A DNA stretch of 64,000 bases from the NCBI GenBank assembly GCA_943736015.1, contig OX031065.1:43820992-43884991 (forward strand). The letters run 5' to 3'. Numbering within the stretch: the stretch's first letter is position 1; each line of letters begins with the position of its first letter. Both the position numbers and the translations under genes were made by a program. The DNA is from Tridacna crocea (Eukaryota; Mollusca; Bivalvia; Cardiida; Cardiidae). The notes beneath the pieces were generated by a model, which saw only the letters and a list, made by a program, of their open reading frames with translations, was not told the origin of the DNA and did no database searches. This document shows positions 1 to 64,000 of this stretch, one piece after another.

Positions 1-120
1 AAAAATTGTGTCATGAGGTAGAATGGTTCTTTGATACGCTCAAAATTACCGAGAGCATTAAGCGTCAAGCTAGGCTGACATGACTTTATACCTTCACAGT
101 TCATCTGGCTTTGTTGAACG

Positions 121-263
121 CTTTACCACACAATCCCAACTTTTAACGGCCCTTATAAAAAAAATTTAATAAATATTACGGGAAAAGGAACTAGCATTTT
201 CTCCTTTTCTTACAATGTTTTCAAAAGGCTTCTTTATCAGGGTTGTTTGTGTGGTAAAAGAGT
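121..263 (+). repeat. TP-A element, degraded
   Basis: The left end reads CTTTACCACACAATCCC and the right end GTGTGGTAAAAGAG followed by TTAA. The left palindrome arm is mostly lost while the right arm (CTAGCATTTTCTCC) survives, so this is an old copy. Confidence 0.6.
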
Positions 264-267
264 TAAC

Positions 268-335
268 TATTTGACCCAAAAATCGTCTGCAGCTTTAAAT
301 TTGATCAAGCAAAGAGTTTGTTGTCTGGTGAAGAG
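268..335 (+). repeat. TP right-end fragment
   Basis: This fragment keeps the right-hand third of a TP copy (GTCTGCAGCTTTAAAT to GTCTGGTGAAGAG, then TTAA). It lies between two other copies and shares a TTAA with the next one. Confidence 0.5.
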
Positions 336-339
336 TTAA

Positions 340-559
340 CCCTTTTCCAAACAAGCCCTGGTTTTTATGTGTCTGCAGTAGAAGTCTTTTGAAAACACAG
401 TGGGAAAAGGAGAAATTGCTCGTAACGAGCAATTTCTCCTTTTCCCACAGTCTTTTCTACCCTTTTTGAGAACTTTTTGCCATTTTCTCAAAATCTAAAA
501 TTGTTGTCTGCAAACTCTTTTAGCTTGGAAGAGTCCAAAATTTGTCATTTGGGAAAGGG
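340..559 (+). repeat. TP-B element, full length
   Basis: This is a complete 220-bp copy flanked by TTAA at 336-339 and 560-563. It begins CCCTTTTCCAAACAAGCCC and ends GTCATTTGGGAAAGGG. The core arms are GAGAAATTGCTCGT and ACGAGCAATTTCTC around one A, which defines subfamily B. The short reading frame starting inside it is not considered coding. Confidence 0.88.
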
Positions 560-805
560 TTAAATACCAAAACAATCAATTTTCAAAAATGGCTTAAAAA
601 TTGTATGATGCACCTCACAAATGTAAGAGTATATCAAACTAAAGTGAATTGTGAGATTCCATTTAGATATGCAAGAATTTGTATCAGACTTACAAAATGG
701 ATGTTTTTGACATATTCAGTAGACACTCACCTGAAAAGAGAAAAGAGAACAATATGAAGATTAACCTACTAAAAACATAATTGAAAACATTGTGGAAGTA
801 GGAGA

Positions 806-862
806 ATGACGGACGATGGACACAGATTCTTAAAGCTCCCCTTGAGCATATTGTGCTCAGGT
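806..862 (+). repeat. Rolling-circle-like element, 3' end only
   Basis: GACGGACGATGGACAC followed by CTCCCCTTGAGCATATTG and GTGCTCAGGTGAGCT matches the 3' ends of the arrays at 7166, 8627 and 19980. Only the terminal hairpin remains. Confidence 0.6.
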
Positions 863-864
863 GA

Positions 865-1010
865 GCTTAAAACTGGTAGAAAACATTGCAGGAAAAGGAG
901 AAAATGCTGGTTACAGCATTTTCTCCTTGTCCCACAATGTTTTCAAAAGTCTTCTTTCTCAGGGCTGGTAAAATATTTATATCAATGTATGGTAAAGGCT
1001 CAGCCATTAC
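865..1010 (-). repeat. TP-A element, truncated
   Basis: The palindrome (GGAGAAAATGCTGGTTACAG...) and the part beyond it (TTTTCAAAAGTCTTCTTTCTCAGGG) are present. The other half is missing. The T in the palindrome centre places it on the minus strand. Confidence 0.6.
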
Positions 1011-1127
1011 AAAGTCTCTTTGCAGAAACCCCTTTATTTTCCTGGTGCAATGAATGCACTAAATGACATTTCACAGATTCATAAAGTACTCATTAAAGTC
1101 TTGTAAAGAGTTTCTGACGTCCTTTAA

Positions 1128-1355
1128 CGGGGCATTACCACACAACCCCTACTTTTTACGACCCTGAAAAAGAAGCCTTTAGAAAACACTGTGGGAAAAG
1201 GAGAAAATGCTGGTAACCAGCATTTTCTCCTTTTCCCACAATGTTTTCTATATGTCACACAACAAATTTCAAATTTTCAGTCACTTTTATTTTGTGCTCT
1301 GCAAATGCTTTAGATATGAAAAAGCTTAGAATATTGTCGTTTGGTAATGATCAAG
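1128..1355 (+). repeat. TP-A element, full length
   Basis: TTAA lies at 1124-1127 and 1356-1359. The palindrome is intact from GTGGGAAAAGG to CCTTTTCCCAC. The terminal CCC has decayed to CGG on the left. Confidence 0.8.
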
Positions 1356-1501
1356 TTAAAAGAAAAACATTAAGAAACATTTAATCCATGGGAAAATGTT
1401 TACTGAAAAATATTTTTCTGAACAGGATACTTGAAAATGTCAGCACTGTTTTTACTTTCTGTGATAAAAGTTCGCATAGCATGCTAATTTGGAGGCGTTT
1501 A

Positions 1502-1714
1502 CCCATTACCACATAATTCCCACTTTTAACGATCCTGAGAAAGATGTCTTCTGAAAACACAGTAGCAAAAGGAGAAAATGCTGGTAAGTGGCATTTTCTC
1601 CTTTTCTCACAATGTTCCTTCCCAAAACAAGTTTCAAATTTTCAGTCACTTTTTATTTTGTTGTCTACAACTGCTTTCAAATTGGGCCAATCTAAAATGT
1701 CCTTCAGTAAAGAG
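1502..1714 (+). repeat. TP-A element
   Basis: It begins CCCATTACCACATAATTCCC after TTTA and ends CAGTAAAGAG before TTAA at 1715-1718. The palindrome centre has diverged to GGTAAGTGGC, weakening the hairpin. Confidence 0.75.
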
Positions 1715-2004
1715 TTAACTTATTTCTTCCTGAAACTTACTTACACCAGGCTTCATGTGAAATGCATTTTTTTGACATGATATTTAGATCTTATTTATTT
1801 TTTAACATAATATTTAGATCTTGCGTAATTTTTCACCATGCTATTTGGGTCATAAATTTTTTATTGTCTATAATAATAAGGTCTTATACAAAAGAGAAGA
1901 AAATGCACTTTTGCATGCCGCAATATTTTCATCCAAAATCTGTGGCTAAATAAAAACATCGTTATGATTTAACTTGTGATTGAAAGACAACAACAAATTC
2001 TTAG

Positions 2005-2234
2005 ACGCATCAGAATAGGAGAAAATGCCGGCTACCAGTATTACCCATTTTCCCTTCATGTTTTCAAAAGGGTTCTATCTCTCGGTCGTTAAAAAAGGGG
2101 GTTGTGTAGTCAAAATTTCACTCTTTCCCAAATTGACAAAATTTTAAACCTGTCCAAATTGAATGCATTTACAGACCAAAATTTATACATGGCTCAAAAG
2201 ATTGAATTGTTTTACTGAAGACTTGAAAATACTG
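2005..2234 (-). repeat. Degraded TP-A pieces
   Basis: Two partial pieces lie side by side. 2005-2125 keeps a diverged palindrome and a right half ending GGGGGTTGTGTAGT. From 2126, CTCTTTCCCAAATTGACAAA starts another minus-strand copy. The hAT-like MITE that follows interrupts the second piece. Confidence 0.45.
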
Positions 2235-2650
2235 CATCTTCGCAAGTCAATTTTAGGCTGACGATTCACCATGTTACTCTACCATTGGCGGATCAAGCTT
2301 GATTTTAACATTCCCCGATATGCTTTTTCATTTGATGCAGCCAGCTCTAACTGCAACGAATGAAATGGCTCGTAGCATTTCATCTTTGATAAAAATAGAA
2401 TAAGGTCAAGACCTTTTGATTGGAAGACAAACATGGAAACCAAAATGGATGTCTGCTTATCGCTTCATGTTGAATAATTGTATTCGTAAGCGGTTTGTAA
2501 AATGATATTTCATTGGCTTTCGGAAATATATTGTAAAGGGGGTTAATAACCAGCATCCAATAGAGGGCGCATTGCAGGAATCTCAAAATCGGGCTCAATC
2601 AGCCAAGGTAAGATCCACTTAGTAATCATAACCTTGGCTTGCAAAGATAA
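2235..2650 (-). mobile_element. hAT-like MITE, copy 1
   Basis: The termini are CATCTTCGCAAG on the left and CCTTGGCTTGCAAAGAT on the right, an inverted repeat. The element is flanked by the 8-bp duplication AAATACTG at 2227-2234 and 2651-2658. An 8-bp duplication is typical of hAT transposons (established knowledge). There is no transposase reading frame. It aligns with the copies at 15131, 20683 and 57263. Confidence 0.8.
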
Positions 2651-2727
2651 AAATACTGTAGATATGTCTTCCCTTCACCTTGAGTATGTAAAACTCAAGA
2701 AGGAGCAGTAAAGGGTTAATTAATTAA

Positions 2728-2948
2728 CCCTTTACCAAACAACATAATTTAAGACTAGTCCAAACACACAGCATTTGCAGATGGCAAAATTAATGTGACT
2801 CGAAAATTGAAATTTATTTTTGGAGGAGAAGAAAACATTATGGGAAAAGTAGAAAATGCTGGTTACCAGCATTTTCTCCTTTTCCCATAAGGTTTTCAGA
2901 AGGCTTCTTTCTCTGAATCGTTAAAACCAGGGATTGTTTGGCAAAGGG
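2728..2948 (-). repeat. TP-A element, full length
   Basis: A 221-bp copy with TTAA at 2724-2727 and 2949-2952, starting CCCTTTACCAAACAAC and ending GTTTGGCAAAGGG. The centre is GGTTACC. A second TTAA directly precedes the left one. Confidence 0.88.
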
Positions 2949-2963
2949 TTAATCTATCATTAA

Positions 2964-3390
2964 CCCATAACCACACAATCCCTACTTTTAACGACCCTGA
3001 GAAAGAAGCCTTTAGAAAACATCGTGGGGAAAGGAGAAAATGCTGGTGACCAGCATTTTCTCCTTTTCCCACTATGTTTTCTACTCTTCACAAAACAAAT
3101 TTCAAATTTTGAGTCACTTTTATTCTGTCGTCTGCAAATGCTTTTGATTTGGACCAGCCTAAAATATTGTCGTTACCACACGACAATATTTTAGACTGGT
3201 CCAAATTGAAAGCATTTGCAGACGACAAAATAAATGTGACTGAAAATTTGAAATTTGTTTCCTGCAAGGTAGAAAATATTGTGGGAAAAGGAGAAAATGC
3301 TGGTTACCAGCATTTTCTCCTTTTCCCACAATGTTTTCTAAAGGCTTCTTTCTCAGGGGTGTCAAAAGTTACAGATTGTGTGGTAATGGG
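2964..3390. repeat. Fused inverted dimer of two TP-A elements
   Basis: TTAA flanks the pair at 2960-2963 and 3391-3394. 2964-3176 is a plus-strand copy and 3177-3390 a minus-strand copy. They join at ATTGTCGTTACCACACGACAA, where both inner CCC/GGG ends and the inner TTAA are missing. Each half still carries its own complete palindrome, so the whole is a large inverted repeat containing two smaller ones. Confidence 0.8.
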
Positions 3391-3394
3391 TTAA

Positions 3395-3944
3395 TCTGTA
3401 TATGAACCATGCACTGACAAACCAGGGGCTCTAAGATGCATTATACGAAACCAGCAATTACATCATCACGGATCAATAAAATTCATTCTAACAACCAATG
3501 GAATCATGACATAGAATGATCCTTGAACATACAGTAAAACTACCATTCCTGAAAAATTTCGGCCCAGGCCAGCTTGGGTGCAATGCACAGGATGACCTTG
3601 GTCTATTCTTTTCGCAGATGCACTGAGCCGCCTTTTCACAGAGCAAGGCTTATATATATATAATAGACAAAACTAGAAAAGTTCATGGAAAAATTTGGTA
3701 ATAATGCAGTAAATAAGCATTTCCATTTGTTTTGTCACAATATTCTCAAGACTCCCTGCTTCCAAATTAAGATATTTCATGCCCACACATTTTGTTCTTT
3801 TATTTCTCATAATGTGTCTGATCTGGAGTGGTCCAAACTTGCGTCATTTGACACTTAATTTAACTAATTCTATAGCCTTATACCCATGCCTTGAGAGGAT
3901 GACATTTGTCTCCTCGACCCTTCACTGGATGATCTTGGTTTTTA
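3395..3944. other. No gene seen; old repeat remnants
   Basis: The stretch holds a short (TA)n run near 3653 and sequence resembling other diffuse copies near 15600, 21400 and 35300 (GCAGATGCACTGAG and similar). A 140-residue open frame starting in it at 3779 runs into degraded TP copies and is judged to be chance. Confidence 0.4.
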
Positions 3945-4110
3945 TTGACCCGAACAAAAGAAGGCTTTTGAAAACATTTTGGGATAAGAAGATACTGGTA
4001 ACCAGCATTTTCTCCTTTTTCCACAATGTTTTCAATGTTGGTATAGAGTTAACCCCAGACCACACAATCCTGAATTTTAATGACCTTGCAGATGAAGGCT
4101 TTCAGAGACA
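3945..4110 (+). repeat. Degraded TP-A copies
   Basis: AAGGCTTTTGAAAACATT, then CTGGTAACCAGCATTTTC and a right arm, is one piece. It is followed by TTAACCCCAGACCACACAAT, which opens a second copy that stops near 4110 at the border of the next repeat. Confidence 0.55.
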
Positions 4111-4119
4111 TATTTTAGC

Positions 4120-4889
4120 TTTTAAAGGTGGGTATTTAGAATTTTCACCTCTCACCAAATTAAAAAATATATATATCACTGAAATTTATATGAAAAAATA
4201 AATACAAATCAAATTAATTAAGAATCATAAAATTTCCAAAATAAAATTTTTTGATGGTATTCCCTTAAAAAGCTACGTAGCCTCTTAACCCATTACCACA
4301 CAATCCCTACTTTTGACGCCCCTGAGAAGGAAGCCTTTTGAAAACACTATGGGAAAAGGAGAAAATGCTGGTAACCAGCATTTTCTCCTTTTCCCACAGT
4401 GTTTTCTACTCTTCCCAGAACAAATTTCAATTTTCCAGTCACCTTTATTTTGTCGTCTGCAAATGCTTTCAATTTGGACCAGTCTAAAATTTCCTTGTGT
4501 GGTAATGGGTTAAGGTATTTTTAGATTTCACGCCAAAAATCAAAAGAAGCATTGTGGAAATGTAAAGTGACTGGCACGTGACTAATGACGCTTAATATCC
4601 ATAACATAACAAACATGTAATTATTTTCCATAACTTCTTCTTCGGTCACTATGTTTGAAGCGTCATTTGTGTATTTACGGTATGTGAATGAGCAAGTTGC
4701 TCATCTAAAAGTAGACCATGGTTCCCCAGTGTCGTCCCCAGGACCGTAGTAAATCTATAATTTCTCTTCTTGTCAGATGGTTTTCAACTCCTGGGGTTTT
4801 ATGAATGCAAATTAAAAGGCCTTGGGAGTATAAGGATGAGTTTTTTGTATTTTTGTAAAAATTTCGTCCCAAAATCTGAAGGGCCACCT
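4120..4889 (+). mobile_element. AAGGTGG-ended DNA element, copy 1
   Basis: It starts TTTTAAAGGTGGGTATTTAG and ends GGGCCACCTTTAA, giving an inverted repeat around TTAAAGGTGG. It aligns along its length with the reverse complement of 13720-14252. Without the TP insertion it would be about 545 bp. No transposase frame is visible and the superfamily is not recognised. Confidence 0.65.
4289..4509 (+). repeat. TP-A element inserted in a dated target
   Basis: A 221-bp copy with CCCATTACCACACAATCCC at the left, GTGTGGTAATGGG at the right, TTAA at 4285-4288 and 4510-4513, and a perfect palindrome. It sits inside the AAGGTGG element. The matching empty position in the second copy is 14088-14097. Confidence 0.95.
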
Positions 4890-4969
4890 TTAAGTAAAAC
4901 TGAATCTGTCGTCTGCAAATACTTTTATTTTGGACAAGTCCAAAGTTTTGTCCTTTGATATAGAGTTAA
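4890..4969 (+). repeat. TP right-end fragment
   Basis: GTCGTCTGCAAATACTTTTA to GTCCTTTGATATAGAG and TTAA is the right third of a TP copy, abutting the end of the AAGGTGG element. Confidence 0.6.
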
Positions 4970-5223
4970 TAGAATCTAATGGCAAAATTCAGGACTGGTC
5001 CCTGTTTGAAGAACGTACAAACAACAAATCAAAGTGGACTACGGTGAAAGGAATCTTTTTTTTATTAACCCTTAGAGTGCCAATAAACCATATCATACGA
5101 TTTCATCCCAGAAATACAACCTAGATAATAATATTTCATGGTTGCCGTTGTCTGTAGTGTTGCAGAAATTTGAACAGTGTAGATCAAAGATCAGACTCCA
5201 TATTTTTTGCAGCTTGATTTTAA

Positions 5224-5400
5224 CCCTTTTCCGAACAACATATTTTGGACTCTTCCAAACCAAGAGTTTGCAGACGACAATAGTAGATTTGGAGAAAATG
5301 GCAGGAAGTTCTCAAAAAAGGTAGAAAACACTGTGGGAAAAGGAGAAATTGCTTGATGCGAGCAATTTCTCCTTTTCCCACAGTGTTTTAAAAAGAAAGG
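5224..5400 (-). repeat. TP-B element, 3' truncated
   Basis: The left end CCCTTTTCCGAACAAC follows TTAA at 5220-5223. The palindrome arm reads GAGAAATTGCT on one side and AGCAATTTCTC on the other, with a diverged centre (TGATGCG). The copy breaks off shortly after the palindrome. Confidence 0.75.
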
Positions 5401-5446
5401 ATCAATATCCACTGCCCATAATTGCAACTACAGTTGTATGAAAAAA

Positions 5447-7166
5447 AACAAGAGGGCCAAGATGGCCCTGGATCGCTCACCTGAATTTTTGAGATGACCA
5501 TAGTCTATTTTTTTTTTTTTTTTGAGGTATTGAAACATTGGAACCAATTTTATAATTTTGCCAAGCAATTTTCAAACAAGAGGGCCAAGATGGCCCTGGA
5601 TGGCTCACCTGAATTTTTGAGATGACCATAGTCTATTTTTTTTTTGAGGTATTGAAACATTGGAACCAAATTTATAATTTTGCCAAGCAATTTTCAAACG
5701 GTCACCTGTAAAAGTCATTTCGAAATCTGACCATCAGTTTCAAAAAGAAGAATTTTTAAGAATTCTTCATTTCTGTATAAGAGCAAGTAGCCCCCATCCA
5801 TGAGAGCCATCTTTCTTGATGGATCAAAATTTACGAACAAGTTTTGAAAAGGGTCACCCAAGGAACATCTCTCTGAAATAATTTCAGAATCTGACCAGGG
5901 GTTTCAGAGAAAGAGAATTTTAAAGAATTTCATCATGTCCATATAGTGCAAGTAGCCCCCATTCACAAGAGCCATGTTTCTTGATGGATCAAAATTATAT
6001 GTACAGCTTTTGGAAAGGGTCCCAAGGAACATCTCAGTCAGATTATTTTAAAATCTGACCACAGGTTTCAGAGAAGAAGAATTTTCAAGAATTTCTTCAT
6101 TTCCATATAGTGCAAGTAGCCCCCATTCACTAGAGCCATGTTTCTTGGCCAATCAAAATTTTGCAAACAATTTTAGAAAAGGGTCACTCAAGGAACATCT
6201 CTGTGAAATTATTTCAAAATCTATCCAGTCATTTTAGAGAAGAAGAATTTTCAAGAATTTCTTCATTTCTATATAGTGCAAGTAGCCCCCATTCACCAGA
6301 GCCATGTTTCTTGACCAATCAAAATTTCGCGAACAATTCTTGAAAAGGGTAACCCAAGGAACAAGTCTGTGAAATTATTTCAAAATCTAACCAGCGGTTT
6401 CTGAGAAGAAGAATTTTTAAGAATTTCTTCATTTCTGTATAGTGCAAGAAGCCCCCATTCACCAGAGCCATGTTTCTCGACAGATCAAAATTTCGCGAAC
6501 AATTTTTGAAAAAGGTCATCCAAGGAACATCTCTGTGAAATTATTTTAAAATCTGACCAGCGGTTACAGAGAAGAAGAATTTTTAAGAATTTCTTCATTT
6601 CTGTACAGTGCAAGAAGCCCCCATTCACCAGAGCCATGTTTCTTGACGGATCAAAATTTCGCGAACAATTTTTGAAAAGGGTCACCTAAGGAACATCTGT
6701 GTGAAATTATTTTAAAATCTGGCAAGTGGTTTCAGAGAAGAAGAATTTTTAAGAATTTCATCAATTCTGTATAGTGCAAGAAGCCTCCATTCACCAGAGC
6801 CATGTTTCTTGACGGATCAAAATTTCACGAACAGTTTTTGAAAAGGGTCACCCAAGGAACATCTGTGTGAAATTATTTTAAAATCTGGCCAGCGGTTTCA
6901 GAGAAGAAGATTTTTAAAGAATTTGCTAAAAAATTCCATTTCGTTGCCATGGCAACCAGAGTTTTTGACGGAATCAAATTCTGTGAACAATTTTTAAAGA
7001 GGACCTCCCAAGGAACATTCCAGCCAAGTTTGGTCCAAATCCCAGCGGTTTAGGAGGAGTTGATGTTTAAAGAATTGTTGACGACGCACGACGCACTGAC
7101 GCACGACGGACACCGGGTGATCCTAAAAGCTCCCCTTGAGCACATTGTGCTCAGGTGAGCTAAAAA
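5447..7166 (+). mobile_element. Rolling-circle-like tandem-repeat element, first array
   Basis: The 5' end is AACAAGAGGGCCAAGATGGC (hairpin GGGCCAAGATGGCCC) then GCTCACCTGAA. This 5' block of about 125 bp is present twice (5447 and 5574). Units of about 165 bp follow, each with GAGCCATGTTTCTTGA, spaced 164-167 bp (5806, 5971, 6135, 6300...). The 3' end has a GACGACGCACGACG run, CTCCCCTTGAGCACATTG and TGCTCAGGTGAGCT. Helitron/Helentron-derived elements with tandem units in bivalves look like this (established knowledge); the assignment here is inference. No protein is encoded. Confidence 0.7.
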
Positions 7167-8627
7167 GGTCACCTGTAAAAGTCATTTTGAAATCTGACCA
7201 TCAGTTTCAAAAAGAAGAATTTTTAAGAATTCTTCATTTCTGTATAAGAGCAAGTAGCCCCCATCCACGAGAGCCATGTTTCTTGATGGATCAAAATTTA
7301 CAAACAAGTTTTGAAAACGGTCACCCAAGGAACATCTCTCTGAAATTATTTCAAAATCTGAACAGGGGTTTCAGAGAAAGAGAATTTTAAAGAATTTCAT
7401 CATGTCTGTATAGTGCAAGTAGCCCCTATTCACAAGAGCCATGTTTCTTGACGGATCAAAATTATATGTACAGCTTTTGGAAAGGGTCACCCAAGGAACA
7501 TCTCAGTCAGATTATTTTAAAATATGACCACGGGTTTCAGAGAAGAAGAATTTTCAAGAATTTCTTCATTTCCATATAGTGCAAGTAGCCCCCATTCACT
7601 AGAGCCATGTTTCTTGGCCAATCAAAATTTCGCGAACAATTTTAGAAAAGGGTCACCCAAGGAACATCTCTGTGAAATTATTTCAAAATCTGTCCAGCCA
7701 TTTCAGAGAAGAAGAATTTCCAAGAATTTCTTCATTTCTGTATAGTGCAAGTAGCCCCCATTCACCAGAGCCATGTTTCTTGACCAATCAAAATTTCGCG
7801 AACAATTCTTGAAAAGGGTAACCCAAGGAACAAGTCTGTGAAATTATTTCAAAATCTAACCAGCTGTTTCAGAGAAGAAGAATTTTTAAGAATTTCTTCA
7901 TTTCTGTATAGTGCAAGAAGCCCCCATTCACCAGAGCCATGTTTCTTGGCCAATCAAAATTTCGCGAACAATTTTTTAAAAGGGTCACCCAAGGAACAAC
8001 TCTGTCAAATTATTTCAAAATCTGACCAGCGGTTTCAGAGAAGAAGATTTTTTAAGAATTTCTTCATTTCTGTATAGTGCAAGAAGCCCCCATTCACCAG
8101 AGCCACATTTTTTGACGGATCAAAATTTCGCGAACAGTTTTTGAAAAGGGTCACCCAAGGAACATACCTGTGAAATTATTTCAAAATCCGACCAGCGGTT
8201 TCAGAGGAGAAGATTTTTAAAGAATTCCTTCATTTCTGTATAGTGCAAGAAGCCCCCATTCACCAGAGCCACATTTTTTGAAGAATCAAAATTTCACGAA
8301 CTATTTTTGAAAAGGGTCACCCAAGGAAGATATCTGTGAAATTATTTCAAAATCGGACTAGCGGTTTCAGGAGAAGATTTTTGAAGAATTTGCTAAAAAA
8401 TTCCATTTGGTTGCCATGGCAACCAGAGTTTTTGATGGAATCAAATTCTGTGAACAATTTTTAAAGAGGACCTCCCAAGGAACATTCCTGCCAAGTTTGG
8501 TCCAAATCCGACCAGCGGTTTAGGAGGAGTTGATGTTTAAAGAATTGTTGACGACACACGACGCACGACGGACACCGGGTGATCCTAAAGCTCCCCTTGA
8601 GTACATTGTGCTCAGGTGAGCTAAAAA
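7167..8627 (+). mobile_element. Rolling-circle-like element, second array (tandem duplicate)
   Basis: It restarts at GGTCACCTGTAAAAGTCATT, the same point as position 5700, and runs through another set of about 165-bp units to a second complete 3' end (GAGTACATTGTGCTCAGGTG). The segment 5700-7166 is therefore duplicated in tandem without its 5' hairpin. Short open frames inside the units are not coding. Confidence 0.7.
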
Positions 8628-8665
8628 AACAATACAAATCATCAATGATTAAGAATAATATAATT
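8628..8665 (-). repeat. Fragment of the AAGGTGG element
   Basis: AACAATACAAATCATCAATG and ATTAAGAATAATA match the internal part of the elements at 4120 and 13720 (near 4201-4233). Only about 38 bp remain, wedged between two rolling-circle-like elements. Confidence 0.45.
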
Positions 8666-8667
8666 AC

Positions 8668-9764
8668 AAACAAGAGGACCATGATGGTCCTATATCACTC
8701 ACCTGAGTGAGTAAGCTGTAAAGTCAAACTTGTGACCCCTGGGCAGGGCCAGTTTTGACCCCAGGGGCATCCTAAGAAAAAACTTGGTAGAAGTCCACTA
8801 GGAGATGCTACTTACAAAATATCAAAGCTCTACACCTTCTGGTTTCAGAGAAGAAGATTTTTTAAGTTTTTCTTCTTTATTTCTGTTTCAAACTTGTGAC
8901 CCCTGGGGCAGGGCCAGTTTTGACCCCACGGACATCACATGAACAATCTCGGTAAAGGTCCACCAGAAAATGCTACATACCAAATATCAAAGCTCTGCAC
9001 CTTCTGGTTTCAGAGAAGAAGAATTTTAAAGTTTTCTTTCTCTGTTCTTATGTCTCAAACTTGTGATCCCCAGGGCAGGGCCAGTTTTGACCCCAGGGAC
9101 ATCACATGAACAATCTTGGTAGAGGTACACTAGGAGATGCTATATACAAATATCAAAGCTCTGCACCTTCTAGTTTCAGAGAAGAAGAATTTTAAAGTTT
9201 TCCTACTTTGTTCCTATGTATCAAACTTCTGACCCCCGGGACGGGGCCAGTTTTGTCCCCAGGGACATCATATGAACAAACTTGGTAGAAGTCCTCTAGG
9301 AGATACTACATACCAAATATCAAAGCTCTGCACCTTCTAGTTTCAGGGAAGAAGAATTTTAAAGTTTTCTTTCTTTGTTCCTATGTTTCAAACTTGTGAT
9401 CCCGGGGCGGGGCCAGTTTTGACCCCTGGGTCATGATTTGAACAAACTTGGTAGAGGTCCACTAGGAGACGCTACAAACCAAATTTCAAAGCTCTATGCC
9501 TTCTAGTTTCAGACAAGAAGATTTTCAAAGATTTTGCTATTTTTTTCCTTTTGGTTGTCATGGCAACCAGAGTTAGGGATGGAATTCAATCTCTTGAACA
9601 ACTTAGGTAGAGCTTCACCCAAGGAACATCCCTGCAAAGTTTTATCAAGATTGGCCCAGTGGTTTTGGAGGAGAAGATGTTTAAAGAAATTGTGGACAAC
9701 GGATGAATGACATTTGGCGATCACAAAAGCTCACCATGAGCACTTCTTGCTCAGGTGAGCTGAA
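8668..9764 (+). mobile_element. Rolling-circle-like tandem-repeat element (about 166-bp units)
   Basis: The 5' end is ACAAGAGGACCATGATGGTC then CACTCACCTGAG. Five units begin CAAACTTGTGACCCC at about 8725, 8888, 9056, 9221 and 9388. A different tail unit contains GTTGTCATGGCAACCAGAG. The 3' end is CTCACCATGAGCACTTCTTG then CTCAGGTGAGCT. A stray piece of the same unit recurs at 24880. Confidence 0.7.
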
Positions 9765-9981
9765 AATAGGCGCTTAAAATTTTAGGAGCGTAAAACCTTG
9801 TGATCGTATTGAAATGGATTTAATATTTCCTGACATAACAAGAAAATAGAGAAAAAATATGTTTTCTTTCCTCTCTCCATGCCTTGTAATTTCATCACAA
9901 TTTTCTCAGAAGTCACGCACAATAGATCAATTTTCTTTTTTCGATTCTTGACATCATTTGTGTCTGAGGTCACTGCATTAA

Positions 9982-10179
9982 CTCTTAACCACGCGACAAT
10001 TTTTTACGCAGATGAAAAATTAAGTGTGGCTCAAATGATGACATCTGTCTTGGACAAAGTAGAAAACTTTCTGGAAAAAGGAGAAAATGCTGATTACCAG
10101 CATTTCCTCCTTTTCCCACAATGTTTTCAAAAGCCTACTCTTCCAAGTTCATTAAAACTCAGGATTATGTGGAAAAGAG
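9982..10179 (-). repeat. TP-A element, diverged
   Basis: TTAA lies at 9978-9981 and 10180-10183. The left end is CTCTTAACCACGCGAC and the right end GATTATGTGGAAAAGAG. The palindrome core is GGAGAAAATGCTGATTACC with several mismatches. Confidence 0.75.
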
Positions 10180-10183
10180 TTAA

Positions 10184-11543
10184 GAGTGCTATTGTAGCCC
10201 ATGAATTACTTGTAAATTGTTGACATCGTCTAAAGAGGAGAACAGAAGAGGTTAACCCAAGCCTGATACAATTTACTTCGTTAGGCTGGCTCTATATCAA
10301 AAAGTAAGTTGGGGTATCTCTTTACCAAATGGCAAAATTCTGGACTGAAACAAATGGAAAAAAATTAATTTTTTGTGGACATCAAAATAACCCTAGCACA
10401 AATGATGATTTTTGTCTTTGATAGGGTCACTTTGATAGGGTGGTGGGACCTTTGGGTTTACAAGTGACCATTGTGGCCATAAGCAAGTAGTGGTTCCAAC
10501 TTTGTATCACATTCAGTGCCAGATTTATTTCCTGCTGGACTTAAACAGTACTTGTTTGTATTGACCTTTTTATTATAACCGCCCTTCCATCGTCATATCA
10601 TGGCTAAAATACTGTTGGCATACATAATGCCATCCATTCATATCTTTGGTTATGTTGATAAATTCAAATTTAAGAAATGCTGTCTATGGATATAATTTCT
10701 TCATGATAATTCTATAAACACAAAATCTGCTAGCCAGAACTGCAAACACTAAAGCCTGGTTTAAAACATTTAATGCCCATGTCTAGGACCATGGCCGTCT
10801 CAGCAGGGGATTAATAAAGGGCAATAACTCAAAGAATAATGAGGATAGAGATGTTGCTCTTGTGCACTGAGCTGTTGTCCTCAATGTAATCTTTCCACGC
10901 ACATATGAAATTTAAAGTCAATAGCTTTTATGGGATAACAAAGTTACAACACAACCTTACATATCATGTTCTCTGTTTTAATATTGAGCTTAAGATATAG
11001 GGAGCAGTTCCTCCTTTGGACATATAGGGAACCTTATTTCAAGCTGATTATCATTTTGTTTCACTAAGTCATCAGTAAAAATCAGACAGGAACTACAGTC
11101 CATCTAAATTATTATAAAGATTTGGTATATTTATCAAAAGTGAGGCCATCCTTGGTTTCTCACTAACAGTACAACTGACTACTATAGATTCCTGAATAGA
11201 GATTGTAAATGTGCTGGGGAAGAAAATGATTATGTGACTGGAGTACATAACCTACATGACAAAAGTAAGACAATGCCTCCCTGGGGAACAACAAATACGA
11301 CACAAATTTACCATGTCAAAATGAACATTAACTTTTATTATTGAACATGGCAGGAAACTCATAATGCATATTATTACTTTCAAAATAATTTTTTGTATCC
11401 AAAAACAATGAAATGCTATGTCCTTCTAGATTCTCAGCAAAAATATTAAGTTAGAATTCACTTCTCAAAATATTTGGCAGTGCCCATTAAGATCAGGCAG
11501 TATCCCCTGCATGCATGGTGAAAATAAATTGTTGCATTTCCTT
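10184..11543. other. No gene seen; scattered repeat remnants
   Basis: 10318-10445 resembles the left half of a minus-strand TP copy (TCTTTACCAAATGGCAAAAT). 10800-10990 resembles the GGGCAATAACTCAAA units of the array at 38558. The rest shows no long frame, splice-bounded exon or hairpin that I can support. Confidence 0.4.
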
Positions 11544-11546
11544 TAA

Positions 11547-11733
11547 CTCTTTACCACATAACATAAACTGTAGAGTCATTTCCTCACTGATCAGTATTTG
11601 CAGGGAACAATTAATGTAAATGTTGCTTTGATAGGATATAAATCATTGTGGGGAAAAGGAGAAAATACTCCTTTTCACACTATCAGCTCTTATTTTTCAG
11701 AGTTATGTCTCGAGACTGTGTGGTGAAAGGAGT
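11547..11733 (-). repeat. TP-A element, palindrome partly deleted
   Basis: It follows TTAA at 11543-11546 and starts CTCTTTACCACATAAC. The core reads GGAAAAGGAGAAAATACTCC, so the middle of the palindrome has been lost while both outer parts remain. Confidence 0.65.
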
Positions 11734-11947
11734 TTGAATGTTAAAATTTTAACTGTATTTGGTTATATTTTGTGATCGTATATTGCATTTCAATCCTTAG
11801 AGGAGTTTTCTGTATGTGGATCGAAGGAAAACAATTTCCGATTTGGCTCATGTAAATTGTATAGTTAAATTGCTTTTCAAATTTGAAATCAGTATGCAAC
11901 TTAGATCTAAATTGTCCCATAACTTAGATCTAAATTGTCCCACATTC

Positions 11948-12148
11948 ACCCTTTAGCAAACAATCCCTGGTTTTTTCTACCCTGACATAGATGCCTTTTT
12001 GAAAACATGGAGGAAAAGGAGAAACGGTGATAACCAGTAATGTTTTCTACCCCGCTGGAAACTAATTTCAATTTTTGAGTTGTGTTAATTATGTTGTCTG
12101 CAAGTGCTTTCAATTTGGACCAGTCTAAAATTTTGTCATTTGATAAAG
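11948..12148 (+). repeat. TP-A element, palindrome mostly deleted
   Basis: CCCTTTAGCAAACAATCCC opens it and GTCATTTGATAAAGG closes it. The core is reduced to GGAGAAACGGTGATAACCAG, after which sequence jumps to AATGTTTTCTACC, so most of the right arm is gone. A further right-end scrap lies at 12185-12260. Confidence 0.6.
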
Positions 12149-12369
12149 GTAAAGAGATATTCTACAAAAATCTCCAGATGACATGGTTAACAGTCCATTG
12201 TCTGCAAAAACTTTCACTACAGACAAGACTGACATTTTGTTTTATGGTAAATGTTTTAATTACAGAGGGTGGGTTAAGAAGTCTCAGTAATGAGACGCTA
12301 CGGTGATATTTTTCATATTTGGACATTTACTATTCACCTTTAATTGTCTCGAGTCCATGGTATATTATC

Positions 12370-12616
12370 TGGTAGCGAAGAAAGATTTCAGTGGATGTAA
12401 GCCACTTACAAGAAAAGTCAACGTTTCTAGTTCTAACGATAAGGAGGTCTTCACATTTAGAACCTTTTTTTTTTTAAATTTATGACTGTATTTTACATAA
12501 ATGCTGTGCAATATCAAACCAGTACCATTTCACGAATCCGATAACCACATTTTGCCAAAATTCCAGGGGGGTCAAGACCCCAAGTCCCCCCCCCATCCCC
12601 CCCGGATCCACCCATG
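12370..12616 (+). repeat. Interspersed repeat shared with 43555-43718
   Basis: AGTTCTAACGATAAGGAGGT, a T run, a diverged middle, AAAATTCCAGGGGGG and GGATCCACCCATGG recur in the same order at 43555-43718. The C-rich tract near 12585 is part of it. The class is not recognised. Confidence 0.6.
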
Positions 12617-12653
12617 GTCTGTTTCATTGGTTTGATCTATATTGCAGCAAAAG

Positions 12654-13120
12654 ATGAGGTCTGATCAAAAAGTTCTCGGCCCCAAGTGCTTCCGATTACC
12701 AGGGAATAAAAATCTGGTCATTACTTTTCAGTATAATCCCCCTTAGCACTTAGTCCATCTCTGTTCGAGCTTGCTTATCCCTTCCAAATAGAAGTCTTTT
12801 TCTTCAGGTCCCCCAAGTACTCGTTCACTGCCTCTATGACACCTTCATTGCTTCCAAACGCATTCAGTCACAGCAGTCATGGCAACTTGCAACATGTGAG
12901 CAGGCGCATTGTCCTGCAAGAGCAGAACACCTCGAGTCAATTTTGCAAGTTTGACGCACTGTCCTCTCTAAATACTATCATAAAAAGCAATCAAGTGTGA
13001 CCAAATGCTTTTTACTCTCCAAATGACTTTCAATTAGATAGAATGACAGACTGAACAAGATTTTTGTCTAATGAAATGCCTCAAAGCGTATACGGCCGAG
13101 AACATTCTGATCACACCTCG
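12654..13120 (-). mobile_element. mariner-like element, internally deleted and decayed
   Basis: The ends form an inverted repeat: TGAGGTCTGATCAAAAAGTT on the left and, in reverse complement, CGAGGTGTGATCAGAATGTT on the right, both continuing CTCGGCC. On the minus strand a piece translates to GVLLLQDNAPAH, the block around the second catalytic Asp of mariner transposases (established knowledge). Downstream NEYLGDLKKKTSIW fits the C-terminal part. The region between and beyond these is missing, with a stop and a frame change, so it is non-functional. At about 467 bp it is far shorter than a complete mariner (about 1.3 kb). Confidence 0.8.
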
Positions 13121-13637
13121 TACAATTAATTTTTAGTAATGAACATGACCAAGAACAAATTATTAAATCATCTAAAATTTTAAGAGCCTGTAAAAGTTGT
13201 TTATAACATGTAAATCTCGGCAAAAATACTGATGAAATCTGTTAGGTGTAGCAACCTTTTTTTGTGTTTTTGACAACGTAAATTACTTAGTAATAGATGA
13301 AATAAACAGTGTTTCTCAACAGGTATGTTAAAATCTTAGTTTTGTACTTTTTTTTGTGAAACTATGAGAGTTCAAACTTGCACATAAAATCTGTGTCTAG
13401 ATTTCAACTGCTCAGATTCAAACCCGCAAACTCCTTTTCCAGTCTTCTGTTCTACTGGGGCTCTGCCTTATATAATTTACTATGAAACAAGCAAAGAAGT
13501 AACTTGATCAATATTGTTCCTAAGTCATATCTTGTCTAATTATCTCATAAAAGCTCATTATCAAATTATCATTGTTGTAGGGGAAAAAATGAACTTTGCA
13601 TGCAATCATGTCATGTGGAAGGAGTTTTTCTACTACC
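13121..13637. other. No gene or clear repeat seen
   Basis: AT-rich sequence without a frame longer than about 60 codons or recognisable repeat ends. Confidence 0.4.
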
Positions 13638-13708
13638 CTTTAACTCTGTACAGAGCCATAATTTTTGCACTAGTCCAAATTGAAAGCTGTTGCAGACAAT
13701 AAATTAAC
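13638..13708 (-). repeat. TP left-end fragment
   Basis: CCCTTTAACTCTGTACAGAG and CACTAGTCCAAATTGAAAGC match the terminal third of a minus-strand TP copy; nothing of the palindrome remains. Confidence 0.45.
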
Positions 13709-13719
13709 TCTGGATTAAA

Positions 13720-14252
13720 GGTGGCCCTTGATAGGTTTTGGGACGAATTTTTTACAAAAACACAAAAAATTAATCCTTATACTCTCCAGGACTTTTAATT
13801 TCCATTCATAAAACCCCAGTAGTCGAAAACCATCCAACAACAAGAAAAATTAGATATTTACTATGGCTCAGGTCGATACCGACGGGAACCACCGTCTATT
13901 TTTAGATGAGCAACTTGCTCATTTACATACCCGAAATACACAAAGGACACTTCAAACATAGCGTCCGAAGAAGAAATTATGGAAAATAATTACATGTTTG
14001 TTATGTTATGGAATTTAAGTGTCATTACTAAGTCACTTAACATTCCCACAATGCTTCTTTTGACTTTTGGCGTGAAATCGAAAAATACCCTAAGAGGCTA
14101 TGTAGCCTTTTAAGGGAATACCATAAAAAAAAAATTTTCGCAATTTTACAATTCTTAATTATTGATGATTTGTATTGTTTTTTCATATAAGTTTCAGTGA
14201 TATAGATATTTCTTTAATTTGGTGGGATGTGAAAATTCGAAATACCAACCTC
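13720..14252 (-). mobile_element. AAGGTGG-ended DNA element, copy 2 (empty site)
   Basis: This is the reverse-complement partner of 4120-4889: it begins AAAGGTGGCCCTTGATAGG and ends near GGTGGGATGTGAAAATTCG. It lacks the TP insertion: where copy 1 carries TTAA-TP-TTAA, this copy reads ACCCTAAGAGG (14087-14097) without interruption. Confidence 0.7.
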
Positions 14253-14278
14253 TAATCTACGGAACTTGAATCTATTTG

Positions 14279-14623
14279 GGTAGAAAACATGTGGGGGGAA
14301 ATTTGGTTACCAGCACTTTCTCCTTTTCCCACAAAGTTTTTAACTCTTTACCACACAACAAAATTTTAGACTGGTTCAAACTGAAAGCATTTGCAGACGA
14401 CAAAATAAATGCGACTGAAGAATCAAAATTTGATTTGGGAAGGGTAGAAAACATTGTGGAAAAAGGAGAAAATGCTGGTTACCAGCATTTTCTCCTTTTT
14501 CCACAATTTTTTCTAAAGCTTCTTTCTCAGGGGCGTCAAATGTACTAGGGATTGTGTGGTAATGGGTTAAAAGGCTTCTTGCCAAAAGTCCTTAAAACTT
14601 GGGATTGCATGGTAAAATGATAA
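14279..14623 (-). repeat. TP-A element split by another TP-A
   Basis: 14279-14339 carries the palindrome (GGTTACCAGCAC) and 14571-14623 the remaining end (AAGGCTTCTTGCC to GATTGCATGGTAAA). Between them sits a complete TP-A copy. The target TTAA arose within TTTTCAAAAGG of the outer copy. Confidence 0.8.
14344..14566 (-). repeat. TP-A element nested in TP-A
   Basis: A 223-bp copy with TTAA at 14340-14343 and 14567-14570, starting CTCTTTACCACACAAC and ending GTGTGGTAATGGG. The arms carry a matched change: GTGGAAAAAGG on one side and CCTTTTTCCAC on the other, where the consensus is GTGGGAAAAGG and CCTTTTCCCAC. Confidence 0.9.
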
Positions 14624-14724
14624 AATCCATCGTCACAATCAATTTACTAGCTGAGATAATATTAGGCTCAAATTATATAGAAAGACTAGAATGCAGGTGA
14701 TAAATTACAAATGGATTTTGGATT

Positions 14725-14941
14725 CAATCCTTTACAACAATTTTTTCACATCCCTAGAAGAGAACCCTTTTGAAAACATTGTGGGAAAAGTAGAAAATGC
14801 TGGTCACCGGCATTTTCTGCTTTTCCCACACAATGTTTTCTGCCCTATCGAAGACAGGATTCATCTTTTTAGCTATGTTTAACTTGTTGTCAACAATTGT
14901 TTCAATTCATTTACTGTCCAAAATTGGCATTTGGTAATCTT
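14725..14941 (+). repeat. TP-A element, diverged
   Basis: The core is GGGAAAAGTAGAAAATGCTG with the other arm CGGCATTTTCTGCTTTTCCC around TCACC, so some arm changes are unpaired. The ends are decayed (AATCCTTTACAACAAT and GGCATTTGGTAATC) and no clean TTAA remains. Confidence 0.65.
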
Positions 14942-14989
14942 TAGCAAAATTGGCATTTGGTAATCTTTAGACTGTAAGTAAATGAAATT

Positions 14990-15115
14990 GGTATTTTGCA
15001 GTCGATAGTAGAGACGCTACAAAGTGAAATGGGTATTTTGCAGTCAATAGTAGAGACGCTACAAAGTGAAATGGGTATTTTGCAGTCGATAGTAGAGATG
15101 ATACAAAATCTCACA
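14990..15115 (+). repeat. 42-bp minisatellite, three units
   Basis: GGTATTTTGCAGTCGATAGT recurs at 14990, 15032 and 15074, giving an exact 42-bp period. Upstream, CAAAATTGGCATTTGG is duplicated at about 14920 and 14946. It lies between a TP copy and a hAT-like MITE. Confidence 0.8.
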
Positions 15116-15130
15116 AGAAAGTCAGACAGC

Positions 15131-15534
15131 CATCTTCGCAAGCCAAGGCTGACGATTCACTACGCTACTCTACCCTTGGCGGATTGAGCTTGATTTTTAT
15201 ATTCACCCGATATGCTTTTTCATTGGATGCAGCCAGCTGTAGCTACAACGAATGAAATCGCTCTTAGCATTTCTTCTTTGATAAAAATAGAACAAGGTTG
15301 CTACCTTTCGAATAGAAGGTAAAGATGGAAACCCATGTGGATGTCTGCTTATCACTTCATGTGTATTCGTAAGCGGTTTGTAAAACAAATATTTCATTTG
15401 CTTTTAGAAATATGATATAAAGGGGGGGTAATAACCAACATCCAATAGAGGGCGCATCACAGGAATCTCGAAATCGGGCTCAATTGGCCAGGGTAAGATC
15501 CATGTAGTGATCATGAACTTGGCTCGCAAAGATG
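15131..15534 (-). mobile_element. hAT-like MITE, copy 2
   Basis: CATCTTCGCAAGCCAAGGC opens it and TTGGCTCGCAAAGATG closes it. The flanks are TCAGACAG (15122-15129, followed by one extra C) and TCTGACAG (15535-15542): an 8-bp duplication with one mismatch. Orientation matches copy 1. Confidence 0.78.
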
Positions 15535-15816
15535 TCTGACAGCCTACATTCAAAATCAGCCACTGACAAATAAAATGAGCCACAACCTGTGAAAAGGTGG
15601 GGGGGGGGCTTTATGTATCTGCAAAATGCATCAATCCAGGCCAGCCTGCACAACTCTCCCTGGCTGACAGTTTAGCTGAAACTTTTGCTTTGGGTCAATA
15701 TTTTGCACGTCAATAGACCATTGTATTTCATCATTCATTTGGTTATTTTAAAAAGAAAGTATTTTAGAGAACCATAATAATGTGATGAATGCTTGGTGTC
15801 TTGCATGGGGATGCAT
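15535..15816. other. No gene seen; diffuse repeat remnant
   Basis: A G run at 15600 and CTGCAAAATGCATCAATCC resemble remnants elsewhere in the window (near 21590 and 35170). No coding potential is seen. Confidence 0.35.
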
Positions 15817-15820
15817 TTAA

Positions 15821-16037
15821 CTCTTTACCACACAACTCCAACTTTTAATGACCCTGAAAAAGAAGCCTTTTGAAAACATTGTGGAAAAAGAAGAAAATGC
15901 TAGTAACCAACATTTTCTCCTTTTTTCACAATGTTTTCTACCCTTCACAAAACAATTTCAAGTTTTCAGTTACTTTTATTTTTTCCGCTGCAAATGCTTT
16001 CAATTTGGACCAGTCTAAAATGTCGTTTGGTAATGAG
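15821..16037 (+). repeat. TP-A element
   Basis: TTAA precedes it at 15817-15820 and TTTA follows. Starts CTCTTTACCACACAACTCC and ends GTCGTTTGGTAATGAG. The left arm (GTGGAAAAAGAAG) and right arm (CTCCTTTTTTCAC) have both changed but not in matching positions. Confidence 0.82.
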
Positions 16038-16223
16038 TTTATCCTTTTTTTCCAAAGCATGGCTCAAATGGAAATAAGAAAAACATCTAGGAAATTTCAA
16101 TGAATTTGTTTCAGGAGGTTGGAAATTTCAGTATATATACAGACAGATCAATGGAAGGAAGGCTGGATAAACAAGAATAAAACTATATCCGATGCCTTAA
16201 TGTGCAAAATAATATATTATTAA

Positions 16224-16426
16224 CCCTTTACCACACGGCACGACTTTAGACCTATCCATTTTTAAGCATTTGCAAATGACAATTTCATAGTGGCTCAAAT
16301 GATGCCATTTTCCTTTGATAGGGTTGATTGTCATGTGCTGGTAATCAGCATTTTCTCTCTTTCCAACAGTGCTTTCAAAAGGCTTCTTCCTTAGGGTCAT
16401 TAAAAGTCGGGATTATGTGGTAATGG
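16224..16426 (-). repeat. TP-A element, left arm eroded
   Basis: TTAA lies at 16220-16223 and 16427-16430. Both termini are clear (CCCTTTACCACACGGC and GATTATGTGGTAATGG). The palindrome retains only ATGTGCTGGTAATCAGCATT in its centre. Confidence 0.75.
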
Positions 16427-16430
16427 TTAA

Positions 16431-16555
16431 AAGAAATTCAACACTTTTTCAGCAACTTTTTCAACACCCCATCGTTGGAGATACATTTGAATTGTTGCCT
16501 TCAAATGCATTCAGTTTGGTCCAGTCCAAAATTTCATCATGTGGTAAAGGGTTAA
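16431..16555 (+). repeat. TP right-half fragment
   Basis: CAGTTTGGTCCAGTCCAAAA to CATGTGGTAAAGGG and TTAA form the right end of a copy that shares its left TTAA with the preceding element. Confidence 0.55.
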
Positions 16556-17057
16556 CATATTCTTCACTCATGGTGATTCTGTGACCCTATTTTAACAATG
16601 ATGGACAGTAGTCTTGCTTTCTAAATTTTTTGATGTAACTGTCTTTTATGAGGTAGAGGATCTTAAAAAATATATGAATGAGACAAAAATCTCATCATGT
16701 CCATTTTCAAAGAAATTCACTTCCATTATATTCTACAATTTACCAACAAAATTATTATGTTTCTGTTATTCTATAGCTAAGTTTAATGTGCCTCAATTAA
16801 ATTCTGCTTTTCTAACAAGCTAGTTTTGATTACAATAATGAATTACAAAACTGAATTTCCATTACCTTCTTAAATAACAGACTTTAAACTTGTTTGTAAA
16901 CATCAGAGCAAATGCAGGTTTCACCTTGGCTATGACTCAATGATGGATTTTGTCAAAGAAAATACAATGAACAGAAGAGAAATAGAAGATTAACTGAAAT
17001 ATCTCCTCTTCCACAATGCTTGTAGAATCCTTCTGGGTCCAGGCCTTTTTTTTTTAA
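16556..17057. other. No gene seen
   Basis: AT-rich sequence with a chance open frame of about 69 codons (16614-16823) that lacks recognisable domains. No repeat ends found. Confidence 0.35.
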
Positions 17058-17230
17058 ACTCTTTACCAAGCAACAGTAATTGCAGACTCATCCAAACTGA
17101 AACCAAATAATTTTGCAGTTAACAAAATATAAGTGACTCAACATTTAAAAGAGTGGGAAATATTCTGGTTGGAACAAGGAGCAAATCCTAGTTACTAACA
17201 TTTGCTCCTTTTCCCTTCAAGTCTTCATTA
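17058..17230 (-). repeat. Degraded TP element
   Basis: CTCTTTACCAAGCAACAG opens it. A diverged palindrome is formed by GGAGCAAATCCTAGTTACTA and ACATTTGCTCCTTTTCCC. The far end is lost. Confidence 0.55.
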
Positions 17231-17334
17231 GTCAAATTTCAGTAGTTGTGATTATTACAAGGAATAGTATTTTACACCACTTTCAACATTATTTCATTCA
17301 TATCATGGCGACAGCTCACTTAAACATGTCTTTC

Positions 17335-17715
17335 TATCAACCTGTGAAATTTCATGTTTTGACCTCATGAAATTTTCAAGGTATGGTCTGACAAAATTCA
17401 GGCAAGAAAAAATGAAGGGTAATAACTCTTAATAATGCCATGAAGAGTTATGGTTCTTGTGCACTGCACTTTATCTCAATGCGATCCATGCACTTCTAAA
17501 GTATCTTGTTCATACCTTGAACAGTTTTTGAGTTATGCAGGGGACAAAATTTTGGTATGAAAAAATAACAAAGAGCAATAACTCCTAAATCATGCAAACA
17601 AGAGCTATGGTTCTTGTGCACTGCACTTCTTCTTGATAGATCTATCAACCTGTGAAGTTTCATGTTTATTTCTGATGTAGTTTTTAAGTTATACTCTGGA
17701 CATAATTTACATATG
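17335..17715 (+). repeat. GGGTAATAACTC tandem element, left part
   Basis: Two units with AATAACTCTTAA, GTTCTTGTGCACTGCACTT and CAACCTGTGAAATTTCATG are present. The element continues after the inserted array, at 19981-20180. It belongs to the same broad type as 38558-39808. Confidence 0.6.
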
Positions 17716-19980
17716 AATAAGAGGACCATGATCGTCCTACAACGCTCACCTGAGAATATTTGTAACTTATATGGTTTATCAAGGGCAGGCTATTAATTCT
17801 TTTCAAATAAGGCATACCCTGGGGTTTGACACAAAAAGATGTTTACAGATTTTCTTCTTTGTCTTTGGCCAGTGGAGCTAAAAACTGCTGCTTATCATCA
17901 ATTTTTCTCTTCACAGTGTCTTGTTCCCTTTTTGACTTGTAGTTTAACCCATTACCAGACGACAAAATTTTAGACCGTTCCAAATTGAAACAAATTGCAG
18001 ACCACATTTTAAAATATATCTAAAATGAAAAATAAGTGATCTATATGGTAGAAAAGATTGCGAGAAAGGAGAAATTGCTTGTTACAAACAATTTCTCCTT
18101 TTTAGATGGAATTGATTTTAAAAGATTTCCTCCTATGATTCTATGTGAAATAGTGTGCACCAGGGCACAGAGCCCAAATATGACCCCAAGGGGATAATTT
18201 TAATTATTGTTATAAAGGGTCACTAGATGATGCTATAAGCAAAATTTGAATGCCCTACTGGATGCTGCTTATATGTCACAAGTAGATTTTTAAAAGATTT
18301 CCTTCTTTGTTTCTATGTAAAATAGGGTGTGCCCAGGCAAAGCCCAAATATGACCCAAGGGGAATAATTTTAACAATTTTGGTAAGGGATCACCAAATGA
18401 TGCTTCAAACAAAATATGAAGGCTCTCGGCATTATGGTTTGTCACAAGATTTTTAAAGATTTCAAAATAGGGTGCACCTGAACAGAGCCCAAATATGACC
18501 GCAGAGGAATAATTTTAATAATTCTGGTAGAGGATAATCAGTTAATGCTACATACTAAATAGGAATGTTCTAGCCATTATGACTTGTCAGAAGAAAATTT
18601 TTTAAAGATTTCCTTCTTTGTTTCTATGTATAATAGGGTGCGCCCGTGCAAAGCTCAAATATGACCCCAGGGGAATAATTTTTAACAATTTTGGTAGAGG
18701 ATCAACAGATAATGCTACATACCAAATATGAATGCTCTAGCCATTATGGTTTATCACAAGAAGTTTTTAAAGATTTTAAAATAGGATGTGCACGGGCAGA
18801 GCCAAAATATGACCGCAGAGGAATAATTTTAACAACTTTGGTAGTGGATCAACAGATAATGCTACATACCAAATATGAATGCTCTAACTATTATGGTTTG
18901 TCATCAGAAGATTTTTTAAAAATTTCTTTCTTTCAATGTATAATAGGATGCACCTGGGCAAAGCCCAAATATGACCACAGGGGAATAATTTTAACAACTT
19001 TGGTAAGGGGTCAACCAATGATGCTTCAAACGAAACAAAATATGAATGCTCTCGCCGTTATGGTTTGTCACAAGAAGTTTTTAAAGATTTTAAAATAGGG
19101 TGCGCCCGGACAGAGCCCAAATATGACAGCAGAGGGATAATCTTAACAATTTTGGTAGAGGATCATCAGATAATGCTACATACCAAATATGAATGTTCTA
19201 GCCATTATGATTTGTCAGAAGAAGACTTTTTAAAAATTTCCTTCTTTGCTTCTATGTAAAATAGGGTGTGCCCAGGCAAAGCCCAAATATGACCCTAGGG
19301 GAATACTTTAACAATTTTGGTAAGGGGTCACCCAATGATGCCTCAAAGAAAATATGAATGCCCTCCGCCTTATGGTTTGTCACAAGAAGATTTTTAAAGA
19401 TTTTAAACTACGGTGCGCCCGGGGCAGAGCTTAAATATGACCGCAGAAGGATCATTTTAACAATTTTGGTAGAAGTTCATCAGTTAATGCTATATACTAA
19501 ATAGGAATGTTCTAGCCATTCATATGGTTTGTCATCAGAAGAAGTTTTAAAGATTTCCTTCTTTGTTTCTATGTAAAATTGGGTGCGCCTGGGCAAAGCC
19601 CACATATGACCCCAGGGGAATAATTTTAACGATTTTGGTAAAGGGTCATCCAATGATGCTTCATACAAAATATGAATGCTCCCTGCCTTATGGTTTGTCA
19701 CAAGAAGATTTTTAAAAATTTTTTCCATTTCAGCCATTTTGTTGCCATGGCTACCAGAGTTTTCGATGGAATTAAATTCTTTTAACAATTTTTGTAGAGC
19801 TTCACCCAAGGACAATTCCTGCCAAGTTTTATCAAGATTGGCCATTTGGTTTTGGAGGAGAAGATTTTTTTAAAGAAATTGTTAACGGATGGACGGACAG
19901 ATGGATGAACAAACTGACAGACGGACGATGACCAATCACAATAGCTCCCCCTGAGCACATTGTGCTCAGGTGAGCTAAAA
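17716..19980 (+). mobile_element. Rolling-circle-like tandem-repeat element
   Basis: The 5' end AATAAGAGGACCATGATCGT and GCTCACCTGAG, and the 3' end CTCCCCCTGAGCACATTG with TGCTCAGGTGAGCT, bracket units that repeat GGTGCGCCCGGGCAGAGCC-like and AAATATGACCCCAGGGGAAT. Two alternating unit types seem present (one with GGTAAGGGGTCA, one with GGTAGAGGATCA). A TP copy is nested near its 5' end. Translated units look protein-like by chance only. Confidence 0.7.
17948..18100 (-). repeat. TP element with B-type core, nested in array
   Basis: TTAA at 17944-17947 precedes CCCATTACCAGACGAC. The core GGAGAAATTGCTTGTTACAA is B-like. The element breaks off just after the palindrome, where array sequence resumes. 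Confidence 0.65.
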
Positions 19981-20180
19981 ATAACAGGGCAATAACTCTT
20001 AAGTTATTCTATCAAAAGTTATGGTTCTTGTGCACTGCACTTCTCCTTGATGAGATCTATCCACCTGTGTAAAGATAAATGTTTACATCTTTTTTAGTTT
20101 TTATTTATCCCCTGGACAAAGAAATTAGACGAAAGGATGGACAGACATCTTTTCACCTGGGAATAACAAGAGCACAAAAT
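19981..20180 (+). repeat. GGGCAATAACTC tandem element, right part
   Basis: It resumes the element interrupted at 17715, with CAGGGCAATAACTCTTAA and GTTCTTGTGCACTGCACTT, and ends in a GGATGGACAGACATC stretch. Confidence 0.55.
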
Positions 20181-20305
20181 GGTTACCATGAGAATTTTGT
20201 CCATCCATGGTGGTTGAACAATAAGAAAAATCTTTCTGAAATATTTACCTCAATTTGTACTTCTATTGTTGGTGCATATAATCCTTAGACCAATCTAAGC
20301 TGTAA

Positions 20306-20461
20306 ACCCATTACCACACAATCTAACCAGCATTTTCTCCTTTTCCCACAGTGTTCTCTACCCTTCCCTGACCAAATTTCAATTTTTCAGTCACCTTTAT
20401 TTTGTCGTCTGCAAAAGCTTTCAATTTGAACCAGTCTAAAATTTTGTCATTTGGTAAAGGG
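20306..20461 (+). repeat. TP-A deletion derivative lacking the left arm
   Basis: After CCCATTACCACACAATC the sequence jumps straight to TAACCAGCATTTTCTCC, so about 65 bp including the whole left palindrome arm are gone. The right arm and right end (GTCATTTGGTAAAGGG) are intact, with no palindrome left. Confidence 0.85.
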
Positions 20462-20682
20462 TGAATGAGTACAGTGCAGATTAAGATCAGACTGTACAGA
20501 ACAGTCTGAATTTTTGTCTTAGATTTACACCATCTGCTACATTGTTACATATTCTAGGTAAAAACCTTGAAAAGACAATATTTTGGATGTGCTTTTATTT
20601 AATTGAAAAAACTCTTTTCAATAATTAAAATCTGCCCTCTTGGGAGTGACAGATCATCCAGAGGCTAAAGGCCATCTGATTG

Positions 20683-21222
20683 CATCTTCGCGAGCCAAGG
20701 ATATGATCACTACGTGGTTCTTACCTTGGCAGATCGAGCCCAATTTCAAGATTCCCCCGACACGCCCCCTACTGGATGCTGCTTATTATCTCCCTTTACA
20801 TCATATTTCTTATAGCCAATGAAATGTCATTTTACAAACCGCTTACGAATACAATTATTCAACATGAAGCAATAACCACAAACATACTATCATATGGTCA
20901 GGTGCTGGGATGTAGCCTAAAACATCTGATAACTGATTGGTCACATTGAAACTTTATGTAAATATTGTTGTCTATGTTTTCTGCGGTTATAAATCATTAC
21001 AGATCCTGCACACATCCACAGAGGTATTCATGTTTCCTTTTTATTTTTATCGCGACCCTGTTCTTTTTTTATCAAAGGGGAAATGCTACGAGCGATTTCA
21101 TTTGATGCATTTAGAGCTAGCTGTAACCAATGAAAATGCGTATCGGGCGATTGTCAAAATCAAGCTTAATCCGCCAAGGGTAGAGTGGCGTAGTGGATCG
21201 TAGCCCTTGGCTTGCGAAGATG
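20683..21222 (+). mobile_element. hAT-like MITE, copy 3 (longest)
   Basis: CATCTTCGCGAGCCAAGG and CCTTGGCTTGCGAAGATG are the ends. A perfect 8-bp duplication TCTGATTG lies at 20675-20682 and 21223-21230. At 540 bp it is about 130-160 bp longer than its relatives; the extra sequence lies around 20875-21030 and may be a secondary insertion. Confidence 0.88.
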
Positions 21223-21230
21223 TCTGATTG

Positions 21231-21758
21231 CCCTCAGCTCAAATGAATCCTGTATATGAAATTACTGGCTCTTTAAAAATGCTTTGCACTCAAGTGAGCT
21301 AAAAAGTCTTATTTACATATTATAGGCATTCAGGGAATATTTATCATTACTAGCAATGTGACGCATTGACAAAAACATACGATCCATGCTCTGGTAGAAG
21401 GGGGATTAATGCATTTCTGTGATACAGTCATAATAGCGAGAAAGTTGCCTTAATCATGGGTACATCAAATCTATTTTGCATAACCAACTTGATCATTAAG
21501 TAGCATGGTCCTTTGACATGCAAAAAATCAATCCATACAGGCTGAGACGAGTATAATATTATACTTTTTGCAAATGCATTGAACCCCTTTTTTCATTCAT
21601 GACCTTTTGTTGCTCTCATAGTACAGAGAGGAGGGGGAAATGGAAACTCATTTCCTCTTCCTGTAAATATGCTTTGGAAATGAATATAGACTAATATTTC
21701 AGCCTTCAGTTTCAGACAAAACTGTGGACATTAACCTTTACCCTACAAAATAAGTTAA
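21231..21758. other. No gene seen; rolling-circle-like scrap and old repeats
   Basis: TGCACTCAAGTGAGCTAAAA at about 21285 looks like a lone 3' end of the tandem-array elements. The remainder has no frame or repeat end I can support. Confidence 0.35.
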
Positions 21759-21885
21759 CCCTTTACCAAAGGATCCACAGTTTTCTCAACCCTGCAGAAG
21801 AAGCCTTTTGGAACATTGTGGGAAAAGGAGAAAATGCTGGTAACCAGCATTTTCTCCATTTCCCACAATGTTTTTTACTATTTCA
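21759..21885 (+). repeat. TP-A element, 3' truncated
   Basis: TTAA at 21755-21758 precedes CCCTTTACCAAAGGATCC. The palindrome is nearly intact (one mismatch, CTCCATTTCCCAC), then the copy stops. Confidence 0.75.
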
Positions 21886-21959
21886 ATTAAATTAAAGGCA
21901 GTCCTAGTAGTTTTTTCTTCACTAGGAATTTTAACAGTGTCAATGAAAAATCCTTTTAT

Positions 21960-22430
21960 TTCAGCCAGATTTTAAGGTGTTTTACATAAGTGTGACCTGG
22001 CACAAAAAAGGGACCTTCTGGGAACTGCAAAAGGTATCGACCCAGGGCCCGTATTCACCAACCATTCTCAAGAACGTTCTTGGTCTCAGTCTCCAAAATT
22101 TTCTAAATTTAAAAGTAACGTGACTTCTGATTGGCTAAACCAAATGGTTTAGCCAATCAGAAATTCCATTACTTTCAAATTTAGAAAATCTTGGAGAATA
22201 AGACAAAGAATATTCTTAAGAATGGTTGGTGAATACGGGCCTAGTTCAGACTACACAATTGCACAGTCTGACCTGGGTTGACAGTTGCTTTTATGATATT
22301 TTCTGTATGAAAACTGACCTTTCTACCTTGTTAATAGTACTGGGCAATCCTTTCAGAATCTCTGATAATTTATTATTGCTTTGAAATCGAAGGAGCAAAC
22401 CAACTAGCCATCAGTAGTTTAATCGGTTTC
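21960..22430 (+). repeat. Low-copy repeat shared with 41985-42125
   Basis: GTGACCTGGCACAAAAAAGG, GACCTTCTGGGAAC, then TTTTATGATATTTTCTGTAT occur in the same order at 41985-42125. Here a palindromic element interrupts it at 22045-22241. Both copies are followed by a similar minus-strand TP-A copy. Confidence 0.6.
22045..22241. mobile_element. CCAAT-centred palindromic element, copy 1
   Basis: GGGCCCGTATTCACCAACC at the left and GGTTGGTGAATACGGGCC at the right are inverted repeats. The centre is CTGATTGGCTAAACCA, two bases, then TGGTTTAGCCAATCAG. The arms match imperfectly over almost the full 197 bp. It interrupts the repeat at 21960 between GACCC and TCAGACT. Confidence 0.85.
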
Positions 22431-22439
22431 TCTATTTAA

Positions 22440-22664
22440 CCCTTTCCCAAACGACAAACTTTTGGACTAGACCAAATTCAAAGCATTTGCTTTCAGACGA
22501 CAATTCAACTCTTGCTGAAAAGATGATTTCTGTCTATGATAGGGTAGAAAACATTGTGGGAAAAGGAGAAAATGCTGGTTACCAGCATTTTCTCCTTTTC
22601 CCACAATGTTTTCAAAAGGCTACTTTTCCAGACCCGTAAAAACCAGGGATTGCTTGGAAAAGGG
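22440..22664 (-). repeat. TP-A element (CCCTTTCCCAAAC-ended variant)
   Basis: A 225-bp copy with TTAA at 22436-22439 and 22665-22668 and perfect 33-base palindrome arms around a central T. The ends carry CCCAAACG in place of ACCAAACG, a variant shared with 42154 and 47835. Confidence 0.92.
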
Positions 22665-22892
22665 TTAAATGAGAATGCTTTTTTGTTTTAAAGACTGACA
22701 AAACTCATGATTTCTACCTTCTCATCTTTAATGATGAATTCAAACAGTGAATTTACACAAATCTTTGAAAACAACAATAAGTGGAAGCTAAAATTCTGTT
22801 CATGAGTCAAAAAAGATGTTATATGAAATGAAAATACATTTCATAAAATGAGTCAAACACTAGAATAACTTTCACTAAAGGTGATAAATACC

Positions 22893-24880
22893 CCAGCCCC
22901 TATATTTCATGTCACAGGGGCAATAACTCATAAATTCTTCATAGAATTTTCACGAAATTGCGTCTTGCACATCAACAGCTCCTAATGAACACTTCTGCCA
23001 AGTTTTGAGTGAATCGGACAGAAACAGTAGGGGGAGTTGGCCGGACAAGCATGTTCAAGTCAAATCAGGGGCACTAACTCTTGATAATTCTTTATGGAAT
23101 TTTCACAAACTTTGCGTCTTGCACATCTTCAACTCCAAATGGACACTTCTGCCAAGTACAGTGGAACCCCGTTACAACAAAGTGCGTTATAGCGCTGATT
23201 CCGTTATAACGCGGGTGTCCTTTGGCTCCCAAAATTTCGGGGGTTGACCATTTTCGAGTCTGATCCGAATCCACCGATCTTCGATGTAAAAAAAAAAAAA
23301 GACCTCTCGGTCAAATAAAAAATCAATACCGTCCACATAATGTGACAATTTTTCACACCTTTACCTTGTTGATTACATTTATCACCTATCGCTTTGCACA
23401 ATTACTTTGACAAATACACGCACAGTAGTTAACAAAAGGACCTCGTCCCATAATTGTCTTTGCAAACAATCTTGCATTATACAAGCATAATACTTGACTT
23501 TACGTCAAGCATGAAATGTCCTGTTAGTGTTGTCCCCATGATCACAAAAATACAGCATTATTGAATACAAAACCTTGTTTTTCTTCTTCATTTATCGGCA
23601 ACTAATCCGTCTAACTTAAACATCAAATGACGCATTTTTTTTTTATCTCAGTCACAACAAAATTTTCAGAAAATAGCCGAATGACTCTCTTTCTACAGAC
23701 TACACAACGTGCACGTGACACGACTGTGGTACTCTTGCAATTATTATTACGATACGCAGAAGGGTTGTATCAGAAAATATAAAGCAACAGAGATACTGGC
23801 TTATTGCGTGATTGCATAGTTTTGAATGGAGGTAAGCCTATAGCCAGGTGTAAATTTTTCGGGCGAAACGGTTTAAGTGTGTACGACAAACACTTTCACT
23901 TACAACCCTCTCGCTTTGCATTATTGGTGTGTTACGTCATACATGTACCACTAATGCAAACTTTACTGCAAACATTGTGTGGATAAACGACTGATGTGAT
24001 TTCTTTACGCATAGTAGGTTAAATTCCCCTGTGACTTTCATCATGTACGAAAGAAATATAAAAGAAAGAAATCTTTCGCCATTGCCGATTAGGGTCCGTT
24101 GTGCAATGGTCAGCATGATAAAAAAAACATGGCGGCAGCACCGTCTGCAATCCAACACAATACCGTTTAACTTTGAATTGAATCTTGCTGTAATTTAGTA
24201 AAACAGCGGCTGAATAATTCTTAAAGAAACGGTCCAAAAGGTAAAATAAGCTCTTTTACGTAGTTGTAACGTTATTTGATGACCAGATTTGCTGACAAAC
24301 TAACTGGTAATATAGTTCAGGCGTTACGTACAAACGAATCTAAATTGTTCAATGTCCTATAAATAATGTTTAAACGTAAATAGGCATGTCTTAGTTTTAG
24401 TATTTGGAACATTGCTATTTCATTTTTGTCAGAATAAATTTGTGAAAAACTATAATTAATAAGCCATAGATCTGTAGTCTGGCAATGGTTGGCGGATGGG
24501 CTGCGGGTAGTGTGTGTGTGTTGGGGGGGAAGGGGGGGAATCAGCGTAATAAACGTAACTCCGGATATAACGCTGTTGACGACCGTGGCTCCCACCGACA
24601 GCGTTATAACGGAGCTCCACTGTATAAAGCGAATCGGACTGAAATTGTAGGAGTTGTCTGGACCAGAAATTTAAATGTAAATCATGGGCAATAACTCATT
24701 AATTCTTCATAGACTTTTCACAAAAATTGCGTCTTGCATATCTACAACTCCTAATGAACACTTCTGCTAAGTCTAAAGTGAATCAGACAGAAACTATAGG
24801 AGTTGTTCAAACAAGCATTTTCAGGTCAAATCAGGGACAATAACTCAGTAATTCTTGATGGAATTTTCACAAAATTTGCA
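22893..24880 (+). repeat. Tandem element with about 155-bp units, interrupted
   Basis: Units contain GGGGCAATAACTCATAAATT, GCGTCTTGCACATC and GAATCGGACAGAAAC. Two lie before and two after the inserted element at 23159-24622. The last unit grades into a different array type at 24880. Confidence 0.65.
23159..24622. mobile_element. Tigger/pogo-like non-autonomous DNA transposon
   Basis: The left end CAGTGGAACCCCGTTACAAC and the reverse-complemented right end CAGTGGAGCTCCGTTATAAC match at 17 of 20 positions. TA dinucleotides flank it at 23157-23158 and 24623-24624. CAGTGGAACC-type termini and TA targets are characteristic of the Tigger/pogo branch of Tc1/mariner (established knowledge). The 1464-bp interior has no transposase frame. 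It contains a poly-A tract near 23287 and a G-rich run near 24520. Confidence 0.8.
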
Positions 24881-24963
24881 GTTTTGACCCCAGGGGTATC
24901 ATATGAACAATCTTGGTAGAGGTCCACTAGGAGATGCTACATACCAAATATCAAAGCTCTGCA
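24881..24963 (+). repeat. Single unit of the 8668-type array
   Basis: GTTTTGACCCCAGGGG, ATGAACAATCTTGGTAGAGG and CAAAGCTCTGCACC match the units at 8725-9390. It forms an abrupt switch from one unit type to another. Confidence 0.65.
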
Positions 24964-25726
24964 CCACCACACAAATCTGCACCATCACACAAATTGCAAT
25001 ACGCTCTATATGCTGACATTTAGCATATCTAACCACTTGTAGTCACTGTTAGAGTTGCATATGCTAAAAAAATTTACTAGTCTTTAACACAGACTGAAAT
25101 GACAAAGAAATTAAAAATTATCCATAGAAACAAGTAAAAGACTCTGTGACATTTCAAGTCATGTTCTTTTTCAAAAATATTAGCATGTCAACAAAAAGTC
25201 ACCAGCAGTACTGAACACTCGCTCAGAGAGCACACTTGTTTATGTAGAAACCAGTCCTACTATACCAAATGTTCGGGAGCTCAACAGAGAAAACAGTGCA
25301 ATGCACTAACTTACTCTGTTAAACACAAATACTTTACCGGGAGGGGGGGATATACGCGAAATAAGTGTGAGCAAAGTTATAGGAAATGAATAACAAACTA
25401 TGTTGGTCCAAAATCAGTAATACGGTTGACAGTTATTTGGAGTTCATATCCACGGCGAATTTGAGGCGGTCATAATTTAACCTAAACACCGGTGACACCC
25501 CGCCTGTATAAAAAATAAACAACTTTCACTTTCGTAAATCTGTCAGACTGTTGAAAAACAATAGATTTCTGACCGAATTTTGTGGAAAACCAGACTTTCT
25601 AATGCAATTACGAGAAGTTGACATATGGAAGAAATACCGATACGGTAAAATTTGTACCGGTTTCGGTTTTTTCTTTGAACAGACCGCGGTTAATTGGTAT
25701 ATCTGTAAACCGTTTCACCACTAGTT
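24964..25726. other. No gene or clear repeat seen
   Basis: AT-rich sequence with a duplicated CACACAAATCTGCACCA-like stretch at its start and a G run near 25345. No coding signal. Confidence 0.35.
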
Positions 25727-25934
25727 TTAACCATCTTGAAGGAGATGGTTTTTGAAAAAAAAAAATGTGAGAAAAGGAGAAAATGCTGGTTTTCAGCATT
25801 TTCTCCTTTTCTAACAATGTTTCCTTCCCTATTATAAGAGACAGAAACTGTCATTTGCCGTACATTTAACAGGTAGTAGGCTAATGCTTTCGATTTGGTT
25901 TAAATCCCAAATTTTGTCACATTTGGTAAAGAGT
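25727..25934 (+). repeat. TP-A element, diverged ends
   Basis: The palindrome is good (GAGAAAAGGAGAAAATGCTG, TTTTC, and CAGCATTTTCTCCTTTTCT...) although the centre is TTTTC rather than GTAAC. The left end is unclear; the right is CATTTGGTAAAGAG. Confidence 0.7.
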
Positions 25935-26171
25935 TACTGTAATGGTTTTATTGTGTGAGATTCTGTTGTTTCTTACAGACAGCCCTCATAAAAGATAGAG
26001 ATAGAGACAACAATTATGATTGTAAAATCTGTTCTTTGCAGAAAAACAACATCTAAGACATGCACAGGCTTTTACGTCATAATAAATGACAAAGGTGAAT
26101 CATATATTTTGCAGACCATTTTAACATGCTTCTGACTGCACAAAATGTTTTTCCAAGGATACAAAAGAGGT

Positions 26172-27492
26172 AACTAGAAAGCCCTGAAGGGCCTGAATAT
26201 GCTCTACTGGCAGAGATTTTGCTTTTAAATAAAGCATACATTAGGAATTTATTACTGTATGCAAACAGACAACAAATTTACATTTTCAACTCAAAATGGC
26301 TGGTTTTCCATTACTGTTTGATGAATTTTTTCAAACTTAACACGGCTAAAAAGCTATTAATGGGATAACACAAGCTGAAAAAATCACAAAACTCTGATCA
26401 CAAATAAATAATTTATCATGTAAACAAGCAATGAAATCGTTCAATTTGAAATGGCTACTTTTCCAATACCATTTGTCGGATATTTTTCAAAATCAATAGG
26501 GTTTAATGATATAAAGAAGATATGTATTTTTCACGAAAATCTGACCTCAAATGCAGACTTTATCACGTAAACAAGAAATGAAAGTTTTCAACTTCTAATG
26601 GCTACTTTTCCCATATTGTTTGTTGTTGTTTTTTTCAAAATCAATAGGGTTGGAGCTTTTGAAAAGATAAGCAAGTTTCATGAAAATCTGACCTCAAATA
26701 CAGACTTTATCGCGTAAATAAAAAATGGAAATTTCAAACTTGAAATGGCTACTTTTCCCAAACTATTTGTCAGATTTTTTTCAAAATCGATAGGGGTTAA
26801 ACCTAATGATGAGATAAAAAAAAAAACTGTAAGTTTCATGGAAATCAGACCAAAAATGAAGACTTTATCGCGTAAAGAAAACATGAAAGTTTTCAACTTC
26901 AAATGGCTACTTTTCCCATTCTGTTTGTTGGATATTTTTCAAAATCAATAGGGTTGAAGCTATTCATAAGATAAACAAACTCTGAGAGTTTTATGGAAAT
27001 CTGACCAAAGATACAGACTTTATCGCATAAACAAGAAATGGAAATTTTAAACCTGAAATGGCTACTTTTCCCAAACTGTTTGTCAGATTTTTTTTCAAAA
27101 TCTACAGGTTTAAAGCTATAACCCTTTACTCCATAGATACCCATTTCTATGCATTGCTTGTAGGAGCCTTTGGAAAATATTGTGGCAAAAGGTGAAACTG
27201 CTCATGACGAGTAATTTCACCTTTTGTCACAATGTTTTCTATGCTATCAAAAGGAGTCATATACACATAAGAAACGGCTTCATCCTTGCCGTTATTTAGG
27301 GTCAATTAGAGATACCACAGAAAGGCCTTATGGGGTAAAGGGTTAATGAGATAAACAAACTGTGTAAGTTTCACGAAAATCTTGCCAAAAATGAAGACTC
27401 TATCGCTTGAACAAGAAAGAGACTAAGAAACGGATGACAGAAACTATGCCATGACACGAGATCTGCTGGCTTTCAGCCAGTAAAGCTAAAAA
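26172..27492 (+). mobile_element. Rolling-circle-like tandem-repeat element (about 150-bp units)
   Basis: The 5' end AACTAGAAAGCCCTGAAGGG has a hairpin (GCCCTGAAGGGC) and then GCTCTACTGGCAGAG. The 3' end CTGCTGGCTTTCAGCCAG has a matching hairpin. Units marked by ATGGCTACTTTTCCC start at about 26297, 26451, 26598, 26744, 26902 and 27057. A TP-C copy is inserted in the last unit. Confidence 0.7.
27122..27342 (+). repeat. TP-C element
   Basis: 221 bp, starting CCCTTTACTCCATAGATACC and ending TTATGGGGTAAAGGG. TTAA follows at 27343-27346 and ATAA precedes. The core arms are GGCAAAAGGTGAAA and TTTCACCTTTTGTC. It interrupts a tandem unit whose other copies continue across the point. Confidence 0.88.
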
Positions 27493-27876
27493 AAAAGTTC
27501 TGTTCATTGGCACATCTCCATTTTCCATGATGTTTTTCCTCCTGAAAACACGATATCATTTTTGACAAGGTCCGTGTCTTTTTGACGCCATAAACTGAAC
27601 AAGTTAAAACTTACATACACCAGTACACGGTGCACTGATCAGAGATCAGAATGCATGTTCCATGCAGTCTGATCTTGATCTAACCTGCCCACAAAAGCTG
27701 GTGTTGTTAACACAGTTAGGAAAGAGTTCATTATTGATCATATCTCTACTATTCTGACCTATAATTAAATCAAATGATCTGTGTGTAGGTGTTAAAAATT
27801 ATAGAATGAGTCAGTTTTTAGATAAACAAACACCATAAACAAACAACATGATTATTTTATTGGAATTATACCTAAA
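27493..27876. other. No gene seen; old repeat remnant
   Basis: GATCAGAGATCAGAATGCAT and GCAGTCTGATCTTGATCT resemble weaker stretches near 5170, 20490 and 33160, suggesting an ancient interspersed repeat. Confidence 0.35.
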
Positions 27877-28083
27877 CCCATTACAACGCAATCCCTACTT
27901 TTGACGACCCTAAGAAAGAAGCTTGTGAAAAACATTGTGGGAAAAGGAGAAAATGCTGGTAACCAGCATTTTCTCCTTTTACCACAATATTTTCTACCTG
28001 TCACAAAACAAATTTCAAATTTTTAGTCACTCTCATGTTGTTTCAAATTGGACAACCCTGAAATATTGTCATTTCGTAAAGAG
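27877..28083 (+). repeat. TP-A element
   Basis: CCCATTACAACGCAATCCC follows TAAA. The palindrome is intact apart from CCTTTTACCAC. The right end is ATTTCGTAAAGAG with no TTAA left. Confidence 0.8.
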
Positions 28084-28164
28084 TAAAGAAGTGCTTCTGG
28101 CAACAAAAAATTATTGTGAAGACATATAAATCAACATCAATTTTGTTTACATTTCTCTCTTCTC

Positions 28165-28385
28165 CCTTTTCCAGACAACAAAATGTTAGCCTTGTTCAAA
28201 TTAAAAGCATCATTTTACAGTCAACAAATTAAATATGACTTGAATAATTAGATCACTCTTTAATTGGGTAGAAAACATTGGAAGAAATGAAAACAAAATA
28301 CAGATTACCTTTCCTTTCCCAAAAATATTTTTTAAAGGCCACCTTTATCAGGATTGTTAAATCACTGGATTTTGCAGTAAAGGGT
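28165..28385 (-). repeat. TP element, strongly diverged
   Basis: CCAGACAACAAAATGTTAGC opens it and GGATTTTGCAGTAAAGGG closes it, sharing its right end with the next copy. The palindrome is hardly recognisable (GGAAGAAATGAAAACAAAAT). Confidence 0.5.
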
Positions 28386-28387
28386 AA

Positions 28388-28605
28388 CCCATTACCACAC
28401 AATCCTGACTTTCAATGACCTGAGAGAGGGGGCTTTTGAAAAGACTGGGAAAAGGAGCTGGTAACCAGCATTTTCTTCTTTTTCTACAATATAAATATTT
28501 TATCCTTCCAAAAGCAAATTTCCATTTTTGAAGTAATTTAGTTGTCTGTAAATGCTTTCAATTTTGACCAGCCTATTATTCTATATTACAGTATATGGTG
28601 AGGAA
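28388..28605 (+). repeat. TP-A element with shortened left arm
   Basis: CCCATTACCACACAATCC opens it. The left arm is reduced to GGGAAAAGGAGCTGGT, about seven bases having been lost, while the right arm CAGCATTTTCTTCTTTTTC is long. The right end is decayed. Confidence 0.7.
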
Positions 28606-28760
28606 CTAAGCAAGATTCTATCACTAGAATGAGACAGCTCATTTACCATTAGGAGAAAGGATAGAAGGGAAGGGCCATATCATTTGGTGTGCTAAAAAAC
28701 AAAACACAAGAAATACAGTTTGTTTCTTTGTATTTACATGTTCAAGAATCAAGAAAAACA

Positions 28761-29026
28761 GGTTGGTTGGTTGTATTGGGGTTAAACGCCACTTTAACAG
28801 CTACGGTCATATCATGTCGGGTGGTGACGCACATGTGTTTCCTGGCTTTCTCACAACGGTACCAACACAAATTTCTTTCCAAAGCCACTGACTACTTTTC
28901 TCAAATGCTTCAGCAGAGGTGAGAGGCGAAAAAATACGCCTGAAAGAAAGTTCGCCTCAACCCGGTATTGAACTCACAACCACCAGATAATGAGTCCAAC
29001 ACACTCACCACTGAGGCACCCGTGTG
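28761..29026 (-). repeat. tRNA-derived SINE
   Basis: On the minus strand GGTGCCTCAGTGGTGAG is an A-box-like block and GAGTTCAATACCGGG a B-box-like block, as in tRNA-headed SINEs. The body ends in a TTGG-type simple repeat at 28761-28772. It abuts the next array at 29027. Confidence 0.65.
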
Positions 29027-29698
29027 GGCAAAAAAAACAAGATGTCTGTCTGTAAAACAGTCATGCCCTCCTACTGCCACATTGAAACAGGAAGTGGCAT
29101 TTTTGAGCAAATGGCTGAAATGGCAATTGGCAGCACGGGCCCTGAATCATCTGGTGGTCATTGTGACCTTGACCTTTCACAGATTAACCTTAAAATCAAT
29201 AGGGATCTTTTACACTCCATGATGAATATCAGTACAGATTTTGAAGGACCTAGGTCAAATCTGTGTGTATTTATCATCTGGACAAGATTTGGTCTATATA
29301 TCATTAAGTTGAAGGCCACTGTCACCTTGACCTTTGATGGATTAATCTCAAAATCAATAGGGGTCATCTACACTCCCAGACAAATGTCTGTGCCAAATTT
29401 GCAAACCTAGGTCAATTTTGTGTCTATTTATCATTTTGACAAGGTTTGGTCAATATATCAACATGTTGACGGTCACTGTGACCTTGACATTTGATTGATT
29501 CACCTCAAAATCAATAGGGATCATCTACTTTGAGACAAATGTCTGTGCCAACTTTGAAAAACCCAGGTCAATTCTGTGTCTAGTTATTATCCGGAAAAGG
29601 TAAGGTCTACCGACTGACCAACCTACCGACCGAACTTCCAACAAGCATGTGCAAACCAATATAACCCACTTCGTTGAAGGAGGGCATAAATATTGTAA
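29027..29698 (+). mobile_element. Tandem-repeat element (about 165-bp units)
   Basis: Units contain GTGACCTTGACCTTT, AAAATCAATAGGGATC and GGTCAA(A/T)(T/C)TGTGT, about three in number. The ends carry inverted GCCCTCCT (29064) and GGAGGGC (29680). Overlapping frames of up to 128 codons are repeat translation, not genes. Confidence 0.6.
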
Positions 29699-30116
29699 CG
29701 GTTCTTCGAAATTGAAATGATTCAAGAATTGTTCCTTTTTAGTGTTTGAAAAAAGTTTTACTAGAAGTGTTCCAGACTCTTTCCTGTAATTATAGAAGAT
29801 ATTTGTGGAATAGGACTAAGAAAAAATTAGAAATATTTTCAAACTGTTAGATGGAGAAAGCAAATTCTGGAAATTCCTGAAAATATCCTAAAATGCAGTT
29901 CTACAACACATTTTGATGTGGCAAAAATTAGGTGTAACCAATAGGATTCATCCAATACAAGGTATTCCTGGCATCACATCGTAATTTTTGAAGCCTATAT
30001 TCAAATTTCATTGACCAATCATATTTGTTCTCTTTATTACTGCAGCATTAAAATCTCCATTTCATGGCAGGACAAAAAAACTTATTTACCTCCAAAGTTT
30101 GGACTTTTATTACTCA
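29699..30116. other. No gene or clear repeat seen
   Basis: AT-rich sequence without recognisable ends or frames. Confidence 0.35.
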
Positions 30117-30988
30117 TTTTTAGCTCACCTGAGCATGTGGTGCTCATGGTGAGCTATTGTGATTTTGCTGTGTCCGTTGTGTGTTGTTCGTCATCCTTTG
30201 TCAACTTTTTACCCTGTGTACAGACTAGAGGCCACATTTTCAGTCAGATACTCATGAAACTTGCTCAGAATGTTTGCACCAATAATATCTCATACAAGTT
30301 CGAAGATGTGTCATGTCAGGTCAAAAAGTAGGTCACAAGGTCATATCTTAGAAAAACCTTGTGTATGCCCAAGAGGCTACATTGTCAGTCCAATAGTCAT
30401 AAAACTAGCTCAGAATGTTTCTTTTGGCGATATCTCACATGAATTGAAAAAAGGGCCATGACAGGTCAAAAACTAGGTCACCAGGTCAAATCTCAGAAAA
30501 AAATTGTGTATTCTCTAGAGGCCATATTTTCAGCCCAAAACTCTTGAAAGTTGGTCAGAATGTTTGTCTTGTTGATATCTCTGACAAATTTGAAAAATAG
30601 GCCTTGTCGGGTCAAAAACTAGGTCACTTGGGCAAATCTTAAAAAAAACTTAGTGTATGCTCTAGAAGCCGAATTTTCTGTCCAATAGTATTGAAATATT
30701 GTCTGAATGTTTGTCTTGATAATATCGCAGACAACTTTGAAAGTGGACCATGTGGGGTCAAAAACTAGGTAACCAGGTCAAATCTTTGAAAAATCTTGTG
30801 TTTGCTCCAGAACCCACATTCGTCCAAGATATTATCATGATCAACATCTGGAACATTTGCAGACTATTGGACCGAAAATACAGCCTGTTGTGTACACAGA
30901 AGGCTTTTCCAAGACTTAGCCCTGTGACCTACTTTTTTATCAATTGTGTCCTAATTTAGATAATTTTTATTGTCCTAGATATCATTAA

Positions 30989-31209
30989 CCCATTACCACA
31001 CAATCCCTACTTTTGACGCCCCTGAGAAAGAAGCCTTTTGAAAACACTGTGGGAAAAGGAGAAAATGCTGGTAACCAGCATTTTCTCCTTTTCCCACAGT
31101 GTTTTCTACCCTTCCCAGATCAAATTTCAATTTTTCAGTCACCTTTATTTTGTCATCTGCAAATGCTTCCAATTTGGACCAGTCTAACATTTTCTCGTGT
31201 GGTAATGAG
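30989..31209 (+). repeat. TP-A element, first of a chained pair
   Basis: 221 bp with TTAA at 30985-30988 and 31210-31213. CCCATTACCACACAATCCC and GTGTGGTAATGAG are the ends and the palindrome is intact. Very similar to the copy at 4289. Confidence 0.93.
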
Positions 31210-31213
31210 TTAA

Positions 31214-31434
31214 CTCTTTACCACACAATCCCGACTTTTAACGACCCTGAGTAAGAAGCCTTTTGAAAATATTCTGGGAAAAGGAGAAAAAGCTGGTAAC
31301 CAGCATTTTCTCCTTTTCCCACAATGTTTTCTACCCTTCTCAAACCAAAGTTCATTTTTTGAGTTGCGTTTATTTTGTTGTCTGCAAATGCCTTCAATTT
31401 GGACCAGTCTAAAATTTTCTGGTGTGGGAATGGG
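31214..31434 (+). repeat. TP-A element, second of a chained pair
   Basis: 221 bp, starting CTCTTTACCACACAATCCC immediately after the TTAA that ends the previous copy, and ending GGTGTGGGAATGGG before TTAA at 31435-31438. The pair therefore has three TTAA sites for two elements. The left arm has a change (GGAGAAAAAGCTGG) not matched on the right. Confidence 0.92.
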
Positions 31435-31882
31435 TTAAGAGATACATTCTGACCAATTTTCATGAGTGAATAATTTAAAATGTGACCTCCAGAATGCATA
31501 CAAGGTAAATTTTGACAAATGGACAACACACAAAGGATGAAAAACAACAGATACAGCAGAACATACAACAGAAACAGCACAATCACAAAAACTCAGCTTG
31601 AGCACTCTATGCTCAGCTGAGCTGAAAATCATTAAACTGTTCTCTTGTAAAATCTCTAACTTCATCCAAAAAACTTTTCACAAAAAACAAAATATAGGAC
31701 AAATTCCATTTTGTCCTTTAGGCTAAAACTGAAGAAGTCACTTACTAAAGAGTTATTATTCACAAAAGACGACTCGTACTGTGTCACAAATACTATCTTT
31801 GTCCTCATTTATGGAGACATCTAAATTACAAAAAAAGAGTATTAAAGAGGACTCATTTTCTTTCATGGTGCCATTTCCTTAA

Positions 31883-32103
31883 CTCTTTACCACACGAGAA
31901 AATTTTAGACTGGTCCAAATTGAAAGCATTTGCAGACAACAAAATAAAGGTGACTGAAAAATTGAAATTTGTTCTGGGAAGGGTAGAAAACACTGTGGGA
32001 AAAGGAGAAAATGCTGGTTACCAGCATTTTCCCCTTTTCCCATAGTGTTTTCAAAAGGCTTCTTTCTCAGGGGCGTCAAAAGTAGGGATTGTGTGGTAAT
32101 AGG
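31883..32103 (-). repeat. TP-A element, first of a second chained pair
   Basis: 221 bp with TTAA at 31879-31882 and 32104-32107. Centre GGTTACC. One arm carries CCCCTTTTCCCATAG, slightly off consensus. Confidence 0.92.
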
Positions 32104-32107
32104 TTAA

Positions 32108-32327
32108 CCCTTTCCCACACAACCACAACTTTTAACGACCCTGAGAAAGAAGCCTTTTGAAAACATTGTGGGTAAAGGAGAAAATGCTGGTAACCAGCAT
32201 TTCCTCCTTTTCTCACAATGTTTTCTACCCTTCCATAAACAAATTTCAGTTTTTTTGTCACATTTATTTTGTAATCTGAACATGCTTTCAATTTACAGCT
32301 GTATAAATTTTATCGCTTGGAAATTGC
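32108..32327 (+). repeat. TP-A element, second of a second chained pair
   Basis: 220 bp, opposite in orientation to its neighbour and sharing TTAA at 32104-32107. It starts CCCTTTCCCACACAACC, and its right end has decayed to CGCTTGGAAATTGC before TTAA at 32328-32331. Confidence 0.85.
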
Positions 32328-32609
32328 TTAAAACTATTGCATTAACATGATTGTGTTAATCAGCAACTTGTATTTAGTCCCAAATCAAATTTTAGAATAT
32401 GTGTAATAGTGTGTTTAGGCTAAACTGCTATTTCTCTCAATTTAGATGTAACTTTTTGGGGAATGTCTGGCTTTCAACTGTGGACTCTTTAGCACACTAT
32501 GAAATTAAAAGGACTTGCAGACAAGAAATTGTATGAGACTCAAATGATTTGATTTGTTTGAAAAAAGAAATGGACATCATTGGGGGTAAAGCAGAAAATG
32601 TGTCTTTGT

Positions 32610-32774
32610 CTTAGTCATAAAATACACAATCATCTGATACGTCTTAGTCATAAATCAGACAATCATCTGATACGTCTTAGTCATAAAACAGACAATCATC
32701 TGATACATCTTAGTCATAAAACACACAATAATCTGATAAGTCTTAGTCACAAAACACACAATCATCTGATAAAG
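32610..32774 (+). repeat. 33-bp minisatellite, five units
   Basis: CTTAGTCATAAAA(C/T)ACACAA-type units start at about 32610, 32643, 32676, 32709 and 32742. The 33-bp period is divisible by three, so one frame reads LSHKTHNHLIR repeatedly; the frame is short (78 codons), has no family match I know, and is treated as non-coding. Confidence 0.85.
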
Positions 32775-32934
32775 GTTCAAACCCAGGGACTTGCAGAAAA
32801 CAGTTTTTGTCCATAAATGATCACATTCAATAATTCAAGGCGCTAAACCTTTGCAATTGGACAAGATTTCAAACTGGATGATACAAACATGATTTGCATA
32901 TAACTAAATGAAATGACGCAAAAATGATGAGGCA

Positions 32935-33060
32935 AGTATTTGAAAGGAGTATTAAGCATTTTGAATGATGGAGAAAAATGTTGACATTTTCTCCTTTTTA
33001 CCCAACATGTTTCGAAAGCCTGATCTTTCCCTAGGGTGAATAATGATCATGTGTCTCTCA
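32935..33060 (-). repeat. Degraded TP element
   Basis: GATGGAGAAAAATGTTGACA and TTTTCTCCTTTTTACCCAAC form a decayed palindrome, followed by CGAAAGCCTGATCTTTCCC. Confidence 0.45.
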
Positions 33061-33465
33061 AATCCATATTTACTGAAAATATTTTTCCTACAACCTATGA
33101 TACAGACAGATATGAATTAATCAATCTTTCACACCTACAAATGCTTTTTTTGATGGTGTAGATCAACATCAGATTGCACAAAATGTGCTGATCTTCAATC
33201 CTCACTGTCTGCTTTGCTAAAAACTTTTGGCAATAGCAGCCAAGAAATCAAAATCATCTTCGTCTTATTCTAGATTGAAAATGTCTGCCAAGTTTTTGGG
33301 GGAGGTTTTAGGGGTTCACACATTTTAGTCTGAGCAATAAATTTTCCTGCAAACCCCAGGAGCATTAGTGCTATATTATGGGAGCTTTAGCTTTCACATG
33401 TTCAGTTTCAGCCAATACATGAATGTATCTGAATCTCATACTGCAGACTTACAACAATCTGAGAT
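33061..33465. other. No gene seen
   Basis: AT-rich sequence with a faint trace of the old repeat noted at 27600 (GATCAACATCAGATTGCAC). Confidence 0.35.
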
Positions 33466-33638
33466 CTAACAATCCTGACAGATAAAACTTTTGGAAACAA
33501 TATAGGAAAAGGAGGAAATGCTGGTAGCAATATTCTCTTACCCTTGTAAAAACAAATTCAAAATTTGAGCCACTTTTATATTATTATTTGTGAATGCTGT
33601 AATTTTGTACAAGTCTAAATTTTGTCATTTGCTAAGAG
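33466..33638 (+). repeat. TP-A element, right arm mostly lost
   Basis: GGAAAAGGAGGAAATGCTGG is followed at once by TAGCAATATTCTC, so the palindrome is mostly destroyed. The right end GTCATTTGCTAAGAG precedes TTAA at 33639-33642. Confidence 0.6.
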
Positions 33639-33649
33639 TTAAGTGCCAA

Positions 33650-33890
33650 AATCAATGGATACTTCTAGGAGTTACAAAATCAAAGCATTGAGAACACTGA
33701 AGTGGTATTTGTCAAGGAAGCCATTGTGTGAAATTAATAATTTGAAAGAAAAAGAGAAATATTATTGAAATATTGGCTTGAAAGTCAACCGACTAATCAA
33801 TGAATATCTTTTTGGTTTAACGTAGTGTACTCATGATAAAGTTAATATTATTTGTGTATTGGTGGCCCCCCTTTGATCATTAAGAGGAGT
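33650..33890 (+). repeat. Duplicated segment shared with 58375-58610
   Basis: AATCAAAGCATTGAGAACAC, AATTAATAATTTGAAAG, ATTGGCTTGAAAGTCA and TTATTTGTGTATTGGTGG all recur in order at 58375-58610. No TIR or terminal repeat was found. Confidence 0.65.
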
Positions 33891-34611
33891 CAAGAGTAAC
33901 GAGCCTTGACAGGATATATCGAATAAATTTCAGTTTAAACCAGTCCTAAAAATAATGATTTTGAAATAACTTTGGTTGTTAACATTTAATTCCCAATATA
34001 ACAATTATTTTGATCTACATATGTGCCCAATTAAATAGTGTAGCGATCAATCATGGGATGAACAAGCCATGGGATGAACTTGTTTTGGAATGAAAAAGCC
34101 TATGACCACATGAGCGGTAGACAAATTTTACATCATTGTGCCAATAAGTAGGCTATGAGCAAGTGAAGCTAATTCCAATAAAAAATCAGAATGTCCATGA
34201 TAGATGGCCTCACCCAGTGTATTTTAACATGCAATATCCAATAACATATCTGAATGCCACCGAAAAAGTCATCTGCCTGAGAAAAAAACTGACTTTAACT
34301 GGGTTTATTTCCTTCAACTTTGCACAAAATATGATACATGGTCTTCAAAATTGAATACTGAATTCTAAGTTGTATTGTCTTGGACAAATACCACAAAAAT
34401 TGTTGGTATAGATCATTTGACAGCACATTTTGCGCAATTTGGGACCTTTGTCTCCGACAATTCTTAAGAAAATTCCAAGTCTTATTCTAAAGAATTTTTG
34501 AAATTCCAGAGTACGACAACTTCTCATTAGTTATTGAATTTGATTTAGGCAATAGAAATGGTCTAATTATCTAAATCTAGAATTAGGTTAAGAATGGTTG
34601 GTGAAGAATGA
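33891..34611. other. No gene seen
   Basis: Mostly unique-looking AT-rich sequence. AAGAATGGTTGGTGAA near 34592 looks like an end scrap of the CCAAT-centred palindromic family. Confidence 0.35.
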
Positions 34612-34850
34612 AGAGCCCTGATCTTGCAAAAAATCTCTGCACAATATTCTTTCCAAGCCACTGGCTGCTTTCCCACATAACCATTGTCGAAACAATGATC
34701 AGTGGTGAGAGAAGAATGAATCCTGTCCTAATGACTATCACCAATCCTCCGAAAAAAATTGGCTAAGCTTAGGATTGAACCAGTGACCCTGTTTTCAAGT
34801 CCAGTACACTGACGGATGCACTACCAGGCTTGGCTAACATGAGATGAAAC
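34612..34850 (-). repeat. tRNA-derived SINE, family shared with 60892
   Basis: On the minus strand GCCTGGTAGTGCATCCG (A-box-like) and ACTGGTTCAATCCT (B-box-like) form a tRNA-like head. The body (CTGCTTTCCCACATAACCA, CAGTGGTGAGAG) recurs at 60892-61103. Confidence 0.65.
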
Positions 34851-35140
34851 TAGAGCGGTCACTGAATGTGACTTTATACCCGTGCCAGCGCTTTGACAGA
34901 AAAAAGCATCAAGTTCAAGGGGAGACAATTCCTCAACCACGAAGAGCTGACACTTGAATATTGTGTATTGCAAATCTTCAATATATGATAAGTTTCAGTA
35001 CAGTTGAAGGAAAACTGTAGGAGTTTGTGACAAAAAATTACTAGTATTTTGTACACAGACAGGCACACGGACAGACGCATGGACAGACAGGCTAATTCCA
35101 GTATACCCCAGAAAAGATTCGCTTGGTGGGGGTATAAAAA
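34851..35140 (+). repeat. TATACCCC-ended element, copy 1
   Basis: CTTTATACCCGTGCCAGCGC at the left and GGTGGGGGTATAAAAA at the right, with GCGCTTTGACAGAAAAAAGC and a GGACAGACGCATGGACAGA stretch. Relatives are at 48205 and 61695. Confidence 0.55.
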
Positions 35141-35802
35141 AATGGGCCATGCCCTGTAAAAAGGAGGATTAATGCATCAGCTGACCTCAGCTGAAACTTT
35201 TCACTAATTGTCTATTTTCTGTATGGTAAAGGCCCAGTCTACTTTATTATTAAGTTGATTGTTACAAAATGTGGCTATTATCGAAGCATACGTGTGTGAT
35301 TGCTTTCTTTTGTATCATGAATCATGGACATGCATCAAGCCCCCTTTTGCCAGAGCATGGCTCTATTATGTATGATATAGCATATTCAATGTCGCAGGAT
35401 AAACTATCTTACATCTCATAACAAGTGATGAATTCTGTCAGACAATGACAGGAGTGGGGCAACATCGCATGTCATCTTTATTGAAATTATTTTCAGATCG
35501 ATGTCAATTTCTTCACTCCTTTGTTGATAATTGGTCACATTGCCCAGGCTATTCATACAATCTCTTGTGAAAGTATAATAAAAACATATTAGTTCTGCCC
35601 CTGGATAGGAAATATAGAGGAAATGGATTTTTCTAGAATCAAGGATGAGCCACAATATGTCATAACTTTATGCACTTCTTCATCCTATCTTCATGAAAAT
35701 TTAAAGACACCGCAGACCAAAGATTATGCTACTTCTTCAGAGTAATCTTATGTCAACATGGGCTCTCTGCAATTCTCACAATGATCTTAATAGTATACTT
35801 AA
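35141..35802. other. No gene seen; old repeat remnants
   Basis: Diffuse matches to 3400-3660 and 21400-21600 (for example CATGCATCAAGCCCCC). A 79-codon open frame on the minus strand has no recognisable domain. Confidence 0.35.
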
Positions 35803-36034
35803 CTCTATACCAAACAATCCCTGGTTTTTACGACCCTGAGATGGAGCCCTTATGAAAACATTGTTGGAAAAGGAGAAAATGATGGTAACCAGAATATCCA
35901 GCATTTTCTCCTTTTCCCACAATATTTTCTACACTACTAGAAACAAATTTCAATTTTTGATTTACATTTATTTTGTTGCCTGCACATGCTTTCAATTTGG
36001 ACCAGTCTAAAAAACTGTTATTGTTTGGTAAAGA
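35803..36034 (+). repeat. TP-A element with insertion in palindrome centre
   Basis: TTAA at 35799-35802 and 36035-36038. Between the arms, GGTAACCAG is followed by an extra AATATC before CAGCATTTTCTCC, lengthening the copy to 232 bp. The left arm has GTTGGAAAAGG but the right arm keeps CCTTTTCCCAC, an unmatched change. Confidence 0.85.
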
Positions 36035-36038
36035 GTTA

Positions 36039-36205
36039 ACTCTCTACCAACCAACATTTTAGACTTGCTTTAATTCAAAGCAGCTGCAATCCAGTAGCCC
36101 AATGGTCTTTGCTTTTAATAATAATGCAGCAAAAGAAACAATAGTACAGCATTTGGATGCCAATTCTCGGCCACAAGTGCTGGATTTTTTAAAAAAAAAA
36201 ATTCT
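36039..36205 (-). repeat. TP left-end fragment
   Basis: CTCTCTACCAACCAACATTT follows the shared TTAA. Resemblance to TP stops after about 70 bp; the rest is unassigned. Confidence 0.45.
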
Positions 36206-36212
36206 ATGTAAA

Positions 36213-36432
36213 CCCTTTCCCAAACGACAAATTTTAGACACTTCCAAACTCAAAGAGTTTGCAGACGACAATTTCAAATTTGATGAAATGGCAGAAAGTT
36301 TCTCCAGATGGGTAGAAAACACTGTGGGAAAAGGAGAAATTGCTCGTTACGAGCAATTTCTCCTTTTCCTACAGTGTTTTCAAAAGACTTGTACTACAGA
36401 CATGTAAAAAGAAGGGCTTGTTTGGGAAAGGC
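36213..36432 (-). repeat. TP-B element, full length
   Basis: 220 bp, starting CCCTTTCCCAAACGAC after TAAA and ending GTTTGGGAAAGGC before TTAA at 36433-36436. The core GCTCGTTACGAGC shows the B arms with a central T. Confidence 0.9.
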
Positions 36433-36521
36433 TTAAAAGAGCAGAACTGTGTCAAAAATAGTTTCATGGTTATCTGTCCCTGTTGCAGGTATTCCCTATG
36501 TGATAATTACAACTTGTCCAA

Positions 36522-36983
36522 GCTTGAAAGTAAATATCTTCAGTAATAACAAAGATATTACAAAATATGAAAGTTTTTGCATGACAATACTGGCATTATT
36601 TCATGCTTTTCGGTAGGATATCGAGAAATAGCAGTGAAAATATTTTTCGATCTTACACTGGTACAACCAGTGAAAATACCGATTTTCACGTTCTTGTTGC
36701 CTAGATAAGTTGCGCGTGCCTAACAACCAGACGGGAAATATGACGTCATATACCTTACATTTCTCGAGCTTGACGTAACGTTGCTATGCGGGAGGGATAC
36801 ACCACAGGGAATAAGAGAAAAGAACTGTACTGATTTCTAATAAAGCTCCTCCCAGAAAGGGTTAAAAGCATGAAAAAAATGGAATATTTGTTTTTTTCGG
36901 TGAAAGATTGAAATTTATTTCATCTTGTGAACACCATCGGTAATATTTTCACTCGTGGCTGCAAACCTCAGTTTCAACATTAC
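36522..36983. repeat. Unclassified repeat region
   Basis: GTAATAACAAAGATATTACA at 36540 recurs near 62850. Further on, CACTGGTACAACCAGTG is a hairpin, and AGTGAAAATATTTTTCG (36633) is roughly inverted at 36946 (AATATTTTCACTCG), hinting at a TIR element. TGACGTCA (36741) is a CRE-like palindrome without other promoter context. Confidence 0.35.
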
Positions 36984-36987
36984 TTAA

Positions 36988-37200
36988 CACATTACCAAAC
37001 GACAATATTTTAGGCTAGTCCAAATCGAAAGCATTTGCAGACGACAAAACAGAAGTACTAAAAATTTGAAATTTGTTTGTTGAAGGGAAGAAAACGTCGT
37101 AGGAAAAGGAGAAAATGCTGATTACCAGCATTTTCTCCTTTTCCCACAATGTTTTATAAAGGTTTCTTTCACAGGATCGTGAAAAGTAGGGATTATGTGG
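36988..37200 (-). repeat. TP-A element
   Basis: TTAA at 36984-36987 precedes CACATTACCAAACGAC. The palindrome is nearly complete (GGAGAAAATGCTGATTACC). Its right end runs into a 56-bp duplication. Confidence 0.8.
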
Positions 37201-37288
37201 AGAAAATGACTCGTTGTAACTGGAAGCATAACTCGTGAAAAGTAGGGATTATGTGGAGAAAATGACTTGTTGTAACTGGAAGCATAAC
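37177..37288 (+). repeat. 56-bp direct duplication
   Basis: The segment from TCGTGAAAAGTAGGG to GGAAGCATAAC at 37177-37232 is repeated at 37233-37288 with a single C/T difference. It starts within the TP right end and includes non-TP flank, so it is recent. Confidence 0.9.
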
Positions 37289-37421
37289 TGACTACAAAAC
37301 AAACTAAAATCAAATGATTGGATATATCTTTGAAATGACAGAAAGCATTGTGGCAAAAGGAGAAAAAGATATTCTTTCAAGAGAAAACTTTTAAGGTCAC
37401 AAAAACCCGTGACTTACATAA

Positions 37422-37617
37422 CCCTTTACCACACAATTTCATGACCATCAAAGAGAGGGCTTTTGAAAAAATTGTGGGAAAAGGAGAAAATGCAGGTAAC
37501 TCCATTATGTTTTCTACTTGTCCAAAAACAGATAAGTACTTTCCAGTTAAATCTATTTTGTCGTCAAATCACAAATTGGATATATCTACAATTTTGTTAT
37601 TTACTATTGGTAAAGAT
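37422..37617 (+). repeat. TP-A element, right arm deleted
   Basis: CCCTTTACCACACAATTTC opens it. The core GGAGAAAATGCAGGTAACT is followed immediately by CCATTATGTTTTCTAC, so most of the right palindrome arm is missing. The end is ATTGGTAAAGAT. Confidence 0.72.
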
Positions 37618-37621
37618 TTAA

Positions 37622-37805
37622 CTTTTTACTACACAAGCCCAGTTTTAACACCCTAGGAAAGAAAGCGTTTGAATACATGATAGGAATGGGAAAACTAGCA
37701 TTTCCTCCTTTTCCCATAATGTTTTCTAGGCTTCCAATAATAATTTTAAACTTTTGAAAAAAAATTACTCTGTCATCTACAAAATGGTAAAATCTTGTAT
37801 GGTAG
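37622..37805 (+). repeat. TP-A element, left arm deleted
   Basis: CTTTTTACTACACAAGCCC opens it. Only GGGAAAAC remains of the left arm before TAGCATTTCCTCCTTTTCCC. Shares its border with the preceding copy. Confidence 0.65.
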
Positions 37806-37878
37806 AGTAAACAATGTCCAGGCCTCATCTGGAAATTAAGCCCTACAATAGTTACAGTGTTCAATTAATCTCAATTAA

Positions 37879-38097
37879 CTCTTTACTAAACAAAATAAGT
37901 TTTGACTTGTCCAAATTGAAAGCATTAACCGACGACAAAATTAAATTGACTCAAAAATTGAAATTTGTTTTGGGTAGGGTGGAAAACATTGTGGGAAAAG
38001 GAGAAAATGCTGGTAAGCATTTTCTCCTTTTCCCACAATGTTTTCAAAAGGTCTATTTTCTCAGGATTGTTAAAGGTCGGGATTGTGTGGTAAAGGG
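37879..38097 (-). repeat. TP-A element, full length
   Basis: 219 bp with TTAA at 37875-37878 and 38098-38101. The palindrome centre has lost three bases (GCTGGTAAGCATT). Ends CTCTTTACTAAAC and GTGTGGTAAAGGG. Confidence 0.9.
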
Positions 38098-38267
38098 TTA
38101 ATCTTCTCATCTCATTTGCAGCACATGCTACATTTCTCACCGACAAATCAAAAACTCATCTGTACAAATATGCAGGAGAAATCGGTTAATACATTGCAGA
38201 ATAGCATGAAATCATAAAATGAGGCTTCAGCCAGAAACACTTAAACACTCATCTACAAAATTCGGCC

Positions 38268-38513
38268 TTTTACTACATACCAAACAACAAAAATTCAGAC
38301 AAACCCAAACTAAAGACATCCAATTGAAAACAATAGCAGACAACAAATAAGGTGTAGCTAAAATTATGGTATTGGTCTCTGATAGGGTAGGAAACATTAC
38401 ATGAAAAGGAGAAAATACTGGTTACCAGCATACCCTCCTTTCCTCCTTTTCTTACAAGGCTTCAAAAAGCCTTCTTCCTGAAGGTAATTAAAAGGCATTA
38501 GTGTGAAGCATTA
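38268..38513 (-). repeat. TP element, diverged
   Basis: CATACCAAACAACAAAAATT opens it. The right arm holds a duplication (CCCTCCTTTCCTCCTTTTC). The end GTGAAGCATTAAGGGTAATT is decayed. Confidence 0.6.
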
Positions 38514-38557
38514 AGGGTAATTAATTTTCTATAGAGTAAGCATATCATTCTGCAAAC

Positions 38558-39808
38558 AAGAGTGGCAAACTGTCGCAAGATACGCCTGTCTTACCCCAAG
38601 TTGTAAAGCTGGGGCATGCACCAGACTAAATTAAAGTATGAAAAATGACAAAGGGCAGTAACTCAAAAATTAAGTGAGCAAGAGTTATGATTCCTGTGCA
38701 CTGCACTCCCCCTTGATAAGATCTATCCAACCATGAAATTTCATAACCCTAGCTAGTATACTTTTGGAGATATTCACTGGACAAAAATCAAGTATGAAAA
38801 ACGACAAAGGGCAATAACTCAAAAATTAAGCAAGCAAAAGTTATGATTCCTGTGCACTGCACTCCCCCTTGATAAGATCTATTCACCCATGATATTTCAT
38901 AACCCTAGCTAGTATAGTTTTGGAGATATGCTCCGGACAAAATTCAAGTATAAAAAACGACAAAGGGCAATAACTCAAATTAAGCAAGCTAGAGTTATGG
39001 TTCTTATGCACTGCACTCCCCCTTGATTAGATCTATCCACACATGAAATTTCATAACCCTAGCTAGTATAGTTTTGGAGATATGCTCCGGACAAAATTCA
39101 AGTATGAAAAACGACAAAGGGCAATAACTCAAAAATTAAGCAAGCAAGAGTTATGATTCCTGTGCACTGCACTCCCCCTTGATAAGATCTATTCACCCAT
39201 GATATTTCATAATGCTAGCTAGTATAGTTATGGAGATATGCTCCGGACAAAATTCAAGTATGAAAAACAACAAAGGGCAATAACTCAAAAAGTAAGCAAG
39301 CAAGTTATGGTTCTTGTGCACTGCACTCCCCCTTGGTGAGATCTATCCACCCATGAAATTTCATAACCCTAGCTAGTATAGTTTTGGAGATATTCACGGG
39401 ACAAAATTCAAGTATGAAAAATGACAAAGGGCAATAACTCAAAAATTAAGCAAGCAAGAGTTATGATTCCTGTGCACTGCACTCCCCCATGATGAGATCT
39501 ATATACCCATGAAATTTCATAACCCTAGCTAGTATAGTTTTGGAGATATGCTCCAGACAAAATTCAAGTATGAAAAACGACAAAGGGCAATAACTCAAAA
39601 ATTAAGCAAGCAAGAGTTATGGTTCCTGTGCACTACACTCCCCCTTGATGAGATCTATGCACCCATGAAATTTCATAACCCTAGCTAGAATAGTTTTGGA
39701 GATATGTTCCGGACAAAGAACTGGACGCCGCCAGCCCGCCCGGATGCCCACCTGCCCACCCGCCACGGGTGATCCCATAATACGTCCCGCCTTCGACGGG
39801 CGTATAAA
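38558..39808 (+). mobile_element. Tandem-repeat element, eight 155-bp units
   Basis: The 5' end is AACAAGAGTGGCAAACTGTC then ATACGCCTGTC. The 3' end has CGTCCCGCCTTCGACGGGCG, a hairpin, and GACGGGCGTAT, which is roughly inverted to the 5' motif. Units marked by GGGCA(A/G)TAACTC start at 38653, 38809, 38964, 39119, 39274, 39429 and 39584, spaced 155-156 bp. Units are highly alike, implying recent homogenisation. Confidence 0.75.
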
Positions 39809-39885
39809 AGTGATATTCTAAAGCACTGTGACACAGAGCACAGCTATCAAGGTTCCCCCCAAAATTATTCAAGCAATGGGCTTTA

Positions 39886-40107
39886 CCCTTTACCAAACAA
39901 CAAATTTTAGACGTTATCAAAATCAAATGCATTTGTAACTTTTGTATTGAACAAATTAAAAACTGGTACAAATGAGGTTAACTTCAATTGAAGGGTGGAA
40001 AACATTGTTTGAAAACGAGATAATGGTTGCTGGTTACTAGCATTTTATCCTTTTCCCACAATGTTTTCAGCTCAAAATAGTTAACTTAAAGATTGTGTGG
40101 TAAAGAG
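39886..40107 (-). repeat. TP-A element, diverged
   Basis: 222 bp starting CCCTTTACCAAACAACAA after TTTA and ending GTGTGGTAAAGAG before TTAA at 40108-40111. The left arm is altered (GAAAACGAGATAATGGTTGC) while the right arm is near consensus. Confidence 0.78.
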
Positions 40108-40208
40108 TTAAGCCAAGTTCAGGACCCTGACTGACAATAGGGGCTTTCATTCCCATAACGAAAAGAGAGCACAATTTGTGTAGTCTGATCAGTATTTTTA
40201 TTGCTCTC

Positions 40209-40369
40209 TTTCTTGGTTCCCATGGGGGGTCCTGCATGGCTTAATGTTCAAGTATCAGACTCTTGACCTAGTGACCCCAAGTTCGAGCTTCACTGGAAGT
40301 GCTGGATTTTTCGTGGGAGTGTGCCTATTCAAGACACTTTAGAGCCAAAACCTACTGCTGGTGAAACCA
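40209..40369 (+). repeat. tRNA-derived SINE
   Basis: ATGGCTTAATGTTCAAG (A-box-like) and CCAAGTTCGAGCTTC (B-box-like) form a tRNA-like head from about 40214 to 40285. The tail abuts a palindromic element at 40370. Confidence 0.6.
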
Positions 40370-40567
40370 GGGCCTGAATTCACCAACCATTCTTAAAAGC
40401 TTTCTCTATCTTATTATTCAGAATTTTCTACATTTGTAAGTAACACAACCTCTGACTGGCTAAACCAAATGGTTTAGCCAATCAGAAGTTGTGTTACTTA
40501 CAAATATAGAAAATCTTGGAGACTAAAACTAAGAATATCCTCAAAAATAGTTGGTGAATATGGGCCT
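40370..40567. mobile_element. CCAAT-centred palindromic element, copy 2
   Basis: GGGCCTGAATTCACCAACC and GTTGGTGAATATGGGCC are inverted ends. The centre TGGCTAAACCAAATGGTTTA and AGCCAATCAG match copy 1. 198 bp. Confidence 0.83.
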
Positions 40568-40710
40568 ACAACATGCATGAATATGTGAGCTGTTGCCATA
40601 ATTATACAACTGAAATTTTTTGACCAACTTATTTGTTTACTAGAAGGAAGAAGAGCAGACTATTGATGTAATAGTCAAAACCCTCTTGAAGTGATTATAA
40701 TTTTGTTTAA

Positions 40711-40932
40711 CCCTTTAACACACAATAACAACTTTTAAAAACTTTGAGGAAGAGGCCTTTTGAAAACTTTTCAGGAAAAGGAGGAAATGCTGGTTATCAG
40801 CATTTTCTCCTTTTCCCACAAGGTTTTCTACCCTATAAAAGATAAAATTGCATCATTTGAACCACTATGAAATTATTGCCTACAAATGCTTTCCATTTGG
40901 ATAGGTCTAAAATTCTGCTGTGTGGTAAAGGT
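40711..40932 (+). repeat. TP-A element
   Basis: TTAA at 40707-40710 and 40933-40936. CCCTTTAACACACAATAAC and GTGTGGTAAAGGT are the ends. The palindrome is good, with GGTTATC at its centre, though the ends indicate plus orientation. Confidence 0.82.
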
Positions 40933-41058
40933 TTAAGCAGATATTCCACAATCTCTGTCTGTTTGGTACTTTCAAAGCACCATATTTAATGTTTTTTCCC
41001 CATTATTAAGATTTACATATCTCATTCAGCATGATTTTACTTCCTATTTGCAGACACA

Positions 41059-41253
41059 ATGGCCGTTCAGCATAATCCATCAGCGGTGAGTAATTCCTGG
41101 CCCAAGCACACCTCGTTAACTTTCTCATAAATCAGCTGCTCTTTTCTCTCTTTCCTCGTAAAAAAGAACACAGAACTTATGGCTGGCAATCTCCGGAGTC
41201 TGCCATCAATTTATGACATTTTTGGTATGGAAGATGACAGTGAGCTTTCATAA
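41059..41253 (+). CDS. Putative two-exon coding segment (3' end of a gene, or a tiny gene)
   Basis: I do not recognise the product. CTTCCTATTTGCAG ends a good splice acceptor at 41053. Exon 41054-41085 contains ATG at 41059 in a favourable context (ACAATGG) and reads MAVQHNPSA up to a consensus donor GCG|GTGAGT. An 81-bp intron with a pyrimidine tract (CTCTTTTCTCTCTTTCC) ends in AG at 41166. The second exon continues in frame, NTELMAGNLRSLPSIYDIFG then MEDDSELS, to a TAA at 41251-41253. The open phase also runs upstream of the ATG to the acceptor, so this could be the last two exons of a longer gene instead of a 37-residue protein. Donor, acceptors and phase agree; no homology is known to me. 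An AATAAA at 41436 lies inside a repeat. Confidence 0.4.
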
Positions 41254-41314
41254 AAAAGACAACACTTTAAGTTTCCATATAACCTGCAACATGCCAAAAG
41301 GGACATTCAGACAT

Positions 41315-41520
41315 TGACGTAAAATGTTGTCTTAGACCTGCCTGTACAGTCCATGCAGGCTTATCCAAAACAACACTTTCCATTTTTATGAATTTTTCTG
41401 TCTTCCGTAGGTAGGTCTACTGTGGCAGAAAATCTAATAAAGTCATAAAGTGCCATCTCAGATTTGCCTATGCAGACGGCTCAGGCTAATACGAGATGAC
41501 ACTTTATACAAATGTGCAAA
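41315..41520. repeat. Old palindromic MITE remnant
   Basis: CCATGCAGGCTTATCC and, inverted, CAGACGGCTCAGGCTAAT, plus AACACTTTCCATTTTTATG and CATAAAGTGCCATCTCAGAT, recall a common bivalve element with two inverted AGTGTCGTC-type arms. Divergence is high. Confidence 0.4.
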
Positions 41521-41596
41521 TACCCCTTTTAGGTGTTGTAGGCCATATACTTTTGCTGATTATGATTACCCTTTCACTGAAAAGCACAGGCTTTAA

Positions 41597-41815
41597 CCCA
41601 TTACCACACAGTACCTACTTTTGGCAACCCTAAGAAAGACGCCTTTAGAAAACACTGTGGGAAAAGGAGATAATGCTGGTAACCAGCATTTTCTTCTTTT
41701 CCAACAATGTTTTCTACTCATCACAAAAAAATTCAAATTTTCAGTCACTTTTGTTTTGTCGTTTGCAAATGCTTTGGATTTGAACAAGCCTAAAATATTG
41801 TTGTTTGGTAATGAG
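41597..41815 (+). repeat. TP-A element, full length
   Basis: 219 bp with TTAA at 41593-41596 and 41816-41819. CCCATTACCACACAGTACC and TTGTTTGGTAATGAG are the ends. The arms differ slightly (GGAGATAATG against CATTTTCTTC). A plus-strand fragment with a decayed palindrome follows at 41822-41940. Confidence 0.88.
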
Positions 41816-41984
41816 TTAAAGGAAGTGAGAGAGAAAGCCTTTGAAAAAACTTTTAGAAAAGAACAAAATGCTGGTTAATAGTTTTTTCTCTTTTTTCAAC
41901 AATTCTTTCAAAACCCCTCTTCAAGGTTATAAAAGCTATAGTGTCAGTATCTACCAAGCTTTCACAAAAACATTTGTGACCTGG

Positions 41985-42125
41985 TACATGAAAAGGGACC
42001 ATCTGGGAACAGGGAAATTTGTCGACCCTGGTCAGACTGTGCTGATTGGGCAGACTGACTAGAGTTGACACCTTTTACTTTTATGATATTTTCTGTATAT
42101 GAAAAGGGGTCATTCTACCTTACTA
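41985..42125 (+). repeat. Low-copy repeat, empty-site partner of 21960
   Basis: GACCTGGTACATGAAAAGGG, TCGACCCTGGTCAGACTG and TATGATATTTTCTGTAT parallel 21985-22330 but without the 197-bp palindromic insertion. A TP-A copy follows, as it does at 22440. Confidence 0.6.
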
Positions 42126-42153
42126 TACAATCATTTTTGAACTATCAACTTAA

Positions 42154-42374
42154 CCTTTTCCCAAACGACAAACTTTTGGACTAGACCAAATTGAAAGCAA
42201 TTGCAGACAACAATTAAACTCTTGCTGAAAAGATGATTTCTGTCTATGATTGGGTAGAAAACACTGTGGGAAAAGGAGAAAATGCTGGTTACCAGCATTT
42301 TCTCCTTTTCCCACAATGTTTTCAAAAGGCTACTATTCCAGACCCCTAAAAACCAGGGATTGTTTGGGAAAGGG
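42154..42374 (-). repeat. TP-A element (CCCAAACG variant)
   Basis: 221 bp with TTAA at 42150-42153 and 42375-42378. It begins CCTTTTCCCAAACGAC, and has perfect arms around T apart from CACTG against CAATG. Closest relative in the window is 22440-22664. Confidence 0.9.
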
Positions 42375-42475
42375 TTAAATTGACCTGCATAATCTTTGAT
42401 CTGCTTTCACCTTCTGCTTTTTAATAGATGTATGGAATTCCCTGATCATTCCTTTTTGTGTGACAGGTCACTTTT

Positions 42476-42634
42476 TTTATTATCAAGAATTCTCTGAATT
42501 TGAAAGTACATGTAAAACAACATCTGATTGGATTGGTTTAGCCAATCAGAAGTTGTTTTACTTTCTGAGAGACTGAGCCTAAAATTTGACTAAGAATGTT
42601 CTTTGGAATTGTTGATGATTACAGGCCTGGGGCT
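42476..42634. mobile_element. CCAAT-centred palindromic element, decayed copy 3
   Basis: CTGATTGGATTGGTTTAGCC and AATCAGAAGTTGTTTTACTT are the remains of the centre and one arm; the ends are lost. Confidence 0.6.
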
Positions 42635-42695
42635 GTTTAGTAAAGAATTATCATGTGACCATTATAAAGGAACAATCTTCAGTAGGTATTTTTAA

Positions 42696-42896
42696 CTCAT
42701 TACCAGACAATCCCTACTTTTTAAGACCCTAAGAAAGAAGTCTATTGAAAAAATTGTGGGAAATGGAGAAAATGCTACATTTTCTCCTTTTCCCACAATG
42801 TTTTCTACCCTTCACAAATTTTTCATCACTCTTATTTTGTTGTCTGCTTATGTTTTCGATTTGGACAAGCCTAAAATTTTGTTGTTTGGTAATGAG
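42696..42896 (+). repeat. TP-A element lacking the palindrome centre
   Basis: TTAA at 42692-42695. The core GGAGAAAATGCTACATTTTC has lost the hairpin tip (GGTAACCAGC). The right end GTTTGGTAATGAG is followed by TTTA. Confidence 0.82.
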
Positions 42897-42941
42897 TTTA
42901 AAAACATTTTAGGAAGAAAACATTGACTCAGTATATCAATG

Positions 42942-43008
42942 GTTTACTTTCAAAACCTGGTAACTACAGCTTGTTACAAGCTGTAGTTACGAGGTTTTGG
43001 AAGTAAAC
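42942..43008. repeat. Isolated 67-bp palindrome
   Basis: GTTTACTTTCAAAACCTG and AACTACAGCTTG on the left are mirrored by CAAGCTGTAGTTAC and AGGTTTTGGAAGTAAAC on the right, about 33-base arms with two mismatches and no real loop. It is unrelated in sequence to TP. Confidence 0.8.
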
Positions 43009-43347
43009 AGATGACATGTATTTTCACAAGCGCATTCTACTGCAAGTCCAAAAAAAAGTCTCTTGAGGTAATGTGATAATTGGAAGGAAATGTGATAACT
43101 CAATTTAGACATTATTAAAGGTCACAATACATACAGCACTGAGTTCAGAGGTCACCAATTTCATGAGTGCTAATTCATGCTTTTTTGAGAAAGATAGCGT
43201 CTCCATGGTAACTAATTGGAAGAGCCATCTTGTCCCTACCAAATAATTGCCTCAAAAGTTGTCATGTATCAAAGAATATACATGTTAGCTATTGATTCAT
43301 GGTTCCTTTGCTTAGAAATTCCTATCTTTGGAATTTAGTGAAAAAAA
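43009..43347. other. No gene seen
   Basis: AT-rich sequence; CTCCATGGTAACTAATTGG is the only notable motif and I cannot assign it. Confidence 0.3.
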
Positions 43348-43540
43348 TTAGCTCTTTATCCCTTGATAAAATTCTGGATCTACCAAAATCCAATTAATGT
43401 ATTTGTAGGAGAAAAGTTAAATGCAGCTCATGTCATGCAAGTTGTCTTCGGATTGGTTGACAACATGGTGGGAAAAGAGAAAATGCTGATTACAGTATTG
43501 CTGATTACACTATTTTCTCCTTTTACCACAATGTTAGCCG
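43348..43540 (-). repeat. TP element, diverged
   Basis: CTTGATAAAATTCTGGATC opens it. The palindrome has an internal duplication (GCTGATTACAGTATTGCTG). The far end is lost at the neighbouring repeat. Confidence 0.5.
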
Positions 43541-43554
43541 TTTACAAGAAAAAT

Positions 43555-43718
43555 CAACCTTTCCAGTTCTAACCATGAGGAGGTCTCCACATTGAGAGAC
43601 TTTTTTTTATTATTATCATTAATTTTATTAAGTTTTACGAATCAGACATCCACATTTTTGTCAAAATTCCAGGGGGGATTCGGACCCTGATCCCCCCCCT
43701 CTGGATCCGCCCATGGAG
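43555..43718 (+). repeat. Interspersed repeat shared with 12370-12616
   Basis: CCAGTTCTAACCATGAGGAG, a T run, AAAATTCCAGGGGGGATTC and GGATCCGCCCATGG follow in the same order as at 12370. It stops at GGATCCGCCCATGG, a motif that ends the partner too. Confidence 0.6.
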
Positions 43719-43871
43719 AGAAATTGCTAGCACCAAATATTTTTTCCTTTTCCCACAATATCTTCTACTTTTCCAAGTCAACTTGTATGAATTGTTGAAC
43801 ATTTGTTGTCTGCAAATGCTTTCAATTTGGACAAGTCCAAAAGTAAAATAAGTAGTCTGGTAATTAAATGA

Positions 43872-44320
43872 CTCTTTATCACATGATCAAGTTTTAACAA
43901 CCCTCATGAGGTAAAGAAGGCATTTGAAACACTGTAGGAAAAAAGAGAAAATGCTTGTCACAACCTAAATTTTCTCCTTTTCCCACAATTATTGTTCTAC
44001 CCCATTAACCCATTACCACACAATCCCTACTTTTGACAACCCTGAGATAGAAGCCAATAAGAAAACATTGTGGGAAAAGCAGAAAATGCTGGTAACCAGC
44101 ATTTTCTCCTTTTCCCCACAATGTTTTCTATCCTTCATAAAACAAATTTCAAAGTTTCAGTCACATTTATTTTGTTGTCTGCAAATACTTTTGATTTGGA
44201 CAGGCCTAAAATTTTGTCATTTGGTAATGAGTTTTTAGGACAAAAGTCATCGCTAAATTTTTGTCTGCTAATACTTTGAATTAGGTGGAGTCCAAAATTT
44301 TGTTGTCTGGCGAATGGTTT
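43872..44320 (+). repeat. TP-A element split by another TP-A
   Basis: 43872-44004 carries the left end (CTCTTTATCACATGATC) and a decayed palindrome; 44236-44320 carries the right end (TTTGTCTGCTAATACTTTG to GTCTGGCGAATGG). The inner copy 44009-44231 sits between. A further right-half fragment lies just upstream (43719-43866). Confidence 0.72.
44009..44231 (+). repeat. TP-A element nested in TP-A
   Basis: TTAA at 44005-44008 precedes CCCATTACCACACAATCCC. Palindrome near perfect. The left arm has AAAAGCAG and the right arm has one extra C (TTCCCCAC). The right end GGTAATGAG is followed by TTTT in place of TTAA. Confidence 0.85.
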
Positions 44321-44516
44321 CAAAACCAGTGTAAAGAGCACAACTTTGGCTGCCAGTCCAAGCAACAGAGATGATGATCAAAAGGCACAAAGCATGTAGT
44401 ATGATCTTAAATCTACATTGATAATTTGCAAGATATTCTATCCTTTGACTTAGCAATAGCCGAGTCCTTTTTCCTCAATGCTGGATCTCACTATTCCATG
44501 TATGAGGCACACAGAG

Positions 44517-44897
44517 AAATAGAGCCTTTTGAAAAACATTGTGGGAAAAGGAGAAAATGCTGGTTTTCAGCATTTTCTCCTTTTCCCTATAACGCTTAAT
44601 TTGTCTCATTACCAAACAACAAAATCTTAGGTTCGTCCAAATCTAAAGCATTTGCAGACAAAATAAATCAAAGTAAATGAAAATTTGAAATTTGTTTTGT
44701 GAAGGGTAGAAAACAATTGTGGGAAAAGGAGAAAATGCTGGTTACCATCATTTTCTCCTTTTCCCTTAATGTTTTCTCAGGGCTTCTTTCTCAGGATTAT
44801 CAAAATTAGGGATTGTGTGATAATGGGTTAAATTGTCATCTGCAAATGCTTTCAATGTGGACGAGTTGACATTTTTCTCATGTGGGAAAGAGTTATA
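44517..44897 (+). repeat. TP-A element split by another TP-A
   Basis: 44517-44599 holds the palindrome (centre TTTTC) and 44832-44897 the right end (TCATCTGCAAATGC to CATGTGGGAAAGAG). The minus-strand copy 44604-44827 interrupts it. Confidence 0.72.
44604..44827 (-). repeat. TP-A element nested in TP-A
   Basis: The left end is decayed (TCTCATTACCAAACAAC) near TTAA at 44596-44599. The right end GTGTGATAATGGG is followed by TTAA at 44828-44831. One arm has ACCATCATTTTC, a mismatch to the other. Confidence 0.82.
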
Positions 44898-45016
44898 TCT
44901 GACATAATACCCGTTTTTAAAGGCAATTTTCTCAGAAAAAAGCATGGTGACCCATACTTTTTTCACTGTAATCTATTAGAGACATGATGAGCTCTATATA
45001 ATGTCAAAAGGTTTAA

Positions 45017-45236
45017 CTCTTTACCAAAGGACAAAGTTGTAGACCAGTCCAATTGAAAGCACTTGCAGACAACAAAATAAATATGGTTCAAAAATTGAAA
45101 ATTATTTTGGGAAAGGTAGAAAACGATGTGGGAAAAGGAGAAAATGCTGGTTACCATCATTTTCTCCTTTTCTTATACTCTTTTCATAAGGCTTTTTTCT
45201 CAGGGTCGTTAAAAGACGGGATTGTGTGGTAAAGAG
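45017..45236 (-). repeat. TP-A element, full length
   Basis: 220 bp after TTAA at 45013-45016 and before ATAA. CTCTTTACCAAAGGAC and GTGTGGTAAAGAG are the ends. It shares the ACCATCATTTTC mismatch with 44604-44827, suggesting a common source. Confidence 0.88.
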
Positions 45237-45284
45237 ATAAAAAAAAATCTGCCCAATAGAAAAATTTGTAATATGGATCCTTAA

Positions 45285-45509
45285 CCCTTTACTCCATAGA
45301 TACTCATTTCTATGCATTATTTGAAGGAGCCTTTGGAAAACATTGCGGCAAAAGGTGAAATTGCTCGTAACAAGCAATTTCACCTTTTGTCACAATGTTT
45401 TCTGTGCTATCAAAAGGTGTCATATACACATAAGAACCGGCTTCATCCTTGCTGTTTGTTATTTAGGGTCAATTAGAGATACCATAGAAATGCCTTATGG
45501 GGTAAAGGG
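45285..45509 (+). repeat. TP-C element, full length
   Basis: 225 bp with TTAA at 45281-45284 and 45510-45513. CCCTTTACTCCATAG and TTATGGGGTAAAGGG are the ends. The core is GGTGAAATTGCTCGTAACAA then GCAATTTCACC. Confidence 0.92.
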
Positions 45510-45555
45510 TTAATGCACTAGGAGACATGAGAGACCTCTAAAATTGTGAGGTTAA

Positions 45556-46716
45556 CCCCCCGGTCTCACAGACCCCGATTTAATCCCGATTTCGAAAATT
45601 TCAAAATCGGCACGAAATCGGCTAGCTTCGGGAGAGTCGTAGTGCCTCCTGACTCAAATCGGCATCAATTCGGGATCAAAAATGAATCGGGACAAAAATT
45701 TCAACATGCGCAAATTTTTCTCCCGATTTGGAAAATCGTGCCGAAATCGCCGAACCTCGGTGTACCTCGTACTAAGTCGTCGTTGTTCGTAGTAAGCAAA
45801 TCGGCGTTATTCGGCGTTAGTCGGTCCTATTTCGGCGTACCTTCCTCGGCGATGAACCCCGAATAACGCCGATGTCCTACGAGTAACTACCGATTCTCGC
45901 CGATGAACTACGACGAGATATGAGACTAGCATCACGAGCTACACCGACCTACACCGAATAACTACGAACTGCTAAGATATCATCCCGTAGTACTACGAAG
46001 TACACCGAATTCCGATTGGTATAAAAAGGCAAATCAACTTTGAAAACAATTCATTTGCAGATTTTTTCCAAACCTTTAGATGAGACGCTTCCCTATACTT
46101 CGATACAATGAAACCAAAAAGGGGGCTTTTGAAGAAGAAGCAGTCATCTACAACAGATATGCCTCCTCCATCGAGCACCTAAGCTCCACCATTAAGCACA
46201 GAGAACTAACCTGACCCTGATTTTATGCCGAATCAGCCAGTTGTCCTGCAAAATGAGTTTGAGGATGACGTCTTATGTCCATATGATAATTGATTTTTTT
46301 GTTGTTAATCACGGAATTTATATAACCAGTCTACGAAATCGGGGCATAATCCTGAAAAAAGACTTGAAACTCGTAGTCGATTCGGATCTGTCGGCGTATG
46401 TCGCAGTAAATCTTTGTGCATCGTAGTCCATCGTAGTAAGAAATCGGGACAATCGGTCTAGATCGTACTATTTCGTAGTAACTCGGCTCCTAAACTCGGC
46501 GTACTTCGGAACAAAATCGGGGCAAAAGCGTAGTAAATCGTATTGCATCGTAGTTTTTCGCAGCCCATCGGGAACACACCGACGTATGTCTAACAATACC
46601 CCTCGTCCAAGTATGATCAGAGAAAAACGGCTTGAATTCGTGGTAAAATTGGAGAAAATGCGCTCTCCCGAAGCACTACGATTATTTTGGAAATCGGGGT
46701 CTGTGAGACCGGGGGG
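45556..46716. mobile_element. Harbinger-like non-autonomous DNA transposon
   Basis: The ends CCCCCCGGTCTCACAGACCC (plus CGATTT) are a perfect 26-bp inverted repeat at 45556-45581 and 46691-46716. The 3-bp TAA duplication at 45553-45555 and 46717-46719 suits the PIF/Harbinger superfamily (3-bp TWA targets, established knowledge). The 1161-bp interior is richer in GC and CpG than its surroundings and is packed with variants of TCGTAGT, ATCGGG and CGGCGT. No transposase is evident. Perfect ends suggest a young insertion. Confidence 0.78.
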
Positions 46717-46855
46717 TAAGCAGATAGGTAAATATTATATCCCTCAACCACAAGGGTACATAACAGGACCTTATGACAGTTCAACCTGCCCTAAATGTAC
46801 TTATAGAGTCCAGGTACAATCTTTTTTGCAACATTCACAGTTATGCTATAGATAA
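46586..46855 (+). CDS. Doubtful open frame with a C2HC-finger-like end
   Basis: The frame starts at an ATG inside the Harbinger-like element, reads through its right terminal repeat and continues into flanking DNA to a TAG at 46853. The flanking part contains CPKCTYRVQVQSFLQHSQLC, a C-X2-C-X11-H-X3-C arrangement like a C2HC finger. The start context is weak and the element-derived half is unlikely to be native. Either the flank is a relic of a host exon or this is chance. I cannot name a family. Confidence 0.18.
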   Translation: MSNNTPRPSMIREKRLEFVVKLEKMRSPEALRLFWKSGSVRPGGKQIGKYYIPQPQGYITGPYDSSTCPKCTYRVQVQSFLQHSQLCYR

Positions 46856-46946
46856 AATAAATAGTTATATGATAACAATATAAAGCCAATTTGTTTTGTC
46901 CTTTGTCCATCGTGCCTTCAATTATCAACTGTAAAAGTTCTCTTAA

Positions 46947-47166
46947 CCCTTTACCAAACAATCCCTGGTTTTTACGACCCTGAGACAGAGGGCTGTTGGA
47001 AACATTGTTGGAAAAGGAGAAAATGCTGGTAACCAGCATTTTCTCCTTTTCCAACAATGTTTTCTATGGTGTTGGAAAAGAAATCAGTTTTTGAGTTACA
47101 TTTATTTTGTCATCTGCAAGCGCTTTCAATTTGGACCAGTCTAAAATTTTGTCGTTTGGTAAAGGG
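46947..47166 (+). repeat. TP-A element with matched arm change
   Basis: 220 bp with TTAA at 46943-46946 and 47167-47170. The arms read GTTGGAAAAGG and CCTTTTCCAAC, so the GTGGG to GTTGG change is present on both sides and the hairpin stays perfect. Ends CCCTTTACCAAACAATCCC and GTCGTTTGGTAAAGGG. Confidence 0.93.
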
Positions 47167-47170
47167 TTAA

Positions 47171-47554
47171 AGGCCTAGTCATTTGTATCATTCAGGTACC
47201 TTGTTAGTACATTCCACTGAATCTTGCCTTAGTTCAAAGATACATTATGTATGTCTGGTCTCATCAACTTACACAGCAATTTCTACTTTTGCGTCTCTCT
47301 AGTTTTATAAACGTTACAGCCACGTAGGAAACATTTCCAGATAAGGGGGGACCTACGTTGTGTTAGTAAAGGACCCAATCCATGGTACTGGGGACTGCAT
47401 CATAATTCTTTGTTTTTACCCAATTATTAACACAACTTTGAAATGTCTGGTCCCACCCCAGTTTATCACACAGTGTTACTGGAGACCACTTCTTCGTGCA
47501 TGATCTTCTTCCCAATTTCAATACAATACCTGACTACTGCACCAGAGAGACATC
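47171..47554. other. No gene seen
   Basis: Unique-looking AT-rich sequence. Overlapping frames of 104 and 112 codons from 47443 and 47496 run through the tRNA-like segment that follows and are judged to be chance. Confidence 0.35.
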
Positions 47555-47640
47555 TATTTGGCTCAGTGGTTATGGTATTGGTCTTTTTAATCCTCGAAAA
47601 GAAGGTTATTTGTTCCTTCAAGGGTTCCAATCCCGCCAGA
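47555..47640 (+). repeat. tRNA-like SINE head
   Basis: TGGCTCAGTGGTTATGG is a strong A-box-like block and AAGGGTTCCAATCCC a B-box-like block about 55 bases on. No folded tRNA with a proper anticodon arm could be drawn, so a SINE or tRNA relic is preferred to a functional tRNA gene. Confidence 0.5.
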
Positions 47641-47730
47641 TGCGGTTTGTATTTGAGCTATGCATTTGTACCTTCGTTACAGACATCGTTCGTAAAACAC
47701 AGTTTCAACTTTCTTTGTCTCAGCAGCTTT

Positions 47731-48190
47731 GGCCCTTTACCAAACAACAAAATTTAGATCGGTGCAAAAAGACAGCAGTTGCAGACAGCAATTTATATGG
47801 AGATCAAATGAAGATTTTTGTCTGCAATGTTTAACCCTTTCCCAAACAATCCCTGGTTTTTACGGGTCTGGAACAGTAGCCTTTTGAAAACATTGTGGGA
47901 AAAGGAGAAAATGCTGGTAACCAGCATTTTCTCCTTTTTCCACAATATTTTCTACCCTATCATAGTCAGAAATCATCTTTTCAGCAAGAGTTGAATTCTC
48001 GTCTGCAAATGCTTTCAATTTGGTCTAGTCCAAAAGTTTGTCGTTTGGGAAAGGATTAAAAAAAAACATTGTAGGAAAAGGATATAATGCTGGTAACCAG
48101 CATTTTCTCCTTTTCCTACAATGTTTTCAAAAGCCATCTCTTTCCATCTCTCAAAAGCCATCTCTTTCATGGTCATTAAAACCTGGCATG
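47731..48190 (-). repeat. TP-A element split by another TP
   Basis: 47731-47830 is the left half (CCCTTTACCAAACAAC to GATTTTTGTCTGCAATG) and 48060-48190 the right half with the palindrome and TCATTAAAACCTGGCAT. The outer palindrome has matched arms GTAGGAAAAGG and CCTTTTCCTAC. A CAAAAGCCATCTCTTTC duplication lies at 48128-48170. Confidence 0.75.
47835..48055 (+). repeat. TP-A element (CCCAAAC variant) nested in TP-A
   Basis: 221 bp with TTAA at 47831-47834 and 48056-48059. CCCTTTCCCAAACAATCCC and GTCGTTTGGGAAAGGA are the ends. Right arm has CCTTTTTCCAC against GTGGGAAAAGG on the left, one mismatch. Confidence 0.9.
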
Positions 48191-48204
48191 AAGCGAAGGC
48201 AAAA

Positions 48205-48375
48205 TAAACTAGAGCTGTATCTGAATGTGAATGTAATATTCCTGCTAGCGCTTTGACAGAAACAGGCAATTAGTAGTACTTTGTACATAGACACATGGAC
48301 ACACAGATGGACACACAGACAGACAAGCTAATTCCAGTATACCCCCAAAAACATTTGTTTTGAGGGGGTTTTACA
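48205..48375 (+). repeat. TATACCCC-ended element, short copy 2
   Basis: GCTAGCGCTTTGACAGAAAC, a GACACACAGATGGACACA stretch, GCTAATTCCAGTATACCCCC and a TTGAGGGGGTTTTAC end match 34851-35140; the middle third is absent. Confidence 0.5.
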
Positions 48376-48611
48376 ATAGCATGTTACATCACATTTGAGG
48401 ACCACAAGAAGCAAGAGGTGGTATAGGAGCTGGAGCAATGTCTCCATTTTAGTTCTCAATGTTAGAAATTGAGAAAATTAGAAAGAAAATCCCTTGATTT
48501 GCATTGATCAGCATAATCTCCTATTCTCACAATGTTTTCTACTCTTTCCTGGACAACTATTTTTGTCAGCAGATCCTTTAAATCTGGAAAAGTCTAATTT
48601 GTGGTACTTAA

Positions 48612-48819
48612 CCCAATACCAAACGACAATATTTTAGACTTGACCAAAAAGAAAACATTTGCAGATGGCTCAACAGTGAAAATTGTCCTTGATAGAGTAG
48701 AAAACATTGTGGGAAAAGGAGAAAATGCTGGTTACCAGCAATTTCTCCTTTTCCCACAATGTTTTCTATAGGGTTCGTAATCTCAGGGGCGTCAAAAGTA
48801 GGGACTGTGTGGTAATGGG
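48612..48819 (-). repeat. TP-A element
   Basis: 208 bp with TTAA at 48608-48611 and 48820-48823. CCCAATACCAAACGAC and GTGTGGTAATGGG are the ends. A decayed plus-strand copy (48440-48607) precedes it. Confidence 0.87.
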
Positions 48820-48836
48820 TTAATAAAGAGGTACCG

Positions 48837-49066
48837 TAAACTCTTTTCTCAATGACAGAATTTAAGAATGGTCAGAATTCACAGCATTTGCAAATCCCAA
48901 ATTACATTTTGGTCAAATGGTGAGAACTGTCTTTGATAGGATAGAAAACATTGTGAGAAAAGGAGAAAATGCTGGCTACCAGCTATTTCTCCTTTTCCCA
49001 TAATGTTTTAGAATCCTTATTTTCCAGGGTTGTGGAAAGTCAAGGTTTTCGTGGTACATGTAAATA
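48837..49066 (-). repeat. TP-A element, diverged
   Basis: CTCTTTTCTCAATGACAG opens it and GTTTTCGTGGTACATG closes it. The palindrome centre is GCTGGCTACCAGC. Last TP copy before the receptor gene. Confidence 0.7.
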
Positions 49067-49662
49067 ATACCAAGTTACTTCTCGTTTCAGATTGGATCAT
49101 TCAAGTATTGGAGACAAACATGCAGTCCTGTAAGCTGTGACGTCCAGCTTCCAATATATAACAGTGTGAATTGGTACTCAATAGTTCACTATCACAGTGT
49201 CAACAGAGGAAGTCTTTAATAACTAGAAAAAGTATATAATGTGATCAACCTTTTTCCTTTGAGAATTTATGCTTGGTTTTACCCACCAAAACAGTAAAAC
49301 TGTATCAGTAAGGCACAGTAACATACATGTATTTTGATATATTACAAGGATGGGTGTTTCTGTTTGTTTGCATCTAGTGCCAAGTGTTTCCAAAGTTTGA
49401 CTGGGAATTAAATTGGAAAAATAAAAAGTTCAGTTCAAAATTACATAAAGTTGAATTCACTGGATGAAAAGAATAGAAATGTTAGCAACTTCTTTGTATC
49501 TGTTAAGGTTTGGAAAATTCACACAGAATTAACGATATAATTCCAGAAACTTTCTGTGAATATTTTTACAAGAACTATTCTTGAAAAATCTCACCCTGAA
49601 CTCTGCATAAACTTTCTAGGGAAATATTTTTGTGGACTAATCTAAAAAACCTTTTGCTAGAC
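49067..49662 (+). other. Upstream region of the receptor gene
   Basis: TACTTCTCGTTTCAG ends at 49090 and is a plausible splice acceptor, so a 5' untranslated exon could begin at 49091 and run into the coding region. No TATA box or other promoter element can be assigned with confidence. The region is free of TP copies for about 600 bp, unlike its surroundings. Confidence 0.35.
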
Positions 49663-50883
49663 ATGGATGAAGAAGTTGAAAAGTTTGTGGAAATGTTAAA
49701 CATGTTAAACAAAACATACAAACTAGATATTGGTGCCAGTAGGATCACCATAAACTGCAGTGATTACTTTATGGACGAGGTACCAATGTATGTCAATGAG
49801 ACATACGAGAACAAAGAAATATTGGAACAAAACAGAACATTGGAGCAAGTATACCATTGTCTTTATTATGTGATCATACCAGTAGTATGTGTATTTGGTT
49901 TCCTTGGAAACATTCTGAATGTGATTGTATTTTCCAAGAAAAAGACTTGCAGAACCCTGGATGAGATTGAATACTGTACCACTATCTGCCTTGTGGCCCT
50001 CGCCGTCTCTGACATGATGTTTTGTGTGTGTATATTCCCTAAGACATTTGACAAACGAACATATGATGTGTACACCAAGAATGAAATTATGATGTATTAC
50101 AAAATGTATGCTTCATTTGCTATCAACAGTTTCATTATGTCCAGCACCCTGTTGACTGTGCTGACGGCAATCATGAGATACACAGCTATATGCCACCCAT
50201 TTCATTCAAGACAATTTATATCTTTCATGAAGACTATCATTGCTATAGTTGTCCTGTTTTTGTTCAGCTTTGCCTTCAACACTCCACATATATGGAGATT
50301 CTCCATCAGTAAAGTTGACTGTGTTGGTCCTGAGGCCTACTACACTCTGGAGAAAGGTGAACTGTTTGAGAACGACAGTTTTACATATACACACAAACTT
50401 CTGTGGGCAGTTCTTGGAAACTTCATACCTCTTGTTCTGCTGCTGTACTGCAACATAAGACTTGTAAAAGCTCTGCATGCCAGCCAGAAACTTCGCCTTC
50501 TACACAGCCGTGACAATGTTGGATGCCTCTCTGCTCATCGCCGGATAAACATCACCCTGATAACAATCATTATACTATTCTTCATTCTTGTGGCTCCATC
50601 AGAAATCTCAAAATTTATCTCAAACATATCCAACTCGGATAAGAGCCCAAGGAGTCAGTATACAAACACAATGGTCTCAATGATCACTAATGCCCTACAG
50701 TGTATCAACTTCTCCGTCAACTTTATCCTCTACTACATCATCATTGCACCTTTTCGGAAAACTCTGCACGAGTTTATCTGCATCATGCGTATTCGTCGTG
50801 GAACAAGGGATTCCTCCAACAGTCAGAAACAACAGACATGTATACTGCTGACAATCAAGGAACAGAGAAGAGCTCTTATATAA
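49663..50883 (+). CDS. Class A G-protein-coupled receptor, FMRFamide-receptor-like
   Basis: A plasma-membrane receptor of 406 residues in one uninterrupted exon, expected to sense an extracellular ligand (probably a neuropeptide) and signal through a G protein. The start is the ATG at 49663, with a good context (GACATGG); an upstream in-frame stop lies at 49597, and the stretch 49630-49662 has only a TTG. The N-terminal part has four glycosylation sequons (N16, N31, N45, N57) and no signal peptide. Seven hydrophobic segments lie at about 67-91, 105-126, 146-170, 190-208, 246-270, 295-318 and 335-362. Class A marks are GN (82-83), LAVSD (113-117), RYTAICHP (172-179), P256 in segment 5, P312 in segment 6, and NFILY (353-357) followed by FRK of helix 8. 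Having Phe for Pro in NPxxY is usual in the FMRFamide-receptor group. Oddities: MRY replaces D/ERY, LVAP replaces CWxP, and no Cys is seen at the usual outer end of segment 3 to pair with C220. The C-terminal tail may be affected by a frame change. Confidence 0.9.
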   Translation: MDEEVEKFVEMLNMLNKTYKLDIGASRITINCSDYFMDEVPMYVNETYENKEILEQNRTLEQVYHCLYYVIIPVVCVFGFLGNILNVIVFSKKKTCRTLDEIEYCTTICLVALAVSDMMFCVCIFPKTFDKRTYDVYTKNEIMMYYKMYASFAINSFIMSSTLLTVLTAIMRYTAICHPFHSRQFISFMKTIIAIVVLFLFSFAFNTPHIWRFSISKVDCVGPEAYYTLEKGELFENDSFTYTHKLLWAVLGNFIPLVLLLYCNIRLVKALHASQKLRLLHSRDNVGCLSAHRRINITLITIIILFFILVAPSEISKFISNISNSDKSPRSQYTNTMVSMITNALQCINFSVNFILYYIIIAPFRKTLHEFICIMRIRRGTRDSSNSQKQQTCILLTIKEQRRALI

Positions 50884-51033
50884 CTGTTGATTGGACAAAA
50901 AAGTTTGAAGTTGAATTTGGAGAGGACATGACAAACACTGCTCAAAATAACAGAATATGTTTTTGAATAACATGAAAAAGGGGAGAAATGCTGATTAGAT
51001 CTATGAGCAATTTCTTCTTAACTCAAACACCTT
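50884..51033 (+). other. 3' flank of the receptor gene
   Basis: One shifted frame stays open across the receptor stop to 50966 and reads TDMYTADNQGTEKSSYITVD, plausible cytoplasmic-tail sequence. No AATAAA is seen close by. A TP scrap with GGGGAGAAATGCTGATTAG starts near 50968. Confidence 0.35.
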
Positions 51034-51037
51034 TTAA

Positions 51038-51257
51038 CCCTTTACTACACATAAGAAATGAAGACATGTCCAAATTGAAAGCAGTCTCACATGACAATTC
51101 AGTTGTGACATGATACAAAATGAAAAAATTTGGGTTGAAAACACTGTAGTAAAAGGAGAAAATGCTGGTTACCAGCATTTTCTCCTTTTCCTACAATGTT
51201 TTCAAAGAGGCTTCTTCCCCAGGGTTGTTAGAAGTTGGCATTGTTTGCTAAATAGAG
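51038..51257 (-). repeat. TP-A element, full length
   Basis: 220 bp with TTAA at 51034-51037 and 51258-51261. CCCTTTACTACACATAAG and GTTTGCTAAATAGAG are the ends. The left arm has GTAGTAAAAGG and the right CCTTTTCCTAC, a partly matched change. Confidence 0.85.
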
Positions 51258-51354
51258 TTAAAAGTAATCCTGCACAGTTGTAAAAACACATGATGCTCTG
51301 TAAAGGACTTCATCATTGTGTGTTTGACTGGATGCGACCTCTTATTTCTTTGCC

Positions 51355-51553
51355 AGATGATAACAGTTTCGGATATGTCTATCTCAACAGAATTCATAGA
51401 TGACAAAGTTAAGGTAACACATAATTGTTAACTGTTTTTGAAAGGGAAAAAATCATTGTGGGAAGAAGAAAACAATACAAATCCCATGTTGTGCTATTAA
51501 ATGCCCTTTTCCTCAGGGCTATAAAAACAGTGAATTGTGCACAGTAAAGTATT
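51355..51553 (-). repeat. Degraded TP element
   Basis: CAGATGATAACAGTTTCGG opens it. ATCATTGTGGGAAGAAGAAA and TGCCCTTTTCCTCAGGG are the only palindrome and right-half traces. Confidence 0.45.
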
Positions 51554-51555
51554 AG

Positions 51556-51766
51556 CTCATTACCACACAATCCCAACTTTTAAAGACCCTGGGAGAGAGG
51601 CCGTTTCAAAACATTGTGGGAAAAAAAGAAAATGCTAGCATTTTGTCTTTTTCTCACAATGTTTTCTATCCTCCCCAAAAAATACAAATTATGAGTAACA
51701 TTTGTTTTGTCTTTATTTTGTGCTTTCATTTTGATTAAGTCTAAAATCTTACTGTCTGGTACAGGG
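51556..51766 (+). repeat. TP-A element lacking the hairpin tip
   Basis: CATTACCACACAATCCC opens it and GTCTGGTACAGGG precedes TTAA at 51767-51770. The core AAAGAAAATGCTAGCATTTT has lost the tip, as in the copy at 42696. Confidence 0.8.
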
Positions 51767-51841
51767 TTAAACTTGTGAAAAGAAATCTTTGCTACATTAT
51801 TACTTTGCTTGACAAAATATTATAACAAACCTGGACACATG

Positions 51842-52360
51842 ATGCCTTGGTCACAAATAAAACAGGTAACTGACGATTCTTTCCAACTTCGCCAGATTCA
51901 AAGATTTGAGACATCATCTAGGCACCATCCAAAACAATGTTTTAAAACATTTTGCTCAAGCAGTCACAAATCAAACAGGCACAAGGCGACAGTTTCTTTG
52001 GAACTGTCATGCATGCACTCTTCAGTTCAGAAATGCAACAGGCGAATGGACATCCGGCGGCCACTGGACGCCACTTGTATAGACATCTTTCGGACTTTGT
52101 GCCACCGTATGGCTACCATCCGGTCACTGACGGACCTGGATGATGGCTCTGAGGGCCCATAAATCTTCCAGTCGCTGTCCAATAATAACTTTTTTTTAAA
52201 CCTCGAACGGGCGCAGGACTGCATCAGTCTCAAAACTGAACTGCTGTTGATCAAATTGAACTGCTACCAGACAGTTGCCATGCAGTCCCTGGAGGATTTT
52301 GTCAAAATCTCCTGAAAAACTGCCATCCAGTGGCAATTCTTTATTTGTGACTGAGGCATA
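51842..52360. mobile_element. DNA element with TGCCTNRGTCACAAATAAA ends
   Basis: TGCCTTGGTCACAAATAAA at 51842 and, in reverse complement, TGCCTCAGTCACAAATAAA at 52360 form a 19-bp inverted repeat with two mismatches. The interior (about 480 bp) is richer in GC than its surroundings. A 117-codon frame inside shows no domain. Superfamily not recognised. Confidence 0.65.
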
Positions 52361-52435
52361 AACTTGCATTTTGTTGTTATTTCCTGATAGAGATCAAATG
52401 ATCAGTGGATTTACTACTTCTCCATTAGAAATTCA

Positions 52436-52674
52436 ATCCCCAAGAGATGACAAATTTTGGTCTAGTTTGTAGAGTTTGTAACAACCCTTGGAAAGAAGCC
52501 TTTTGAAAACAGTATGGGAAAAGGAGAAATTGCTGGTAACCAGCATTTTCTCCTTTTCCCACAATGTTTTCTACTCTATCAAGGACAATTTTCAACGTTT
52601 GAGTCATCTTTAATTTTTCATCTGCAAATGTTTTCTGTTTGGACAAGTCGAAATTTTGGCATTTGGCAAAATAG
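52436..52674 (+). repeat. TP-A element
   Basis: The palindrome is GGAGAAATTGCTGGTAACC then AGCATTTTCTCC: one arm carries the B-type T while the other keeps A, an unmatched change. The right end GGCATTTGGCAAAATAG has no TTAA. Confidence 0.7.
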
Positions 52675-52770
52675 TTGATTGTGGCTCAATGATGAGATTT
52701 GATATATTTTTCAAATCTAGAAAACATTACTACCAGCTGTCTGTAACTTTTTTTTTTTAAATATTTTTAA

Positions 52771-52988
52771 CCCTTTCCCAAACAAAGAATTTTGGACTCT
52801 TCAAAACTGAAAAAGTTTGCAGACGACTATTTTAGATTTGGAGAAAATGGCAGAAATTTGTCAAAAAGGGTAGAAAACACTGTGGAAAAAGGAGAAATTG
52901 CTCTTTACTAGCAATTTCTCCTTTTCCCCCAGTTTTCAAAAGACTTATACTGCACACACGTAAAAACCAGGGCTTGTTAGGGAAAGGG
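52771..52988 (-). repeat. TP-B element, full length
   Basis: 218 bp with TTAA at 52767-52770 and 52989-52992. CCCTTTCCCAAACAAAG and GTTAGGGAAAGGG are the ends. Core GGAGAAATTGCTCTTTACTA then GCAATTTCTCC. Confidence 0.88.
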
Positions 52989-53099
52989 TTAAAAAAGCCT
53001 TTTTTTTTCAAGGGGTAGTAAAGAAATTTAATCAAAACATTAGTTTCTTATTATTGAAGTAATTAATTTCCTGACAGCAAAGAAGATTGTCCTTTGCCG

Positions 53100-53320
53100 T
53101 CACTCTTTACTAAGCAACAAAATTTTTACCTTATCAAAATGAATAGTATTTAGTGAGGAAAAATTAAAACAAAAACAACTCAAGAATTGAAAGTGGTTTT
53201 AGAGACGAGTAGAAAAATTTGCAGGAAAAGAGAAAATGCTGGTTATCAGTGTTTTCTCCTTTTCCACACATTTTTTTAATACGTTAGGGTTGTTCAAAGT
53301 CATAATGGTCTGCTGAAGGG
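53100..53320 (-). repeat. TP element, diverged
   Basis: ACTCTTTACTAAGCAAC and GGTCTGCTGAAGGG before TTAA are the ends. The palindrome survives as GAGAAAATGCTGGTTATCAG and TGTTTTCTCC. Confidence 0.7.
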
Positions 53321-53650
53321 TTAAAAATTCCTTTAAGAAAAATTTGTTCTACACTATCTTTGACAACTAAAGGGGACAGTAGATGGTGATAACTATTGTA
53401 GATGTAAAGGTAGATTAATTACCTAAAAAATATTTATGAATTTGGAGCAATTGGTCATCAATTTCAAGTATTCTATTAAGCCACAAAGTTTCCAAACAAA
53501 AAATAAGGTTGATATGTTGATTTTGTTCAAAAGCGATGAGGTTGAGAAACTTTTTTTGTTTATTATATTATTCTTTAACTTAAAGCAATTAAGTTTTCTC
53601 TTGGAAACCCAAAACCAATTTACTTGATGTCAGATTATCTCTTTGCCTCC
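53321..53650. other. No gene seen
   Basis: AT-rich sequence with a chance 63-codon frame. Confidence 0.3.
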
Positions 53651-53654
53651 TTAA

Positions 53655-53876
53655 CCCTTAACCCCAACAATCCCTGGTTTATACCATCCAGAGAAAGAAA
53701 CTTTCTGAAAACATTGTGAGAAAAGGAGAAAATGCTGTTAACCAGCATTTTCTCCTTTTCCCACAATGTTTTCTAACCTTCTAAAGCCAATTTTCAATAT
53801 CTCACTCGCACCTCTATTGTCGTCTGCAAATTCTTTCAATTCAGACAAGTCTAAAATTTTGTTCTTCGGTAAAGAA
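53655..53876 (+). repeat. TP-A element
   Basis: TTAA at 53651-53654. CCCTTAACCCCAACAATCC and GTTCTTCGGTAAAGAA are the ends. Palindrome near complete with a one-base loss at the centre (GCTGTTAACCAGC). Confidence 0.8.
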
Positions 53877-53878
53877 TT

Positions 53879-54085
53879 TCCTTTCACCAAGCAAACAGAA
53901 TTTTAGACTAACCCAAACTCAAAGCATTTTGCAGATCACAACTGAAATGTTCCATAAATTAGAAATTTGTATTCAGAAGGGTGCAAAACATTGCAAGAAA
54001 AGGAGAAAGTGCTGGTTACCTCGATGCTTTCGAAAGTACTTTTTTCTTGGGGGTTGTTTAAACTCTAAACTGTCTGGTTAAGGAT
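53879..54085 (-). repeat. TP-A element, right arm deleted
   Basis: CACCAAGCAAACAGAATTTT opens it. GGAGAAAGTGCTGGTTACC is followed directly by TCGATGCTTTCG, so the second arm is gone. End CTGTCTGGTTAAGGATATTAA. Confidence 0.65.
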
Positions 54086-54137
54086 ATTAACAGCCCCCAG
54101 AATTTTAATTTACACCTCATAAAAAGATACTTTTATT

Positions 54138-56622
54138 AAACAAGAGGGCCATGATGGCCCTGAAATCGCTCACCTGAGTTTATTGACCAAACATGCACCA
54201 TCTAGTTTCCCAGTGACCTAGTTTTTTATCAGACATTACCCATCATCAAACACTTTTGAGATATCAATAAGACAAACATTCTGGCCAAGTTTCATGAGTA
54301 TTGGACTGAAAATGTGGCCTCTACAGTGTACAAAAGGTTTTTCTAAGATTTCATCAAGTGACCTAGTTTTGGACCCGACAAATACCCATTATCAAACTCT
54401 TTTGAGACATCACCAAAACAAACATTCTGACCAAGTCTGAAGAGTATCAGGCAGAAAATGTAGCCTCTGGAGTGTACACAAGGTTTTTCTAATATTTGAC
54501 CCATTGACCTAGTTTTTGACTCCACATGACCCATTTTCAAACTCATTCAAGGTATCACCAGGACAAATATTATGAACAAGTTTTAGGAGTATCAGACTGA
54601 AAATGTGTCCTCCAGAGCATACAAAAGGTGTTTATAACATTTGACCTATTGACCCAGTTTTTGACCCAACATGACCCATATTCAAACTCATCCAAGATAT
54701 TATAAAGGCAAACATTCTGACTAATTTTCAAGAGTGTTGGACTGAAAATGTGGCATCCAGAGCATATACAAGGTTTTTCTAAGATTTGACCTGGTGACCT
54801 AGTTTTTAACCCCCAATGACCCATTTTCAAACCTGTCTGAGATATCATCAAGACAAACATTCTGACCAAATTACAAGAGTTTCGGACTGAAAATGTGGCC
54901 TCTAGAGCCTACAACAGGTTTTTCTAACATTTGACCTAGTGACCTAGTTTTTGACCCCACATGACCCATTTTCGTTCTTGTCCGAGATATCATCCAGGCA
55001 AACATCCTGACCAACTTTCATGAGTATCCAACTGAAAATATGGCCTCTAGAGCGTACAAAAGGTTTTTCTAAGATTTAACCTAGTGACCTAGTTTTTGAC
55101 CCCACGTGACCCATTTTCAAACTCGTCCGAGATATCATCCAGACAAACATTCTGACCAACTTTCATGAGTATCCGACTGAAAATGTGGCCTCTAGAGCGT
55201 ACAAAAGGTTTTTCTAAGATTTGACCTGGTGACCTAGTTTTTGACCCCACGTGACCCATTTTCAAACTCGTTCGAGATATCATCCAGACAAACATCCTGA
55301 CCAACTTTCATGAGTATCCAACTAAAAATGTGGCCTCTAGAGCGTACAAAAGGTTTTTCTAAGATTTGACCTGGTGACCTAGTTTTTGACCCCATGTGAC
55401 CCATTTTCGAACTCGTCCGAGATATCATCGAGACAAACATCCTGACCAACTTTCATGACTATCCGACTGAAAATGTGGCCTCTAGAGCGTACATAAGGTT
55501 TTTCTAAGATTTGACCTGGTGACCTAGTTTTTGACCCCACGTGACCCACTTTCAAACTCGTCCGAGATATCATCCAGACAAACATTCTGACCATTTTTCA
55601 TGAGTATCCGACTGAAAATGTGGCCTCTAGAGCGTACAAAAGGTTTTTCTAAGATTTGACCTGGTGACCTAGTTTTTGACCCCACGTGACCCACTTTCGA
55701 ACTCGTCCGAGATATCATCCAGACAAACATTCTGACCATTTTTCATGAGTATCCAACTGAAAATGTGGCCTCTAGAGCCTACAACAGGTTTTTCTAAGAT
55801 TTGACCTGGTGACCTAGTTTTTGACCCCACGTGACCCACTTTCGAACTCGTCCGAGATATCATCGAGACAAACATCCTGACCAACTTTCATGAGTATCCG
55901 ACTGAAAATGCGGCCTCTAGAGCGTACACAAGGTTTTTCTAAGATTTGACCTGATGACCTAGTTTTTGACCCCACGTGACCCACTTTCGAACTCGTCCGA
56001 GATATCATCGAGACAAACATCCTGACCAACTTTCATGAGTATCGGACTCAAAATGCGGCCTCTAGAGCGTACACAAGGTTTTTCTAAGATTTGACCTAGT
56101 GACCTAGTTTTTGACCCCACATGACCCATTTTCGAACTCGTCCGAGATATCATCGAGACAAACATCCTGACCAACTTTCATGAGTATCGGACTCAAAATG
56201 CGGCCTCTAGAGCGTACACAAGGTTTTTCTAAGATTTGACCTAGTGACCTAGTTTTTGACCCCACATGACCCATTTTCGAACTCGTCCGAGATATCATCG
56301 AGACAAACATCCTGACCAACTTTCATGAGTATCCGACTCAAAATGCGGCCTCTAGAGCGTACACAAGGTTTTTCTAAGATTTGACCTAGTGACCTAGTTT
56401 TTGACCCCACATGACCCATTTTCGAACTCGTCCGAGATTTCATCGAGGCAAACATCCTGACCAACTTTCATGAGTATCCGACCAAAACTGTGGCCTGTAG
56501 AGCGTACACAAGGTAAAAAGTTGACGACGGACGACGCACGACGGACGACGGACGACGGACGACGGACACAGCACGATCACAATAGCTCACCATGAGCACT
56601 TCGTGCTCAGGTGAGCTAAAAA
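54138..56622 (+). mobile_element. Rolling-circle-like tandem-repeat element, 145-bp units
   Basis: The 5' end AAACAAGAGGGCCATGATGG, hairpin GGGCCATGATGGCCC and GCTCACCTGAG lead to about 16 units of 145 bp. The 3' end is a (GACGACG)n-like run at 56521-56568, CTCACCATGAGCACTTCG and TGCTCAGGTGAGCT. From about 55089 the period is exactly 145 bp and units are almost identical; towards the 5' end they diverge. A 71-codon frame on the minus strand appears at each unit start, but 145 is not divisible by three, so it is not a repeated protein. Confidence 0.8.
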
Positions 56623-56975
56623 TAGTCAAAAAAAAAAATATCTTTTTGCCTCAAAACAACTAATTTCTTTTTTTTTTTCATTCCAGCCAAAAGTGTTTAA
56701 GAAGAAAAACCTCGCAAGGGAAAATTATTTAATGAGAATAAAGATATTAATATTGTTTCAAAAATGGTCAACTTTTGAATGTTTGTCTGAAATAGGTAAC
56801 AAATGAAGCAATAGAAAAAAATGCCAATCCAAAACGCACATTTGAAAAATTTAGGAAATATTAATTTGTTTTCTTTCGTTATTTCATTCTGTCTAGTTTA
56901 TTTGTTTGTTTTTATATTATATTTCTTTTTACATTGGGTGAGGGTATTCAAAGTTAGTGACACAAGGAAGCAATA
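56623..56975. other. No gene seen
   Basis: Very AT-rich flank with T runs; no frame or repeat end. Confidence 0.35.
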
Positions 56976-57126
56976 AACCTACTACCACACCATCCAAAAG
57001 AAGAAGCCTTTTGAAAACATTGTGTGAATAGAGGAAAATGCAAGTAACCTGAGGATTAACCCTTTTCCCAAAATGATTTTTACCCTATCAAAGACTTATT
57101 TAAGACTTTATTGTTATGTTCTTTTT
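56976..57126 (+). repeat. Degraded TP element
   Basis: CTACCACACCATCC and AAGCCTTTTGAAAACATTG open it; GAGGAAAATGCAAGTAACC is a trace of the palindrome. Confidence 0.5.
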
Positions 57127-57130
57127 TTAA

Positions 57131-57714
57131 CTCTTTACCAGATGACAAAACCTTAGACTCATCCAAATTGAATGCATTGGCATAAGACAAAATAAATGTG
57201 AAGTTGAAACTGGACTTTGGAAGCATAGAAAAAACTGTTACCAGCATTTTCTCATCTTCCAACATCTTCGCAAGCCAAGGTTACGATCACTATGTGGATC
57301 TTACCTTGGCTGATTGAGCCCGATTTCGAGATTCCTGCGATGCACCCTCTGTTGGATGCTGGTTATTATCCCACTGTACAATATATTTCTAAAAGCCAAT
57401 GAAATATCGTTTTACAAACCGCTTACAAATACACATGAAGCAATAAGCAGATATCCATATTTACCTTCTATTCCAAAGGTAGCGACCTTATTCTATTTTT
57501 ATCAAAGATGAAATGCTACGAGCAATTTCATTCGTTGCAGTTAGAGCTGGCTGCATCCAATGAAAAAGCTTATCGGGGCATGTAAAAATCAAGCTCGATC
57601 TGCCAAGGGTAGTGAATGGAACGCCTTGGCTTGCGAAGATGCTCTTCCAGCAGTGTTTTCAAAAGGCTTCTTCCTTGGGGTCATTAAAACCAGGGATTTT
57701 TGTATGGTAAAGGG
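57131..57714 (-). repeat. TP-A element split by a hAT-like MITE
   Basis: TTAA lies at 57127-57130 and 57715-57718. 57131-57260 reads CTCTTTACCAGATGAC to CCAGCATTTTCTCATCTTCC. 57642-57714 reads CTCTTCCAGCAGTGTTTTC to TATGGTAAAGGG. The hAT-like MITE entered the palindrome's right arm, showing TP was already present. Confidence 0.82.
57263..57641 (+). mobile_element. hAT-like MITE, copy 4, nested in TP
   Basis: CATCTTCGCAAGCCAAGG and CCTTGGCTTGCGAAGATG are the ends (379 bp). Flanks ATCTTCCA (then one A) and CTCTTCCA give an 8-bp duplication with one mismatch. Confidence 0.82.
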
Positions 57715-57777
57715 TTAATTAATCTAACAATGACAAAAACTACACTCTGATAAGATTCCACATGAATTTTTTGGCAT

Positions 57778-57941
57778 GATTTGACTTTGAAGTAACTGCA
57801 AAATTTGTTTCCTGCCGAGTAGAAAAATATGTGGGAAAAGGAGAAAATGCTGGTCACCAGCATTTACTCCTTTCCACAATATTTTCAAAAGGCTTCTCAA
57901 AATGTATCGTAAAAACTAAGGACTGTTTGGTAAAGGGTTCA
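57778..57941 (-). repeat. TP-A element, truncated
   Basis: The palindrome (GGAGAAAATGCTGGTCACC then AGCATTTACTCC) and right end (GACTGTTTGGTAAAGGG) are present; the left end is missing. Confidence 0.65.
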
Positions 57942-58110
57942 AAACATTGTCAGAAAAGGAAAAAAATGCTGGTAACCAGCATTTTCTCCTTTACCCACAA
58001 TGTTTTCTGTACTTCCTGAAACAAATTTAAAACTTTGAGTCTCATTAATTTTGTTGTCTGCAAATACTTTCGAATTGGATGAATCTAAAATTTATTTTGC
58101 CAAAGGGTAG
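57942..58110 (+). repeat. TP-A element, 5' truncated
   Basis: It starts inside the left arm (AAAACATTGTCAGAAAAGG), with a full centre and right half ending TTTTGCCAAAGGGTAG. Confidence 0.65.
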
Positions 58111-58374
58111 TTCAAGGAATTTTTTCAGCAGTCAGCATTCCTGTATAATTGAATCAGGTCTTGTTTGTGCATGTAAAATAGTTCACATGGGATTCTGCCT
58201 TCTGTATCATTCAGTCTGATTCTATTTACACATGCAAATCAACCTGATCCGACCACACTATTATAGTTATTCTATTTGTAAAAGCTTATGAAACCATTTT
58301 GTTGGTAATAAGAGCAGTAGCTATTAATCATTCAATATCTTCTTGGTCTCTAAGTCTTGTTTTCCATTGTGGAA

Positions 58375-58610
58375 CTATAAACCATTGGAAATCAAAGTGT
58401 TGAGAAGACTGAAGTGGTACTTGTCAAGGAGTCCATAGTGTGGAATTAATAATTTGAAAGAAAAGGAGAAAGAGTATTCAAGTATTGGCTTGAAAGTCAG
58501 TCAACCTATGAAGTACGTAAATTCCTTTTTTGGTTTAAGGGAGAGTAGTGATGACAAAGTTTGGATTATTTGTGTATTTGTGGTTTCCCATCGATCACAA
58601 GGAGGAGTGA
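58375..58610 (+). repeat. Duplicated segment shared with 33650-33890
   Basis: AATCAAAGTGTTGAGAAGAC, GTGGAATTAATAATTTGAAA and TTATTTGTGTATTTGTGG align with 33660-33880, with about one change in seven bases by eye. Confidence 0.65.
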
Positions 58611-58649
58611 AACTACCAGTTTAGCATTGTTAATTCTGCGAAACATTAT

Positions 58650-59011
58650 CATTTTACAATCCCGAGGAAAACTGTCCCCTAAAAAAATTATTAAACCAGA
58701 GAATATGCTGGTAGCCAGCACCTCCTCCTTTTCCAACAATGTTTTCTTCATTCTTTACACCAAATCAAATTGTCCAAAGTCCATTAGATTTTTAGACTAA
58801 TGAAGCTACTCTATAGGTATCAAGATTGAGCCAGACTCAATGTAAACCAAAAACCCCACAGTTTTTGTGGCCAAATACTGCCTCACAGAAAAATAAGTCC
58901 TTACTGTTAGGCATCTTAATTCAGTCATTATGACAACTTTGACATAAAGCGCAGAATCTCTACCATCCCAATTGGAACTTGTCCACTTCATTTTGTTCAA
59001 GTGGTGAAGGG
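58650..59011. repeat. Degraded TP pieces
   Basis: GAGAATATGCTGGTAGCCAG and CTCCTCCTTTTCCAAC form a decayed palindrome at about 58695-58740. CATTTTGTTCAAGTGGTGAAGG near 58990 looks like a right end. Confidence 0.4.
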
Positions 59012-59015
59012 TTAA

Positions 59016-59242
59016 CCCATTACCACACAATTCCTACTTTTGACATCTCTGAGAATGAAGCCTTTTGAAAACACTCTGGAATAAGGAGAAAATGCTGGTA
59101 ACCAGCATTTTCTCCTTTGCCCACATTGTTTTCTACACTTCCCAGAACAAATATCAATTTTTCAGTCACCTTTTATTTTGTCATCTGCAAATGCTTTCAA
59201 TTTGAACCAGTTTTTTGAACAATTTTGTTGTGTGGTAATGAG
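59016..59242 (+). repeat. TP-A element, full length
   Basis: TTAA at 59012-59015 and 59243-59246. CCCATTACCACACAATTCC and TTGTGTGGTAATGAG are the ends; a small TTTTTTGAAC insertion sits near the right end (59212). Confidence 0.88.
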
Positions 59243-59315
59243 TTAAACATACAACCCTACAGAAGAGTCAGAGATGAAGCTAATCACTTTTCTTCTTTTA
59301 CAAAACTTTTTTTTG

Positions 59316-59875
59316 GCTCACCTGAGCACAACGTGTTCAAGGGGAGCTTTTAGGATCACCCGGTGTCCTTCGTCCGTCATTCGTTCTTTAAACATCAACT
59401 CCAAAACCACTTGGCCAAGCTTGGCTGGAATGTTCCTTGGGAGGTCCTCTTTATAAATTGTTCATAGAATTTGATTCCATCAAAAACTCTGGTTGCCATG
59501 GCAACCAAATGGAATTTTCTAGGAAATTCTTTAAAAATCTTCTACTCTGAAACCACAGGCCAGGTTTTAGAAAATATTCACAGAGACATTCCTTTGGTGA
59601 CCCATTTCAAAAATTGTTCGTGAAAATTTGATGCGCCAAGAAACATGGCTCTGGTGAATGGGGGCTACTTGCACTATAGGGAAATGAAGAAATTGTTAAA
59701 AAATTCTTCTCTCAAACGGCTGGTCAGACTTTGAAATAATTTCACAGAGATGTTCCTTGGGTGACCCTTTTCAAAACTTGTTCATGAAATCTTGATATGT
59801 CTAGAAACATGGCTCTGGTGAATGGGGGCTACTTGCTCTAAATGAAAATGAAGAAATTCTAACAAATTCTTCTTT
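59316..59875 (-). mobile_element. Rolling-circle-like element, truncated
   Basis: GGCTCACCTGAGCACAACG and GGTGTCCTTCGTCCGTC are the reversed 3' end. Inside, GTTGCCATGGCAACCAAATG and two units of the 5447 type (AGAAACATGGCTCTGGTGAA) follow. The 5' part is missing, cut off at a TP copy. Confidence 0.68.
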
Positions 59876-60030
59876 TGAGAAAGAAACATATAGAAAACAT
59901 AGTGGGAAAAGGAGAAAATGCTGGAAACCTATCAAAGTCAGAAATCATCATACAAAAAGTATTTCATTTAATGTCCGCAGATGCTTGGAATTTGGTCCAG
60001 TCCAAAACTTTGTCATCTGGTAAAGTGTTG
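59876..60030 (+). repeat. TP-A deletion derivative lacking the right arm
   Basis: GGAGAAAATGCTGGAAACC is followed at once by TATCAAAGTCAG, so the right arm and loop are gone. The right end is GTCATCTGGTAAAGTG. Confidence 0.68.
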
Positions 60031-60059
60031 ACAAATTGTTTGCATGAGATGATCATAAA

Positions 60060-60298
60060 TTCTTTTCTGGATGATAAAATTTTAGACTGGTCCAAATTAA
60101 GATTTTTTTTTGCATTTGCAGACGACAACATGATTGTGACTCAAAAAGTGATCTTTATCTTGGGATTGGTAGAAAACATTGTGAGAAAAAGGAGAAAATA
60201 CTTATCACCAGCATCTTCTCCTCTCTCCACAATGTTTTCAAAAGGTGTCTTGGCTTATTTAGGTCATTAAAAATAAGGATTGTTTGGAAGAAAGTTAA
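60060..60298 (-). repeat. TP-A element, diverged
   Basis: GATGATAAAATTTTAGACTG opens it, GATTGTTTGGAAGAAAG before TTAA closes it. The palindrome is weakened (AAATACTTATCACCAGC). Confidence 0.65.
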
Positions 60299-60455
60299 TC
60301 ACCTTGTGAAAAAGGCATCATCGTTATGTACATAGTTACATGTATTATTGTTTGTTGATTTGTGATTTAAAGTTACATTCAAAATATGGTAAGTCTTCTT
60401 GTCTTCTTTTCAATAACTTTACAATGTTTCGGCTCCACTAGTTTTTCACATTGAC

Positions 60456-60709
60456 TCGGCATCAATGAAAAGTCACCAGGTAGTCAATCAAAATTTACTC
60501 TAGACTGGTGCAAGGACATAACTCCTGAAATAGCAATATTTATTTTTAAGCACACTACTGCAGTTTCAGTGTGAAGCTCAAAGGCATAGGGGCATTCTCA
60601 TGTCAAAAGTTTAAGTTGGTAAATAACATAATTGAAAATTTCTCTCTTTTGGCAAGGTAGAAATTATTCAACTTCAGTACCTGGTGACTTTTCATTGACG
60701 ATGAGCCGG
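60456..60709. mobile_element. Small DNA element with about 30-bp inverted ends
   Basis: CGGCATCAATGAAAAGTCAC plus CAGGTA on the left and, reverse complemented, CGGCTCATCGTCAATGAAAA plus GTCACCAGGTA on the right pair, with a 3-4 base gap. Length is about 254 bp. Superfamily not recognised; no target duplication identified. Confidence 0.6.
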
Positions 60710-60891
60710 TGTAATTTGTATAGCAACTTTAAGAGAGAGGAACAAATCTTGTCAAAGGCTTGGAAATCATTTTGGCAGACCTAGGATCTAAACTTGTAAC
60801 TTCCTTGTTATACAGTTTTTAATGTCATAAAGACATTACATTAGTTAAAGTATGGCAGTCTGTGCACCTATCTGTGCTTTTCTGGACTTGG

Positions 60892-61103
60892 TCTGACAAG
60901 TGCTCCAGGTAATACTTTCCAAGCTGGCTGCTTTCCAACATAACCAGATCACCGAAACAATGGACAGTGGTGAGAGAGGATTGAACCCTGTAACAATTAT
61001 AATCAATCCTCAAAAAGAAATAATTTTGGCCTGGGATCCAACCAGCGACCCCCTGTACTCAAGTCCTATACTCCATCAACTAAACTACCACAACTCGGCT
61101 GGA
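60892..61103 (-). repeat. tRNA-derived SINE, family shared with 34612
   Basis: On the minus strand GTAGTTTAGTTGATGGAG (A-box-like) and CGCTGGTTGGATCCC (B-box-like) form the head. The body CTGCTTTCCAACATAACCA and CAGTGGTGAGAG matches 34612-34850. Confidence 0.62.
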
Positions 61104-61133
61104 CAAAAAGACCTGTGCAATAATCCTTTATTG

Positions 61134-61315
61134 CATTAACACGAGTTTTAAAGATCTTGCCTAAGAACAGTTTCAAAAACATGGGGGAAAGTAGAAAATG
61201 CTGGTAACCAAAATGCTTAATTTTTCCATCAAAGACAAATTCTATAATTTGAGCCACATTTAAAATGTTGTTTGCAAATGCTTTCAATTTGCACAAGTAT
61301 GCATAAAATAGTTAA
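61134..61315 (+). repeat. TP-A element, right arm deleted
   Basis: AAACATGGGGGAAAGTAG and AAAATGCTGGTAACC are followed by AAAATGCTTAATTTTTCC. The ends are decayed. Confidence 0.55.
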
Positions 61316-61514
61316 CCAACAAATTAAAAAGGTTCCACTTTATAAAAGTGACCCAAATGCAGAAATACTTGAATGGAAGGGAAATAAAACATTTCACTGG
61401 GTTTTATCAAAGCTTTTCTAAAAATTGTATCATTTTGGACACAATAAACTTTGTCATCTAGAAAGTACTTTCAATACGAGCAAATTTTAAATTATCTTAA
61501 CTGAAAAAGAGATA

Positions 61515-61628
61515 ACCCTTTACCAAACAACAAAATTCAAGATTTGTACAATAAATGCATCAGCAGACTACAAATTAATGTGGCCCAAAGGATGAAAATG
61601 GTTGAAAACATTGTGGGACAAGAGCTTT
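61515..61628 (-). repeat. TP left-half fragment
   Basis: CCCTTTACCAAACAACAAAA to GAAAACATTGTGGGACAAG; it stops just inside the palindrome. Confidence 0.6.
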
Positions 61629-61694
61629 GCAGAGCAATGCATATATGCCTGAAGACCCTTGTCACTGAAATCAATTCAAGCTTGAGCTATCATT

Positions 61695-62001
61695 CAACGT
61701 GATTATACCCCCCACCAGCTCCTTGTCAGAAAAATAGGTCTTTGTCACAGAATGTAGAATGTTTTAGTACAAAGGAAGAGTTGAAAAAAGTTCCAGGGAA
61801 GACAATTCCACTACAAATCACAGCACAGTCATGAAAATTGCACATGCAACTTCATATATATAGAACCCTGTGTGTAAATTCCTATTCAGTGCGTGAAAAA
61901 ATGTAGTATTGGTTTGAACAAATATGTGTCTACAGAGAGATGGACAGATGGACAGACGGACAGCCATGGCAATTCGAGTGTACCTTTTCAAGGTAGAAAC
62001 A
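61695..62001 (+). repeat. TATACCCC-ended element, copy 3
   Basis: GATTATACCCCCCACCAGC at the left, AAGACAATTCCACTACAA in the middle and GGACAGATGGACAGACGG near the right match 34851-35140. The right terminus is lost where TP-C inserted close by. Confidence 0.5.
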
Positions 62002-62005
62002 TTAA

Positions 62006-62225
62006 CCCTTTACTCCATAGATACACATTTCTATGCAATGCTTGTAGGAGCCTTTGGAACACATTGTGGCAAAAGGTGAAATTGCTTGTGATGAGCAATT
62101 TCTCTTTTTGTCACAATGTTTTCTATGCTATCAAAAGGTGTTAATACACCATAGAAACGGCTTCATCCTTGCTGTTATTTAGGGTCAATTAGAGATGCCA
62201 TAGAAATGCCATATGGGGTAAAGGG
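62006..62225 (+). repeat. TP-C element, full length
   Basis: 220 bp with TTAA at 62002-62005 and 62226-62229. CCCTTTACTCCATAG and ATATGGGGTAAAGGG are the ends. Core GGTGAAATTGCTTGTGATGA then GCAATTTCTC, with one arm position reverted. Confidence 0.92.
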
Positions 62226-62229
62226 TTAA

Positions 62230-62613
62230 ACAAATTAGCACTGGATGGAAATGTCCAGGTTACTATGTCAAATAAGTATGTGAAAACAGCCTTGCAAACC
62301 GAGAAATTGCCAGGACAGTTTTCCATTTTGGATTGTTGTTTGGGAGTGCTTCCAATTCAAGAGGTAAACAAATTTGCTATTTTGGCATGGAGTTAACAGG
62401 TCCAAATGATACAAACATCATCATGTACCTGGTACCAAAATCAGAAGAAGAGCACTGCATGGAAGTGCCAACGCTTTGCTGCAAACTGCTTGATTTTTCA
62501 TAGAAATATCCAAGTCAAAAAGGGACACAACTGTGTTGAAAGTATTTGGATGGTAACCAGCCCCTGTTGTATGAGTTCCCCTTTTGATAGTTAACAACTT
62601 GTTAAAAGTATAA
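62230..62613. other. No gene seen
   Basis: Overlapping short frames on both strands (62406 to 62678) have no recognisable domain. CTTCCAATTCAAGAGG near 62351 may be a very old TP scrap. Confidence 0.35.
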
Positions 62614-62833
62614 CTTTTTACCAAACGACAAAATCTTGGACTAGTCCAAATTGAAAGCATTTGCAGACAACAAAACAAATGTGAATCAAAATTTTAAATT
62701 TGATTTGGGAAGGATAGAAAACATTATAGGAAAAGGAGAAAATGCTGGTTACCAGCATTTTATCCTTCTCCCACAATGTTTTCAAAAGGCTTTTTCTCAG
62801 GGTCGTCAAAAGTCGGGATTGTGTGATAAAGAG
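62614..62833 (-). repeat. TP-A element, full length
   Basis: 220 bp after ATAA and before TTAA at 62834-62837. CTTTTTACCAAACGAC and GTGTGATAAAGAG are the ends; palindrome near complete around T. Confidence 0.88.
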
Positions 62834-63006
62834 TTAAAGTAAATATTTTAGTAATAACAAAGATATTACATAATCATCAAAGTTTTAACACAACACTGCA
62901 GACCTTGTAGAGGACAACGATAACAACCACTCCAGGGCTATGACAATAAATCATCATTTTCTTCAAAACAGCTGAGCTAAAAACAGGCAGCAATGAATGT
63001 AAACAA

Positions 63007-63266
63007 ACCCTTTATCAAACAATTTAGTGTTTTGACTCTTTTTTATCATTCAAAAAGGTCCTATACTTGTAAAAATTTAAAGTTTTTTAAGCTGAAAAAT
63101 TTGACATAGGCATAAAAGAACTGATGTCAGCCGAAGAAGCAGGATGAAATTTAGCATTGTGGGAAAAGAAACAAATGCTGCTAATAAGTATTTTTCAGCT
63201 TTTAACTCCTAATAATTTCAAATTTTTCCCCAAGTCTATAAAAATCCTGGATTGCTTGGTAAAGGG
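63007..63266 (-). repeat. TP element, strongly diverged
   Basis: CCCTTTATCAAACAATTT opens it and GATTGCTTGGTAAAGGG closes it. The palindrome is reduced to GGGAAAAGAAACAAATGCTG and a poor partner arm. More TP-like debris follows at 63290-63460. Confidence 0.55.
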
Positions 63267-63565
63267 TTTAGGAAAAAAAATTTAAAAAGCTAAGTGGAAA
63301 AATGGCACATTGCTGATAATAAATATTTTGTTCTTTTCCAAAATGTCTTCTTCCCTTTCAAAAAATAATCCCATTGTATGGACCTGATTAAGTTTCTCTT
63401 CTCAAAAGCTGTCAATTTGGACATGTGCAAAATTCATAAGCACGAAGCAAGGTATAAGTGACTATTTGCAATTACAGTCAAATCTTAATTCAGTCCTTTC
63501 CTTCCATAAAATACAAGCAAACTAGATACTAATGATGTATGCAGGTGTCCATCCTGCATGCAATT

Positions 63566-64000
63566 CTTTGCCAAATGACATAACTGGACTTGTCCAAATT
63601 AAAAGCACTTTCAGTAGACAATATACATTTGACTCAAAAATTGAAATATGTGTATAGAAGAGTGAAAAACATAGTGGGAAAAAGGAGAAAATGCTGGTTA
63701 CCAGCATTTTCTCCTTTTCCTACAGTGTTATCTAAAGACTTCTTTCTCAAGGTCGTTTAACCCTTTCCCAAACAAGCCCTGGTTTTTACGTGTCTGCAGT
63801 AAAAGTCTTTTGAAAAGACTGTGGGAAAAGGAGAAATTGCTCGTAATGAGTAATTTCTCCTTTTCCCACGGTGTTTTCTACCTTTTACAGAACTTTCTGG
63901 CATTTTCTCTAAATCTAAAATTGTTTGCAAACTCTTTTGGTTTGGAAGAGTCCAAAATTTGTCGTTTGGGAAAGGATTAAAGATGGGATTGTGTAGTAAA
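63566..64000 (-). repeat. TP-A element split by TP-B, runs off the window
   Basis: 63566-63756 carries the left end (CTTTGCCAAATGACATAAC) and the palindrome; 63981-64000 is the remaining end (GATGGGATTGTGTAGTAAA). The TP-B copy entered the TTAA in the internal motif TCGTTAAAAGTCGGG that most TP-A copies carry. Confidence 0.75.
63761..63976 (+). repeat. TP-B element nested in TP-A
   Basis: 216 bp with TTAA at 63757-63760 and 63977-63980. CCCTTTCCCAAACAAGCCC and GTCGTTTGGGAAAGGA are the ends. Core GGAGAAATTGCTCGTAATGA then GTAATTTCTCC. Confidence 0.92.

Follow-up and report, generated by a model that had tools for sequence, protein, structure and literature searches.

Tridacna crocea carries, in very high copy number, a piggyBac-type MITE (a non-autonomous DNA transposon) in whose middle lies a palindrome that can fold into a hairpin, and the palindromes of its subfamilies differ by changes that are mirrored on both arms. 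The reading toward which we lean, as having somewhat better than an even chance, combines rare hairpin-templated copying from one arm to the other with a pairing constraint in the lineages that multiply. Once a copy has been inserted, its arms mutate singly and almost at the rate of the flanks, and bulk homogenization of the arms is absent in resident copies. We examined the window (the whole 64,000-nucleotide stretch analyzed here), 20 sampled 10-kb loci and, for selected patterns, the 1.05-Gb genome.

Identity of the element and its palindrome

The repeat is a MITE of about 227 bp with TTAA targets and piggyBac-like ends. TTAA is found at both ends of 80 of the 84 full-length copies (at one end in three and at neither in one), and the terminal inverted repeats that follow it (CCC..., CCCTTT...) agree at 15 to 17 of 18 positions between the consensus ends in all five flank clusters. 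The element end types are CCCTTTACC and CCCTTTCCC; two flank clusters have one end type in common, with palindrome A in one and palindrome B in the other. For the A-type copy at 4286..4512 (+ strand), which has TTAA on either side and is the one insertion checked in this way, alignment to two further copies of its host repeat (at about 14031-14148 in the window and at about 8769-8890 in sampled locus L040) revealed the empty site with a single TTAA.

The element makes up about 21% of the 20 sampled loci, where 245 matches in 200 kb imply about 1.3 million element fragments genome-wide, and a 31-base reference core occurs 191,599 times in the genome. The piggyBac-type transposase domain PF13843 has 118 matches in this genome, several of which have identical scores and an unbroken frame, and none in 14 control genomes. 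The exact core, the sole pattern tried there, had no match in viral contigs. When 5 of the 17 listed open frames of the window were compared with Pfam, one matched a rhodopsin-type receptor, one had a match below the cut-off, and three had no match.

The central palindrome comprises two 33-base arms and a 1-base loop (67 bases) and is less changed than the remainder of the element. Long palindromes are structures known for their instability. The A-type copy at 30986..31212 (+) has perfectly matched arms, and its predicted single-stranded DNA fold is a 32-pair hairpin with paired ends and a 3-base loop, TAA (z of -10.75), within which pair 0, beside the loop, is open. Rfam gave no matches above the gathering score in the window. 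Arm mismatches in 221 copies are as often A.C (255) as G.T (254), and these equal counts rule out an RNA-level fold as the feature kept in resident copies.

Mirrored differences between subfamilies and among copies

The sequence-only reading had described subfamilies A, B, and C with matching changes on both arms and had named seven B and C copies. All seven exist, at coordinates 2 to 3 bases outside those quoted, and their arm sequences are as it gave them. B-type copies lie at 337..562 (+; arms 391-423 and 425-457, loop 424), 36211..36435 (-; palindrome centre 36348), 52768..52991 (-; 2-base gap in one arm), and 63758..63979 (+; centre 63845), and a further one that it missed, truncated at the left end, lies at 5221..5395 (-; centre 5357). 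C-type copies lie at 27119..27345 (centre 27206), 45282..45512 (centre 45369), and 62003..62228 (centre 62090), all on the + strand. The differences between A and B are indeed mirrored, and pair 25, with T to C on both arms, adds one more to the two already noted. The G-T pair reported for subfamily C was found at pair 20 as a polymorphism rather than a fixed state, with G on both arms in 7 of 14 copies, G.T in 6, and a mirrored A in 1. Mirrored changes outside B and C occur at 46944..47169 (+; pair 21, G to T on both arms) and 14341..14569 (-; pair 19, G to A on both arms). Half-changed copies are also present: pair 7 is altered on the left arm alone at 48609..48822 (-), 48839-49054, and 52477-52670.

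Consensus arm differences between flank-defined subfamilies were mirrored in seven of seven cases (five distinct) at a cut of 0.30 and in seven of nine at the stricter cut of 0.25, the other two being weak one-arm calls from a single 5-copy cluster. The flanks of the subfamily-founding lineages differ at 29 to 50% of columns; the upper figure is that between the flank consensuses of C-type and A-type elements, whose palindromes are similar. Genome-wide, B cores number 10,018 and half-A/half-B cores 10, versus 2.4 of the latter expected from point mutation alone.

The excess covariation between arms for which the sequence-only reading had proposed a test is present in the window, where 67 copies hold 48 mirrored cells versus a mean of 15.5 after column shuffling (reached in 0 of 2,000 shuffles) and 20 mirrored pair-alleles versus a mean of 10.8 (reached in 1 of 2,000). 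In the 264-kb set formed by the window and the 20 sampled loci, arm sequence was sufficient in 221 of the 346 matches, and these hold 157 mirrored cells versus 42.8 by column shuffling and 66.7 when shuffling was done separately in each of four divergence strata (none of 500 shuffles reached the observed count in either case). Cells with both columns changed number 112 for partner columns and 51 to 77 for slid columns. One-arm changes greatly outnumber mirrored ones in this set (890 versus 157 cells), a predominance absent from the earlier reading. Further, in the ten closest copy pairs, divergence is nearly equal between the two arms (0.041), between the palindromes of the two copies (0.040), and between flanks (0.047), which, by the refuting condition that the sequence-only reading had set, argues against strong correction in resident copies.

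Mirrored doubles at single sites and their explanation

We counted genome-wide the cores changed on one arm or on both at single pairs, taking the mirrored fraction at each site from the first 50 matches listed, in contig order. One-arm variants and doubles number 3,941 and 111 at pair 7, 4,702 and 221 at pair 10, and 10,065 and 551 at pair 2 (18,708 one-arm variants together), and among the matches listed the doubles are mirrored in 40, 37, and 30 of 50, respectively. Pair 0, with 342 doubles, shows no excess (20 of 50 mirrored among the matches listed versus 43% expected). A non-partner control, with pair 10 changed on one arm and pair 7 on the other, gave 90 cores where independence predicts 48.4, which sets the heterogeneity factor at 1.86. 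After adjustment by this factor, and with shares taken from the matches listed, mirrored doubles at pairs 7, 10, and 2 stand at about 6.2, 5.6, and 2.9 times expectation and unpaired doubles at 0.95, 2.4, and 1.7 times; the surplus of unpaired doubles at pairs 10 and 2 indicates that heterogeneity of age or site is incompletely removed there. Mirrored doubles are thus above chance at three of the four tested sites, with an excess of about 1.4 to 2.9 per 100 one-arm changes; at pair 2 the excess set against unpaired doubles is 1.8-fold (binomial p of 0.03). Two of the places listed for pair 2 are 120 bases apart and possibly non-independent.

The least probable explanation, to which we give hardly any weight, is shared mutability, in which identical arm sequences have coinciding hot sites and old copies gather doubles: it accords with the 1.86-fold heterogeneity of the control and with the unpaired surplus at pairs 10 and 2, but it predicts no favor for matching alleles, whereas the mirrored-to-unpaired odds relative to expectation, among the matches listed, are 6.5, 2.3, and 1.8 at pairs 7, 10, and 2 and 0.9 at pair 0.

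The mirrored doubles include transversions, and all three alleles occur in mirrored form at each of pairs 7, 10, and 2. Copies with GG or CC at pair 7 (two of the three alleles; 18 of the 19 copies comparable) do not cluster by flank, their mean nearest-neighbor distance being 0.199 versus 0.155 for random sets. Three GG copies (L051, L055, and L056) share their closest background copy and make up a single young group. Among the 40 mirrored pair 7 doubles listed, 21 carry T, the B/C allele, and may have been inherited from B-like relatives. The mirrored-double copies examined look older than background copies.

Of the alternatives, selection on the fold alone fares best, although we consider it unlikely. 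Here the arms would mutate independently, and the copies that multiply would be those re-paired by chance, templated copying playing no part; the fold might assist transposase binding or synapsis or act as a DNA or RNA hairpin. The fully mirrored founder differences at the 0.30 cut, with slow arms beside widely diverged flanks, are what it expects; piggyBac and piggyBat transposases bind end palindromes through cysteine-rich domains (PMC11707139), and the absent excess at pair 0 is equally expected under it. However, at pair 7 the GG and CC doubles are dispersed among flank backgrounds rather than grouped in amplified families, mirrored doubles at that pair reach about six times expectation whereas unpaired ones match it, and there is no preference for G.T.

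We regard as improbable that gene conversion or recombination between copies swapped whole palindromes and so left the arms matched. About 190,000 identical donors are present, and both the similarity of C and A palindromes across the flank divide and the end type shared by an A and a B cluster would fit such swaps, but none of the 45 copies in four fully listed flank clusters, and none of the 72 listed among the 97 main-cluster copies, has both arms of another cluster's type, and few donors exist for the rare mirrored alleles that recur. The scarcity of half-A/half-B cores shows that ectopic single-arm exchange is nearly absent, and we reject it on this ground. Similarly doubtful is inheritance of the mirrored doubles from many small unsampled subfamilies rather than new formation. 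Among the implied 1.3 million fragments small lineages could be missed, and the young GG group is one such case; however, by flank sequence the GG and CC copies are no closer to one another than random copies, and rather farther apart, and every allele is found mirrored at each of the three sites.

Rare templated copying together with a pairing constraint is the explanation that we favor. The sequence-only reading had offered hairpin-templated correction and selection on the fold as alternatives; both find support, on different levels, correction as a rare process and not as strong correction in resident copies. We infer templated copying from mirrored doubles beyond chance (at three of four sites), their transversions, their scatter over flank backgrounds (at one site), and the lack of excess beside the loop. 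One arm, folded into a hairpin during DNA synthesis, would occasionally template the other, so that a one-arm change would be turned into a mirrored one or erased. For selection, the evidence is that founder differences are mirrored despite divergent flanks, with slow change in the arms and fast change around them, which points to a pairing constraint in the source copies. Well-paired copies would be those still multiplying and would found subfamilies with mirrored changes; rare copying would thus supply mirrored states and the pairing constraint in source lineages would sort them.

Two possible traces of templating were sought. Multi-site conversion tracts were not seen in 20 mirrored-double versus 49 background copies, a comparison of low power: outer changes were mirrored or one-arm in ratios of 10:56 and 14:82, respectively; the copies were few, and the search pattern allowed no variation at the inner 15 pairs. 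Loop inversion showed no excess in 169 copies (A to T 17, A to G 14, A to C 7); the intrastrand form of template switching predicts none, the interstrand form alone predicting it. It is a long shot that multiplication of the element runs through a single-stranded intermediate folded back on itself, with one arm acting as primer and template for the other; arm copying would then have contributed to its rise past a million fragments, rather than being incidental to ordinary replication.

Significance and comparison with known systems

With about 190,000 perfect-core copies and the one-arm variants at three pairs, it becomes possible to measure, in a largely neutral setting, how often arm copying occurs, how it varies with position, and what its spectrum is. 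The element also raises the testable question of why a MITE retains a long palindrome of an unstable type while its remaining sequence drifts. Among the papers listed, a search of titles and abstract openings found no MITE with palindrome arms evolving in step, and the word stem "palindrom" is absent from the main text of PMC10294476.

Among known systems, piggyBac-type (TTAA) MITEs resemble the element in their TTAA ends and empty site, CCCTTT... inverted ends, very high copy number, and piggyBac transposase genes in the genome; it differs in its central palindrome, less changed than the rest of its sequence, and its partner transposase is putative. Quasipalindrome correction, as treated in PMC8794818, similarly yields mirrored (compensatory) changes, including transversions, and keeps the loop, as intrastrand hairpin priming does; that source also infers hairpin-preserving template switching in rRNA and microRNA genes, where RNA selection acts as well. 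Here, in contrast, the changes occur in a transposon with abundant natural perfect-core copies, in which neither excess loop inversion nor multi-site tracts were detected. Finally, the end palindromes of piggyBac (19 bp) and piggyBat (imperfect), as given in PMC11707139, likewise lie within piggyBac-type elements; theirs are in the element ends, whereas the element described here has a single internal palindrome of 67 bases.

Element and insertion sites

A single repeat, present on both strands, accounts for 100 non-overlapping matches in the window (18.4 kb, or 29% of it). Full copies measure about 227 bases between TTAA sites, and among the 84 full-length copies found in 264 kb (the window plus 20 sampled 10-kb loci), 80 have TTAA at both ends, three at one end, and one at neither. 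The copy at 4286-4512 lies within a host repeat, other copies of which carry a single TTAA and no insert at that place (window ~14031-14148; ~8769-8890 in L040, one of the sampled loci). TTAA at both ends together with a single TTAA in the empty site is the signature of piggyBac-type transposition. Model PF13843 (piggyBac transposase) has 118 matches in the genome, and several of these have intact open frames and identical scores (e.g., G000 C3:66851558-66852652 and C18:30428954-30430048, by assembly contig), suggesting recent activity.

The palindrome core GGAGAAAATGCTGGTNACCAGCATTTTCTCC occurs exactly 191,599 times in the assembly (1.05 Gb in 31 contigs, 18 of them 40-77 Mb), including 15 times in the window, and its reversed control occurs nowhere in the genome. 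The sampled loci, placed at preset positions (10 Mb into 18 contigs and 30 Mb into two), contain 34 cores versus 36.5 expected from the genome count. The family covers a mean of 21% of their bases (bootstrap 15-28%), ranging from 1% to 56% among loci, and its 245 matches in 200 kb scale to ~1.3 million genome-wide. Three identical rare cores ~21.5 kb apart (G000:C13:25553467, 25574990, and 25596512) suggest a large tandem duplication. Other features of the window include a tandem array of ~16 units of 145 bases (54209-56555) with a related inverted stretch (30172-30651), a 166-base tandem repeat in two blocks (5691-8453), a tandem repeat with alternating 154/156-base spacing (38616-39847), and a 427-aa open frame (49600-50883) matching the rhodopsin-type receptor family PF00001 (6.4e-19).

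Mirrored differences among subfamily founders

The palindrome has 33-base arms around a single-base loop, and we number its pairs outward from the loop. For a perfect copy of the main arm type, A, folding prediction as single-stranded DNA gives a hairpin of 32 pairs capped by the 3-base loop TAA (z -10.75), in which the loop-adjacent pair 0 stays open. Two copies (42693-42898 and 51554-51769) lack the seven central bases, a nearly symmetrical deletion, and the loop base has departed from A in 38 of the 169 copies that are not C-type, a much higher frequency than at A positions in the arms.

The sequence-only reading described three arm types, A, B, and C, with differences mirrored on the opposite arm; comparison of the window copies bore this out, and the observation is real and strong. 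Clustering of 184 copies by flank only, at a cut of 0.30, gave five clusters of at least four copies (142 copies). The B-type consensus (10 copies; 29% of flank columns differ) departs from the main arm at three pairs and the C-type consensus (14 copies; 50% of flank columns differ) at four, all mirrored; the other three consensuses have no arm difference. A cut of 0.25 returned the same seven mirrored differences plus two weak one-arm differences (support 0.40) in a five-copy cluster. Founder arms are therefore much more conserved than flanks, and their changes almost always come in pairs. The element ends co-vary too, a TTTACC to TTTCCC difference being found at both. A and B arms are almost never combined in one palindrome: genome-wide there are 10,018 B cores and only 10 half-A/half-B cores, versus 2.4 expected from point mutation alone.

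Arm decay and mirrored changes in individual copies

Of 346 matches, 221 had 28 or more readable pairs out of 33, and in these 6,076 cells were reference, 890 changed on one arm, 157 mirrored, and 71 differently changed on both arms. Excluding the five founder alleles, 63 mirrored cells remained versus 41 expected (sd 5.7) under shuffling inside six strata of divergence (maximum 58 over 400 shuffles), and 20 of them were transversions versus 10.7 expected (sd 3.1). Cells changed on both arms numbered 112 in partner columns versus 51-77 in slid columns. Mismatches in these copies showed no strand preference (254 G.T versus 255 A.C). In the ten closest copy pairs (flank distance <0.06), distances were 0.047 in the flank, 0.040 between copies in the palindrome, and 0.041 from arm to arm within a copy, and the palindrome-to-flank ratio dropped from 0.86 to 0.5 as distance grew. 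Hence, once a copy has inserted, its arms decay almost without restraint, and constraint acts on the lineages that multiply.

Genome-wide, we counted changes in 31-base cores that were otherwise perfect. Pairs 7, 10, and 2 had 3,941, 4,702, and 10,065 one-arm changes and 111, 221, and 551 doubles, with 40, 37, and 30 mirrored among the first 50 doubles listed for each. One-arm changes at the loop-proximal pair 2 are thus 2.1-2.6 times as frequent as at pairs 10 and 7. A non-partner control (pair 10 on one arm, pair 7 on the other) gave 90 places versus 48.4 under independence, a 1.86-fold heterogeneity. With this factor applied, mirrored doubles stood at 6.2, 5.6, and 2.9 times expectation at pairs 7, 10, and 2 (fractions from the 50 listed per site) and unpaired doubles at 0.95, 2.4, and 1.7 times, and mirrored-to-unpaired odds exceeded expectation by factors of 6.5, 2.3, and 1.8 (binomial p 1.8e-9, 0.004, and 0.03). 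The mirrored excess amounts to 1.4 to 2.9 per 100 one-arm changes, varying with site and normalisation.

Beside the loop, at pair 0, there was no mirrored excess among the 50 matches listed of 342 doubles (20 mirrored; 43% expected from allele frequencies). This gradient fits a process that requires the hairpin; it would be compatible with selection on the hairpin as well. Inheritance could account for the 21 of the 40 mirrored matches listed at pair 7 that carry the B/C allele T. The others comprise 13 GG (~29 scaled to all doubles, versus 9.1 expected) and 6 CC (~13, versus 1.2). These 19 and one CC at pair 10, the 20 mirrored copies examined, are spread over many flank backgrounds. The 18 pair-7 copies whose flanks were long enough to compare had a mean nearest-neighbour distance of 0.199. 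Random sets (300) taken from 49 perfect-core background copies averaged 0.155, and 99.7% of them did not exceed the observed value; the GG and CC copies examined therefore do not form a single inherited lineage. Their apparent age is above average, an effect that the unpaired control was meant to absorb. Since three GG copies fall in one young group, a small inherited share is possible.

Proposed arm copying within copies and constraint in source lineages

The proposal that hairpin-templated correction or selection on the fold keeps the arms paired was right in kind and has to be split into two levels: rare arm copying within single elements, and constraint on the lineages that act as sources. 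We infer that the mirrored doubles would arise by hairpin-templated synthesis, probably of the intrastrand type because the palindrome loop base shows no inversion bias, and that arm pairing would matter for multiplication. Some observations count against templated copying: multi-site tracts were not seen in the few copies compared (20 mirrored versus 49 background), pairs 10 and 2 retain some heterogeneity after correction, and each mirrored fraction was taken from 50 listed doubles.

PMC8794818 describes hairpins being maintained by template switching. PMC11707139 reports that piggyBac-type transposases bind palindromes, and such binding is a candidate reason for the constraint in this MITE. 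Judged by title and abstract opening, the papers listed in the literature searches contain no record of such an element combined with such a process. Element and process each belong to a known kind; what is unusual is to find them together, and in so many natural replicates.
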